From NCBI GenBank assembly GCA_916048055.1, contig CAJZHL010000003.1:62001-126000 (forward strand): DNA of 64,000 bases. Reading direction: 5' to 3'. The number at the start of each line of letters is the position of its first letter. The stretch's first letter is position 1. A model generated the notes under the pieces. The model made no database searches. It had not been told where the DNA came from and was given only the letters and a program-made list of their open reading frames with translations. The translations under genes and the position numbers were made by a program. The stretch is from Pedinophyceae sp. YPF-701. Taxonomy: Eukaryota > Chlorophyta > Pedinophyceae. Below, in pieces: positions 1 through 64,000 of the stretch.

Positions 1-224
1 GGACTATCGGCGCGATGGGCGGCGAGGAGGTTCCCCCAGGTCCGTCGGAGCGCGACACCCGCCGACCTGACGCGCGTGCGACGCACGAGACGAGCTCCAA
101 CGAGTCGTTGAAGCTCGGCATGCATGATGTCGGCGCATTCGATGCGAGGACGCGGGCTAGGCGCTGCTCTCTTTGCGCTGGAGGACGCTCTCTCACTGTG
201 TGCCGCCTGTGAGGGTGCTCGCAG

Positions 225-3200
225 GGAGAGAGGGGGGAGGAGGGACTACGGTGGGGACGACAGGGACGGCCGGCGCCACAGAGATCATCGCGACCACAGG
301 TTGGCGCCTGGAGTCGTGCTGCGGTGCACCAGAACGTCGAAATGCGTCGCATCCCGAACGCGAACCGCCCCTCTCTCAGCTCCGACGGACAAAAATAGAG
401 CGTAACATCATGTTTCCGAGCACAACATGCTGTGCGTGGCTCCGTTCTCGCGACCTGACGAGCTCCCTGGCGCACCGTCTTGCAGGAGGGACGACCGTCG
501 GCGCAGGGACGACAGGCGCGAGCGGCCGTACTCGCGGGACCGCTCGCCCGAGCGCAAGCCCGACGTGGCCCCGCCGCCCCTGCCCGGCGGGCCTCCCGCG
601 CGCCCGCCGGACGCCCCCCTCAACGGCACCAGCGCGGTGAAGAAGGAGCCCGTCGCGCTGGAGGAGATGCTCAAGAAGAAGCAGGAGGAGATGCAGAAAG
701 GCGAGTCCGCGACGGCCGCGAGCGCCGCTCCGCTCCGCCGCCGCAACCCCCCCCGCCAACACACACCATGCGGCGACCGCTGGGCTGGTCTGACGCCGGC
801 GTGCCTCGTCCGGTGCCGCACGCAGCCGCCCGGCCGGTCTTCCTGAGCAAGAAGGAGCGCGAGGCGCTCGCTCTGAAGCGGCGCGAGGAGCAGGTCCAGG
901 CCCAGCGGGGGGCCATGGAGGCCACCCTGCAGCAGCAGCGGGAGGCGTTCCAGGAGCAGCAGCGGCGGTTCGAGGAGGCGCGCGCTGCGGCGTACGGGTG
1001 CGTGCGGCGCCTGGCCGCTGCGGGCGTCGACGGCTCAGCTGGCGGCGGCACTGGGTCGTGACGCTCTACGTCGCTGCGCTGCGCTGTTCGCAGGTCGGCG
1101 AACGCGCGGGAGGTGGCGCTGGGCGACGACGCGCGCATGAAGGACCAGGTGATGGATCAGATCCGCAAGCAGTACCTCGGCGCGGAGCGCACCAAGCGCA
1201 AGGTGGTGCATCCTGCGGAGCGCATGAAGCGCGGACAGGAGTGGGACATGGAGGACGACACGCTCGCGGAGGCGAACCCGCTGATCGACGCGCCTGAACG
1301 CGACGTGGGGCTCCTGTTCGGCCGCGGCATGCGCGCAGGTGCTGCACACGCGCAAGCACTTGCAACCAACGGCTGCGGCAGCGCGGGCGCCCTGCGCGGC
1401 CTGCAACCCCCCGCAGCCTCCCACGTCGTCGCTCCTGCCAGCGATCTGAGCGCACCGCTGCGCAGTCTCGTTCGTTTCGCCTTCGCGCTGCTGTTGCCCC
1501 AGCCGGCCGCGCACGCCGCCCCGCTTCCATCCGGCGCAGGCATCGACCGGTCGGAGCAGCGCCGCGCCGGGGAGCGCGCGCAGGCGGAGGTCCTCCGCAA
1601 GTACCGCTCGGAGCGGGAGATGGAGGACCTGCAGCGGCTGTCGCGGCGCGACCGCATTGCGGACAAGGAGCAGGCGATCAAGAAGGGCAAGCACTGGTCG
1701 GAGAAGGCGCTGGAGGAGATGGCGGAGCGCGACTGGCGCATCTTCATGGAGGACTTCAGCATTAGCTACAAGGGCAAGAACCCGGCGCGGCCGATGCGGT
1801 CGTGGGACGAGATGAGCGCGCCGGCGTTCGTGCGGCGCGCGATCGACCGTCTCGGGTTCGCGAAGCCCTCCCCGATCCAGATGGCCTCGATCCCCGTGGG
1901 CCTGTCGATGCGCGACGTGATTGGCATCGCCGAGACGGGGTCCGGGAAGACGTGCGCGTTCATGGTGCCGCTGCTGAACTACATCGCGAAGCTGCCGGAG
2001 ATGACGGACGAGGTGGCGGTGCACGGGCCGTACGGGCTGGTCATGGCGCCCACGCGCGAGCTGGCGCAGCAGATCGAGGAGGAGGGCCGCAAGCTGATGC
2101 ACTACACGGCGTACCGCGTGACGAGCGTGGTGGGCGGGCAGAGCATCGACGAGCAGGCGACGGCGCTGCGGCGCGGCTGCGAGATCGTGATCGCCACGCC
2201 CGGGCGGCTCCTCGACTGCCTGGAGCGCCGGTACTGCGTGCTCAACCAGTGCAACTTCATCGTGCTCGACGAGGCGGACCGCATGATCGACCTCGGGTTC
2301 GAACCCCAGGTCATCGGGGTCATGGACGCCATGCCGAACTCCACCCTCAAGGTAACTGACACGCCGCACACAGATCACTCCCCCCCCTCTGGATCCGCTG
2401 GCTCTACCTCCAGCTCGCGCAGGTTTGTCCGCACAAGCGCCGCGTCGTCCGCGGTGGGGCTCTTGCGGACCCTTGCGGTGACCGTGCGCGCACGGGATGG
2501 ACGGTTCTCACGCGCGCTGTTCGCGTTGCGGTGCTGCTGCAGCCGGAGGACGAGGCGCAGGCGCAGGCGCTGGCGCAGCGCGACTCGGCGCGCGGGGGCG
2601 CGCCACAGTACCGCGTGACGTTCATGTTCTCGGCGACGATGCGTCCGGAGGTCGAGCGGCTTGCGCGGAAGTACCTGCGCAACCCCGTGGTGGTGACGAT
2701 CGCGAGCGCGGGCCAGGCGGGCGAGAACATCACGCAGGTGGTGCGCATGTGCAAGCACAACGAGAAGGAGCGGCTCCTGGTGAGCGCGCTCGCCGAGGTG
2801 GGCGGCGGCAAGACGATCGTCTTCGTCAACACGCAGAAGTCCTGCGACATCGTCTCGCGCATCATCGAGCGCAACGGCTACCCGTGCTGCGTCCTGCACG
2901 GCGGCAAGGCCCAGGACCAGCGCGAGGAGAGCCTCAACGGGTTCCGCGCGGGCGAGTTCACGTGCCTCGTCGCCACGAACGTCGCGGGGCGCGGCATCGA
3001 CGTCCCGGACGTCGCGCTGGTCGTCAACTACGAGATGCCCAGCAAGATTGAGGACTACACGCACCGCATCGGGCGGACGGGGCGCGCGGGGAAGAAGGGC
3101 ACCGCGGTCACCTTCCTCACGGCCGACGACGCCGGCGTGTTCTACGACCTCCGCAAGTTCCTCAAGTCGTCCAACGCCAACGTCCCCGCCGAGCTCGCGC

Positions 3201-3250
3201 GCCACGAGGCCTCGCGCGCGCAGCCGGGCGCGCTCGAGCAGATCCGGTAG
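225..3250 (+). CDS. DDX23: DEAD-box RNA helicase of the U5 snRNP, PRP28/DDX23 family
   Basis: ATP-dependent helicase that in other eukaryotes swaps U1 for U6 at the 5' splice site during spliceosome activation in the nucleus. Exons supported by splice sites and phase: 225-299, 486-700, 826-997, 1094-1338, 1540-2351, 2543-3250. The N-terminus is an Arg/Asp/Ser-rich tail, followed by a coiled Lys/Glu segment, then the helicase core. Visible motifs are AETGSGKT (Walker A), [25 protein letters not shown] and [10 protein letters not shown]. The [10 protein letters not shown] block before the core is specific to this family. The 701-825 intron has a GC donor (AAAG/GCGAGT). The first coding exon is not resolved: an exon ending in phase 2 must lie upstream of 225, perhaps outside the window. 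About 740 residues are visible, close to the family length. Family assignment is very secure. Confidence 0.93.
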
Positions 3251-3342
3251 CGCGCCAGTGTGAGCCAAACCGACGCCCGCTCTCGCCGGAGGGTCACAGG
3301 CGCCGGGCGCGCGATACGGTGCTGCTGCGTAACGAATGTGGG

Positions 3343-4091
3343 CTATATCGACAGGTCGCTGCCCTCGTCCTGCTGTGGCGCGGGCGCCGACGGCTGCGCC
3401 GCCGCGATCATGAGCGCGGACGGGTCGAGCCCCGCGGCCCGCTGCCGTTCGTGCACCGCGCGGAACATTTCCTCCTGCGCCTTGATGAGCTCCTCGTCCG
3501 TCAGCTTGTTCTTCTTCTTCGCCTTCTTGTCCCGCTTCACCGCCTTGCTCTCCTCCTGCGGGCGGCGGGGCGGAACGCAGCGCGCGTCTCGCGCCCTGCT
3601 GGGCGCGGGCGGTGGCAGAGGGGGCATGCGAGAGCGGCCGGGCGGGACGGCGCACCAGGAGCTCGCGCGCGGTCTCCTCCGCGAACGGCACTAGGTCCTC
3701 CATATTGAGATCTCTGAGCGCCTGCACGACGTGCTCCGGAGTGATCAGCGACTTCTTCGCGTTCGCACAGGCCTCCTGTGCCTGCCCCCCCACGAACTGA
3801 ATCATCTCCTCCGCACACGCCAACAGCGGCGCCATGAAGTCGCCCGACAACCTGCGCGCACAGCCACAACGCCACGCGTTCTCTAGCACCCGCGCGCGAA
3901 CGCAGGCTCCCCGGCCCGGGAGCACGTCGGCGCGACAATTCCACCGGGGCGCAGGCAGCGGAGAACGCCCGCTCCCCGCGCGGGAGGGCCCGCCGAAGCT
4001 GCGCCGTGTGCCCTCACCTCATCCCCTCCGGGAGCGCCGCCTTGACCATCTTCTGCACCGTTGCCTTCGGCAACAGGGCGTCGTCGGACAT
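3343..4091 (-). CDS. DR1: NC2-beta / DR1, histone-fold repressor that binds TBP
   Basis: Subunit of negative cofactor 2, which dimerises with NC2-alpha (DRAP1), binds TBP on promoters and blocks TFIIA/TFIIB entry. Exons on the minus strand: 4018-4091, 3656-3851, 3343-3555; all junctions keep phase. The protein starts MSDDALLPKATVQKMVK, and the histone fold continues across the first intron (AEEMIQFVGGQAQEACANA, then ITPEHVVQAL, the DR1 version of the histone helix). The last exon is a basic linker (KKAKKKNK) followed by DEELIKAQEEMFRAVHERQ, matching the conserved repression helix of DR1, and an acidic tail. The closest alternative, NF-YB, lacks this C-terminal helix. The gene lies tail to tail with DDX23, separated by less than 100 bp. 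Confidence 0.87.
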
Positions 4092-4556
4092 CCTCGCCTG
4101 CGCTCTCCTCCCCTCAAGCGCGCCCGAATCCGTCCCGACGGTTCGCGAGTGCCTGCGTCTATCCTCCACGTGGTCGCTGTTGCATCGAGAATGCTGCGCG
4201 GGCCCCGGCGGCCCGCCCCGAAGCGCGGCGGTCCTCGTCACAGCCGGCCGCAGTCAGCACCATGTCCGACCTGACGCAGCCCTGACAGCACCGGCCAGGG
4301 ACACCTCGCCCGCAGCAACGGCGACCAGCTGCGCAGGTCCGGACCGACTCACACGCTTCGGCACGCGGCGTGCAGCCCACCGAAGACAGCAACAACCCGT
4401 GGTTCAGAAACCACCACAGCAGGTCTGCTGCTCCGCCGCACCCGCTTCAACTCCGCACCGCCGGCTTCCCGCTCCGACCCGCGCCCTGCTGCCACCTCCA
4501 ACCCCTCATTCGACGAACAGACAATCAAATACCAACCAGTGTCTGTGTGTGGGTCT
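4092..4556. other. Intergenic gap upstream of DR1
   Basis: This gap lies between the DR1 start and the 3' end of the VPS2 gene, both on the minus strand. It should hold the DR1 promoter and VPS2 terminator. I see no coding exon, RNA gene or repeat in it. Confidence 0.5.
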
Positions 4557-5699
4557 TCACCCCTTCCGGATGTTGTTGAGGCGGTTCTTCAGGTCGTCGT
4601 CCGGCGGGAGGTCCGGGAGGTTGTCCGCGCCACCCGCGCCCGCGCCCACGCCCGCCGCCACGCGCTGCGGCGCAGCAGCCACGGACTGCTTCGGCGCAGG
4701 TGTGCTGGCGAGCATCACGTCCATGTCCAGCCCGATCTCGTCGAGCACCTGCCCCACCAGCTCGTCCGTCTCCTCCTCCTCGTCCTGCGGGCGCTGGCGG
4801 CGACGCGCGTGGGCCCGCCGCGCGCTGGCGTGAGTGTGCGTAAGTGCGTGCGTGTGCGGGGGCGGGTGGGCACCTCGTCGGCGAAGGCGTCGTCGAGCGC
4901 GTCGCCCATCATGTCCTCGGCCATCTCCATGCGCTCGTTCTGCTTCTCGAACTCCTTCATGATGCCGTTGAGCGCCGGCACGTTGAGCTGCCGGTTCATC
5001 ACGCTCATGGCCTTGGTCGCCCCGCGCATGGCCTGCGCCATGCTCTGCGTCGACTTGAGCGTCTGGATGCGCAGGGAGATGCCCTGGAGGTGGCTCTTCA
5101 GGTGGTGCAGCTTGGTCACCGCCTTGCGGTTCCGAATCATCGACTTGGCCATCACCTTCACCGCGTCCATCTGGCCCTGCTTCGCCATCCGCTTGATCTC
5201 CACCACCAGCTTCTTCTCCTGGTTCTGCAGCCCCGTGCGCTCGCGGTCGATGTCGCGGATCGACCTGCGACGGCCAGGGCGCGGGGGAGGGTCGCGCCGG
5301 GGCCGTGCGCGCGACGCGACGCCTCCTGGCGCGACGGCGCTGCCGCGCGGACACGAAGCTGCTCCGACAAGAGCGCAGCGGTCCCCGCGGGGCGCCCCGT
5401 GGCCCAGGGACCGCGGGCCGCGGGGGCCGCGGGCGCGGAGCTTGGACCCGGGAGCAATCTGTCAATGTGCCACCGTGCGCGCAGGCCTCGCTCTGGAACC
5501 GCGCGTCCCGAACAACCGTGTGTGGTTGCACCGGGGAGTGCGGTCCGCTGGGGGATCGATGCGGCGCGCAAGGAGGAGGGGGCGCACGAGAGGACGTGCG
5601 GGCGGGGACGGGGCGCGCGTGCCTGTCGAGGAGACGCTTGTTCTCCCGCAGTATCTCTGCGGGAGTCTTCTTCTTCCCTAGAAGCCACTCGAGCGGCAT
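4557..5699 (-). CDS. CHMP2A: ESCRT-III subunit VPS2 / CHMP2A
   Basis: Snf7-family ESCRT-III protein that polymerises on endosomal and other membranes for inward budding and scission, and recruits VPS4. Exons: 5623-5699, 4874-5264, 4557-4784. The N-terminal helix MPLEWLLGKKKTPAE and the core blocks KKLVVEIKRMAKQGQMDAVKV and IQTLKSTQSMAQAM (shown as landmarks) are diagnostic. The C-terminus ends in the MIM1 helix LKNRLNNIRKG that binds the VPS4 MIT domain. The first intron has a GC donor (GACAG/GCACGC). Joining there gives LLDR-SIRDIDRER, aligning without a gap to other CHMP2A proteins, so the non-canonical site is well supported. The second intron interrupts just before an acidic DEEEETDELVGQVLDE segment. 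Length is about 230 residues, normal for the family. Confidence 0.93.
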   Translation of the reverse strand: MPLEWLLGKKKTPAEILRENKRLLDRHARPVPARTSSRAPPPPCAPHRSPSGPHSPVQPHTVVRDARFQSEACAHGGTLTDCSRVQAPRPRPPRPAVPGPRGAPRGPLRSCRSSFVSARQRRRARRRRVARTAPARPSPAPWPSQVDPRHRPRAHGAAEPGEEAGGGDQADGEAGPDGRGEGDGQVDDSEPQGGDQAAPPEEPPPGHLPAHPDAQVDAEHGAGHARGDQGHERDEPAAQRAGAQRHHEGVREAERAHGDGRGHDGRRARRRLRRRGAHPPPHTHALTHTHASARRAHARRRQRPQDEEEETDELVGQVLDEIGLDMDVMLASTPAPKQSVAAAPQRVAAGVGAGAGGADNLPDLPPDDDLKNRLNNIRKG

Positions 5700-6408
5700 G
5701 GTGGCTATTCGTCAGCTGCGCACGGAGAAAACGGCCCGCGTTGCTTGGGCTCCTGTGCCCGTCCTCGCAGCGGGGCGCGCCAGGCCAACCGCGGCGTGTC
5801 CGCTACGAACAGCCTCGCGGGGACGCGGCGCACTCCGGGGACCCTGCGGACGGGAGAAACGCTCGAACCCGGGCGGAACGTCCTCGTGCGCGTCGTTTCA
5901 GAGGACACCAACTCAAAGGCCGCTGTGGCGCACTTCGGGGACGAAGGTCTTGCGCTCACAGGGGCGGATGGCTCTCTGCGTGCGCGCGCGCGGGCCCTTG
6001 AGGCCGTGGGCCGGGCGGGTCGCCGCGCGGGGGGCGTGTGGGGAGAGGCCCCGCAGGAGGCCCCTCAGCGGTCTGCGCGACGCCCTCCGGGGCGCTGGCG
6101 CCTTGGACGGCACGCGGGCGCGTCGCCTGGGAGACGAGGTTGCACGCGGTATTGGCGCGGGTGCACTTTGGGCCCCTTGTCGCCGAGGCTGACGAGTCTG
6201 CACCTGTGTGCTCGAGGCGCGGCCCTGCGCACAGCCGTCAGGATACGATCGGATTTCTATTGCCGCCGACTGGATCATCGAGCGAGAGGCGCGATCCCGC
6301 GGGCGGAGACCACGCAGGCTTCGGTCCTGACGCACGCGAGCGACATCTCTTAGAGCGTGCCTCCCTGAGGGCCCGGAGAGCGGCCGCGCGGGGTGATTCA
6401 GCGCTAGA
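5700..6408. other. Divergent promoter region, VPS2 / LZTFL1
   Basis: About 700 bp between two genes transcribed away from each other. No exon with convincing splice sites, no RNA gene and no TATA element was seen. It presumably carries both promoters. Confidence 0.5.
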
Positions 6409-7655
6409 ATGTCGACCGACGGGCTCAAGCAGGCAGGGAAGTACCTTCGGTGGGCGAAGGAGCGGCAGGACGTGCACTGCGACGAGGTGGCGGGCCATGT
6501 GCGGGACTTCCTAGCCACGCAGCTGCGCCCGGGCGAGTTCTACTCCACCGAGGAGGCCAAGGAGCTCCTCGGCGAGCTCGAGGGGAGCCTGCGCGACGCC
6601 GTGCGGCAGGAGATCCGGCACGTCCAGCTCGTCGCCGCGAACCTTGCCCGGAAACTCGTCGACGGCGCGAAGGACGCCGGCGCGACCGTCGAGGTCGACA
6701 CCGTAGGCACGGCCCCCCGCTGCGCCCCAGCGCGCGCCGCCGCACCGCGCGCGCACGCGTCCGGGCGCCGTCCCGTCGCCGCGGCTCGACAAACAAACAC
6801 GCGCGCACAGTGCCCGCCGCCCGCACGCAGGCCTGGAGGACGAGGCCGCGATCAACGAGCTCAAGTGGGAGGAGCAGGCCAGCTCCGACGCGCCGCCCGC
6901 GGTCGGGCTCCCGGCCGCCGCCAGCAAGGACCCCCCCCCGCGCGTGGCCGACCCCGACGTGTCCCGTCGCGTCGCCGAGCTCACCGCGCAGCTGGACAGG
7001 GCGCGGCTCGAGGAGACGAACACCCGCGAGGCGCTCGAGCGAGCGCGCCGCGACGCGGCCGCCTTGCGTGAGCAGATCGAGCACGAGCGGCAGGCGCGGC
7101 GCGCTGTGGACAACACGCGCCCGGGGGGGCTCCCGCCGCTCGGGGGCGCGCTGCCGCCTGTGCGCGGCGCGGCGCAGGGCGGCGGGGAGGAGGAGGGGTC
7201 GCTGGTGTTGCTGGAGCGCGTGGCGAAGCTGGAGCGAACGAACGAGGAGCTGGGGAGGAAGCTGGTGGCGGCGCGCGCGGAGGCGAGCAAGGCGAGGGCG
7301 GACGCGGAGCAGGCGGAGCAGAAGGTGCGGGGGTGGGGGAGATGCACGCTGGAGATACATGCGCGGAGCCGAGCGGTGTCGTCGACCGGAGCTGCGCTAT
7401 GACGTAACAGTAGTCGTGACGTTTGCGGGGTGACGGGGCGTCCGCGTGCTGTGGCGGTGCTTGCAGGTGCAAGGGGCCAACTTCACGGCGGCGCGCACCG
7501 CGGGCCGCGCGGAGCGGAGTGCGGAGGCCAGGGTGCAGGACAGCAAGCAGTTCCAGCAGCTGAAGCAGCTGATGCAGAAGAAGAGCCAGGAGGTCATCGA
7601 GCTGCGGAAGCGGCTGCAGAAGTACGAGCCCGACATCGTGCCGACCGCGGACTGA
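6409..7655 (+). CDS. LZTFL1: LZTFL1 / BBS17-like coiled-coil protein (BBSome regulator)
   Basis: In animals and Chlamydomonas this protein binds the BBSome and controls its exit from cilia. Exons: 6409-6702, about 6839-7324, 7467-7655. The N-terminal part (KYLRWAKERQDVHCDEVAGH, then FYSTEEAKELLGELEGSLRD) matches the LZTFL1 N-terminal domain. The middle is heptad-rich coiled coil. The end is the diagnostic FQQLKQLMQKKSQEVIELRK followed by RLQKYEPD, which aligns with the extreme C-terminus of human LZTFL1. The acceptor of intron 1 is chosen by phase: the obvious CAG at 6830 breaks the frame, the AG at 6838 keeps it. Presence of this gene implies a ciliated cell. The alternative is a generic coiled-coil protein, but the C-terminal match makes that unlikely. 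Confidence 0.85.
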
Positions 7656-7912
7656 CTGACGCCGGGCGCGCTGTGATGCAATGTCAAGTCCGCTAGCGCG
7701 GACGGACTCACGCTGCGAACGCACGCGCGACGCGCTTCGCTCGCGCGAGACGCGTCGCATGCGCGGAGGTGCGGGAGCGGGTCGCTGGGGGACTTGCGGG
7801 ATGTCCCCTACGGGGGAGGAGGAGTCCTGTGTTGAGTGTCAGACGCGATCGGCGCGACACATGGGCGCGTGGGGGCGCCGTGCGACGTGCACTGCAACGC
7901 CAGCGAAGCGAC

Positions 7913-9978
7913 ATGACTGCTTCTGCGGGCATGGGACCCTCGACAGGATGCCGTGCAGCGCTGCAGCGGGAGCCTATCAGGACGCCTTCCAGCCCCGTTG
8001 CAGTCGCGCGGCCGGTCCGCCCGCGATGCGCTCTGGTCCCACGAGGTAGAACTACCAGGCAGGATGCTTTCCCGACGAACGTTAGGCGCAGCGTGTGCGT
8101 CAGGGCGCGCAACATGCGGCCTGCGGGGCCCGGGCAACCGCGCGTTTCGCAGGCGGAGCGGGTAGCCGCCCTGCGCGAGATGCTCGCCAGCGGCAAGATC
8201 CTCAAGGTGGGGCCCAGCCGTTCGCGTCGCGCCGGCACGCGAGTCCTCGCGCGATTCCGGCAGCACGGGCGCACGCTTGCGTTGGATGCACCTCGCGCGC
8301 CCGGGGCCGGGCCCGGCGCTCCGATGCAGCAAAACCACGTGCCGCCGATAGCTCATTCCCGTGAGCACCCCTGCGCACCGCGATCGCCCTGTTCGGTCGT
8401 CACCGCGCGTCGCGCTCTCCCTCGGCGGTTGCAGGGGCCGTGCTGCCACGACGCGCTGTCCGCCCGCCTCATCGAGCGCGCCGGCTTCGACTTCGCCTTC
8501 ATGTCCGGCTTCTGCACCTCCGCGGCCCGCCTCGGCGCCCCTGACACGGGCCTCATCAGCTACTACGAGATGGTCGACCAGGCGCGCTACATCGTCGAGG
8601 CCACGCGGGCGCTCCCCGTCATCGGCGACGGCGACACGGGCTACGGCAACGCGGTCAACGTGCGGCGCACCGTGCAGGGCTACGCGCAGGCCGGGCTTGC
8701 GGGCGTGCTCGTCGAGGACCAGGTGGCGCCCAAGAGCTGCGGCCACGTGCGGGGCAAGAGGGTGTGCAGCCGCGAAGAGGCGGTGGCGCGGGTGCGCGCG
8801 GCGTGCGACGCGCGGGACGAGGGCGGGGCGGACATCGTGGTGGTGGCGCGCACGGACGCGCGGCAGGCTGTGTCGCTGGAGGAGGCGCTGTGGCGCACGC
8901 GGGCCTTCGCGGAGGCCGGCGCGGACGTGCTGTTCGTCGACGCGCTCGAGAGCGAGGAGGAAATGCGGCGCTTCTGCGAGGAGGGGTCCGCGGGGGAGTG
9001 GGCCGGCGTGCCGAAGATGGCAAACATGCTCGAGGTGTGCCTTTGATACGGCTGTACACGTGACACAAATGCACGAACTGGACCACCCTGCACGCGCCGC
9101 CCTGCGCCACGCCACGGCCAAGCGAGCTCGTCGACGCAGACCGGCGGGAGCACCGCGGTCATCTTGCGCTGCGGTCGCATGTCTGTGTGCAGGGCGGCAA
9201 GACGCCGATTCTCGCGGCGCCGGAGCTCGAGGAGATGGGCTTCTCGCTCGTCGCGTACCCGCTCACGGTGCTCAACGTGGCGATCGACGCCATGGAGAAG
9301 GCGCTGGCGAGCCTGGCGCAGGGGGAGATCCCCCCACAGCCGTCCTTCACGCACATGAAGGGCGCCGTGGGGTTCGACGAGTACTTCCAGCTGTCCGACC
9401 ACTACGCCGTGCCGCCCGAGGCCACGCTGCCGTACCCGTACTGCGAGCAGGCTGCGGCTGCGTCGGGTGCTGAGTTGGACGCAGACAACGAGGACGAGGA
9501 GCCCGGGACGACGTCGCTGGACGAGGGCTACGCCGAGGGGTCGGAGAGCGGCGGGAACGACTCCGCGGATGCCGCCGGCGTCCGGCCCGAGGCGATCGAC
9601 CCCGTCGTGATTCCCGCGGACGACGACGACGACGACCGCCCGCGCGCGCGCCAGCAGTACGCCCCGAACGACTCGACGCGCGACCTGGCCGGGCGGGACA
9701 CGGGCCGGAGCTCCCAGGGCTCCTCCTCGTTCGCGAGCAAGCTGCAGACCGTCCGCATCCGCGTGGTGGGGCGCGACGGCGACGTCAAGATCGAGACCAC
9801 GCTGCCCGTGGGGCTGCTCGCGGGCGTCGAGGGCTTCATCCCGCAGCTCCAGGGCGTCGACCTCGAGAGCCTCATCGGGCAGATGACGGGCAAGGAGGGC
9901 CCGCGGGACCGCAGCAAGCCGGTGGTGGACTTCGACGTGGACGGGTCCGGGGACCGCGTGCAGGTGTTCCTGCAGTGA
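7913..9978 (+). CDS. Plastid-type isocitrate lyase/PEP mutase family protein (CPEP phosphonomutase-like) with C-terminal extension
   Basis: Member of the plant group annotated as carboxyvinyl-carboxyphosphonate phosphorylmutase, a PEP-mutase/isocitrate-lyase superfamily barrel; the plant substrate is not established. Exons: about 7913-8206, 8435-9034, 9192-9978. The barrel shows GPCCHDALSARLIE, the metal-binding GDGDTGYGN loop, EDQVAPKSCGH (active-site Cys region) and VVVARTDARQA. After the barrel an acidic, low-complexity linker (about 9465-9700) leads to a beta-rich C-terminal module ending DGSGDRVQVFLQ, which plant homologues also carry. The start at 7913 gives a Ser/Arg/Pro-rich leader that could be a plastid transit peptide; ATG 8114 is an alternative. 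The first intron is 228 bp, stop-free and divisible by three, so retention would only insert residues. Confidence 0.85.
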
Positions 9979-10454
9979 CGGCGGGGCGCGCGGCGTGCGG
10001 AGGGTCGGGCGCCTGTGAGTGCCACGGGGGCGTGTGGGGGGGGGGCTGTGTCGTGTCCTGCGTCCGTCGCTGCTGCCAACTTGTGTGTGCTTGCCGTCAG
10101 GGGCCCGCGCGTCGCTGTGTCGAACTGCCCAGGTCCTGTGCGCACAGGCAAGTGGATGCGCTTGGTTCTCCGGGCATGCACGCGCGCGTGTGCCCGCCTC
10201 GAGTGCGTGTGACTGAGTCAGGTGTCATAGAGGCTTGTACCGGTCCCCGCGGTCCCCTCGAGTGCTGCGGGGTGGCGAGTCGCCGCAGAATCGGTCAGGA
10301 CCACGTTTTTCGTAACCCGGGTGGCGCGTATCCCCTTCCGGATAGCTCTCGCCTTCAGCGTGAGGCCGTTAACTGTGCTGGTTGCGGTTGGCGTGGATTC
10401 GGGCGGTCTGGGCATTGATTCATCCGCGGCGCACCGTCAGGCGCTGAGAGGCAT
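9979..10454. other. Intergenic gap before the SSRP1-like gene
   Basis: Searched in all frames for the missing N-terminal domain of SSRP1; none of the open frames resembles it. Short G runs occur near 10037-10046. No other feature seen. Confidence 0.5.
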
Positions 10455-12232
10455 ATGTCCCCAGCGCCGGCGGAACAGTTCAAGATGGACGCCGTGAAGA
10501 AGGCCGTCGTGGGGCTCCCATCAGCAGCAGCGCTCGTGAGCGCGCTGGTGAACGCCAGCGACGAGTGCAGCCCGCCGTGCGCGGCCGAACTGTGCAAACA
10601 GGTCGAAGCATGCGTCACGGAGGCCAGAAAGGCCGGGCCGCTCGGGTGAGGCCACCTGCGCGCCATTCCCGCCCTTGCGCTGCCCCCACGCTGAGCACGC
10701 CCGGCAGAAACACCGCGCGCGGCTCGCCATGAAGCAGAGGACGGGCAACGCCTGCTTCGTTTGAAGCCAAGGCATTCGTTGGCGATTAGTTCGTATCGTT
10801 GCCACCGCCGCTGGTCGCAGAATCCCCTGAGACCCTTGCCTTGCAGGCCCACTCAGCGGGCGGGGGCGGCCGGGGCACAGGTCGACGGGCGCGTGGACGT
10901 CAGCGAAGCGCTCTCGGTCATCGAGGACATCAGCGTGTCCACGCCCCGCGGCAGGTTCCGCCTCTGCGTGCTTCCTGACGCCATGGTTCTCTGCGGCAAG
11001 TCCAACGACGTCCGCGTCCCCTTATCCGCCATCACCCACGTCGTCATCCTCGACGAATTGCCGCGCAGCCAAGGTACGCCCCGTGCGGAAGCAACGAGCC
11101 GCGCTCCACTCGGCGAGCACGCGTGCGCTCCGCACACTTGCGACGTACGAGAGCGGTCAAATGCAACGCGCCCGCCGCGCCGCCCGCAGGCATGAACAGC
11201 AAGGACCGCGTGCTCGTCCTCCTGTCCCTCGACACCGCCGCGGACGTCCGCCACGGCAAGTCCGGGCCGCTCCCCGTGGTGCTGTTCTCCACGCTCGCCT
11301 CGGCAGCGGTGTCCTGCCGCGCGCCGAAAGCAGCCCCCGGCACCCCGCCGCTCAACGGGCAGCCCGCGGTCGTCCTGTGCCAGATCCTCGCCGCGATGGG
11401 CGTCCCCGAGGCCGCCTTCCTCTCCCCCGACTTGGGCGTGTTCAAGAGCTCCAAGGGCGCCCACGGCATCTCGGCGTACCGCGGGACGTCGGACGGGTTC
11501 CTGTTCTTCCTCCAGGGCGCGATCGTGTTCGCGGAGCGCCCCGCGCTGGTCCTCCCCGTGAAGCGCGTCCGTTGCGTCGGCCTGTCCCGCACCGGCGCCG
11601 CCAGCGCTACGTTCGACATGGTGGTGTACGTGCGGGGCGGGGACGCGGTCGAGTTCACGGCGCTTGGGAAGGAGGAGATGCCCGCGGTGATGGCGTACCT
11701 GGAGGACCGCAAGATCCGCCTCGGGGAGCCCGCGGGCGACGAGAGCGGGGGCGAGGAGGAGGGGGCTGCGGCGGGCGCCGAGAGCGGCGATGGGGGCGAG
11801 ACCGACGACAGCGACGACGAAGAGGACGACGACTTCGATCCGAACGCCAAGGACTCCGAGTTCGGTGCGTCCCCGCGCGTCGCGGCTGCTACCCCCCTTT
11901 TTCCCCGACACCACACTTGCACATGATTCCACGCGCGCGCTCTTCGGCCGATCGGTCCTCCGGCTCGCGGTGGTGCAGATGACAGCGACGTTGACGCGGA
12001 GGAGGTCGAGATCGTCGACAGCGACGACGACGCGGGCAAGACGGGCAAGCGGCGGGCTGCCAAGCTGCGGGCGTCTCTGGGCGGGAGCGGGGGAGGCGCG
12101 GCGGCGCCCAAGGCCGCCAAGGCGCCCGCGACGACGCAGCCGCCCGCCAAGCGGCCCCGGCGGGACTCGGACTACGAGTCGGAGGGGTCGGACGACGACG
12201 ACATGGACGACTACGGCATCCGCAGGGATTGA
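10455..12232 (+). CDS. SSRP1: FACT subunit SSRP1/POB3-like protein lacking the N-terminal POB3_N domain
   Basis: FACT handles nucleosomes during transcription and replication; SSRP1 pairs with SPT16. Exons: 10455-10645, 10847-11073, 11190-11864, 11979-12232, all in phase. From about residue 85 the protein matches the middle tandem PH-like domains: EALSVIEDISVSTPRGRFRL, then KDRVLVLLSLDTAADVRHGK, then a second PH unit with FLFFLQGAIVFAERPALVLP. A long acidic tail (DSDDEEDDDFDPNAKDSEF) and a basic end with DSDYESEGSDDDD follow. There is no HMG box. The first about 190 residues of normal SSRP1, which form the SPT16 dimerisation domain, are replaced by an unrelated 64-residue exon beginning MSPAPAEQFKMDAVKKAVVG. 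Either the gene is truly truncated or an unrecognised upstream exon exists; I found none. Confidence 0.82.
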
Positions 12233-12609
12233 CGCAGGACGCACTGGTCGCACCGTAGCCTGACCGTACTCTGCGGGCGCCGCCTCGGCGGTGTGAGGGA
12301 GTGAGTCACGATGTCGACCGTCGTCGGCCATGCATGCTCGTGACCAAGATTGATCTTGCGACACAGGGCGGCCATACAGTGTCGGCCACGCACCGCAGGA
12401 CGCGATGAGGCGCCGCTGAGAGGAGGGGAGGGCGGCGCGTCAGGCACGCGTGCGAGGCGACGCAGCTGACGTAGCGGACATCACATAACGCTTTTGCTGA
12501 CGCCGTCAGCTGTATCACCAGCTTTGGGAGCGCGACATGCCCTGATTGCTGCATCGACGCTCCTCCTGCGCGGGGGCCCCCATTTTGGGCGCGTCTTCGG
12601 CGTGCACGC
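12233..12609. other. Convergent 3' intergenic region
   Basis: Lies between the 3' ends of the SSRP1-like and lycopene cyclase genes. It contains a near-perfect 15-base palindrome, GCTGACGCCGTCAGC, at 12498-12512 next to the richest A/T stretch of the gap. No coding sequence seen. Confidence 0.45.
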
Positions 12610-14979
12610 TCACGCGCTGCCGGGCGCGCCCCGGCGCGGCGACCTGCCGCGGCTGGCCACCAGCTCCTCGTCGAACGCGGTGATGCGGTCGCGGCGCGTC
12701 TCGACCTCGCTCTGCAGCGTCCCGGCGAGGCCGTAGAGCATCTTCACGAGCCCCGGCACGCCCTGCTTGATCAGGTTGATGCGGTTCTCCTGGCACGAGT
12801 TGGCGAAGAGGTTCAGCCCGAAGACGATGAGCTCGAAGAAGGACAGGCGCGAGGAGAGGAACCCGGCCCAGTGGAAGAACTTGAGCGCGAAGAAGGCGTC
12901 GAAGAACTGCCGCGTCTGCCGGATGTCGAGCGTCAGGAGCACGTCCATGCCAAAGTTGAAGAACGCGCGCTGCCGGATGCGCTCGACGGGCCAGCTCGAC
13001 TGCCACACGCGCCGCGCCGCCTCGTTGGCCGCGTCCTCGGTCGCCGGCCAGCGCCACGAGGTCGCCGCCCCCGGCCCGGCGTCGGGGCTGCGGTCGAGGA
13101 GCTGGTTGGCGATGGCGTCCGCGATGGCGGGGGCGGCGCCGAGCGTGCGCGAGACCATGTAGCCCGTCGACGGGTGCACGTGGCCGCCCGTGCCGCCGAC
13201 GCCGATCACGCGCTGGTTCAGTTTCGGCAACACCCCCCCCATGGGAATCAGACACAACTCCTCCTCGTACACCCCCTTCACCTTGACGCCGTACGAGTCC
13301 AGGCGCGCGTACAGGCGCTCCTTGAGGTCCTCGAACGGCACGGCCGGCCGCGCCACGAGCGACGTCTCCTCCAAGAAGATCGTCGTCGGCGAGAGCGGCA
13401 TCATGTACAGAAACGTCGGCAGCCTGCACGAGCACCGCGCGGGGCACCAGCGCCGTCAGACGCACGCCGCGACGCACACGCACCTCGGAACGCGTCGCGC
13501 GCGGGCGGGCGGGGCGCGCACCGGTCGTTGCGGGCCTTCATGTCCCCCGCGCAGTGGTCGTCGGACCAGTCCATGAAGAGCATCTTGTCCTGCTCGAACG
13601 GATGGCTCTCGACCTCCGCGAGGATCCCGTACGCGCCCTGGTACCCCGGGTCGAACTCCCCGTCCATCTCCACGAAGCGCCGCGCGTGGCCCGTGGCATC
13701 CACCACGAAGGCCGCGCGCAGGGCGGTGCCGTCGCTGCACGGGATCGTCGTGCACCCGTCCGCGTGCTTGAGGTCGTCGTCCACGAACGCCTTGTGCCAC
13801 CGCACCCCCGCGGCCTTGCACTCCTCCACCAGCCGCGTCTTGAACTTGCGCTTGTCCACGCGCGCGTACGGCCGGTCCAGGTACCGCTTGTCCGCGCCGT
13901 CGCGCGTCAGCTGCGGGTGTGGGAGCCGGGAGCCGGTGACGGGCGGCGCGGAGGCGGTGTGGGGCCGCGGAGCGCGCACGGAGCGCGGGAGGGGGGCGGT
14001 GGAGGGGAGGGCGCACCGTGACCATTGCCTTGTCCCAAACCTTCTCGAACACGTCGTCGAGGCCCATCTGCTTGAACTCATCGACCCAAACGCCGTACGT
14101 CGGCACGAAGTCGACCAGGGGATCCGGGTCCACTATCACCACGCGCATCCCTGCATTGCATTGGTCGAGGGGTGTTGCGGCGTTAGAACCAAGCGGCGTG
14201 CAGGAAGGAGGCCCGCGATGCCACCAGACACTGACGGGGAGGGCGTGCGAGAGAGCTCGCGCGTTCCGCGGCCCGCACGCGCACGCACAGCCGCGTCCAG
14301 GGAGGAGGGGCTCAGAGCGAGAGCAGCGAAAGAGGACGCGAGCAGCCTGCCAGGATGAAGCTCCTGCGCCCCGGCGCGCACTCGTGGCGCCAGACATCCA
14401 GGGGCAACCGTCTTTGGACAGCGACGCGGCGCACCGCGGCCGCACGGCGCGGGGCGCAGAGCTCATGCGCACACAGACGCGCTCCCGCGCTCGACACCGC
14501 GCGAACGCGGCAGTTCCGGGCACGAGCGACAAGCCGTATCGCTATCCTCGGCCCCCAGGTCGCCGCGCGGCGAGCAGCGCCCCACGCACGCCCGCCTCGC
14601 AGTCCTGGCCCGCCGCTGGCCGCGCGCGTCGCGGCGGCCGCGCACCTTGCTCCGCACACTTCCACGCCACCCCGAGCCCCGCGGGGCCGCTCCCGATCAC
14701 CGCGACCTCCGCGTCAGCCCCCGCGCCCGCCTCCAGATACGGCAGCTCGATATCGAGATGCCCGTGTTGCTCCCCAATGAACGGCGGGTCCACGACATCG
14801 CACGCCACCGCGCTCCAGCCGCCCCCGTCCGCTCCCGCCGCGCGGACCGCGACGGGCCCGTGGCGCGCTGGCCGCCCGCGTGCCGCGCGCATCGGCGCGG
14901 CGCGTGCTCGCGCGGCTTGCGTGTGTAGCCGTGCGCATCGCTGCCCCGCTACGCGACTGCCGACCGCGGGGAACCGCAT
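12610..14979 (-). CDS. LCYB: Lycopene beta-cyclase, plastid
   Basis: Flavoprotein that closes the ionone rings of lycopene to make beta-carotene in the plastid. Exons on the minus strand: 14646-14979, 14017-14150, 13522-13910, 12610-13423; every junction is in phase. The start ATG gives an Arg/Ala-rich leader that fits a transit peptide. The Rossmann motif VAVIGSGPAGLGVAWK is in exon 1. Further landmarks are YLDRPYARVDKRKFKTRL, FVVDATGHARRFVE, FLEETSLVARP, GGTGGHVHPSTGYMVSR and, near the C-terminus, FFNFGMDVLLTLDI with FFDAFFALKFFHWAGFLSSR. FLEETSLVAR and the HPSTGYMV block favour the beta over the epsilon cyclase. Predicted length about 555 residues including the leader. Confidence 0.92.
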
Positions 14980-15295
14980 TTCTACGGCGACCTAGCTCAC
15001 GACAGTCCCCTGCGTTCGAACCTGGCCGGTACCGGCCGTCCTCGCGGACCATGACGCCCGCACGGCCCACGACTCGCCACCACCGCTACCAGCCCCCCCT
15101 CCGTCTGTCCGCCCCGCACCGCCCATCTGCGCACCGGGACGCCAAGCGCGCCGCCCACGCACTGCACCCCACTGACGAACTGCTCGAAAGCGCTCACATT
15201 CCGCCGATCGGCGACGCACCGCCGCCGCAGGGACGGAGGAAGCCTGTGCGTGCCCCCATGCCGCACGCACACCGCGCGCGCCCCGCGCTCGGCCC
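14980..15295. other. Intergenic gap upstream of lycopene cyclase
   Basis: Short gap between the LCYB start and the 3' end of the proline-rich hypothetical gene, both on the minus strand. Nothing recognisable inside. Confidence 0.45.
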
Positions 15296-15916
15296 TCACG
15301 AGTACAGCCCGCTCGATCCCCCCAGGCGCGGGGGCGCCTCCGCGACGTCGTCCTCCTCCATGCGCGCCTGCTCGGACCCCGACGACAGAAAAGGTGCGAC
15401 GTTGTCGTCGCCGTCGTACACCGTCGACCCCCCCGCCTCGAGTCCGGGCGGCGGCGGGGGCCTTCGCGCAGGGGGAGCCTCGTTGCGCCCCGGCGGCGGC
15501 GGCGGCGGCGGCGGGGCGGGCGGCGGCGGCGGGGGTGGTGCCGCGCGATGCTGCGGTCTGCCGCCCGGCGGGCGCGCCCACGCGGGGAGAATGATCGACG
15601 GCGGGGCCGTGAGCCCGCTCGACCGGATGCGCGCGCGGGCCGTGCGCTCCTGCTCCGCGTCGCTCCCCGCTGGGAACTGGGGCGTGATGCGGTGGCCGGC
15701 TACCTCGGCCATCAGACGCAGGCGGGTCTCCGCCATGGACTGGCTCGCGGAGATGCTGTCCCGCAGGAGCATCCCTGGGTCGCGGAGCAGCTCGTGCGCC
15801 TGGTCGCGGGCCTGCGCGGTGTCGGGGCGCTCCTGCGTGCACGCGGCGGCGGGCGGGGCTGCGCGGCCCTGCCACGGCGCGTGCAGCGCCCCCGGAATGA
15901 GCCCCTGCTCCGCCAT
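15296..15916 (-). CDS. Hypothetical proline-rich protein
   Basis: Not recognised. An uninterrupted frame of about 206 codons begins at ATG 15916 with MAEQGLIPGALHAPWQG. The first part is helical and charged (ARDQAHELLRDPGMLLRDS, then MAETRLRLMAEVAGHRI). It is followed by a pure Pro/Ala tract encoded around 15480-15540 and an acidic end, RMEEDDVAEAP. The frame also stays open upstream with CLCGRRAAGNHC, so an upstream exon is possible. The neighbouring DMAC1-like gene ends less than 100 bp upstream on the same strand, leaving little room for a promoter. It could be a separate small gene or a fortuitous frame in GC-rich DNA. Confidence 0.35.
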   Translation of the reverse strand: MAEQGLIPGALHAPWQGRAAPPAAACTQERPDTAQARDQAHELLRDPGMLLRDSISASQSMAETRLRLMAEVAGHRITPQFPAGSDAEQERTARARIRSSGLTAPPSIILPAWARPPGGRPQHRAAPPPPPPPAPPPPPPPPGRNEAPPARRPPPPPGLEAGGSTVYDGDDNVAPFLSSGSEQARMEEDDVAEAPPRLGGSSGLYS

Positions 15917-16009
15917 GCCGGCCACGCCCGTCACGCAGTGGTTCCCCGCCGCGCGGCGGCCGCACAGGCAGGTGTGGTGGCGCGCTGCGGCCGTGCCAGT
16001 TCCCGGGCG

Positions 16010-16323
16010 TCAGGGGGACCAGGCGCGGTAGAGACCCATGCCACCGGTGAGGAGGGCGGAGGCGAGCGCGATGCGGCGCTGTCCGCGCGTCTCGAAGATG
16101 GACCGCGCCGGGGGCTGCGTCAAAAAGTAGGAGATGTACGCCGAGGTGCCGAGCAGGGTCACGCTCCCCGTCACGCGGCAGCTCAGACACGTCTCCTTGA
16201 TGTCCTCCCACGCGTTGCTCCCCTCGCCGTCGGCCTCCGGGCGCGCCGCGGGTGCGGCGCTGTCGCCAGTGCTGCTGGCGCCGATGCCGTCCGGTGTGGG
16301 CCCTGCGAGGAGGCGGCGGCGCA
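16010..16323 (-). CDS. Small DMAC1/DUF4536-like membrane protein (probable mitochondrial)
   Basis: The C-terminal 60 residues contain ETCLSCRVTGSVTLLGTSAY, a two-Cys motif leading into a membrane helix. A second hydrophobic helix follows (IALASALLTGGMGLYRAW). This two-helix hairpin with a CxxC lead resembles the family of DMAC1, a complex I distal-arm assembly factor. The N-terminal 40 residues are Pro/Ala/Gly-rich and unconserved. No in-frame ATG exists: the frame opens directly after a CAG at 16324-16326 (minus strand), so a short upstream coding exon joined with a split codon is likely but was not located. Function is inferred from family similarity only. Confidence 0.55.
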
Positions 16324-17087
16324 CTGCATATGTACCTCAGATACGCCACGACGTCCTGGTCGCGGTCTCGCGCCGCGTGACCGCCTTCCGGCACGACGTG
16401 GTGCCCACGGAGCTTGGCGGGCCCCAACCGTCCGCGCTCACGACGCAACCAAGGGCGCGTTGACGGGCCTCTGACGCCATCTGGCGTCGTACGACCGCAC
16501 TTGGTGCGGGGGGCTGCGCCTCGTACGCGATACCGCGGTGTGCGGCCGCGCGGCTGCCTCGCACCTGGCATCCGTTGGCACACCGTCTTCGGGACCTTTC
16601 TCTCGCGCGCCGGTCGTTGACAAACCGTCTTCTTGAGTGACGAGTACGGGCGGCAGACTGCGCCGCTGCCGTCGCGACGCCTGCCCATGAGTGCGTCCTG
16701 CGTCTCCGAGAACAGGGGGCGGGTTTGCTGAGGAGTCGGAGACCTCTCGACTGGAAGAAACGGAAGCAGTCGAGGACACAAGCGACCGCGCGCGCCCGCT
16801 CCACGGCCACAATACTGTCGCGGGCCGCCGCCGCAGGGACAGCGAGCGCCACCACCTCATCGCACCGCGCGTCTGAGGCCACGCAACCGCGCGCCGCGCC
16901 CGCAGCTCCCGCTGCCAGCTTCAAGCACCTCCGCACCGCACCCCACGCGTCTCCAAGCCCAATGTCGCGCGCTCCGCGGCCAATGACGTCGTAGCCAGCT
17001 CGACCCCCCCACCGCCGAGCACCCGCGCCCGTTCCCCGCCTTTCGGGCCGCACCGCGGGCGCGCGAGTCCTCTCGGAGCGCGCAGCC
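16324..17087. other. Divergent intergenic region
   Basis: About 760 bp between genes transcribed in opposite directions. It should hold two promoters and the first exon of the DMAC1-like gene. No RNA gene, repeat or TATA element was recognised. Confidence 0.45.
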
Positions 17088-20000
17088 ATGCCGGGGCGCT
17101 CCCACGGCGTTCCGGCGGCCCTGCGCGCCGTCCTGTGCGCCCTCGCGTGCCTCTGCGCCCTGCCATTCGCGCGCGCGCAGGCCACGACGCCGCCCGCCAC
17201 GACCCCCGTTGAGACGACGGTGCCGCTCGCTACCACCCAGCCCCCCTCTGGCTTCACCGTGCCGCCCACCAACTGCGGACCGCACAACTTCTGCCCCGTG
17301 GGGTCGGTCTACGTCGGCGTGTCCGACTCGGCGTCGCGCTGCTTCGGCCTGCGGACCATCGAGGGCCTCGAGCTGGGCTGCCTGAAGCGCAAGATCGACA
17401 GCGATGTAGCGTGCACCTGCTGCGAGCCCTGGTTCGGCGCGGTGAGGCCCGCGCTCGCCGCCGCGCTGCCCCGCTGCGATGCACATGTACTCAGGACCTC
17501 GGCCGGCACGCAATACCTCGCTCCCGCGCGCACCCGTCGTCGTGGTCGCGCCGCTCCTTGCACCCGCAAGTCAATGCACGCGGCCCCTGCACGTGAGCGC
17601 GCGGTTCCGCGTGCGTCTCGACCGCCCCTCGAGCCGCCGCGCAGCCGTGTCGCTCGGCGATCTGTGCCCGTCGCGGACCGCGCTGTCGCCGCCGTCGCGG
17701 CGCCCCCCGCCGTTGCACAGTGCCATGTTGCGAGGAGCACGTCCCCGACGCCCCGCTCCCGCCGGCCCCGCCCTCGCAGGGCTGTGCCCTGACGGGCGTC
17801 GTGCAGGTCACGTCCCCGGCGAGAGATGCGACCCCGAGCCCGCAGCGAGTGGGCACCTGTCCTGTCAGTGAGCCTGAGGGCCGCTGCTCGGAAGTGCCGA
17901 CTCTCGCGCTGGACCGGACGCTCACGAGCATCGGCGTCATCAACGCCCGGCTCTCGTTCGGCAGGCGCGCGCCCGCTCCGTGCCCCGCCCGAGCGCGACC
18001 GCTATTCGATAGGCGCGCGCGCCCGCAGGCACGCCGCCGCACGCGCACTCACGGTCCCGCGCGCCCGCGTCGCTCCGCAGGCGCATGGTTGCGACGGCCG
18101 CGACGAACAGCAACGCCACGCTGGAGTTCCCCGGCCTGTTCGGCAACCCCAGCATCATCGAGAGGGTGTCCGACTTCTTCTATACCACCGTGGATCCCGC
18201 GACGCGCGTCGCGGTCACGAGGCGCGCGGACACCTTCCCGGAGCTCGCGCGCGGCCCCGAGGAGTTCGACGAGTTCGGGTTCACCATCCGCTTCCGGCAA
18301 AACACCCCGGGGGTCACCTCGCTGCTCCTCCCCCCCGGGTCCTTCCGCGAGCCGCCGGCGCCCGGGATCCGCAACCCGGAGCTCGGGTCCGTCCGGTACT
18401 CGCACGGGTCGCTCTCGGAGGGGCTCGAGTATGACAACCGTGGCCCGAACGTGGTGATCACGACGGACGCGTCGGTGGTGGCGGGGGTGACGACGGAGGA
18501 CACGGTGAAGCTGCAGGCGGAGGTGTCGCAGGCGTGCTTCGGGTGGGACTGGTCCAAGGTGGAGGTGGCGGGCGGGCGGGTCGCGCTGGCGTCGCCGCTG
18601 CTGCGCAACGAGCTGGACGGAGCGGCGTCGTTCTCGCTCTCCGTCACGTTCGACAGGGTGCGTCTCGTTGCCGCCTCCCTGTGCGCCGTGCGGAGCGAGG
18701 CGCGGGCGCTGCCCTGTGCGAGGTTTGGTTGCCGAGACGAGGTCTTCTCCACGTGTCGTGTTGTGTCGTGCGCTGCAGAGGGGTGGGACGATCTCCGTGG
18801 TGATTCCGGCGGGGCAGTGCCGGTCGGCTTCGGGTCTGATCTCGCAGCGGGCCGAGACGAGCGTGCGGAACTCGCCGCGGTGGTCGCGCAACGCCGCCGT
18901 CGCCGGAACCACTGCTGCCGCGACTGCGGTGGGCACCGCGGTCGCGAGCTCCATCATCGCGGGCTCGGTGGGGTCCTCGATGTCCGGGGGCATGGCGACC
19001 GGCGGCGCCGCTGGGGCGATGGGCGCTCAGGCGGGCTCCGCGGCCGGCACGGCCAGTCCCGCAGCGATGGCAAACACGGTGCAGGCGAGCACGGTGGCGC
19101 TGCTGGGGCACGTGCAGTTCTTCTCGCTGTTCGGTGGGATGCAGACGCCCATGCCGGAGGGATTCAGGTCCTTCGCGGAGGGTCTGAGGTGGACTCAGCT
19201 CGCGCTGAAAGCCCCGTGGGCAAAGTCGGACGACGCGGGCGCCGAGGCGCTGCAGGGGACGACGCAGCCGGGGCGGCGGGGCGCGCAGGAGCAAGGCGCA
19301 CTGTGGACGCAGGAGGCGGCAGAGATCAAGGCACGCCCCGCTCGTTGCCGCTGCATTGACGCACCGTTGTTTCACACCGCAGGCAACGTCGAGAGCTCAA
19401 GGCCCGCGGCGGCGTGCCCTCTGTTTCCGCAGGACGCTGTAGACGACCTTCTTGAGGATCCGTGGAACCTGGTCATCGTGACGATGGCGTACGCGGCGCT
19501 GGTGGTCGTCGCAGTGGCCATCATCCGCGCCATTGCACTGGCCATCTACACTCGCATCCAGGTCAAGAAGCTGATCCGCATGGCGCCCGAGCCCGAGCCC
19601 GAGCCCGTCGAGGAGGGAGAGGCCGCGGAGGAGGGAGAGGCCCCCCGGAAGCGCGCCCTGCTCCCCGCGCCGACGCACATGCGGCGTGAGAAGGAGATCG
19701 CGCAGACGCTGCTGCTGATGGAGCAGGCCCACGCGGAGCGCGCCGCGAAGCAGCGGAAGATCAGGGCGGAGCGCGAGCGGGCGCTGAGCCTCAGGCGGCG
19801 GACCGTGCAGGAGACGGAGGGAGACACCCCCCAGGCGGTGGTGTTCCGGAAGGCGCCGTCGTGGCTGCTGTTCCCGAAGCCGGAGATCATGACGTACGCG
19901 ATCACGACGGCGGGCGTCGCGTCGGCGGGCGCGCGGCTGGCCGCGGAGGGCGGCTGGGTGGAGATTGTGGTGGGCACGGCGATCGTGCTGGTGTGGTGCG

Positions 20001-21114
20001 GGGCGTTCTTCTTCGCGATATGGTGGTTCGTGATGCGCAGGGGGGTGCTGGCGCGCGGGGCGGACGCGATGGTGGGGTACCACGAGGACACGACCCCGGA
20101 CGGCATGAAGGTGTCCTACACGCGGTCGTACATCATCCCGGGGGAGTGGCGGGACACGACGGACGGCGCGAGGGTGCGCTTCCACGACCGGTTCGGGCTC
20201 GTGTACAACAACTCGGCGGGGCCGTCGGTTGCGGAGGTGGAGCTGGAGGTGTACTGGCACACGCGGGGGGCGGTCGACGCGCAGGCGCGCAACGCGACGG
20301 GGCGGGCGCGGAGCAAGGAGCAGGCGCGGGAGAGGCAGCGCGCGCGGGACGAGGAGGAGCCGCTCGCGGCGCGGTGGCTGTCGACGCGCCTCGCGTGGCT
20401 GTTCGGCTCGTACCCGTACGCGCTGCGGGTCAACTGGTGGATGCTGGACCGCATGCGCGTGGTGCTGGTGGCGGTGCTGTCGGGCCTGACGTTCATCGAC
20501 GGGTCGACGGGGGACCTGACCGACCCGGGGAAGACGCCCGGGGCGACGACGGCGGTGGCGGTGGCGCTGGGCGTGCAGGGACTGGTGGGGCTCTTCCTGT
20601 GCGTGTTCGCGCCGATGGCGGACGTGGCCGAGTTCTCGGTCGAGATGCTGAGCAACATCGTCGAGGTGCTCATCGCGGCGATCACGGTGGCGTCGACGCA
20701 GAAGCCGTCGCTGGCGGACAGCGACGAGCTCGAGTACCTGCTCGTCGCGCTGTCCATCGTGACCATCGGCGCGCACATGCTCTTCCAGGTGTACATGATC
20801 ATCTCCGTGCTGCTCTTCAAGCGGTTCCTCGACCAGCAGAGGGTCAAGAAGCGCAAGGTGAGGACGGGACCCCCCGTGCCTGCTCGCCACCCCACCGCGG
20901 TCACTCAACCCCACCGCCCGCCGCACCGGCTCCGTCCGCGCCAGTTCCCGCTCCCGCCTCACACCGCTGGTCGCTGCGTTCCTGTCCCTCGCAGAAGCGG
21001 GGCGGCGGCCAGGGCTACGTGCAGAATGTGCACAGGCAGTATCTCAAGGACCAGGATGAGTACCGGCCGCCCAACATCGTGACGGGGGACAACACGCACT
21101 GGTACCAGTCCTGA
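17088..21114 (+). CDS. Large secretory-pathway multi-pass membrane protein, TRP/FLC-like architecture
   Basis: Probable exons: 17088-17441, a small exon ending at 17964 (start 17645 or 17735), 18081-18657, 18779-19330, 19433-20857, 20995-21114. Residues 1-30 are a signal peptide (AVLCALACLCALPFARA). A Thr/Pro-rich stretch and a Cys-rich part (CTCCEPWF) follow, then about 400 residues of beta-rich, Ser/Thr-rich lumenal or extracellular sequence including a Gly/Ala-rich tract. A first transmembrane helix (LVIVTMAYAALVVVAVAII) is followed by a cytosolic loop with a Pro-Glu repeat and a charged coil. At least five more membrane helices follow. The pattern RFHDRFGLVYNN before WWMLDRMRVVLV resembles the TRP-like/flavin-carrier family, but no family is certain. 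Two introns use GC donors (17965 and 19331). Total about 1,100 residues. Confidence 0.72.
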
Positions 21115-21479
21115 TGTGATATACGTTGCAGGCCGCTCGCGTGGACCGCGGCGCGTGCGCGGGATCGATGCCCGAGGGCCACCTCACCGCTGCCACATCA
21201 AACCCCCCCTGCATCGTCGCCGCGCCACGCCCGGCAACGTGCGCGAGCTGATTGCGCCCTCGCGTCGCAGCTTGGTGCGAGTATGCTCTGCCTGGCAAGC
21301 TGCACAGACTACACGACCGCCGTTCTCTCTGCACGACGCGCCGCCATCGTCAACACGAACGTCTTTCTAGGCGACCTCAGAAGCCAGGTCTCGCCTCGAA
21401 CGGTCGTCTCCTCGCACCGGTAGATCACGGTCTAGGTCCCCATCGGCGCGAAGAGCGACCAGGAAGCAATAGGAGGACG
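21115..21479. other. Intergenic gap
   Basis: Between two plus-strand genes; promoter of the flavoprotein gene is expected here. No recognisable feature. Confidence 0.45.
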
Positions 21480-23720
21480 ATGCTGCGATATTTGCTCTCC
21501 GCGGTAGTAGTTGCCTCCCTAGTGCACCATGCATCCGCGGACCATGGGAAGTGCCGGTTCGACCCAGGGGCCGCCCACACGGGCTGCGGTCTGCCTTACG
21601 AGGTCTCGAACTTCCAGGGAATGTACCAGTGTCCCGACCACACCTGGGTTGGCCGCCCACGCACCGTCGAGCAGCTACAAGCGATGGTCAAGTCGTTCGA
21701 ACGGGTGCGCGCTGTCGGAGTTGGGCACTCGTGGCACCACGGTGCCTTCTGCCCGAAGCGGCCAGACTCACCAGGCACTGGGGACGCCTCGTCGATCGCG
21801 GTGGTGATGACAGGTGCTGCGCCTTGTGTTCCCCCTGCTCTTGGCTCCGGACGCACTTGTTGGGCGATCGTACGCAATGTCAACTTGAATTTCAACACCC
21901 TACTTCTACCGCGTCTTCTACCGGGCGGTCGAGAGATCTCGGCTGCGTGCCCCAGCGCCTGCAGAGATGCGAAACCTCGAGCCGGTCTTTGGAACCGGCC
22001 CCGGCGGTGGCCGCGCTGCGATCGTCGTGGACGAGGGCGCCATGACGGTCGAGGTGGAGGCCGGGATGCCGCAACGCACGCTCCTCGACTACCTCGCGGA
22101 CTACCGCTCGCCGTCGCTGTCCGACGGCCTCACGATCCCCGCGTTCAGCTGGTTCATCGACCAGACGATGGGCGGCGCCATCGCCACGGCGACCCACGGC
22201 AGCTCGCTCCGCTACGGCAGCCTGAGCGACCAGGTGGTGGCGATGGAGGTCGTGCTGGCCAACGGGACGCGCGCCGAGCTGACACGCGAGTCGGACCCGC
22301 ACTTGTTCCGCGCGTTTCAGACGTCGGTTGGCAACCTTGGGATCGTCACGCGCCTCACGATGCTCGTCGAGCCGCAGACGGCCGTGCGCAGGGAGCTCAA
22401 GGACGTCGACGTCGAGTCGTTCGTGCGCGAGATCGAGCGGCTGCAGGCCAGGTACAAGGCCGCCGTGGCCGCGAAGAGCTCCAGCGCGGTCGTCGCGGCC
22501 CTCGAAGCGATCGACGAGGTCCAGGCGCTGTGGTTCGTGCCCACGAAATCGGTCTGGCGCGTGTCCTTCACTCGCATCGACCGCGAGCCCCCCGCCGCCC
22601 TGCTCAACTCCGTCCCGGGCATGCCTGGCGTGTACAACGCACCGCTGGCGTGGCAGGACGCGGCGGCGAACTACGGCGCGGGCGGCGTGAACGTTCCGAA
22701 CGTGACCGCGATGGCCGGGGACGACCGGGTGCGCGCCGCGAAGCCCCACCGTGTTCCAAGCCCCCGCCGCGCGAGCCTCCGTTTCTGCACGTGCCATGTC
22801 GACCGATCTCGGCCTGTTTCCTGTGCGGCTGCAGCTGCCGATGTTCGGCCCGCAGGAGCGCGGCCATGACCGCGTGTCGAAGAACCTGCTCTACCTGGGC
22901 GACAACGTGCTCCTTTCGAACCTCGTCGCCTCAGGCCTGCGGCCGCTCGTGTACAGCGGGACGTTCGAGCGCCGCAAGTCCTACCTCACGATGTCCGAGA
23001 TCGCGACGCGCGCCCACTCCACGGCGGCCGTGTACGACCAGTACGAGGTCTTCATTCCGCTCGACGTGGCCGGGGACTGCCTCCGCGGCCTCACGCGCCA
23101 GCTGTACGGCTCCGCGCAGCTGTCCCGAGGGTTCACGACGCCGATGCTCGTCAGGTGCGGCGGAGGCAAACCTGTCTGCATGCAGCTGCTCTGCTCGCGT
23201 GGGTCCGTCGGGCCTGCGGCCGACACGGCGCCGGCCGGGCTTCGTGACCTGCAGGTTCAACGCCGGCTCTGACGTGTACCTTTCGCCGACGAACGGCGGT
23301 CCGCGGATGTCCATCAACCTCGAGGACTACCGCACGCACCAGGGCGCCGGGGACAACGCGGCGTTCAAGGCCGCCGTGCGATACATGGTGGACAAGTGCC
23401 AGGCGCGCCTGCACTGGGGCAAAGCCGGGTGGGAGCACGGGGTCCTCGAGGACAATTGCTTTGACGGCGCCGCCGAGTACGGGGCCGACTGGTGCGCGTT
23501 CGGCTGCGCGGCGCTCGACCTCGACCCTGCGCGCAAGTTCGCGGGAGACAGCGGGATCTGGAGCTGGCGGGCGCGGGAGCGCGGGGGCGGCGAGGCGCGC
23601 GACCTGGGCGACCTCGCGCAGTGCTGCACCGCGGACGGCTTCGACGCGCAGCGGTGCACGTGCGCGGCGTCGCGCGGGTGCGCCGCCATCTCGTTCCCTG
23701 AGGACGCGGAGGGATACTGA
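21480..23720 (+). CDS. Secreted FAD-linked aldonolactone oxidase-type protein
   Basis: VAO-type flavoprotein related to L-gulono-/D-arabinono-1,4-lactone oxidases (ascorbate-type synthesis). Exons: 21480-21813, 21965-22728, 22835-23154, 23255-23720, all in phase. A signal peptide is clear (MLRYLLSAVVVASLVHHASA). The FAD-binding domain shows VRAVGVGHSWHHGAF, whose His is at the usual flavin attachment site, then VDEGAMTVEVEAGMPQRTLL, FIDQTMGGAIATATHGSS and VGNLGIVTRLTMLVEP. The C-terminal ALO part includes the catalytic HWGK motif (CQARLHWGKAGWEHG). After it comes a Cys-rich tail with at least seven cysteines, unusual for cytosolic or mitochondrial lactone oxidases and consistent with an oxidising, secreted environment. 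The substrate is not determined by the sequence. Confidence 0.85.
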   Translation: MLRYLLSAVVVASLVHHASADHGKCRFDPGAAHTGCGLPYEVSNFQGMYQCPDHTWVGRPRTVEQLQAMVKSFERVRAVGVGHSWHHGAFCPKRPDSPGTGDASSIAVVMTGAAPCVPPALGSGRTCWAIVRNVNLNFNTLLLPRLLPGGREISAACPSACRDAKPRAGLWNRPRRWPRCDRRGRGRHDGRGGGRDAATHAPRLPRGLPLAVAVRRPHDPRVQLVHRPDDGRRHRHGDPRQLAPLRQPERPGGGDGGRAGQRDARRADTRVGPALVPRVSDVGWQPWDRHAPHDARRAADGRAQGAQGRRRRVVRARDRAAAGQVQGRRGREELQRGRRGPRSDRRGPGAVVRAHEIGLARVLHSHRPRAPRRPAQLRPGHAWRVQRTAGVAGRGGELRRGRRERSERDRDGRGRPGARREAPPCSKPPPREPPFLHVPCRPISACFLCGCSCRCSARRSAAMTACRRTCSTWATTCSFRTSSPQACGRSCTAGRSSAASPTSRCPRSRRAPTPRRPCTTSTRSSFRSTWPGTASAASRASCTAPRSCPEGSRRRCSSGAAEANLSACSCSARVGPSGLRPTRRRPGFVTCRFNAGSDVYLSPTNGGPRMSINLEDYRTHQGAGDNAAFKAAVRYMVDKCQARLHWGKAGWEHGVLEDNCFDGAAEYGADWCAFGCAALDLDPARKFAGDSGIWSWRARERGGGEARDLGDLAQCCTADGFDAQRCTCAASRGCAAISFPEDAEGY

Positions 23721-24096
23721 CACTCGAATCATTGTGCTGGAGGTGAAACAGGTGCAACACCAGCATGGCGCGCAGCGTTCCTGCTGTCTGTGAGGCGACA
23801 GGGAAGACACGCGAGTCGGCGGAGGTCGGTCGTCTTCGCTTCAAGCAGTCACACGCAACCAGGGAGGAGCGCCGCCTGCAATACGCAGCGCCTGAACCAG
23901 GCGCTGGCGCTCGTGCCAAAATTCCCTGTCACGGCGACCCGACGTCACCGCCTGCCCCCCGCGCCCGCGCTCGCGCACGCGGTGCGCGGGCCACAACCCT
24001 CACCACCGCCCCACCCCGCCGGCGCCCGCCCGCCGGCGCCCACGGCCACCGTACACCCACGTCCCCGCCTCCGTCTCCCTCCGCCGCGCTGTCCGC
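23721..24096. other. Convergent 3' intergenic region
   Basis: Between the 3' ends of the flavoprotein and desaturase genes. Nothing coding or repetitive recognised. Confidence 0.45.
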
Positions 24097-25215
24097 TCAC
24101 TTGAGGAGGGCGCGCTGGAGCTGGAACACGGGGCGGCGCTCGTCCTTGCCCGTGAGCGCGGGGTCGTCGAAGGGCACGTAGTTGTTCTCCGGGTCGTAGA
24201 CGTGGCACTCGGCGCACATGTAGCGCAGCATCCGGGGGTTGAAGTCGGTGTGGTTCATGTACTCGCCCCAGTTCTCCCGGAGGCTCTGCGTGGCCTTGCG
24301 GAGGTTGTACCAGGGGATCTTGGCGTTGACGTGGTGCGGCACGTGCCAGTTGATGTCGTGCGTCAGGAACTCGACCCAGCGCGGGAAGTCGCAGTGCACG
24401 GTCCCGCCGAGCTGCGCCTGCGCGGGGTTCCAGTCCTTGGCCTCCTTGAAGGGGATGTGCGGCGCGGTGTGGTGCGCGAGCGTGAAGGTCGACATCCAGA
24501 AGTGGTAGCCCATCCAGGGCATGAGCCAGTACTTGACGAAGCCCCAGACGCCCGTGTAGTAGATGATCGTCGGCCACCCGATCGCCATGAACGCGAACAC
24601 CGCGGCGAGCGACACCATCACGCGCGGCTTCTGCTTCTCCTCGTACAGGTCGAGGTTGAAGTGCCAGATCAGCCAGTGCCCGATCGAGGCCCAGAGCTTG
24701 AGCGGCGTGCCGAGGAAGGTCTGGTACAGGAACGACTTCACGGGGCCCCACTTGGCCATCTCCTCGCGCGGGACGGGGTGCCACGCGGTGTCGACCTCGA
24801 GCTTGTTCGTGTGCGCGTGGTGCTGGTTGTGCTTGATGCGCCACGGCTCGTACGGGTAAATCAGCGGCGCCATCATCACCGTGCCCACGACGTCCTCCAC
24901 GAGCTTGTTCTTGAACCCGGCGCGGTGCGCGCAGTCGTGCCCGACCGTGAAGAGGCCCGTGAAGGCCGTGCCGGCGATGAACCACGAGACGGGCAGCAGC
25001 CAGTTGGGCGTCACCGACAGCAGCGCGAGCGACCCGATGCAGCTCGACACCGTCACGAACACGCCCCACCACGCCTTCCACTCCTGCACCTGGAACACCT
25101 CCTTCGGCAGCGAGTTGATCACGTCCGTCAGCGTCACGTCGTCCGGCAGCTGCTTCCCAATCTGCTTGAACCCAATCTGCTCCGCAACCCGCGCCCGCTC
25201 CTCGTCGTCCAGCCT
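24097..25215 (-). CDS. FAD6: Plastid omega-6 (delta-12) fatty acid desaturase, FAD6 type; N-terminal exon unresolved
   Basis: Membrane di-iron desaturase that turns oleoyl into linoleoyl groups on plastid glycerolipids using ferredoxin. One long exon carries nearly the whole enzyme, beginning RLDDEERARVAEQIGFKQIG after a clear CAG acceptor. Three histidine boxes are present: HDCAH, HNQHH and HVPHH, plus WMSTFTLAHHTAPHIPF. Sequence such as LPKEVFQVQEWKAWWGV and PLIYPYEPWRIKHNQHHA matches the chloroplast FAD6 branch rather than the ER FAD2 branch. The first exon with the start codon and transit peptide must lie upstream between 25216 and about 25720. ATGs at 25354 and 25713 are candidates, but no donor with the right phase could be assigned. 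The GTG at 25137 is not a real start. Confidence 0.92.
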   Translation of the reverse strand, partial: RLDDEERARVAEQIGFKQIGKQLPDDVTLTDVINSLPKEVFQVQEWKAWWGVFVTVSSCIGSLALLSVTPNWLLPVSWFIAGTAFTGLFTVGHDCAHRAGFKNKLVEDVVGTVMMAPLIYPYEPWRIKHNQHHAHTNKLEVDTAWHPVPREEMAKWGPVKSFLYQTFLGTPLKLWASIGHWLIWHFNLDLYEEKQKPRVMVSLAAVFAFMAIGWPTIIYYTGVWGFVKYWLMPWMGYHFWMSTFTLAHHTAPHIPFKEAKDWNPAQAQLGGTVHCDFPRWVEFLTHDINWHVPHHVNAKIPWYNLRKATQSLRENWGEYMNHTDFNPRMLRYMCAECHVYDPENNYVPFDDPALTGKDERRPVFQLQRALLK

Positions 25216-26973
25216 CTGCGGACCACCACGGACACCAGGGGGACGCGTCGGCGCAGCCGGGGGCCGCGAGGGCGCCGCACGGGCGCGGATCGGGCGAGGA
25301 CCCGTCTGTGTGGGCGCGGGGAGCGGCCGGGCGGGGGGTGCGGAATCCGAGCATAGCGGCGGCCGCGCGACGCGCAGGGGGTCGCCGGGGCCACCGGCAA
25401 CGTCGACGGGGGCGCAGGCGCGCGCGCCGGCCCGGCTGCGGCCGCCACGCGCCGCGGGAGGGGGAGCCTGGGGGCGGCAGCCTCATCCAGAGGGGCGGGC
25501 GCGGGGCGCGTGGCGATGCGGGGGGAATGGCGCGGGGGGCGTGGAAGGTATGGCTGCGGCCCGCCGCGGCGGCGGGGGGGCGCGGCGGGCGCGTGCGACG
25601 CGAGGCGGGCCGCGATGGGGGCCCTGGAGATTCAGTGGGGGCAACCCAGGGATGCGCTGCGGCGCGCGCGGTGTGGTGGGCGGGGGGCGGCGGGCGGGGG
25701 AGCGCGGAGGCATGAATAGAGGCTTGGGCGTGGCCGCGAGTGCGGGGGGGCAGGCGGCCCGTGCGGGCGTGGCCGCGCGAGGTCGCTTTGCCCGGCCCAG
25801 AGACGTCGTGGGGGAATTGGGGCGCGTGGCGGGGCGGAGTGCTCACCGTGATGTCACCATACGGCGGGAGTCCGACCGTCTGGGCTGCTGCGCCGATGCG
25901 GCTCTCCTGGCGGCGCGCGCACGGGACGCGAGCGCGCAGCAGAGTCCGCGCAGCAGGGGTGGCCAGCCTGGGCTTCGCCGAGCACGAAGCCGAGCACCTC
26001 GACATGGCCTGCGAGCAAGTGAATCACCGAGGAATCGATTGAGCTGCGAGGGAAGGCCGTTCGCGGGAGCGGGGGCGGAAGGCGCGACCAGCTCTCTCGT
26101 GCCGAGGCTGCGCGCACCTGCGTGGCCTGCATTGCTCCGACTTTTCTTATCCGGTTCAGCCCTTCAGACGAGATTGTGCAGCGGGGGGGCGCGACTGTGC
26201 CTGGCGGGCCGCCCACGGCCCGCAAAGTCGACCGAGAGCGGTCGATGTTTAGCCCCCCCCTTGTGATTTGCCGCTGTGAGGCCTCAATACCGCACCTCGG
26301 CCCGCCTCCGTGATCGCGCTGTGGTCGAGCAGCTGCCAGTCCACGCCCCGCTGCTCGCGAGGCGTTCCACCCGCGGGGGCGCGCCGTGCTGCCTCGACGC
26401 CCTGCCTCCACACTCGAGGTCGCGGCGGGCCTCGCGCGCGGCCGCCTGCGCCCCTCGACCGATCGCGATCGACGGTTCTGCGACTGGAGATTCCTCCGAT
26501 GCACAACTCCGGCTGGGAAAGGTCCCGTCAAGGACACGTCAGCGTATCCCTAATGTTGCCTGCGCAGCCACACGAGTCGCAAGCCGAGGACGCGAGGTCG
26601 ACCGCACTCGGATCGGAACCCCCCGGCCGCCCGCGGCGGCCCGGGTGGGTGCGACGGAGCTCCGCGCCTGCCTGGCGCCGCCGTCCGCGGCACGACGGAG
26701 GGCGCCGCAGCGATTGGGAGTTGACTGTGGCCGCGCGGCGGGCGCGTGAGGGCAGGCGACGGGCAGGGGATGCGCGGCGGGCGCGGACGAGGCGAGCGGC
26801 GGGCCTCGGCCGCGAGCGACGACGGATGCGGCGCTGCGCGGCAGGACAGGTGCTGGTGGTTGCGGTGTCGACGGCACGCGGCCGGTGACCGCCGGGGCCG
26901 ACGCAGGAGGCGACACCGTGTTGCCGGACATGCCGCGGCGTGTGGGGGGAGTCAATTACAATCCGCGGAGCGA
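25216..26973. other. Long gap containing the unresolved FAD6 5' end
   Basis: The part nearest FAD6 should hold its transit-peptide exon. The rest, to the 3' end of the tandem-domain gene, has many GC-driven open frames on both strands, none with similarity, clear splice sites or a credible start. No RNA gene or repeat recognised. Confidence 0.45.
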
Positions 26974-28601
26974 TTATGCAGTGTTGGCGGGCCACCTGTC
27001 GCTGGCACCGTTGGCACCCTCTCCGCCCACCTCGTAGGTCGCGAACGTGGCCTCCTTGGAGCTGCCGCCGCGGGCCGGCCGCTTGCTGTTCCCGAAGCAG
27101 CACCATCCGTTCTTCTTCGCCAGCACCAGGAAGACCACCAGCGCCACGAAGGCCAGCACGCCGATCACGATGCCCGCGATGGCACCGGCCATCACGGCCG
27201 CGGAGCCCGAGGACGAGCCGTCGGAAACCACGCTGCCGTCGGGCAGGGTGATGGTCGACGACTGGATGGCCGTGTTGCCCGAGGGGCGGGAGCCCACCGC
27301 CGCCTCCAGCGCGGCCGCCACCGACACAACGTTCAGGTCCAGCTTGACTGCACGGGAGGAACGGGGCACGGATCGACGCCGTTGAGGACCGAGCACACTG
27401 CTGACGGATCGGCGCGCACCGCGGGCGAGCGCTGCGCACCGCGAGGTCGAGGCGACAGGGGGGGTGTGTCGCGCACCTGCTTCCAGGCGCTGCAGGCTCG
27501 GGGACACGACGACGATGGTCACGATGTAGTCGTCGACGGTCTGGAGCTTGCGGCGCGTGAGCTCGACGATGGTGACGGTCGCCACGTCGCCGGCCGCGGG
27601 GTTGAGGGTGGCTCCGATGAGGGCGCTCAGGGCGTCCTCCATGTCCGGGATGCGCGTCGCGGGGTTCAGGTTGGTGGGGAAGTCCAGGCGGATGATCGTG
27701 CGCAGCGTGAGCTCCGAGGTGATGGCGAAGTCGCGGAGCGCGGTGTTGCCCGAGGGGCGCGTGCCGACCGTGTCCTCGATGGCGGTGGCCACGGACGACA
27801 CCGTCAGCGAGCTCTGGACTGCAGGGGGCGACGCGCGCAACGCAGACGTGTGAGAGACTTGCAGGGACGCCGGCACGGCCCGCGAGCGATCGGACCGCGG
27901 GCCATCTGCTCGCCGTGGCCGCGAGCGCAGCCTCGGGCGCACAAGGACACCCCGCGCACACATGGTGTCGACCGGGGGCGTGGCGTAGCCGATCGTCGGC
28001 AGCCGCGGCGGCGGTCGAGGCGGCGGCGGCGCTGTTTGCGGGCGTGGCGCGGTCGGCGGGGCGGGGCGCTTGCCTGCCGCGAGGCGCGTGCGGTCCGTGG
28101 AGGTGACGGAGAGGGTGGCAACGTAGTCGTCAGCCTCCCGGCCGGCCTGCTGCAGGGCGCGGCGGCGCAGGAGCTCCACGACCTTGACGTACACGGTGTC
28201 GCCCGCGGAGGTGTCGATGAGGGGCCCCACGAAGGTCTCGAGACCCTCGCGGATCTTGGGAATGGCAGATAGCGTGTTGAGGTTCTCCGTGAAGTCGAGG
28301 CGGATAGTGCCCGTGAGCGCGAACTGCGGGCGCGGGGCGCGGGCAGGGGAGCGGTGAGGCCCGTGGGCGGCGCGGCGGGGGGCAGAATCGTCGTCGGATG
28401 TGGCGCGTGGCGGCCACGCGACGTGGGAGATGAGGCTGTGAGGCGGAGGCGGCGGGCGCGAGGCGGCGCGGTGGGGCGGGGGCGCACCGTGGTGGTCGAG
28501 TTCTGGGCGTGCGAGGCACCGAAGAGGGCGCAGAGGATGGTCAGGAGCAGGAGCGGCATGGCGCCGATGCGGGCCCAGGCCCCGCGCGTGACAGAGCTCA
28601 T
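26974..28601 (-). CDS. Single-pass membrane protein with two tandem copies of an unknown ~115-residue domain
   Basis: Family not recognised. Exons on the minus strand: 28488-28601, 28074-28323, 27477-27818, 26974-27347, all in phase. Exon 1 encodes a signal peptide (MPLLLLTILCALFGASHA). Two extracellular repeats follow. Each starts IRLDF.(T)NLN, continues through a GD-V/T-V...VVEL/IVEL.RRKL strand and DDY(V/I)(A/V)T(L/I), and closes with VATAIEDTVGTRPSGNTA or VAAALEAAVGSRPSGNTA. The last intron falls at the same place in repeat 2 as the previous one does in repeat 1, with the same phase, as expected from exon-pair duplication. A transmembrane helix (IAGIVIGVLAFVALVVFLVL) and a short basic, Cys-containing cytosolic tail end the protein. 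The intron at 28073 has a GC donor (GGCAG/GCAAGC). Fold may be SEA-like, but this is a guess. Confidence 0.82.
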
Positions 28602-30148
28602 CTCGCCTCCCTGCGCAGGGCACTTCGGGGCGGCGGGGGGCGTTTTGCGGTCGAGGGACACCGAGGAGGGCGCCGGCGGGGCCGGATCTCGCCCGCACGG
28701 CCGGGAACAGGCAATGCGGCGGCGGCGTGAATCTCCGGCACTGGTCGAGTGGCTGTGGCGGTGCGACGGGCGGGCGCGTGCCTGGAACGTAGTCGCAAAG
28801 GGTCGGGAAGGTTCGTGGGTGGCTGTTGTGGGTGTGGCGGCGGGCGCGCCGCGGTGATAGTGGCGCGCAGGGCCGGGGAGTGAATGTCGGCGCTGCACGT
28901 GTGGGGCACACGCCTTCGTGTGTGGGGCGCGTGTGGTGCCCACGCGAGGCCGGGGGGCGGCGGAGCCGGGCCGAGAGGGCCGAGTGGGGCAGATGCATCC
29001 CGCGGCTGCGGTGTGCGGGGGAAAATTCGGGTCCACGGCCGCTGTGCCGGGCAGCCGAGGGTGCAGATGAACAGAGCCGTCGGCCGCCTCTCGTGGTGCC
29101 CGTGACGAAGCGGAGTGCGACATATGTGCCATGTGCTATCTTTTCAAGCAGCATCCATCGTAGATGCCGCGAGAAAGAAAGTAGACGACCGCGAGCAAAC
29201 GGCACGTTTCGGTGCACGCCTTTCGAGGCACGCGCCTGGATATATAAAGACTGGATGTTCATCGTGGAGCGTCGGAAGTGATGCAAAAATTGCGCAGCGA
29301 CACCCCGTTCCCTCGAAACGCGCGCCAAGTTGCGTGCAGAAGCGAGCGAGAATGGATTTCACCCATGTCGCGGTTGGTCCGCTTCCAAGCGGGTGGTCCG
29401 TGCGACGCCGCCGGCACTGCCGCGAAACGGCGAGTGCCAGCCGGCCGGGCAAGCGCCGGTCGCCAGCGCCGGTACCTTGGACCCGAGCGCCAACCACCAG
29501 TGTCACACGCTGCCGTGCCACCGCACGGGCGACACCAGCGCTCGCACGCGCAGGCGCCGACATCCACGGCCGAACCACCAGGTCGCTCTACCGGCTGTCA
29601 GTCGCGAGGGCCGTGCGGTGACCGGGTGCTGCCCTCGTCCGCCCCGAAATGTCAGACCCACTCTCAACGCGCGGCGCTGCCGTGGGCCTGGTCGAGGCCG
29701 CGCTCCAGACGCGGGACTGCCTCACGCGTTGCAAGCGCGAGCGACCGAGGGCCTCCCACCTCTCGCGCGCTCCCTGCCGGGCGGCCACAGCCCCATGCGC
29801 AGCACTGCATGGCAGTGCGGCGCCGGTCGCGCGCGGGCGAGCCCCGGTCGAGCCCGGCGCGCGCCACGAGCTCGCTGCGACCGCACGGCAGCCGTTCCAC
29901 GCGCGCCCGCGGCCCGCGTGCCGCACAGCGAGACTGACTCAGCTCCACCCTCCTCCCTCTCAGTGCGACGGGGTAGGGGACTCCCCGGGACCGCGGCGCC
30001 GATGGGCGCGGTCGAGCGGGCCTCGCGTGCAGTGACGAGTCCACAGTACCACAGATCGAGCGTTGCGGGGGCTGTTCCGCGCCAGGCACCTCCATAGCTG
30101 TGTGTTGCTCTTGAGCTCCGTCCCCACGCCGCACGACGCCCCGTGACG
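28602..30148. other. Long divergent intergenic region
   Basis: About 1.5 kb between the starts of the tandem-domain gene (-) and the PsbP gene (+). It contains the only strong TATA-like element of the central window (29241-29249). No protein-coding exon or known RNA gene was recognised. Confidence 0.45.
29241..29249 (+). promoter_or_regulatory. Orphan TATA-like element
   Basis: TATATAAAG stands out in GC-rich surroundings. On the plus strand it is about 900 bp upstream of the PsbP start, too far to serve that gene directly, and no coding exon follows. It may drive an unrecognised short non-coding transcript starting near 29270. Confidence 0.35.
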
Positions 30149-32075
30149 ATGTCGTGCGCCACGGCGTCCGCCTCCGGCATGCGCTGCCTCGGCATCAAGG
30201 CCACCCCGGCGCCCGCGCGCGCGAGGGCCGCGGCGGTGCGCCCCTGCCCCCCCACCGGGCCAACTGCGTGCTGTGCAGCGACCGTGGCGATCGCCGCGCC
30301 CAGGGAGACCGCGCCGCCTCCCGCAGGCCACGAATGTCATCGTAGACTCGTGCTGTATGCCCGCACAGCGGCTGCCGCCGTGCGTCCCCGCACTGCCTGG
30401 TCGCGAGCACCACCAACTCACCCCGTCATCCTACGTGCCCCGGTGCTCGCCTGGCAGGTCGTTGCCCGCGCTGGGGCGACCGAGGGACCCGAGCTGAGCG
30501 CCTCTAGGCGCGAGGCCCTCGCATCCTTCTCGCTGGCGCCCCTCGCCGCGGCTCTGGCGGCCCAGGCAAGTCGAGGCCCGCCTCCTGCAGTGATATATCG
30601 CCGCTGAACGACTCCATCGACCTCTGTTTCCGACTCTCGAGCCGTTCGCGTGCAGCTCGCTGTGTGTCTCCCGCTATCGATGACGTTCGCTGATCTGTTC
30701 CCGGGCCAGGAGCGCACATCGCGGAAGCTGATGGCTGCGAGCAGTTCGGTCCATCCACCGGTGCCGCGGGGACGGTGCCCGCGCCCGCCGCTTTCCTTGC
30801 GCGCTGCGCACTACAGATGAGCGACAACGTGCTGTGCGCCCGCTCCGATCCAGCGCGGCCCTCTCCTGGCCCCCTCGGGCCCAGCACCTGAGGAGCCAAA
30901 CTTGCGCTCGATGCGGCGCCGTTGCGACGCGACGCGGCCTCGCTCGTGTCCGCAGGGCTCCTTCCCCGGCGTCGCAGCGGCGGTGGACGCTGGGTGGGAG
31001 TTGTACCAGGGCAAGGACCTCCCGGCGTCGTCATACGGGGGCTACGGCGGCAACGCCAACGAGAGCCCCGTGTACTCGTTCGAGTACCCCGCGGACTGGA
31101 AGATCCAGGTCCCCGGGAAGGTGCGCACTCTGACGTGCCGAACGCCCTGCCGCGAGCTTCCAGGAAGGCTCTCATCGGCATCGTCGCAGAGCTGCGCGCA
31201 CAAGGCCGATGCGCGGTCACTCGTCTGTCTGTGCGCTGGCGGTCCCCCCCGAGGACAGCGTCAGCAGCGTCGCGCATGAGGCGCCCCTGCCGGGCAACGC
31301 ACGTCGCTGCGCCTTTCCACAGCGACCACCCGCACAGCGCCCGCACACTGCAACTTGGCCGCTTCGCGAGCCCTGGGAAGCACCGCGTGCGACAGGGACG
31401 CGTGAGCCCTTTCAGCCACGTTGCCGTGCGCTGCCGGTCCGGAACGACTGTTTTCGGAGGTGTCCTCGGGCGCTGAGGCACTTCCAAGCGCCCACAGCCG
31501 AGCGTTTGCACGTGGCAGAAGGCGACGCGTAGCGGCCGGCCGGCCGCATGCACACGAAGCCTCCCTGACCCCTGTTCGAGGCCGGCCCGTGCACGTGCGC
31601 GGCACTCGTGAGCTGTTTTCTGACCACCATTGTTGGCGTTCGCGGCGCCGCTGCGCAGATCGACAAGGGCACGAAGGGCATCGACGCGCGCGTCGTGTCG
31701 CCGTCGAAGGGCGAGCGCATCATCGTGGTGACGTTCGGGCGCGCGGGGGAGTCGATCGGGTACAACCTGGGGGACATTGACTCGACCTTCTCGGGGCTCG
31801 CCGGCGCCGACTCGGACCTCCAGGACGCCCTGAACGACGCCGACGACATCATCAAGGGCGAGCGCGAGGCCGGCGGGCGCAAGTTCCTCGACGTGGAGAT
31901 CGTCGCCCCCTCGGTGCGCTTCGTGACCAGCATCACCACGTCGCGCGGCAAGGTGTACGCCATCCTCGCGCGGTGTCCCAACGACAAGTCGTGGAAGCAG
32001 GAGGAGCCGCGCCTCCGCAAGGCCGTCGAGAGCTTCACCATCCTCGACGACACCCGGGCCAAGGGCTACGCGTAG
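30149..32075 (+). CDS. PsbP-family thylakoid lumen protein with twin-arginine transit signal
   Basis: The N-terminus (MSCATASASGMRCLGIKATP) is a typical Ala/Ser/Arg-rich plastid transit peptide. It is followed by SASRREALASFSLAPLAAAL, a twin-arginine thylakoid-transfer domain, so the mature protein should be in the thylakoid lumen. Exons: about 30149-30565 (possibly with an internal intron), 30956-31120, 31659-32075. The mature part shows YSFEYPADWKIQ, then GIDARVVSPSKGERIIVVTF, FLDVEIVAPSVRFVTSITTS and KGKVYAILARCP-like strands, ending LRKAVESFTI, the PsbP fold signature. The 30566-30955 intron starts GCAAGT, a GC donor with otherwise perfect consensus. Whether it is an oxygen-evolving PsbP or a PPD/PPL assembly factor cannot be decided. 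Confidence 0.83.
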
Positions 32076-32387
32076 TGGCCGGCGCAGGCAGCGCGAGACC
32101 TCGCCGAGCGCGGCCCGGCACCTGGTAGGGCGAGAGACTGCGTCACATCGTGTGAACCTCGCGGGCGCTAACGTCGCGCCGAAACACCCCCCGCCCTGCA
32201 CCTAGGAACCCATTCATGCATTGCACACCCACCTCCATGCTTCCTCCTCCAACGCACGTCGAGCCGCGCGACGTGCGCGTGCTCCCTCGCAACCGCCCCG
32301 GCTTCTCGAGCGACCCGACCGGTGCCCGTCAAGCCCGCTCCCGTCCCGACTCAGGCGGGCAACATGCACGTCCACCAGCGGCCCCCG

Positions 32388-35300
32388 TCAGAACATGTCG
32401 CCGCCCTGCATGTTGCTCTCCTGGACCGAAATCTCGATCCGCGCCTCCAGCAGCCTCTCGAGGGCATTCATCAGCCCCTGGACCTGGCGCACCAGCTCGT
32501 CCAGCACCGACCCCGACCCCCAATCGATCAGCAGCTTGTTGCCGCCCTGCGTCGAGCGGCCCGCGTGCTGCGCGGGGCGCTCCGCACGCACGCTGCACGC
32601 GTCCGAGATCAGGACGAAGCGCCCGTCCGCGTCGAGGCTGGTGGCGCGCAGGGGCGTCCCAGGCGGATTCCCCGCCACGCTCTTCTGGAGAGCCAAGTGC
32701 GCGTCGCTCTGGCGGGCGTACACACGCATCCGCGCGAGGTAGTGGAAGATGGCGTGGAAGCTCTTCGCCGGCACGATTTGGGACGTGACCTGCGCGACAG
32801 CGAGGCGGCAACGCCCCAGGGGTCTGTTGTAAGTGAGGGGCGCGACACGAGACGAACCGGCGCAGGCGAAGCTGGCTGGCTGGCCACCTGCGCGCCCGCG
32901 CTGAACGCTGCCGCCGCAACACGCGGTGCACCATGACCGCGGCCCGCAGAGGTCCGACACTCGTCGGCCGGGCGGTCTGTTGCAACTGGCGTGGGCTCAT
33001 ACCTGGACCAGGTTGCAGTCCATGAGCGAGAACAGGTGCCCGTCGGGCTCCGTGCGCATCAGTTTGGTGGCCTGGTCGGCCTTGCAGTCCCGCAGGAAGG
33101 TGCACGGCGACCCCAGGGCACCGCTTGGCAGCTTCCCGACATACAGAGGGAGGTTCAGGTCCGACCCGAAGAGCGCTTGGCACGCCGCGGCCAGCCGCGC
33201 CACGGTCGTGCCGTGCGCCTTGCTCAGCAGCTCCGCCACCGGCCTGTCGAGCTGCACAGTCACCGCAGAGCAGGGTCGCAGCGGATTCTCGGTCGCGAGG
33301 CTCACGATGAGATACAGCGGGATCGGCGGTTGTGAGTGGGAGGGCTGTGTTACCGTGAGAATGTCCTTGAGTTTGCTGGCGACGTGCTCCTCGTCCTCGC
33401 TGATCGGGTCGTCTTCTTCGGGCGGCACCTGGCTCCGCAGGCGCCCCGCACGCTTCTTCTTCCCCCGGCCCTTGCTGGTCGACGGCGCTGTGCCGAGCTC
33501 CGCGAGCGCCTCGGCCCCCATCTGCGTGTCGGCCGACGCCGCAGGGCCGCCCCGCGCGCTCGAGCGCGTGCGCTTGCCAGCGCTCTGAGGAGTGCGGCCG
33601 CCGCCTCCGCCGCCTCCGCCGCCGCCGCCTCCGCCCCCGCGGTCATCGCCGAGACACTTCCTGATCAGCTCGTCAAGCTGTTGCAGGCTCTCCGCGAGCT
33701 TCTTGCTCTGGTCTTGCACTGCGAAGACACAGAGGGGGCACGGAGCGCGGTGGTGGGCTCGCCGCAAGCCGCGCAGCACAGACACGTCGTCACCGTCGTT
33801 GGTGCGTGCAGGGCACGCGTCCAGGGCGCGACGTCAACACTGATAAGCACTTACGTGCATCGGCGGTGAGATCCGGGTGCTGGTGCCACCTAGTGCCCGG
33901 CTTGATCGCCAACAGGGCCTCGGCGACGTCGCGCACGCTCTGCACGGGCCCGGCGACTTCGGTCAGGTGCAGCAGCTCCTCCTTCAAGAACATCTTGACG
34001 CGCAGGGCCGAACCCAGGGTTTTCTTGTCCTTGGACTGGATCTCGCGGAGCGCCTCGCGGCCCTGGTGCTGCGCCGCGTGGATCGCGGCCTCGATCTTGT
34101 CCGTGTCGTCGGGCTCGTCCGCGGGGTTGGGCTTGAACACCACGATGATGGCCGCTTTCAACGTGGCGGCGGTGCTCAGCCCGAGGACCTCGGCGGTGAC
34201 GCGCAGGTTGGTGATGCTGGCGGTGCTCCCGGGCGCACCGGCGAGCATCATGCCCTTGAGCAGCACCTCGCCGTCCCTTTCCCCGCGCTTCACGGCCCCG
34301 CCTGCACACACACACACACACATGCACCTCAGCCACGGTGCGTTCGCGCAACGGAGGGCATCGCGCCCGCAGCGACGCGGCACGTCCGCGCAGCGCCTCA
34401 GCACCGCCGACGCACCGTCTATCGTCAGGCTGTTGATGCACTCCTCGTCGGCCACCGACAGGTTCTTGCGAGCGGGCCGCTTCTCCAGGCCGACGCTCCA
34501 CGCGAGCCCGCCCCTCGCGAGGCCCTTGATCACTTCCATGCTGAGCGGGTACGGGTGCCCGTTCGAGTCCCGCGCCGCCAGCACGAGCGGCTCGAGCTCC
34601 GCCCCCACGCTGTACACGCGGTTCTTGTCCCCCACCACGGGCGGCGCGGCGGCTCCGGGGGGCGGCGCGGCCGTGCCGTGCGGGTAGAGCACGACCTCGG
34701 ACAGCTCGCCGGGGAGGATCGTCGCGCAGACTTCCTCGGACTCCACGCACCGAAGGACGCGGTGCTTGTTGTCCCACTGCTCCAGAAGCAGCGGGTTCGT
34801 CTTCTTGGGCCTGTCGGGGAGGTCCCGCTCCTCCCACGCCGCGTAGATGAGCTTCTCGCCCGGCGTGTACGGCCCCACGATGCTCTCCTCGATGCCCGAC
34901 GCAGGGCACTTGCCCGCCAGCTGGAGGACCAGCCCGGGGGGGTCGCTCGTCGTCGCTGCCGACACGATCTTCCAGCCATGGCCCGTGAGCAGATCGTCGA
35001 CGTTGTCCACGTCGGCGCTGTTCTTGCTTTGAATCTTGAGGGACAGCCGGGCATCGTCGCCTTTCTCTCCCTGCGAGCGTCCGTCGGAGGGAGGGGGGAA
35101 GGCGGGTTGGGTGGGGGCTCGCGCACAACGGGGACGGAGCGGATGAGCACTGAGGCCCTGCGGACGCCTGGTCATGCGGCAGCGCGCGGCGTATTGCGCT
35201 GACTGGCGCACCAGGGCTTGCTTCCTCGCCCAGGTCTTCAGGGCGTTGCCGTGTGGCACCCAGTGCTCGGGCGGGTGAAGCATGGGGAGGGTCACGGTCG

Positions 35301-38300
35301 CGGTCACCAAGGTGCCCGCGGAGAACTCCAGCGGGGACAGCCGCAGGCCGACCCTGCACAATCATGCTCGGGGGGTGTGAGGGCGGGGTGAGGGCGCCGC
35401 GACGCGCGAGGTGGACGGGCGTTGCGAGTCATCGGCGGGGCGTCCACGTACCCTGTCGACCGGGGCATGTCGACGAATCCTGCGGGCACGACGAGGACCG
35501 AGGGCACGATGCGCACGATGAAGGGCGTCCAGGGCCAGCGCCCGTCCTGCGTGCTCCCGCTGTCATCATCCCCCCTCTTCCTGGTATGTAGCCTGGCCTT
35601 CATCGGCACGTCTACGCTCTTGCCCCCGGCGGCGCACGACCACATGATGTACTCCATCTTGACGAAGTTCAGACCGTCAATGGTGACCTTCCGCTTCCTC
35701 ATCATCTTCGCAAGATCGAACGCCTGCAGACACCCTCCAGAGATGTGCGTCGGCCACGTTCGCGGCGGAACGGTGACGCCGCGCGCGACGAGGCCGACGA
35801 AGCGAGCACAACACAACATCCCGCGGACGCACAGCACCAACCAACGAGCAAACAGGCCACGCAGCGCGCACCACGACCGTGCTGGTACCCTCCTCGGCCT
35901 GCGTTTCCGTCTGCGTCTGCGCGCTGAGCTCCGACGCCAGCTCCAACCCCAGGTTGGGGAGGGACTCGAGGGTCCACGTGTTGTTCCCGGCCACGTCGCG
36001 CAGGCCCGCGGCCACGGGCACCCTCCTGTAGTCCTTGACCTCGATCACCGACCTCTCGCCCTCGACCCGCCACGTCCCGCCCTCAGAGCTCACGCAGTAC
36101 GCCGTGTGCGCCACCCCAGGCTTGAGCGTCAGGCCCTCCAGCGTGCCGCGCAGCACCTTCGCGCCGTCCTCGTACTCCACCGTCACCTCGACGTCCGCGT
36201 GGACCTCCGCGATGCCGTTCTGCGGGACGCCGCCCACGCGGATGTCCGCGAGCGTGGCCTCCAGGTGGTCCCCCGCGGGCACCACCGTCAGGTTGTAGGC
36301 CGCGTCGAACGACGCCACCTGCGCCTGCTCCGCGTCGGCGCCCTTGAGCGTGAGGTCGATGTTCTTCACGGCCATGTCGAACGGCCCGTGGTCGTCATAC
36401 GCGCGCCCCGAAAGGTCGCACAGCCGCAGGTGCAGCACCACGTTCGTCCCCACGTGCACCACGGAGCTGTTGCCGCCCATCTGCACCTCCACGCGGTCCC
36501 CGAGCCCCGCCTGCCGCATCACGACGCCGAACTCCGCGCTGCACCCCTCCGCGGCCTCCCCGCCCCCGCCCGCGTGCGGCAGCGCGTCCAGCACCAGCGT
36601 CGCCGTGGCGTCAAACGCGCCCACATGACTCGTGTCGAGCTCCCCCGGGCCCAGCTCCGGAAGCGGGAACCAGCCGTCCGCGTCGACGTCGATCTCGCCG
36701 GTCGTGAAGCTGAACGACCGCGTGACCCCCTCGCGCTCCCCGCGCGGGCGCACCGTCAGCTCCACGCGGTCAAACACGCTGCTCTCGTGCAGGAGGTCCG
36801 CGCGCGTCACGTGCCGCCCCGTCGCGTACTCCAGGCGCGCGTACAGCCCGGTGACGGTCTCTGCGATGTGCGAGCGGGACGAGAAAGGAGGACCACGTCT
36901 CGGGGCGGGCAAGCGACACCGCAGCAGAGCTCACGCGGGGGGCAGTGGGGGCGGGGGGCGGGTCGCAACGCACCTCCCGGGACGAAGCGGACCGGTGTGC
37001 TGGAGTCGAGCACCTCGGTCGCACCGTCGCAGGTCGCGCGCGCCACGAGCCGCACGGGCAGCGGGCGCAGCTCCACAGGCAGGTGCTTGGTGACGAACAC
37101 GCTGGACCCCGCGCTCTGCTTGACGCGCCTTCCGGTGGTGGGCGCGTTCTTCGCCTCGAACAGGAGCGTGATGCGCTCCCACGGGTACCTGCGGCGGAAG
37201 GAGCAGCGCGGAGACGGCCGCTTTCAACTCGCGGCCATGTTTTCGGCGCTGCGGTGCGTGCGAGCGAGGGACCGGGACGCTCGCGTACCGGTACGGCTGG
37301 ATGTTTGCGCGCGCCGCCTCGTTCCGAATCTGCGGCTTGTAGTGCCCGGGGACCAGCGCCGAGGGAGGGAACACCTTCATGGGGCTCTCGCGGCGGAACA
37401 GGTCCGGGCGCGCGGCGTCGCCCGCGAGCGGGTCCTCGAGCCGCGCCTTGTTCTCTCCGAGCAGGTCGTCGCCCTCCCGCCCGTGCGGCACGACGTACGC
37501 CAGCGCCTTGATCTTGCTGGGCTTGATCTTGCGCGCCTGGCCCGCGAACCCCACCACCGTGCGGCCGACGACCTTGGCCGGGAGGACGTTGATCGTGGAC
37601 GTCGCCTCCTCGTGCTTCTGCAGCGCGCGCTCGTCCTCGACCCACTCCCGCTCCAGCTCCTCCTCGAGTTGGCGCACCTCGGCCTCCTCGATGCCCGACA
37701 CCAGCACCAGCCGCTCCTCGCCGTCGTCGTCGACGAGCACGTAGTCCCCGGCCATGAGAACGAGCCAGCGCACGCGCGCCTCCAGGCTCTTCGGCGTCAG
37801 CTTCCTCTTCTTGCCCCCGCGCGCGTCCGGGACCAGCATGCGCACCATGTACGCCTCCACGTTGTCGACGTGGTCCCCGGACAGGCGCACCACCTGCCCG
37901 ACGCCCAGCTTGCTCAGGTTCTCCGCCGTGAAGTCCCCGCGCCCCACGTACTTGCCGATGTCGCCCTCCAGCGCGCCAAAGGGGGGGTCCGGGCCCGACA
38001 GCGGGTTCAGCACGGTCAGGTCCTGCGCCGAGACCTCCGCGACGGTGCTGCTCCGGTCCTGCTCGTTCGTGTTCGGGTTCACGCTCAGGGCCTCCGCGGC
38101 CAGGCGGCTGCTGTGGCACACCGCGCCTCCCGCCAGCCGCAGCTTGCCCGACACCTCGACGTCCTCCTCGTGGATCGAGACGATGCGGAAGCTCATCTTT
38201 GATCCCGCGTCGCCGTCCCCGGCGTCGCTCACGCCCGCGGGCAGCTCGTCCGCGGGGCGCACCAGCGACTGGTGGTTCCACACGCCCGAGCGCAGGAGAC

Positions 38301-41300
38301 GGGCGTCGAACGCGATGTTGCCCGGGGCCATACGGAACCGGACCTTCTCGCACACGGCCTTGACCTCTGCGAGCGGAGCCACGGGGCGGCCGGGGGCTCG
38401 GCGAATGGTCAGCACAGCGCGGTGTCACGCCGTCAGGGACGCCTCCGGGCCGTGCACGCGACGCTCGGGCTCGCTCGGGCGCACCTATGGGGTCGACGTG
38501 TCGCTCCGCTTTCCTGGGGATGATCTTGAAGCAGAACTCGATGCGGTCCTCCTGAGCCAGCCGCACGGTGTCGTCGAACTGCACCCCGTGGAGCTCAATA
38601 TCCATGCACCCCTCGTCCTCGTCCTCCTCGTCGCCGTACACCACGGCAGGGGGCGCTGCGAGGTGCACACGCGCAGCGCCGCACGAGTGAGTGGCTCGGG
38701 CGTCGCACGGCGACAGCGTGGGAGGGGCTGGCGCGCGTTGGCGCGCACCTGTCCGCAGGAGCGCCGGCTTGCACGACGTAGCGATCAGCTTGACGCGGTC
38801 CTCGTCGTCCGCGCGGGGCAGCAGGACGGGCACGTAGTTGTCGTTCCCCTCAAAGTCGACCTGCAGTCTGAACCGCATGATCAGCCGGTCGTCCGCGTTG
38901 ATGACGTAGCGCTCGCCCCGGGCGCACTCCGTGCCGTCCTGCCTCGTGATGTTCTCCACCACCATCTTCGCCTGCGGCGCAGCGTTCGAGACAACAAGCC
39001 ACGTTGTTCAGACGCGCAGCCCCGTGCATGCACGACGTGCAGACGTCCGGGCGACTCGGAACGCACGACACGGACGTGACCCCCCTGGGTGTGCCACTCA
39101 CCACGTCGCCGTGCTTCGCGAGGTCGAACTTCTGCGTCTCCACCTGGACTTCGAGCGGAGGACCGACGAGGCGGGGGGGCACCTTCTGCCCCGGCGCCGC
39201 CACGCCGAACGCGACCTCGTGCTTCCCGCACTTGAGCTGCCTCAGCGGCGGGACGCGCTGCAGCGCCGTGTCCTTCAGGACGATCATGAGCTCCTTGTGA
39301 TCGACGCCCTTCTTCCTGAAGGACTCGAACTCGAACCTGCGGCGGCAGCGGCGGCGACGGTGACCGGACTGAGCGCAGGAGAACGGTGGACAGGGGCGCG
39401 CGCGCGTCAACAGGGCGTCAGCCCTCACTGGTGGCCGGAGGTCCAGGGGCGCTCACCCGTACTCGGTGTCCCTGAGGGCGCACGGCTCGCCGTCGACGAT
39501 CACGGCGACCTTGACCATCTCGAGCATCTTCAGCAGCCACACGCCCGCGCCACTGTCCGGCAGGTCGAGGTCCCCCTTCACCAGCCGCGCGCCCGAGACC
39601 ACCTTGGCGCGCCGCAGGCACAGGTACCTCGCCGGCGCGTTCCGGGTCCCGAGTTTGGCGAACTCGATCGCCTGTTGCTGCGCGATTGTTACGTGCCCGT
39701 TCCCCTGCAGCTTCGGCACGTCGCCCGACTTCTTGGACAGCGCCAGCTGCAGCGTGGGCAGCTCGTTCAGCGCCACCGTGTAGTTCTCGAGGTCCTCCAT
39801 GGTGGGCGGGCGCAGCGCGGAGTAGCACAGCTGGTTGTCGTCCGCCAGCACCACCGTGTACGTCTGGGGCTTCCGCAAGCAGCGGTCCGCGAGGAGCTGC
39901 GCAGCCTCTTGCGTCAGGCGCATCTGGCGCTTCTTGCCGTCCGCGACGACCTCGACCCTGTCCTGGCCGTCGCCGGGCAGCAGCAGCGCGAGTTTGACCA
40001 CGACCTTCATGACCTTCCGGCGCCCCGTGTCCACGTCCCTCTCCTCCGCGTGCAGCAGGCGGAAGATGGGCTGCGTGCCCTTGCCGTCGCCGGCGAAGAG
40101 CGCGGCGAGGTCCGCGTCGTCGTTGCTCGCGCCGTCCTTGAGCGAGAGCACGACCTCCGACCCAACATTGAACGTGGCGCTCGTCTTGCTGTACTTGACC
40201 AGCGCGCCCTGAACCACGCGCACCGACTCGTTCCGCTCGATGCACTGCGGGCACGACCGGCTCGGGGTGGAAAAAGCGGTGAGCGCACCCACACGCCGTG
40301 GGGGGTGCTGCACCCTGCGGGCAGACCCTCGGCCGCGGGCTGGATGGCAGGACGGCGCGGAAGCAGCGCACGGCAAGCTCTCGTCCCACCGAGTGCACGC
40401 AGCGGTCACGCGGCGCCGCCTGTGGGCGGCACGAACAGACAGCCCCCCCCCGTACCTTGCGCACGAACTCCGCCATCACCTCCGCGGTCTTGTTCTTGGG
40501 CCCCGCGAGCGCGTGCTCGATCTTCGTCTTGATCAGCTGGTTGATGTCCGCGGCGTGCACCTTGGTCGTCTCCAGGCCCGTCTTGTGGTCGTTCACCGGC
40601 ACCGCGCCCGTCGCCAGCAGCACGCACCGCAGCGCGTTCTCGCGCCCCCCGCACGCCGTGCCGAGCCTGTCGAGCGCCTTGCCCAGCTCGAGCGTGTCCG
40701 CCCGCATCGCCACGCCCTCCCACACCACCTGGCACAGGCGGTCCGCCATCAGCCCGCACCCCGCGCGCCGCCGCTCCTCCAGGACCCTCGGCAGCAGCGC
40801 GTACGGCGTCGGGCGCGCCGCGTGCATGTTGCTCGCCTCCCGCAGCGACACCTCGTCGTCGTCGCTGTCGTCCAGCAGCTCGATCGACGCCGCCGGCGCT
40901 GCGTCGTCCGCGCCCCCGAACAGCACCAGCAGGAACGCCTGGATGCTCTCCTCGCCCGCCGCCGCGCCGCCCTGGTCCGCGCGCGCCTTCTTCGCGGGCC
41001 CCGGCACGCCGCGCACGCGGTGGTCGACCTCGAAGTCCAGCAGCAGCGGCGCCAGCGCCTCGCAGCGGTGCAGCATGCGCATGATGTAGCCCTCCTCCGC
41101 GAGCTCCCCGAGGTCCCACCGCCGCTGCTGCGCGCCCTCGTGCTGCCACACCAGCGAGCACGCCACCGTCGGGCGGTCCGACCCGGGCTTGCTCCGGCTC
41201 TCGAGCAGGAACGACGCGAAGGCCTCCGCGTGCCGCTTGGCCTCCTCGCGCGGGGAGCGCCCCCGCCCGCCGTACGCCGACGCGCCCGCGACGAACTCCT

Positions 41301-43425
41301 CGTTGAAGACCACGTCCATCTTCTCCTCCAGCAGCGCCGCCAGCTTGTCCACCGGCACGAGGTACATGAAGTTGAGGTTGGCCAGGATGCACGCCAGGTC
41401 CTCCAGGGCCACGGAGACGCGGTCGGAGTGGTTCGGAATGCAGTCGTACTCCGGCCGGTTCCACAGGAGCGGCTTGCGCGTGACGCGGCCCTCGGCGTCG
41501 ACCTCGCCGTCGATCTTGAGGTTGTGCAGGCGCATGGTGGTCCCGTGCTCCGACGTGGCGATGAGGTGCTTCCGCATCTCGTCGCTGCGCAGCGGACGCT
41601 TCGAGGGGTGCTCTCTCTCGGCGCCGCGCGGCGCGTACAGCGTGCACTCCCCGCCCGTGTACGTCCCCTCGCCCTCTGCGCCGCAACACAATCACACAAA
41701 CGCTTTGATGCAGGGTCGTCGTCGTGCGACCGCGCCACGCAGCGACGGGCGAGCGGGGCGCGCGTGCGGGGCGGCGGCACACACTCAGGCGCGCGCTCAC
41801 CTCCCCAGGCGGTCCCCTTGAGCGGGAACGACCAGGCCTTGCAGTCGGCGCGGAAGAAGGAGTTGGTGAGGGTGCCGCCCATGCCGGCGCGCGAGATCTG
41901 CCCGGTCATCATGTCCTGGAAGCGCTTGGGCTGCCGCACGCTGACGTCCTTCCGGCGGTTGCTCCCGGACCCCACGGTGTACATGTTGCGGTCGATGTCG
42001 TCGTAGGTCATGCCCTCGCCGTTGTCGCGGATCTCGATCCACGGCTTCCCGTCCTCCTTGTCGCACGTCTCCACGCGGATCTCGATCATCGGCATGAACT
42101 CCGACTCATGCAGGATCGTCCCGGGCGCCATCGCGTTCATGCACGCCTGCACCGGCGGCACCGGGACGCGGCGCACGGGTCGGCGACGACGGGCCGCCGC
42201 AGCGCGCCCGCACGGCCTCCCCGCGTCTCGCCGCACCGGGGGCGTCGCGGCGCTGCAGACCGGGGCGCACCTGGATGGAGTTGTGCAGCTTCTCCTGCAG
42301 CGCCGTCGCCTCGTTGTAGTTGTCCGCGAGGCTCTCCTCGTGCCTCTCCGCGAACCGCGGCACGATGATCTCGTACGTGCCGACGTCCAGCTTGCTGAAC
42401 CGCAGCTGCGAACCAACACACAACGGGCGGCGCCGTCGCAAGTGCACGAGTGACGCTCTCACGGCCGTTCGCGCCCCCGCAGAACGCGCCGGAAGAACCG
42501 CGGCCCGGTGCGACGCGCACTGCGTCCATGCGCTTCCCCGCCTCTCACCTGCCGGTCCAGGCCCGCGCCGTCCAGCACGCCGCCCACTGGAGTCTTGAGC
42601 ACCGACCTGCGGAACCGGGGGGCACTGCCCGCCGCCAGCTCCTCGAAGTAGGCCTCCAGGTCCGTCACGACCCTGCCCTTGAGCGTCTGGAGGTCGCCCA
42701 GGTCACTCGCAGTCAGCTCCGCGAGCTGCACGCGGCGGCACGCGCACAGACGCGCACGTGTGAGCAGCACGCTGGCGTTCCCGTCGAGGGGGGGCGCGCC
42801 GACTCGCTCCAGCGCGCGCGGTGGCTCGGTGCCTCGCGAGAACGGTCTCGCGGGGGCGCGCGAGGCAGCGCGGGCGGGACCGTCGCGCCCCGCGCAACCT
42901 AACTCGCTGGGTGCGGGCAGCCGTTTCCGCCCGCAGAACGGCCGACATACGCCCGCGCAAGTCCCCAGCATCGAAGCCAGATGTAATACGATGCGGCGGG
43001 GCCCGCCTCGACGCGTGGCGCACCTCGGGGCATGAGCTCCGGTAGGCGTTGAGGAATTGGTCCTTCAGGGCGTCCACCGTCGGGACCGGGCGCGTGTCCT
43101 CCGTAACGACGATGCTCCCCTGCTTCTGTGTCGACAGGTGGCCCTTTCTGCTCGGCGGCAGGATCCACACCGCGTGCACGAGCTCCCCGGGCAGGTGACC
43201 GTTGCCCCCACCATCGTCCTCCGCGGCGCCCAGCGCCGCAGGCCCGGCTGCAGCAGAGGAGTCGGGGCACGCAGAACGCTTGCACCACCGGCATCTCAGA
43301 TCCGGCAGGGACGGAGCGTAGCGGTGCCCGTGCGCGCAGCGGCGAAGCACAGCACGCAGGGCGCGGTGCAAAGCAGCAGGTGGCTCTCCGGGCGTGGCGG
43401 TGAGCCTTCCCGCGATACACGTCAC
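32388..43425 (-). CDS. Very large GHKL-ATPase protein, MORC/SMCHD1 (GMI1)-like
   Basis: About 18 exons span 11 kb: ~43300-43024, 42725-42549, 42405-42271, 42146-41801, 41675-40456, 40244-39457, 39336-39102, 38972-38749, 38655-38485, ~38402-37250, 37188-36974, 36860-35889, 35723-35452, 35353-35212, 35070-34416, 34301-33855, 33718-33003, 32789-32388. This makes roughly 2,800 residues. ATP-binding motifs are EKLHNSIQ (N-box ExxxN), EIRDNGEGMTYDDIDRNMY (DxGxG) and ISRAGMGGTLTNSFF. A transducer-like region with HLIATSEHGTTMRLHNLKID follows. The middle contains repeated beta-sandwich-like blocks. The end carries a poly-Gly tract, a basic KGRGKKKRAG segment and a conserved-looking C-terminal domain that might be a diverged hinge. 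Known relatives act in chromatin silencing or DNA repair. The start codon is not settled, and treating everything as one gene is an inference from strand, spacing and splice sites. Confidence 0.68.
34305..34322. repeat. (CA)9 microsatellite in an intron
   Basis: Nine CA units sit directly upstream (in the minus-strand sense) of the CAG acceptor for exon 34301-33855, so the polypyrimidine tract of this acceptor is a TG repeat. Confidence 0.9.
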
Positions 43426-43964
43426 TGTTTCAGGTAGCCGTATGCGTGAATCGACACGAGGCGCGGATCACGCAGGGAGAACGGCGCGCAGGAGGCGCGC
43501 AGGGCGCGTCGCTCGTCTGCAAGCGGGCCACTCCTCACCGTCCTCGTGCGGCCGTTTTCCGCGGCTCGCGGCCGCCACGGTGGTCATGGCCGAACCTCTC
43601 CTCCTGTGAACTAGCTAATCCGCCGCAGGAGCGATGCGCGGTGCTGCTGCCGAGCGCGCGCTCTCAGTCACTGCCCGCGCAGCTCAAACCGGCGAGGCGG
43701 CCGGTCGCCCCGATGCGCGACAGCGGTCCACAGCTCGACAGCTGTGCGACCGCGGAGTACTAGGCCCCCGCGGCCGCGTCTCCGGGCAGTGAGGCCGCCG
43801 CAGCGGGCCTGGCGAGCCCCCCCCGGCCTGCCCGACCACAGCACTGGAGGGTCCTGCCCGGGGCCCTGAGCGGCTCACAGCCGCGCGCCCGCGGCCGTCG
43901 TGCGCAAACGCGGTCGCGACGTGGGTCTTCTGATATTGCGGAGTGTTCTTGCGCACCGCACAGG
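43426..43964. other. Divergent promoter region, GHKL gene / ISCU
   Basis: About 540 bp. It likely holds the ISCU promoter and the first exon and promoter of the GHKL gene. No TATA element or RNA gene seen. Confidence 0.45.
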
Positions 43965-45374
43965 ATGTTTTCCCTCGCCAATGTGGCCCAGGGGCTGCCG
44001 GCGATCTCGCAGTCCCTGCGGCAGCTCGCGCCGGTCCTGACCCGCGCCTACCACAAGAACGTGAGTGCCCCCCACGCGCCCCACGAAAGCGCTCGCGGGC
44101 AGCGCTGCGGCGGCGTGGGTGCTCCGCGCAAGCCCCCGCCCTGCGCTTGCCACGCGCTGGTGCCGCTGGCGGCCCGCCGCCTGGAACGCAATCGTCGCAC
44201 GGCCAATCTGACCGCCGATCAAGCGGCCGCGAACGCACGTCGTCAGCGGCGCCTGTCGCCGCCGGCGCCGCGTGGGGCGGATGGTAGGGAGCCCTGTGCT
44301 CTCACCGGGCTCCCTACCCGGTCCGGCGCGTTCGTCCGGCCGCGCTCCATCCTGGCCCCTTTCACTGTCGGCGGGCGCCGTTCCGCGCCGCTGACGTGTC
44401 CTGATACGACCTGACGGTTGCGGGAAGCCGTGGAGAGCCAGTCCTCCTAGGAGGCGCGGAAACACCCCTGCGTCAGGGCGCCCTGTCCCCGTTCAGCACG
44501 CGCGTGCTCGTTCGCGTCCTCGCGAACGCGACGAGGCCCGTTTCGGCGCGTCCTCACCGCCCCCGCGCCCGTGCACGCGCGTCCTCCCATCCACGCAGCG
44601 CAGCCCGCCGCGGGCGTCGCGGGGGCCGCGTGGCTCCGTATCCCGCGGCCAGCACACCCGCTCATGCTCCATGGACGCCTCACGAGCGCGCCCATCGACG
44701 TTTCGCGCCGTCACGGCACCTGTCGGCCCACGCTGGCCTCTGTGCGAGGGTGCGGTGCAGGTTCTAGACCACTACGAGAACCCGCGCAATGTCGGCAGCA
44801 TGGACAAGGACGACCCCAACGTCGGGACGGGCCTCGTGGGCGCGCCTGCGTGCGGCGACGTGATGAAGCTGCAGATCAAGGCGCGTGGTCTGCCCGCCGC
44901 AGCGCCGCCACGCCCGCGCGCGCCGAGCGCCGAGCGCGCGCCCGACCTCGCAGCGCGTCCGCCGTTCCTGCAGGTCGACGAGAACGGGAACATCATCGAG
45001 TCGAAGTTCAAGACGTTCGGCTGCGGCTCGGCGATCGCGAGCAGCAGCCTGGCGACCGAGTGGGTCAAGGGCAAGACGATGGAGGAGGTGCGCCCGCAAC
45101 AGTCGAGCCGCGCCCGCCGCTCCACTCGTCACGCGCAGAGCGCTCCCGCGACGCGGGGGGGCAGGCGAGAGAGAGACGCGCGGCCCTGCGTTGGGTGCTT
45201 GTGGTGTTGCAGGTGCTGGAGATCAAGAACAGCGACATCGCGAAGCACCTGAACCTGCCCCCGGTGAAGCTGCACTGCTCGATGCTCGCGGAGGACGCGA
45301 TCAAGGCGGCCGTGAAGAACCTGAACGAGAAGCGCGCCAAGAGCGGCGCGGAGGCGAAGCAGGCCGCCGCGTAG
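43965..45374 (+). CDS. ISCU: Iron-sulfur cluster scaffold ISCU (mitochondrial)
   Basis: Scaffold on which the NFS1 desulfurase complex builds [2Fe-2S] clusters in mitochondria. Exons: 43965-44060, 44761-44880, 44974-45087, 45213-45374. Exon 1 encodes a mitochondrial presequence ending in LTRAYHKN. The conserved core follows: VLDHYENPRNVGSMDKDD, VGAPACGDVMKLQIK (first ligand Cys), FKTFGCGSAIASSSLATEWV (second Cys) and LNLPPVKLHCSMLAEDAI (third Cys, LPPVK chaperone motif). The 44881-44973 intron has a GC donor (AAG/GCGCGT); without it the highly conserved KLQIKVDENGNI would be broken, so this site is firm. That intron is 93 bp and stop-free. Intron 1 (700 bp) contains a strong hairpin. Confidence 0.96.
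44283..44318. repeat. 12-bp perfect hairpin in ISCU intron 1
   Basis: Arms GGTAGGGAGCCC (44283-44294) and GGGCTCCCTACC (44307-44318) are exact reverse complements around a 12-nt loop. Confidence 0.85.
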
Positions 45375-45828
45375 GCCGCGCAGCGCACATCGGGATCCTC
45401 GCCGCCGCCGACCCCGCACCTCGCAGGCCGCCGCCTCGTGCGCGTTTTCCAGCCAGGCGCACGACGCACACGCACACGCACTCCCAGCCTCTCACCTCGC
45501 AGCACCCAGGAACTCACGCGAGCGACGTGCCGGGCCAGACGCATTCGGCCCGCGGCACTGCGTGCACGGCCTTAGCAGCGTCAGACGGGCCGGCGCCTGC
45601 CCCTGCGGCTCGCTGCAGTGAGCCCGTAAGGGGTGTGGAGGTTGACGCATTGGACGCCCCGCGGCGCGTGTGAGCTCACCGCCGTTGACATCACGCGTGT
45701 GGCTCACAGCGTGGAGTGAGGAGAGACTAATATCTACGCAGAGTAGCTCGCGCGGCCGCCAGCGCACCGCCGCGGAACACGCGCGGCAGGCTCGCTGGCG
45801 TTGAGTCACGACTGGGTGGCGGGGGCGC
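45375..45828. other. Convergent 3' intergenic region
   Basis: Between the ends of ISCU and the RPP21-like gene. Contains a short CAC-rich stretch near 45467-45480. No gene seen. Confidence 0.45.
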
Positions 45829-46835
45829 TCATCCAGGGCGCGCTTTCTTGGGCTTGAACACCACGTTCCGCCTCGGCTCCTCCGCCGTCGGGTCCCGCGC
45901 TGCCCCTCGCCGCCGCTTCGCGCTTTTGCGCCGCGCCGCTGCGCCCCCCGGGGCCGGCGCGTCCGGGTTCGCGACCAGAAGCGACTCCAGATCGAGCGCG
46001 CTGCCCGCGCCGCCCGCTGGCGCCGCCCGCGCCTGCGCCCCCCGAGCCTCTGCGACGCCCACGGGAGCTCCGCCTCCGCCGGCGGTGCCACCACTGCGCG
46101 CCTCCTCACGCGCTGCGGCCGCCGGATCGCGCGCCGGTGGCGCCAGCGTCGCCTCCTGAACACTGTCTCGGGAGTCACGCGGCTTGTCTGCAGGCGCGAC
46201 GCCAGGCGAGGCCGCCACGGGCGCTTGCTCGGCGGACGGGTGTGCCGGAGGCGGTGCGGGGGCCTGGACGCGCGTGCCGCGGGGCAGCAGGCGGCAGTTG
46301 GGGTTGTGTCCGGCAGCCTGCATGGCTGTCTGCTCGTTCGCGCACAAACGGACGTTCTCGTGCGCGCACACGGCGCATATTCGGATCAGAGCCACTTTGC
46401 ACACACCGCGGTCGTCCGCGTTCTTCGACGCCAGTCCCTTCGACTTGCGTCGCCTGCAAGGACGCTACCGTGCTCAGGGTGCCGTGGGTTGCCACCGGGC
46501 GAGCAATGCGCGCGCGAGGTGCGCTCCCGGGCGCCCGAGGCAGCAGCAGCGCACCTGTACGACCGTGCCGTCGGGACGATCGCGACGTCCCGCAGCCCCG
46601 TCGATCGCAGCGGCGTGCCGCAGCGCAGGCAGTGCGAGCCGCGCACTCCGGGATCGACAGCTGCGGCGCCGGGGGTCTCGCGGGCCGCCTTGACCGCGGA
46701 GACGCCGAGCGCGCTTGCCAGCGGACGGCAGGCCTGGTGGACGGCGCGGCTGGCTTCGAAGAGGAACGAGGTGGTGATCGCCTCGGGGAGCGCCGAGGCG
46801 GAGCGCCGCGTCTCGCCGCGGAGCGGCTTCGGCAT
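45829..46835 (-). CDS. RPP21: RNase P/MRP protein subunit RPP21/RPR2-like
   Basis: Zinc-binding subunit of the tRNA 5'-end processing enzyme RNase P. Exons: 46555-46835 and 45829-46453. Phase is exact across the junction. The N-terminal helices (ITTSFLFEASRAVHQACRPL) are followed by HCLRCGTPLRS (first CxxC). The linker SYR-RRKSKGLASKNADDRG, restored by splicing, then leads to IRICAVCAHENVRL (second CxxC), the Rpr2 zinc-ribbon arrangement. After the zinc ribbon there is an unusually long tail of about 150 residues, Ala/Pro/Gly-rich, ending in basic RRKSAKRRRG and VVFKPKKARPG. The family normally stops soon after the second CxxC. Start ATG 46835 is the first in frame that keeps the conserved helix. 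Confidence 0.75.
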
Positions 46836-47772
46836 GGCCGCGCGGCGGTCGGTGCGCAGCACACACGTTGCGGGGGTGCTGAGCACGGGCCGGTGCCGCC
46901 GTGAGCGGCAGCGGGCGCGGCCAGACGCCCCTGCGGGTGTGCGCTGGATCTCCAGGGCCGCGTGCGGACAGCTTGGCGGCGTGGTGTCGCGGGGGGGGGG
47001 AGTGCGCGTGCCTTTTTACCTGGGGGCACGCACCCAGGGTGGAGGCGGGCCGGGCGCGAGGGCCGGGGCGCACGAGCGCGGAGCGGCAGTCACGGTGACG
47101 CGGACCTCGCGCATGCAGGAACCCTCGAACTTGTGCCGCGCATGCCGAGGACAGAATGCGTGACCCGCACCCTGCCAGGCGGCCCCTGCTGGGCTGCCTG
47201 CCCTGTCTAGGCGGGTCCCGCCGCGTGGCGGACGAACAGCCTGGGAGGACGGATCATCTGAAGCACACGTACAGCACTTTCAACGTCCAGCAGTCCGCCG
47301 GGTCGCGCCAGGTGAGGGCCACTGCAGCAACGTCCAGGACCACCGGGGCGCCGCTGCGCCCGCTACATTTCGACCAGATTCCTTCCGCGGAGTCTTTATG
47401 CATCTCCGGCACCAGCGACGCCGCGGGCCACGGCACAAAGCCCCCCCCCGCCGCGCACGTGCCCCGCCTCCCTGGGCAGTTGAGAGCCGATGTGTTGGGG
47501 CACCCGGCCGCCTCCGCGGCGCGCCCGCGCAGCAAAGCAGTCACCGAGCGCAACACCTTTACACTGAGGCTTCCAAACCGCGCGCCGCTCGACTATTTCC
47601 GCGCCCCGCCAGCCGGCGCGGCCGCAGCCCCATGACAACAGAGCATGCTCGCTGCAGCGCGGCAGGCCCTGCAGGCCGCAGGCCGCCGCGCGCGGGCCAG
47701 CGGCACAGGGTGTCGTTCTGGCGGCGCGGACCAGTTCCGTCGGCCCGACTGACCCCAAACTCCCCCCCCCAA
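46836..47772. other. Divergent intergenic region
   Basis: About 940 bp between the RPP21-like gene and the orphan gene at 47773. Open frames here lack similarity and splice context. No repeat or RNA gene recognised. Confidence 0.45.
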
Positions 47773-48396
47773 ATGCAGTCGGGAGGGCCTGTGGTGGCCC
47801 GGAAGCCGTTCCGGGACCCCTCCGTGACGCAGCGGTTCGCGCCGAGCAAGGCGGAGGGGCCGTTTGCGGCCCCGCGCAGGCGCCAGGAAGTGGGCGTCCT
47901 CGCGGACCTCGGCCAGGCCCGGCACACCACGGGGGTGGCCTTCCCCGGCGCGAGCGAGGCGTCGTGGGTGCACCCGCGCGCGGCCTCGCGCACGGCGCCG
48001 CCGCGCCAGAGCGCGGGCACTGCGCACGGCGGCAGGAGCGTCTACAGGAACACCGCGCGCGCCAGCCTCGAGGTCGCGCGCAGCAACTATAGGTCGCAGC
48101 AGCGCGACTCCCTGGAGTCCGGCGGGGACGCTGCTGCGGCGTGCGCGGGGGCGCGCGCGTGCTCGGCGGCGTTCGCGAGCAAGGGGGAGCGGGACGGATG
48201 TGTGCGGGCGAGGTCCGGCGTCCGGCGCGGGTCGATGGACCTGGGGGGGCGGGAGACGGCGCTGTCGTCGGAGCTGGGCGAGGAGGGGCGCAGCAAGGCG
48301 GCGCACAGGCGGCTGTCGAACGCGTTCAGCATCACGGACCAGTTCGCGATCAAGGCCCAGGCGAACAGGAATCGCAGCGCCGTGCGGTTCCTCTGA
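47773..48396 (+). CDS. Hypothetical basic, Ser/Arg-rich protein
   Basis: Not recognised. A single frame of 207 codons starts at ATG 47773 (MQSGGPVVARKPFRDPSVTQ) and ends RNRSAVRFL. It is rich in Arg, Ser and Ala, with few hydrophobic stretches, no signal peptide and no membrane helix. Short motifs such as GGRSVYRNTARASLEVARSN and RRLSNAFSITDQF (a possible phosphorylation context RRLS) break the low complexity. The composition and the lack of stop codons in GC-rich DNA mean it could be non-coding. The real-looking ends and helical C-terminus argue mildly for a gene. Ciliary or cytoskeletal function is possible but unsupported. Confidence 0.5.
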   Translation: MQSGGPVVARKPFRDPSVTQRFAPSKAEGPFAAPRRRQEVGVLADLGQARHTTGVAFPGASEASWVHPRAASRTAPPRQSAGTAHGGRSVYRNTARASLEVARSNYRSQQRDSLESGGDAAAACAGARACSAAFASKGERDGCVRARSGVRRGSMDLGGRETALSSELGEEGRSKAAHRRLSNAFSITDQFAIKAQANRNRSAVRFL

Positions 48397-49464
48397 CACC
48401 CCAACCCCCCACTACACCCCCCCGGGGGTGCGTTGCTGGAGAGCGCGCGATCGCGGTGGGAGGACGGGGTCGATAAGGCCCTCGGAGGGACCGCCGAGAC
48501 GGTCCTGCACCCGGGACGACCCGCGCGGCCGTGCACACAGCTGCGGGGTCGGTGACGGGACTGCCCGCGCATTCCTCCACGCGCGCCCCTTCGGAGCCGC
48601 CCAGGGACAGTGTCCCCGCGCGCAAGCATAGCAGATATAGCAGTTGAACGTCAACATAGGCCCCTGCGACGATGACAGCTCGTGTTGTTCTGGAGGCTCC
48701 GGCCCGGGGGGCGCCGCCGCGGACGACCGTCGAGCGCCCCTCTCGGACTCGAAAGTACCGAGCTGCACGACGCCCACCGTGCGCGTGCTAGCAGCGACCC
48801 GAACCAAACGACACTAAGTCCTCATCACAAGACACAAGACATCGTCAAGCCACTTATCAAGCCTCCGCCCCCACAGAACGACCTATTCCGACCCGCGACA
48901 ATGTTGCTCGGGGACCGCGCAGGTCGTTCTTGCGCGCCTCGCGCGAGCCTGTGAGTGGCAAGTCCCTGGCGACGCACAAACAGCGCCTCACAGAGTAGTA
49001 ATTGACCACCCGCGCACGAAACGAAATGCGGGTGTGCTATCGTCCTGATCAAGGCGGCAGCGTGCTAGGAGTACTCGCGCGAAATGCCATGTGAGCGTGC
49101 CATCATGTGCCAAGGGAAGGCTCTGACCTGCAATCAGTTAGAGTGAGTGGCGGGCGTCGTCAGCAACAACGCGGCGAGCCGCGCGAGTACTGGACGACGC
49201 CCGCCAGCCGACGCGCCGAAGTGCTGGTCCACGTCCTAGGCTGCTTGTACCGGGGGGTGTCGGCAGCCGGCTGGGTGACAGCGGTGACTGAGTCTGCGGC
49301 ATTGTCCGCGTTGTGTGGCGACGCGCCGACGGCTACTCAGCTCTCCTCGTCATCGCCGTCCCCCGCGCGTGGCCTGTCATGCGAAAAGGGATCATACCTC
49401 GGTCTAGCGGCCACGGAATACGCGCATGGCCAACATGTCAACATCGGGGGGGTAACAGAGTGCG
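48397..49464. other. 3' flank of the reverse transcriptase island
   Basis: GC content falls visibly from about 48640 onward, with A/C-rich sequence around 48780-48860, unlike the rest of the window. It holds a large hairpin (49148-49206). No further ORF of the element was seen. Confidence 0.5.
49148..49206. repeat. 14-bp perfect inverted repeat downstream of the RT gene
   Basis: Arms TGGCGGGCGTCGTC (49148-49161) and GACGACGCCCGCCA (49193-49206) flank a 31-nt loop that contains a second small GC-rich stem (GCGGC/GCCGC). Confidence 0.85.
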
Positions 49465-51327
49465 TCATGTGTGCGGGCATGGCTGGATAGTTCCGAGCCA
49501 GCTTCGCAGCGCCGGGATCATGTATGAGGGTGACGAGTTGCAGGGCGCCGGGCACGCCCTGTCAGCAGGTTGGCCAGTATGGTCTGCAAACTGCACGTGG
49601 CGACGCACGAGGTCAGCCAGGCCCGCCGGCGTGGCAGGGCCAAAATGCGGGCTCGGGTGCGTCCGGCAGGCGGCGCGGTGGATCGCCAGGACCTGTCGCA
49701 TGCAGTAACCTCGATGCGTACGCATGTAGCGCATCATGGCCGACATCTTGGCTACGTAGCTGTCGCGGTCAGTCACCTCGCTGGACACGCGGATGTGTTC
49801 GGTGCGGACGATGTTGTAAAGGTGTCGTCGCAGCAGCGCACACGAAGCGTGGGGGTACTGTATGAGGTGAATGTTCTCAGGAAACAGACCGCGTTTGTCA
49901 TAGTGCGAGATCAGGAGGAAGCCCTGATATTCGGGATGCGGACGCACGCGGAGGTCTAGGAAGGAGACACCGTCGAGCGGGTTCGCTGGGGCGTCAAATT
50001 CGACCTCAAGACAGGGGGGGTACATGTTATGTATACCAGAGATGAGATCTACGATCGACGACGGGGTTTCGGGGGGCGGGGTGGGGGGGCGGGGGTGGGT
50101 GTTGAAGTAGCGGTACAGTGCGTTCGCGAGAGAGAAATTGTCGTCGATGTAGCGCCTGGAATAACGGAAAGACCCCAAGACCTTCAGCCAAGCGACGTCG
50201 CCAGTGCTCAACCAGCGGTCGCGAAACTGGCAGAGGAACGCGAGCTCATGCCGGAACATGTAGCAGTTCGCGAGGTGGGGGGAGGCCGAGAGCCCCATGG
50301 GCACACCGCAGGTCTGGTGATATACGACGCCCCCGAACACCACGTAGGCGCGTTTGACGAGGATGTGCACGAGACCATGAAGTTGCTCGATGCTCGGTGC
50401 CCATTTCCCAACCATGCCGTCCGCGTCCGGCAGCTGCGCCACCCACCACCACGTCTCCCTCGCGTCAAACGCGGGTTGCAAGTCGATCAGGAGGTGTTGC
50501 CCTGGATGCAGTGCAAAAACAGCGTCGATGTGTTCGATGACGCAGTCGATGAGGCCGGTCCCGTGGTCCGCGCTCGTCTCGTGCCGGATGTGCGTGTAGA
50601 GCCGCTTGATGTCGGCGCCCAGCAGCAGAGGTGGTTGTTGAGCATGTATCGCTGAGCGTGGTGGGTTGTCATGTAGATACGCGGTCACCATGTCACGCAT
50701 GCCGCGGCTGGAGTCCACCAAGAAGGGCGCGAAGCTGCTGCAGAGGTCCTCCGGGACGCCGTCGAAGATGGAGCTCCAGACCTCCACGAGGGTGGCGTGG
50801 CACATGAGCGCGCCGAGGGCCTTCGTCAGCAGCTGCGCTGCGGGGCGCGTGATGTCGCTCGAGCAGTCCGAGATGTACCGCACGTCCACCTTGGCCTTGT
50901 GAAGCTTCATCGTCCCGTAGTAGTGCGGTAGACCACCGCACTCGCGTTCGGTGCGTATTCCTGGTAGCTGCAGGTTGTCCAACATAGCCTCCGTCGTGTT
51001 AGCGACGTTCACCACGTGCCTGGCATGCGTGATGTTGGCATTTGCCGGCTCGTTGACAGCGAAAGCGTCGTTGCTGTGCAGGTCGTGCAGGAGGACCTCG
51101 ATGTAGGCGCGCCGACACACGAAAACCAAATTCCCGGCGTTCTTGTCCATGGTCGTGATGGTGAGGCGTGTCGCGTCTCGCCGCAGAGCCACGCGATCGT
51201 CGGGCTGAATGTCCGCCAGCGGCGGGGGCCATGGAAGGCGGAACCCGGGTTGAAGAGCGGGTTGGAGTGCCGTTTGCGTAGCAGCAAGTATAGCATCAAT
51301 GTACGGCATGCACGCTGCCGCGTCCAT
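49465..51327 (-). CDS. Penelope-like reverse transcriptase without GIY-YIG endonuclease
   Basis: Intronless frame of 620 codons. Reverse transcriptase motifs in order: LTITTMDKNAGNLVFVCRRA (N-terminal DKG-like motif of Penelope elements), HYYGTMKLHKAKVDVRYISD, LLGADIKRLYTHI (motif A, first catalytic Asp), QTCGVPMGLSASPHLANCYM (motif B), SRRYIDDNFSLA (motif C, YIDD) and VSFLDLRVRP. This order and the GTMKLHK block fit Penelope-like elements better than LINE or Ty elements. The usual C-terminal GIY-YIG nuclease is absent; the protein ends about 80 residues after a MRQVLAIHRAACRTH helix. The frame stays open upstream to about 51449 without another ATG, so the true start or an upstream exon may lie there. 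No stop or frameshift interrupts it, which suggests recent activity. Codon use has more A/T in third positions than neighbouring genes. Confidence 0.87.
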   Translation of the reverse strand: MDAAACMPYIDAILAATQTALQPALQPGFRLPWPPPLADIQPDDRVALRRDATRLTITTMDKNAGNLVFVCRRAYIEVLLHDLHSNDAFAVNEPANANITHARHVVNVANTTEAMLDNLQLPGIRTERECGGLPHYYGTMKLHKAKVDVRYISDCSSDITRPAAQLLTKALGALMCHATLVEVWSSIFDGVPEDLCSSFAPFLVDSSRGMRDMVTAYLHDNPPRSAIHAQQPPLLLGADIKRLYTHIRHETSADHGTGLIDCVIEHIDAVFALHPGQHLLIDLQPAFDARETWWWVAQLPDADGMVGKWAPSIEQLHGLVHILVKRAYVVFGGVVYHQTCGVPMGLSASPHLANCYMFRHELAFLCQFRDRWLSTGDVAWLKVLGSFRYSRRYIDDNFSLANALYRYFNTHPRPPTPPPETPSSIVDLISGIHNMYPPCLEVEFDAPANPLDGVSFLDLRVRPHPEYQGFLLISHYDKRGLFPENIHLIQYPHASCALLRRHLYNIVRTEHIRVSSEVTDRDSYVAKMSAMMRYMRTHRGYCMRQVLAIHRAACRTHPSPHFGPATPAGLADLVRRHVQFADHTGQPADRACPAPCNSSPSYMIPALRSWLGTIQPCPHT

Positions 51328-51583
51328 GTCGGCGGCCTTGCTGACGCGTTTCGTCCACCCGAGCAGCGGCTTCTGGTAGGCTTCAACGATGCTAGCTACG
51401 GTCGCGCTCGTGGCTTGGTGCAGCTCCGGGACGTGTCGGTGCTTGGCACCTCACCGCGTCAATGCACGGGCGAACAACAATCGGTCTCACATTGCTGTAG
51501 CGGCCACCTAGCCGTCGAGCTGCCAGGTGCCGCGCTACGGAGGCGCTCTGACAGGGGCCGCTGCACATGGGCGAAGGGGGGGG

Positions 51584-51617
51584 TGTCGGCGCACGTGGCG
51601 AAAGAACGTGGCCGACA
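51584..51617. repeat. Hairpin upstream of the RT gene
   Basis: TGTCGGC plus CACGT pair with ACGTG plus GCCGACA: a 12-bp stem with one bulged G (51591) and a 9-nt loop (51597-51605). Confidence 0.8.
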
Positions 51618-51713
51618 GAGGTGGTTATACGGGTATGTGCACGCAAGAACCTAACTGAGCGGCGGTGCCGCGACGCCCCCCCGGCCCCTGCGCTGCAGGG
51701 GCGCCACCCCCTC

Positions 51714-53503
51714 TCACTCCACCCACACGTTCTCCTGCCGCGCCTCCTCGAACTCCTTCTCCGTCGGCGGCGCGGGGTCCTCGTAGACGTCCGCCAGGTC
51801 CTTGACCACCTCGTCGCCCTCCTCGTTCACGAAGATGACGCTGCTCTCCTCCTCGATCCCGCGCATCATCTCCACCATGCTGTTCTGGCCGCCGGGCAGC
51901 GGACACGTCGCCGCCGCGGGCGCCGCCTCGGGCAGCGCGACGGCGCTGCCGCCCGCGGCCGCAGTGAGGTCGGCGACCTCCGCGGCGGCCTCCGCGACGT
52001 CCTTCTCCTTGCCGTCGCGGTTCTGGTTGCCGATGAACGACAGGATCGTCACCCAGACGATCTCGACCATGTCGACCCACAGCAGGCGGTGCTCCTGCGG
52101 CACCACGCCGTACGTGATGATGTGCGCGAACGGCCACAGCTTCCACCCCGCCGACAGGAGCGTGTACCAGGTCTCGCCGATGGTCTTGAGCGTCTGCTTC
52201 GGGCGCTCGAAGCGCATCGCGCCGAGGAGGAGGTAGTAGATGCTGTTCCACGTGAACGACCACGCCGTCTGGTCCACGAGCACCTTGGCCAGCGTCACGT
52301 TCGCCTCGCTGCAAAAACACACACGTGCACAGCGCGGCGTTGTCGGGGGCGGGCGCGGTTGGCTCGGGGGCGCGCCACCCGACGTGGAGCGCAGCGTGCG
52401 CGTGCGTGCGGGGCGGGCGCGCGCGTCGCGCACCTGGAGAGCCAGTTGGAGGGGGGGATGTACAGGTTGGCAAAGGCGCTGTCGCAGAAGAGGTACCAGC
52501 AGTGCGAGAGCGGGCCGTGGCCGATGAAGCCCGCCAGGCCGGACCGCAGCACGCGTCCGCGGTCCAGGTCGTCCAGCCCGCGGCCCTCGTAAGTCTGCGC
52601 GGTCAGGTCGCCGATGGTGTACACAATGCCCGAAATGGTCGCCTTCGCGAGGATCGGGTTGTTCTCCAGGCACGACTCGTACCACAGCCAGTTGTCCTGC
52701 ACGGTTCGGGGCGCTCCTCGCGTTCGAATACGGCGTCGCGGTCTCGGGGACGCGCGATTTGGTGGGGGGCGCGCCGCAGCGGGGCGGGGCCGGGCGCACC
52801 TTGGGGACGCGCGTGAGGACCTCGTACATCGTCCACCCGCGGGAGATGTCGGCGTCGACGGTGAGCATCTTGGTGACGGCCGCGCCGGCGAACAGCAGGA
52901 TGGCCCCCAGGTTGATGCTGTAGTTGATGGTGCGGACCTCCTCGCGCTCATTCGCGACCCACTTGAGGAACCGCGGGGGGCGCGACTCCGGCCCCCCCGC
53001 GCTCGCGGAGCCGTTCGGGGAGTTGACGGCCAGCGCGGGCTGCAGAGACTGCCACTGGCTCTTGTCCTCGGTCGCAGCCTCCCGCTCGTAGGTCGCCGTG
53101 GACGACTCGGCCTTGATCGCAGACTGCGCGGAGCGGGGAGGGTGCGCGCGGTGAGGACGGGGCGCGGGACGCGCGGGCGACGCGCGGGCGGGGTCTCGCT
53201 GCTGCGCAGTGGGCGGTCAACTCACGGCACGTGGTGCGTCGCCGGGGCGCGCGGTGCGTTGACAATTCGCGTGGAGAGAGCTTGACGAGTGAGGTATCCG
53301 AGGTTGCGATCGAACGGAGGGCGCGGGGCCGGAAGCGTGCGGTGGGGCCGTCTCGCGCCAGAAGGCGCCGCAGGAGGGGGAGGCGCCGCGCGGAGTGCGT
53401 GGCGACGTGAGGTGGGGCGTGCGCCGGACGTTCCGGGACGGTGGGGACCATGCGGGCCGGAGGAGCGGTTCGCGACGCGCGCGGTAGCCGCGCGAAAGCC
53501 CAT
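51714..53503 (-). CDS. MPV17: MPV17/PMP22-family membrane protein with long N- and C-terminal extensions
   Basis: Four-helix organelle membrane protein (mitochondrion, peroxisome or plastid in different members). Exons: about 53231-53503, 52800-53123, 52434-52696, 51714-52308. Family blocks: WYESCLENNPILAKATISGI, YTIGDLTAQTYEG, GFIGHGPLSHCWYLFCD, KVLVDQTAWSFTWNSIYYLL, WKLWPFAHIITYGVVPQEHR and LLWVDMVEIVWVTILSF; the last three are the strongest signature. The N-terminal exon is Arg/Pro-rich like a targeting peptide; ATG 53503 with donor at 53230 keeps phase, and ATG 53451 is an alternative in another frame. An extra hydrophobic segment (INLGAILLFAGAAVTKML) precedes the family domain. A 100-residue acidic tail ending EEARQENVWVE is not typical of the family. 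Confidence 0.87.
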
Positions 53504-54503
53504 TCGGGCAAAAGCCCTGCTGTTGTATAATGGAGCACTTGGGAGACAGGGATTCTCGAACGCCGGACAGACCCCGAGCGGTGTGCGGGCTGAGCGGCAG
53601 TGCAGGGGCGAGCTGGTGCGAATGCCGGGGGCCCGGCGGCGGGGCGGCGTCGCGCCGTGGTGCCACGCGAGGGAGTGGCGGGAGGAAGGGGGGGCGTGGC
53701 AGGGGCGGGCGTGGCGCCGGGGAGGCCATCGGGGGTGGCGAGGGCGTGCAGGCGATCGCTGCGAGTCCCCGACGCGGGCGGCGCGGGTTTGGGGGGCGCA
53801 GGGGTGTCGCGGAAGACGAGGCGTGAGAAATGGCCACCAGGGATTCTCGGCGCCTGGCGTCGCCCTGGGGTCGGCAGGGGCGCTTGCGCCGCGAGTCGGC
53901 GTGAGATAAGTAACCTCGTCCCTCGGGATGCGTGGTTACGGAATCAGATCCCGGAGACCGAGCGGCCGCGCAACAGGAAGTGATGCGCTTGGCCGAACGG
54001 CTTCGTGCGGGCGTGACGTACCTCGCGCGCGGCGGTTTTGGAGAACTGCTTGTTCTTCGATGCGACGTCGACGCCGGACTTGCGCATGCGAGTGGGGACG
54101 CGGACGCTGGCATTGCCGGTACCATTGAGGCGCTGTACGCGCAGCCTCACCCCCATCATGGTGCAACTGCGCGCGCGCTGCGAACGTCAGATATCGAAAC
54201 TATCCTGGCCGCCGCGCAATGCGCTGATGTTGACCGGTGACCGATCGCCGGGCACCAGTGGACGGCTATGGTCGGCTGCAGCTCTCGTGGCGCACGCGAC
54301 ACTCACACCAATGGCTGCCGCGTTCCTATTCGACGATCTCTGCAATGATACATGCCGGAGTTGCAGCGCGGGCCCAACCTATGTCCCCGAGCGCGCCGCG
54401 CGGACGCCCGCCAACACTGGGACCTTTTCTCACACAACCCCCAAACATCGCCGACGATCCGCTTCCGGCGCGCGACCCGCGCGGCGCCGCCCCCGCCCGC
54501 CCT
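53504..54503. other. Intergenic region with a possible small exon
   Basis: About 1 kb between the MPV17 start and the 3' end of the GST gene. It holds a candidate exon at 54022-54159 and two copies of CGAGAATCCCTG (minus strand) upstream of MPV17. Confidence 0.45.
54022..54159 (-). CDS. Candidate first exon of an unidentified small gene
   Basis: ATG-ATG at 54159 opens 46 codons (MMGVRLRVQRLNGTGNASVR... ending KQFSKTAARE) that stop exactly at a consensus-like donor GAG/GTACGT. The peptide is basic, and its codon use looks less GC-driven than spurious frames. No following exon could be recognised before MPV17, so it may be a chance frame. Confidence 0.25.
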
Positions 54504-55659
54504 TCACGCCCGCTTGTTGTGCGGGTGCAGGTCGAACTCGCCGTACGCCTCGTAGTCGAAGAAATCCAGCGACTTGTGTCTCTCGAACGCACGCAGCAGC
54601 AGCGCGCGGTCCGGCGACGCCACCCCGCTGCTCGGCCGCGCCGCCATCGCGTCCATCCACCGCCCCACCGCGCCGCCGTGCACGTCGTCGGCGCGCACGT
54701 CGAACCCCATCATACCCTGCAATCAAAACAAACCGCGATCACGCCCCGCGGACAGACCAGCGGCCCCCGGCGCAGACGTGGGGCACCTGCAGCACGACTC
54801 ACCTGCGCTGCGACGTCGAATCGCTCCAGGAACGGGTACACCAGGATGTCGGCGACAGTCGGGTGCGCGCCGACCAGGAACGGCCCGCCGTGGCGCTCCA
54901 GACTGTCCGCGAGCGGCTTCAACGACGCCACGAAGGACTCCCAGTGCGCGCTCGTCTGCAGCGGCAGCCGCACGGCGCCCCGCCGGTCGCTGCGACCGAC
55001 CACTGGCAGTCAGACTGACGGACGGACGGACTGACGGACGGCGCGGCGGTAGGCCCTCTTACCTGCCCCGACCCGATGCCCCAGTACCTGCCCGTCGACC
55101 CGGCCATCAGACTGAAGCCAGCCGACTGCACGCGGCCGAGAGGGCCGTCGATCAGGTCCCGCATGGCTGCCGCCGCCGCCGCGTCCTCCGGCGTGAGCTG
55201 CGCGGGCAGAGCGGCGAAGGAGAGCCTTGAGCGGTAGGCCGCGGATGCGGCAAGGCGTTCGCGACGTGTGGGCCGCGGGGGCGCGCACCGGCGGTCCAGC
55301 GAACGTGTCATCCACCCACTGCACAATGTCGGCGGATTCGACGACCACGGACCCGTCGTGCTCGACCGCGGGAACGAGGCCCCGCGGATTGACTCGCAGG
55401 AGGTCGGCGGGCTTGTTGCTGAGGTCCACGTGCCTCTGCGAGCGAAGCCACACCACGCCACAGCAGTCGAGATGTTTCCAACTGTCAGGGGTTGTCACTT
55501 CGAGGCGCCGGACGTCCCTCTGCCGAGCGATGAGAGGCGGGAGCGTCGTGCGCGTACCATGTTGAAGTCGATCCCCTTCTCCAGCATCGCCAGCCAGGCG
55601 CGGTGCGCGTACGGGCACAGGACGTGTGTGTACAGCGTTGGCGCCCCTGCCTGACCCAT
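54504..55659 (-). CDS. Glutathione S-transferase-like protein (CPYAHR type)
   Basis: Exons: 55558-55659, 55289-55435, 55063-55197, 54803-54955, 54504-54716. All five are in phase and give about 249 residues, a normal GST length. The thioredoxin-like domain has TLYTHVLCPYAHRAWLAMLE, with the active-site Cys of omega/lambda/DHAR-type enzymes, then NPRGLVPAVEHDGSVVVESA (cis-Pro loop and the E-S glutathione site). The helical domain includes FLVGAHPTVADILVYPFLE, the N-capping-box motif of GSTs. The Cys active site suggests thiol transferase or dehydroascorbate reductase activity rather than classical conjugation. Introns are about 90 to 145 bp. A (GACG)-rich short repeat lies in the intron at 55010-55040. 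Confidence 0.87.
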
Positions 55660-56393
55660 CGCGGCCCGAGCCCTCACCAAAGTCCGCGCGCTCCCCTGTC
55701 AACAGAGCACGTGTGTGATTGAGCTATCAAACCAGGCCGGTTCACAGCCCCTCTGATCGGCAGCACGGCGAGGCCCTGCAGCACAGATCGGCCCGCAGCG
55801 CATCGCAGCGCACAAGAGAAACCGCATGCCCTATCTGTGCGAATCACCTGAGGCGTGACACGCGCTGTGCGCTGCATGTCGCCGCAGCGGGGCCCCGCAC
55901 GCCTCCGCTCCCGCCCTCGCCTGCTGCCCCTAGGTCCGTGCGCTTCGTGCGAAAGAGAACACTTCCCAACGACGGCGTAGACGCCCGATGCACGTAAACC
56001 AGGTGAATGAGTCCAATGTCACATCCTCCGCGGCAGCGACGCCCTAGACTGCCCGCCTCAGGCGGCCCCTCACCCCCCCACACCAACTCGGACACTCCCA
56101 GGGCCTGGCCCCGGCGCCTGCACCGCGCCAGCCGCGAACCACGCCGTCGGCATGCGCTGCGATCGCGCGCCCCCGCCCGCGCCGCGCGATTTTTCGGAAG
56201 GGCTCTGCACGAGAGAGCGTCTTTCCGACACACACATGCGCGCCAGCCCGTCCCGACCGCCACGCAAAGGTGCGCTGTCGCGCCGCGGCGCGCACGCGGA
56301 CACAGACGCTGTTCGCCCGCACGGTTGCAGGCGGCCCGGGTCCGCTGCCGCAACCCTCGCCCGTTGCGGCACACCCAACCCTGCAGCTCCACG
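55660..56393. other. Intergenic region
   Basis: About 730 bp between the GST start and the 3' end of the CX9C gene, both on the minus strand. Promoter of the GST gene expected. No other feature recognised. Confidence 0.45.
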
Positions 56394-57283
56394 TCAGGCG
56401 CCGTCCTTCTGCGCGGCGCCTTCGCCGCCCTTCTTCGACCACGAGTCTATGAGGAACTTGGAGTACTCGATCGGTCCGAGCCGCATCTCCGCGGGCCGGA
56501 GCGGAGGCTCCGCGGTGTTCTCCATGCCCAGGTGCCCAAACGTCTTCAGCCACGCCTCGCGCGCGGACTCGCGGTCCTTGTGCAGCTCGAAGTAGCAGGG
56601 GCGCTCGCTCGGCGGCACCTGGAGCCCGGCGGCCCCGGCCGGGCCGAGCGGCCCCGTCGCGGGGTCGTGGGACACCGACGGGCCGCTCTGCGCGGGCGCT
56701 GCGCCCGCGCGCCGGCGCTGCTGGGCGCGGGCGAGCTCGAGGTCGGAGTCCGCGGCGGCGGCCGCGGAGTGCGCTGCTGTGGACTGCGGCGGTGGAGGGC
56801 TCGCCGGGGAACGCCGCTCCCTCTCGGCGCGCTCCTTCCAGCCGTCGATGTTGTTCTTCTGCGTACGCGGGGGCGTCCGGTTGCTTCGTCAGGGACGCGG
56901 AGGGCGACGGCGCACGGCACACCGGCTCCGAGCTTTGCGCCGCGCGCAGGGCATCGAGGTACGCGCGCGGCACGGCCGCCGCGTCCGTGCGACCGCGTCT
57001 GGGTGCTGCCACCGACATTGTCTGCCTCAGAGGGTGGCGCGCGTCCGAGTGCGACGCCGCGCGCCGTCGTGCGCGGTGCGCTCACCTTGATGCACTGCCA
57101 CAGGGCGCCGTAGAACGGCGCGCACTCCTGGAAGCGCCCGTACACGTAGTTCTCCTCGATCTTCTGGAAGATGCGCACGCAGTTCCACGCGTCGTCCAGG
57201 ATGTCGGTGCAGCTCTCCCTGCCCTCCTTGGCACGGCGCTCCAGCTCGTCGCTGGGCGTCAGGTCCTTCTTCAGCAGCACCAT
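56394..57283 (-). CDS. Twin CX9C protein with a plant/animal-atypical C-terminal extension
   Basis: Exons: 57086-57283 and 56394-56858. The first exon encodes CTDILDDAWNC and CAPFYGALWQC, two CX9C motifs 21 residues apart in helices. This is the coiled-coil-helix fold imported into the mitochondrial intermembrane space by MIA40. The linker IFQKIEENYVYGRFQE, with its YGRF motif, resembles the DUF3128/EMI1 group. The second exon adds a charged, Pro/Ala-rich linker and then a conserved-looking module (WLKTFGHLGMENTAEPPLRP, then IEYSKFLIDSWSKKG). Family members are usually little longer than the twin CX9C unit, so the extension of about 155 residues is unusual. Role could be respiratory complex assembly; this is inference. 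Confidence 0.75.
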
Positions 57284-58008
57284 GGCGGGCACACGAGACG
57301 GACTTCCCGGAGTCGACGTGTCTCTGGAGCTCGCGCGGGACGACTGACGCTCCGAGCACGCGGTCGTCCCCCTAGCCCTTCCTCCCAAGCAACAGCCCGT
57401 GCGCTACTACCGGCCGTGAGCTCGCGGAAAGGATACGTCGCTGCTGTTCCGCGCTGTTCCCTCTCCCTCTCTGTCGCTCTCTGACCACCCCGGGGTGGTC
57501 TCGACTCGCGCCAGCCTTGCTGGAACAAGGGAAAAAGAAGCAGGAACGTCGGGGAGGGCCGCTTGTTGAAAATAGCGAGAATCACGAAGCATGTGGCCCA
57601 CACCAGGCGCCGCCGGTGCGCCATGGCTCCGTCCGCGCCTCCAGCGCTGCGAACGGGGCGGTCGAAACACGTCCGTGCTCCATGTCTGCCAGCGTGCCTG
57701 ACGCTGCGATCGCCGCTACATTGCCCCTCGACCGCCCCTCCGCGGCGGACTCAGCGCGGCCTCGGATGCGCAGATAGGCCGCCGCGCCGCCCCGGTCTGA
57801 GCTGCGGACTCGGTGACGCTGAAGGCTTCACACGCAGAGGCAGCCCACTGCGTCACACAAGTTGCGCAAGAGCATGAGGATGTGACGGGTCGCTCGCCGA
57901 GATCGTTGTCGGATCGAAGCGACTCCAAAGCGAGGAATATAAGGACGCTGGGAACGCGCAGCTGGCGCGAGGTGCTCTGGTTCAGCTTCGGGCCGCGGTA
58001 TCCTCACC
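57284..58008. other. Divergent promoter region, CX9C gene / eEFSec
   Basis: About 725 bp between divergent starts. It contains the TATA-like element assigned to eEFSec. No RNA gene recognised. Confidence 0.5.
57936..57944 (+). promoter_or_regulatory. TATA-like element of the eEFSec gene
   Basis: AATATAAGG lies 65 bp before the ATG at 58009 in an otherwise GC-rich region. Transcription would start near 57970, leaving a short 5' UTR. Confidence 0.5.
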
Positions 58009-60084
58009 ATGGGGGACGAGGACCCCCGCTCCACGCTGAACGTGAACGTAGGCGTGATGGGCCACGTGGACTGCGGAAAGACGAGCCTAGGTGCGCATGA
58101 GGCATTCCGTTTGTCACGCCTCCCATCCAGCCGTGACAGGCGCGCGGGTTCCGGCTCGGGTCCTGGCCCCCGCCCGCCATCTCCTTCCCTCCGATCCCAC
58201 ACCGCCTCACTCGCTTCGCCGGACGCGCCTTTCGGGGCGGACACTCCCGCGCGCAGGCTGCACTGCCACGTCGCCGGTTGCCCACCGCTCTCACCTCCGC
58301 CGCCTCTCCGCGACGCAGTGGCCGCGCTGTCCACGAGCCTGTCGACGGCGTCGCTCGACAAACACCCGCAGTCGCGCGAACGCGGCATCACCCTCGACCT
58401 CGGCTTCAGCTCCTTCCGCGCCGACACGCCAGCAGACCTGAAACCTCGAGTGAGCGCCGATCAAGTCCAAGTCACCCTGGTCGACTGCCCGGGACACGCG
58501 GTGCGGCCCCGGGACGCGCGCACCGCTCGCCTCCCTTCCACGACATACCCGCAGCGGCCGTCCCTGGTCGGACCCCTCCCCCCTTCCTGGCGACACGCCC
58601 ACACATATGTTTCGAAGTGTCTCGTTGCAGACTTTGCTGAAGACCATCCTGGGCGGCGCGGGGATCATCGACGCGCTCGTCCTGGTCATCGACGCCGTCG
58701 CGGGCGTCCAGGCGCAGACCGCGGAGTGCATCGTCGTCGGCGAGTGCGTGCGCGCGCAGCGCATGCTTTGCGTGATCAACAAAACCGACCTCCTGCCCGA
58801 GGAGGGGCGCGACGGCGCCGTCGCGAAGCTCGCGAAGCGACTCTCCGCGACGCTCGCGCGGACGGCGTTCCGCGGCGCGGAGGTCGTCGCGGTCGCGGCC
58901 CGTCCCGGCGGGGGCGACGGCGTCGACCGCGCGGGGGCCGCGGAGCGCGCGTGGGGCGTGCGGGAGCTCGCGGAGCGCCTGGTGCGGTTCGCCGGGGACG
59001 TGCGGCGCGCCCCGGACCCGCCGACGGGGCAGCCGGGCCGCCCGCTGCTGATGGCAACAGACCACTGTTTTACGGTCAAGGGGCAGGGGACGGTGATGAC
59101 TGGGACGGTGCTGCACGGGGCGGTGGCGAAGGGGGACGAGGTGGAGGTGGCGGGGACGGGGCTGGTGCGGCGCGTGCGCAGCGTGCAGGCGTTCGGGCGC
59201 GCGGTGTCGCGGGCGAGCGAGGGCGACCGCTGCGGGGTGTGCCTGGTGCAACTCCCCCCCGAGGCCGTTCGGAGCGAGCGCGGGCTGCTCTGCGCGCCCG
59301 GCACGGTCGCCGCGGTGCAGCAGTGCGTCGCCATCGTCCGGCGCGTCAGGTTCTTTCCGTCAGCGGTGCCCTCGCGGTCAAAGGTGCACATCACCGCCGG
59401 GCACGCGACGGTCATGGCGCAGGTGTCCTTCGTCGCGCCCGACGAAGACGGCGCCGCCGTGGCCTGGGACCCCGCGGCGCTGTACGCCGCGCTGGACGAG
59501 CTGCCGGGGTGCGACGAGGACGCGGCTGACGACCAGAACGGCCCCGCGACGCTCGCGGCGCTGACGTTCGAGCGGCCGCTGCTCGCACCCGTGGGCGCGC
59601 GGATCATCGGGTCGCGGCTCGACATGGACCCGTCGGAGGGCCGGTGCCGGATCGCCTTTGAGGGCACTCTGGTGGGGGCGCTGGCGGGGGGCGCGGGGGG
59701 TTGCGCGACGGACCACGTGCGGTCGTACCGCCCGAAGGAACGCGAGGGGCGCGTCGAGCGCGTGGAGCCCGACAGTGGCGGCGTGATTGTGCGGGACTTG
59801 TTCCCAAAGGGTTGCGACATTGTGCCCTTCCTCGGAATGCGTGTGGCGCTCGTGCGCGACGAGTTCGCCGGCGACGGCGCGCGGGGGAGCATGGACGGTC
59901 TGGAAGTGGGGAGTGTGGCCGAGGAGGACGCGGAGGCGACGGTGGAGAGGGGGTTCGGACTGTCGGGAAAGGTGCGGCTGCAGCTGGGGCGCGGGGCGCC
60001 CGCGGCGGGGCTCGAGGGGCGCCGAGCGGTGCTGCGGTTCCGCAAGATTATGTCCGGCCCGGATCGCGGCATGATCGTGCAGTG
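58009..60084 (+). CDS. EEFSEC: Selenocysteine-specific elongation factor eEFSec
   Basis: GTPase that carries Sec-tRNA(Sec) to UGA codons in selenoprotein mRNAs. Exons: 58009-58090, 58319-58500, 58631-60084, in phase. GTPase motifs: VGVMGHVDCGKTSL (P-loop, with Cys where most eEFSec have Ser), SRERGITLDLGFSSF (switch I), TLVDCPGHA (G3) and VINKTDLLPEE (G4). Domain II is marked by DHCFTVKGQGTVMTGTVLHG, and the eEFSec-specific region VRFFPSAVPSRSKVHITAGH follows. Domain IV ends RRAVLRFRKIMSGPDRGMIV, where the conserved basic end binds the Sec machinery. Intron 1 is 228 bp, stop-free and divisible by three. Its presence implies that UGA may be read as selenocysteine in this genome, so some annotated stops elsewhere could be wrong. 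Confidence 0.95.
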
Positions 60085-60249
60085 ATACCCCTACAAACCC
60101 GGACCGCGCTAGGGACTGGGAGCTGCCTCCTGCCAACTGGCAAGTTGTTTGATGCCGTCATTTCTTTAACACGAAGCCGCACTGGTTTTTCGCGGCGCGG
60201 AAGCATGCTCCGCGGATATGTGAACTGCGAGGGTGCACGCGGCAGCGCC

Positions 60250-63200
60250 TCACGACTGCTCGGATGGTGTCGGCACGCCAAGGAGCTTGCAGTAGCGCGC
60301 CATGGCCTCCGCGGACACGGGGCGCTCGTGGACGTTGACCTCGAAGAGCCGGCGCAGCTCCAGCGCGGTGTACTTGCCCAGGAGGGACTTGACGACCGCC
60401 GGCCGCGCGACCTCGTCCACAGCCTTCATCAGAGTCTCCCAGTACCGCCGCGCGTGCTCCACGCCCTCAAGAGACTCGAACGCCCACCGCTGCCACGCGT
60501 CGCTCGACCCCGCGGCGCCCTCTGATCCCGTGCTGCGCTCCGCCGCCGACAGCGCCGCGTTCGCGTTGTCCGGAGACACCATCGGCAGCAGCATGCCCTG
60601 CAGCGCCTGCAACACCAGCCACGACGCAGACCTCGTCAGATGCGTAGCAGACGTGCCTGAGAAGCGATGTGCAGAGCACGAAACCGCAACGCACTCCAGC
60701 GCTACATCCTGTGGGCAACACGTGCAAAGGAGTGCGTCGCACCGATCCGAGGGCGCCGATGTCCCACAGGATCCGCTGCACGCCCGCACGCGTGGCCTCG
60801 GTGGTCGCCGCCATCCCCTCCACGAGCAGCACGCCTGCCGCCGCCCCCGCCAGCCCCACCGCGTACGACACCGCCGCCCCGGTGCCGGACGCAGGCTCCC
60901 CCGCGGCACCCGCCCCGCCCTCCAGCGCCTGCGCGAACCCCTTCAGGCTCGTGAGCAGACCGAGGACGTCCTCGTCGACGACGCGGTGTTCCCGCGGCCG
61001 CGCGACCAGAGGCCGCGACAGCAGCCGGCCAACGCGCACTGCAGCCAGCAGCCCGCCCTCGGCCCGCAGCGTCCGCAGACACAGCCCGACGAGCGCCTCC
61101 ATCCGCGCAAGCACATTCGAGAGCGCCTCGGACAGCTGCTTGCCCCCGCCCGCGCCCCCCGCGAGCCGCAGCCCTGCGGTGCGGAAGTGCGCCGCTGCCG
61201 CCTCGGTGCTCAGCACCGTCGCGGCGAGGATCTCGACGCTCTGTTCGGATGGAAGGAGCCCTGACGTGCTCGAGGAGACCGCGGCGAGCGCGGTGCTGCC
61301 GCCGGAGAAGGAGGCCGCGCGCGTGTTGCGGTGCCGCTTCCAAGCGTTCAAGGTGACCTTCGCGACCTCCCGCGCGGATACCTCGTCGTCCTGGTTCTGA
61401 TGCGACGCGGCGTCGCGGGCGAAGGGCGCCATCGCCGACGAAACGTCCTGGCATGACGCGCGCGGGAGGGGGGTGAAGTGGAAGGCGGTAGAATTGGTGC
61501 CCGTGATGATCCGCGCGGCCGGCTCGCGGGCGGCCAGACCCGTGAAACTTGCGTCCGCGGCAAGGTGCGCCGCGACGGAGTTCGGCGAGATCGCGGAGGA
61601 CATGGCTTGGTGGCACGTGCACAGCACGCGCGCAGCAGCATCCTCCAGGACGGGCACGAGCCGCTGCACGCAAGTGGCCGTCGCGCGCGTCCCGTCAGGA
61701 AGCAAGCTCTCTGGAGACGCCGGCGGTGCTGCCGCGTGGTGCAAGGAGCGGGCGGGGCGGTGCAGGGTGCATGTGGTCTGACAGAACGACTCACCTCGGA
61801 CAGGTCCGGCAGCCTCGACGCCCACCACGTGATCGAGGTGGCCACCTCCTGTGCGATCGCCGTCACGGACTGTCCCGGCGCCTGCAGCGCTGCCCCGGCC
61901 GTCAGCGTCGACGCCGCTGCCTGCGACGCCTGCGGCCGCCTCTCGGCCCCGCCGGGCAGTCCTGCGGCCGCGACGCGGCCCTCCGGCTGGACTGCGCGCA
62001 CAGCATCGCGCGCAGTAGCGTGCCGGCGGATCGCCTGCGCGCTGTACGGCAGCCAGATCTCCTCGCCCGCCCGCCGCATCAATGCCGCCAGCGGTCCGCC
62101 AGACGGGCCCCCTGAGCCGCACCCGGCCGGAAGCAGCGCGTTGACGCGGCTGCCCGAGATGTCGACGCCCAGCGTCGCCGCGCAGTGCTCCACGGCGGAC
62201 CACGAGTCGACCGCGAAGTCGCTCACCAGCTGAGCGACGACGGGGAGCAGGCTCGGCGACCCGCGCGCCGCGCCCACGGCCGCGACGATCTCGACGCCGA
62301 TGCTCTCTCTGCGGCTGAGCTTCGTTTCGCCGCGCCCGGACGCCGCCACGCGCCCGTCAGAGATGCCGCCGCTGGCGGTGCGCCCTGCGCCTGCATCGCC
62401 ACTGAGCTCGACATCGATCGAGAACCCCAGCGACTTCTTGCGCTCCCCTTGCGTGGCATTCTGCTGGCCGGTGGAACCCCACCACCACGACATCCACGAC
62501 GTTTGGGGGGCGTTTTTGTCAGACCCCCCCAGCAGCTGCTCCCCGCCGACCAGCGCGGCCACCGCCGCCGCGCACGCCCCGTGCGCCTCGTACCACGTCA
62601 GTAGCAGACACGACACCAGCTCCTTCGCACTCGGGACTCCCCCCCTGCTCCCAGAACCCCCCCCCTCCTTGCGGACGCTGCTCGCTTTCGCCGGCGTCGC
62701 GCCGCCGGCCTCCGCGGCACGCGGCCGCATCACGTCCCGGATCTGCTGCGGCAAGGCCGGCACGTGCATCGGCCCCACGCGCAGACACACGCGCCCCACT
62801 GCCTGCACTGCCTGCAGCGCCCGCGTAAACACGTCGCCGGTCGCCTGCGCGGCCAGCCACGCCGCCTCGGCGTCCATCCCCACGACCACGTTCCCCTCGA
62901 GCGGACTCGCTCCTGGCCGGAACCCCCGCGCCAGCAGACCCGCTTTGCCCCCCGTCCGCGCGACGGCCCGCAACACCGCGGTGTCGACGCCCTCCGCCGC
63001 AGACTCCCGCACCCACTCCACGCTGTCCTGGAGCGCGCCGAGCTGCGCGAGGCACGACAGCAGCTGGTCGAGGTCGTTCTCGACGCTGCCGGCGGGGGCG
63101 TGCGCGGGCGGCGGCGGCGGTTCGCTCAACGACAGCGACGCGCCCTCCCGCTCGCCCGCCCCGCTCCGCCGCGCGCGCACAAGGCCCGCCGCGAGCTCCT

Positions 63201-64000
63201 CGAGATCCAGCTCCTCCGCCAGCACCTGCGCGGCGAGCGCGCGCGACCCGCGCGGCGCGTCCGACCACACGTGGCCCTCCAGCGCCGTGCGCAGACACCC
63301 CTCAATACGCCCCCGCGCGTCAGTCAGACCGGCCCGCACGCCCGCGAGCGCAGGGAGCCCCGCGAGCTCGGACCGCGCCGCCTTCGCGCACGCGTCCAGC
63401 AGCACCGCGACGGCCTCCTGCAGCGCTCCCTTCTGCGTCAGCGCTTCTACTTTCGCGGGAGACCCCCGGAGGGCCTCGACCGCCTCGAGGAGCTTCATGA
63501 GCTCAGAGAGCTCGGTCTGCCGCCGCCAGTGCGTCAGCAGGGACGACGCCTGCGCGCCCAGGCGCCGCTGCGCCTCGTCGAGAGTGGACCGCAGGGACCG
63601 GAGCTCGTCCTGGGAGCTGAGGAAGAGGCGCAGGATGTCCGAGTAGTTGTGGATGGCCTTCGTGAAGCCCGCGCGGTACCGCGGGACGACGGCGTCGATC
63701 AACGCCTCCACACGGTCCTGCTGGCCGCGCACCTGCGACAATGCGACGGCGCGGTTGCCGGTCGGCGGCGCAGCGGAGAGGCACAGCGCGTCTGGGAGGC
63801 GCGCAGCTGCGACGTGTGGGGCTGTGCGGGGGTGGTCGCGAGGTCGGGGGGGGTGTGGGGGGGTGTGGCACCTTGTCCAGGGCGCGGTCAGGGTTGAAGT
63901 CGTTGACGATGCTGAGGATCTGCGGAAGCGCGTCGAAGGCCGGGGACTTGTACTGCTCCTTCACCGTGTCCAGCTGGCGGTCCACTTCGCTCCAGTCGAA
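60250..64000 (-). CDS. EXOC4: Exocyst complex subunit SEC8 (EXOC4), N-terminus outside the window
   Basis: Subunit of the octameric exocyst that tethers secretory vesicles to the plasma membrane. Exons: 63872-64000 (cut by the window edge), 61795-63732, about 60743-61710, 60250-60606. The visible start is EVDRQLDTVKEQYKSPAFDA, then LPQILSIVNDFNPDRALDK. After the first intron comes VRGQQDRVEALIDAVVPRYR and GFTKAIHNYSDILRLFLSSQ, matching the SEC8 N-terminal coiled-coil domain. The middle is helical with long Ala/Gly/Ser inserts. The C-terminal part (LLTSLKGFAQALEGG, then KAVDEVARPAVVKSLLGKYT and ELRRLFEVNV) is CATCHR-type helical bundle. Perhaps 20 N-terminal residues are missing. The 3' end is only 165 bp from the eEFSec stop. 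Confidence 0.87.

Follow-up and report, generated by a model that had tools for sequence, protein, structure and literature searches.

The window analysed in this study, a 64,000-nt stretch of the Pedinophyceae sp. YPF-701 genome with 70.6% G+C (69.0% in 200 kb of contig C1), carries genes for DDX23/Prp28, VPS2/CHMP2, a membrane protein, a tandem-domain protein, a PsbP-domain protein and ISCU, in which an earlier note had placed seven introns with GC donors. Reading of the window sequence showed GC directly after AG at all seven positions. Six of them, 701, 5622 (minus strand), 17965, 19331, 28073 (minus strand) and 44881, were also called by a self-trained gene finder without a donor-dinucleotide prior, in which all 16 donor dinucleotides were equal at the start and the acceptor AG was required. 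Further, the flank scores of the seven donors fell at the 72nd–100th percentile of the GT donors of the same genome.

The GC-AG introns of the DDX23/Prp28 gene (701..825, plus strand, AAG/GCGAGT), the VPS2/CHMP2 gene (5265..5622, minus strand, CAG/GCACGC) and the ISCU gene (44881..44973, plus strand, AAG/GCGCGT) were each supported by the finder call, homologue alignment and flank score. When aligned to solved homologues, ISCU and VPS2 displayed no gap anywhere in the matched stretch and DDX23 none around the junction, in agreement with the earlier claim that these introns restore conserved protein. The score margin of the ISCU donor was only 2.8; despite this low margin, homology settles this predicted donor. 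The intron of the tandem-domain protein gene (27819..28073, minus strand, CAG/GCAAGC) was supported by gene model, flank score and a restored internal repeat, as the junction was ungapped when aligned to the protein's own second repeat.

Two introns belong to the same membrane-protein gene, whose product had no Pfam match: 17965..18080 (plus strand, CAG/GCGCGC), with gene model and flank score as evidence, and 19331..19432 (plus strand, AAG/GCACGC), with gene model and a score margin of 10.1. The phase 0 intron of the PsbP-domain gene (30566..30955, plus strand, CAG/GCAAGT) was missed by the finder, which skipped a small upstream exon. By eye, this exon (approximately 30458–30565) keeps the phase when joined and codes for a twin-arginine-like targeting segment; no NCBIfam signal model matched there, so the intron rests on inspection and flank score. 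One more GC-AG intron, absent from the earlier list, was predicted by gene model only in a coiled-coil-like protein gene at 6409–7655 (6707..6830, plus strand, TAG/GCACGG), with a weak donor flank at the 9th percentile. No homologue spanning the junction was found for 17965, 19331, 30566 or 6707. Counting the wider sample, reading phase and conserved protein were kept at nine GC junctions. Judged by sequence, the seven GC-AG introns first listed look real, and the earlier observation is confirmed.

Because the genome is GC-rich, GC calls could be forced by the gene models while the true donors are nearby GTs. Donor usage was counted from gene models in a sample of 264 kb of the 27.9 Mb genome, with a finder that started from two stretches of DDX23 exon and used this one sample for both training and scoring. 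The converged donors of the 274 introns were GT 220, GC 36, CG 5, AC 4, CT 3, GG 3 and three singles. In eight runs, each initially biased to one of eight dinucleotides including GC, the GC count stayed at 35–38, and GT-only training followed by one open pass gave GC 25 vs. CG 3 and CC 2. Speaking for the artefact, GC is among the commonest dinucleotides, and in two-way tests that allowed GT and one other dinucleotide, nine decoys took 8–44 introns vs. 45 for GC, so this form of test does not discriminate. In the sixteen-way setting, however, GC reached 36, while CG, GG and CC gave at most 8 each in the open runs listed, despite similar background shares of 0.10–0.17 (GC 0.13). No in-phase GT donor with a score above 0 was present within 60 bases of any of the seven sites; the sole positive-scoring GT in that range, at +35 of the VPS2 site with a score of 0.6, was out of phase. 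Homologues fit not only ISCU, VPS2 and DDX23 but also five GC junctions on another contig, in genes for ATP synthase delta, RBBP4/MSI1 (two), COQ4 and an SDR protein, the last supported by Pfam only, with no PDB match at 1e-28, a threshold that was probably too strict. The artefact is therefore largely refuted, and we regard it as extremely improbable. The GC call at 29129 (minus strand) was dropped, as it appears to depend on an exon of the start codon alone. In the wider sample at least one GC call, C1:1037774 (AAG/GCAACC), looks wrong: with it, a kinase domain lacks about 7 positions.

In the window, the finder predicted 76 introns (GT 66, GC 8, TC 1, CT 1), and its eight GC calls comprised the six sites above, 6707 and the discarded 29129. 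The earlier estimate of about 70 introns with near 10% GC donors was thus right. A score margin above 3 was passed by 27 of the 36 GC introns, 195 of the 220 GT introns and none of the 18 with other dinucleotides, which gives a confident GC share of 27/222 (12%, CI 8–17%) in the 264 kb sample; in the window, 6/62 confident introns were GC, a set that includes 6707 and leaves out 44881. The share is therefore well above the approximately 1% of plants and animals, as had been stated. In practice, gene finders restricted to GT would miss or distort about 1 in 8 introns here, taking the putative GC share. Lengths of GC and GT introns were alike (medians 151 vs. 146, p 0.74), while the confident GC-donor introns were weakly higher in G+C (0.723 vs. 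0.691, p 0.025).

The flanks of the GC donors were then characterized. All 36 carried G at −1 and a purine at +3, with A at −2 in 83% and G at +5 in 86%; GCAG was found in 92% of these introns, the acceptor AG being imposed. Confident GC donors accounted for 24/123 of the donors with strong flanks (AG before the cut and G at +5) but only 3/99 of the others (p 1.3e-4). At +3, A and G occurred in 20:7 of the confident GC donors vs. 1146:2684 for intronic GCA and GCG (odds 6.7, p 3e-6), whereas GT donors (28:155) matched their intronic background (148:842, odds 1.03). At +4, 13 of the 27 had C, not A. Against the intronic background, confident gene models showed a +2 C depletion of about 11-fold beside A and about 70-fold beside G, a six-fold difference. 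An assembly error of GT to GC would hardly affect 12% of introns at one position and in step with +3 and flank strength; we consider it not credible and its probability practically negligible.

Pattern counts over the whole genome, in which matches are donor–acceptor pairs and not introns, some of them coding and one donor possibly counted twice, gave 265 pairs for CAG/GCA vs. 82 in the reversed control and 83 with the acceptor permuted. For these strongest donors, C was depleted only about 3-fold, with a share of the excess of 72–77%. For the form with G at +3, the controls disagreed (283 reversed, 150 permuted), and the excess was 41, 174 or 107 by the reversed, permuted, or permuted and scaled control, respectively. 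The permuted patterns' own reversed controls exceeded their matches (116 vs. 83 and 247 vs. 150), and the GTA and GTG patterns had the reversed control only. Donor 9-mers without the acceptor, 613 vs. 469 in the control, were too noisy.

The +3 A bias could be mutational, if CpG deamination turned GCG donors into GTG and left GCA. The scarce class is indeed the CpG class, but CpG is over-represented in the introns (observed/expected 1.20), C/(C+T) before G is 0.72, and GT donors show the background A:G ratio at +3, which makes CpG decay a very unlikely source of the bias. The bias was not predicted by nearest-neighbour U1 pairing energies either. It is conceivable, and put forward only tentatively, that +3 A licenses +2 C, that +2 would be checked, as U1 energies do not predict the bias, at a later step or by a protein (U6/Prp8 or U1-C) that reads +2 and +3 jointly, and that +2 is near neutrality in the strongest donors. 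Part of the coupling is known, as a closer consensus fit of GC donors was already described by Churbanov et al.; in the literature searched and the accessible portions of PMC3033335, PMC7072748, PMC6310983, PMC2490688, PMC7242645 and PMC3488318, the coupling to +3 was not found.

The 5′ end of U1, which the earlier note had singled out for comparison, proved canonical. Searches that score the best candidates only, so that match counts are lower bounds and a divergent copy could be missed, returned one U1 match with the 5′ end AUACUUACCUG, just above the cut-off (70.2 vs. 69.5 bits), and one U6 match, canonical at its pairing end (ACAGAGA). A second U1 matched to GC donors, with G for A at position 7 of its 5′ end, or another altered snRNA, might otherwise account for the GC introns; a divergent copy could escape such a search, and the exact putative end, ATACTTGCCTG, does occur once in the genome. 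However, read on the opposite strand this occurrence is a CAG/GCAAGTAT donor, lying in what by eye resembles coiled-coil coding sequence, and no Rfam family matched the surrounding 601 bases up to E 1. Since the sole U1 and U6 matches are canonical and a normal U1 5′ end was also described for Aureococcus and two Micromonas (in the portion seen of Iwata and Gotoh, PMC3033335), an altered snRNA is highly improbable.

GC donors have also been proposed, for human and C. elegans, to be deliberately weak sites for regulated, alternative splicing. In line with this, first introns hold 13/27 of the confident GC donors vs. 50/195 of the GT donors (p 0.02), a bias also published, as far as the sources available go, for human and mouse. 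But first-intron calls are where a gene finder errs most, several of the introns interrupt genes of housekeeping function (ISCU, ATP synthase delta, COQ4, MSI1), and a 12% share combined with closer-than-average flanks would look like tolerance, so regulation is an unlikely reason for their retention.

Quite probably, then, these are ordinary U2-type introns in which GT donors have drifted to GC at sites with compensation by other contacts. At a genomic G+C of about 70%, +2 would be pushed from T to C by mutation or biased conversion, and C would be retained at donors that otherwise bind well to the splicing machinery through AG at the exon end, G at +5 and, most of all, A at +3. This machinery, to judge from the U1 and U6 ends, appears normal, and the GC introns are presumably spliced efficiently. 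One genome may let the cost of +2 C be quantified according to the bases beside it.

The high GC-donor use had also been taken as a clue to lineages such as haptophytes, which was not borne out. The Rubisco small subunit had four matches in the genome, three at 125.5 bits on contig C19 and a weaker one on contig C2 (51.8 bits, one internal TGA). Both contigs are at least 0.7 Mb, so these genes are nuclear, whereas the haptophyte Rubisco small subunit is plastid-encoded. The predicted genes on large contigs therefore point to a green alga and against a haptophyte. Nor does high GC-AG use single out haptophytes, as it is also found in the green Micromonas pusilla and Chlorella.

The phenomenon is already known in other GC-rich algae, and the present genome is one more for the short list. 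GC-AG shares of 39.6% in Aureococcus anophagefferens, 22.2% in Micromonas pusilla and 7.7% in Chlorella sp. appear in the portion consulted of Iwata and Gotoh (2011, PMC3033335), where the cause was termed an enigma. As far as that source goes, the present alga resembles theirs in being GC-rich with a high GC-AG share, a canonical U1 5′ end and equal lengths of GC and GT introns; it differs in that its share lies between theirs and that the dependence on +3 and flanks was measured against intronic background. The GC-AG introns of mammals (about 0.8%) and plants (about 1.2%), according to the parts available, also have U2-type flanks, with a closer donor-consensus fit around the C in mammals, while the share here is about 10 times that of plants and is not confined to the tight CAG/GCAAGT form, given the C at +4 in nearly half of the confident donors. 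Beside these known systems, the +3 A preference is the one fresh detail.

GC directly follows AG at all seven donors that the earlier note had claimed in the window, namely those of DDX23 (701, +), VPS2 (5622, −), a membrane protein (17965 and 19331, +), a tandem-domain protein (28073, −), PsbP (30566, +) and ISCU (44881, +). The claim that splicing at the ISCU, VPS2 and DDX23 sites restores conserved protein was borne out by alignments that were gap-free to PDB chains for ISCU and VPS2 and gap-free near the junction for DDX23; further, when the tandem-domain protein was aligned with the second of its own repeats, no gap fell at the junction. Flank scores of the seven sites lay at the 72nd–100th percentile of GT donors, and that of an additional GC-AG call (6707..6830, +) at the 9th. 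No in-phase GT scoring above 0 was found within 60 bases of any of these eight sites; an out-of-phase GT of score 0.6 lies 35 bases into the VPS2 intron.

Donor usage was counted with a self-trained gene finder that pairs a three-phase coding model with an intron model; two stretches of DDX23 exon sequence seeded the coding model. It was run on 264 kb, made up of the window and 200 kb from contig C1 (1000001–1200000) of the same genome, with all 16 donor dinucleotides equal at the start and an AG acceptor obligatory. The 274 introns at convergence comprised GT 220, GC 36, CG 5, AC 4, CT 3, GG 3, and one each of TC, AG and CC. Eight runs given an early bias to different dinucleotides ended with 35–38 GC introns and never more than 8 of any other non-GT type. 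When training was on GT only and all sixteen were then opened, one pass gave GC 25 and CG 3, and convergence GC 37 and CG 4. Runs allowing GT and one other dinucleotide did not discriminate, as nine decoys gained 8–44 introns and GC 45; we read the decoy as substituting for the barred GC sites. As 95% of the 220 GT and 92% of the 36 GC introns end in GCAG, acceptor position −4 is almost invariably G. One predicted gene (32388–43587, −; 2794 aa) has GT in all 19 introns.

Masking each donor in turn, scored with the model on its own training data, cost more than 3 (here termed confident) for 195 of the 220 GT and 27 of the 36 GC introns, and less than 3 for all 18 introns with other dinucleotides. 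The GC share of confident introns in these gene models was thus 27/222 (12.2%, CI 8.2–17.2%), with 6/62 in the window and, by subtraction, 21/160 in C1. First introns made up 13/27 of the confident GC and 50/195 of the confident GT donors (p = 0.02), an excess that may be a gene-finder effect.

C1 held 28 GC introns, 23 of them listed at a margin above 2.5, from which twelve junctions in ten proteins were chosen for Pfam comparison. The ATP synthase delta, COQ4 and SDR domains continued across the GC junction with a net length difference of at most 2, and ATP synthase delta aligned gap-free to a chloroplast chain. The PDB alignment covered both RBBP4/MSI1 junctions; the second has one-residue gaps 5–10 residues away. 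The kinase junction at C1:1037774 looked wrong, being about 7 positions short, and the remaining six were consistent or uninformative.

GC donors were concentrated in strong flanks (AG before the cut and G at +5), with 24/123 there vs. 3/99 elsewhere. Their +3 A:G ratio was 20:7 in the 27 confident and 21:15 in all 36 donors; against an intronic GCA:GCG background of 1146:2684, the confident set gave odds of 6.7 (p = 3e-6), while confident GT donors (28:155 vs. intronic 148:842) gave 1.03. Observed/expected CpG in introns was 1.20, without depletion. Genome-wide pairs of the pattern CAG/XXR..80–110..YGCAG/G gave, matches vs. reversed control, GCA 265/82, GTA 95/39, GTG 741/98 and GCG 324/283. 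A permuted acceptor gave GCA 83 and GCG 150, with 116 and 247 for the reversed controls of these patterns. Because false acceptor words occur locally at 1.44 times the frequency of the permuted word, the scaled excess was GCA 145 and GCG 107. Within this CAG/XXR pair subset, GC made up about 72–77% of the excess at +3 A and 6–21% at +3 G.

Simple U1 pairing fails to account for the +3 A, because nearest-neighbour duplex energies with unmodified U1 tie or favour G (CAGGCACGC −4.5 vs. CAGGCGCGC −4.5; CAGGCAAGC −6.3 vs. CAGGCGAGC −6.7; CAGGCAAGT −7.1 vs. CAGGCGAGT −7.5). The preference could arise from pseudouridine in U1, from U6 or from protein contacts. The U1 comparison proposed in the earlier note yielded at least one match (70.2 bits, cut-off 69.5) with the 5′ end AUACUUACCUG, and at least one U6 match carries ACAGAGA, the searches having scored the best candidates only. 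The sole genome occurrence of ATACTTGCCTG was rejected as a second U1, being the reverse of a GC donor with no RNA family match. The 601 bases at C3:1489500–1490100, on the contig of the window, contain two CAG/GCAAGT donors and, on visual inspection, appear to encode a coiled coil.

The genome comprises 27.9 Mb in 32 contigs, and the window (C3, 62001–126000) has 70.6% G+C, with no tRNA found by ARAGORN and no RNA family by Rfam at gathering scores. Rubisco small subunit matches on contigs C19 and C2 suggest that the source alga belongs to the green lineage. Of these four genome-wide matches, the C2 one (51.8 bits) contains a TGA, and the three on C19 score equally (125.5 bits) within 17 kb (C19:889071–905715).

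In the portions of the literature searched, the one-sided +2/+3 coupling was the only part for which no printed precedent was found. Plants average 1.2% GC-AG introns (PMC6310983). Iwata and Gotoh (2011; PMC3033335) give shares of 39.6% in Aureococcus, 22.2% in Micromonas pusilla, 7.7% in Chlorella and 2.7% in Micromonas RCC299, tie these shares to G+C, term the cause an enigma, and report that the U1 end is normal in Aureococcus and in both Micromonas. Mammalian GC donors are known to lie closer to the consensus (PMC2490688). Since high algal GC-AG shares and the closer consensus fit of GC donors were reported before, the high share here is an already known phenomenon in a further genome.
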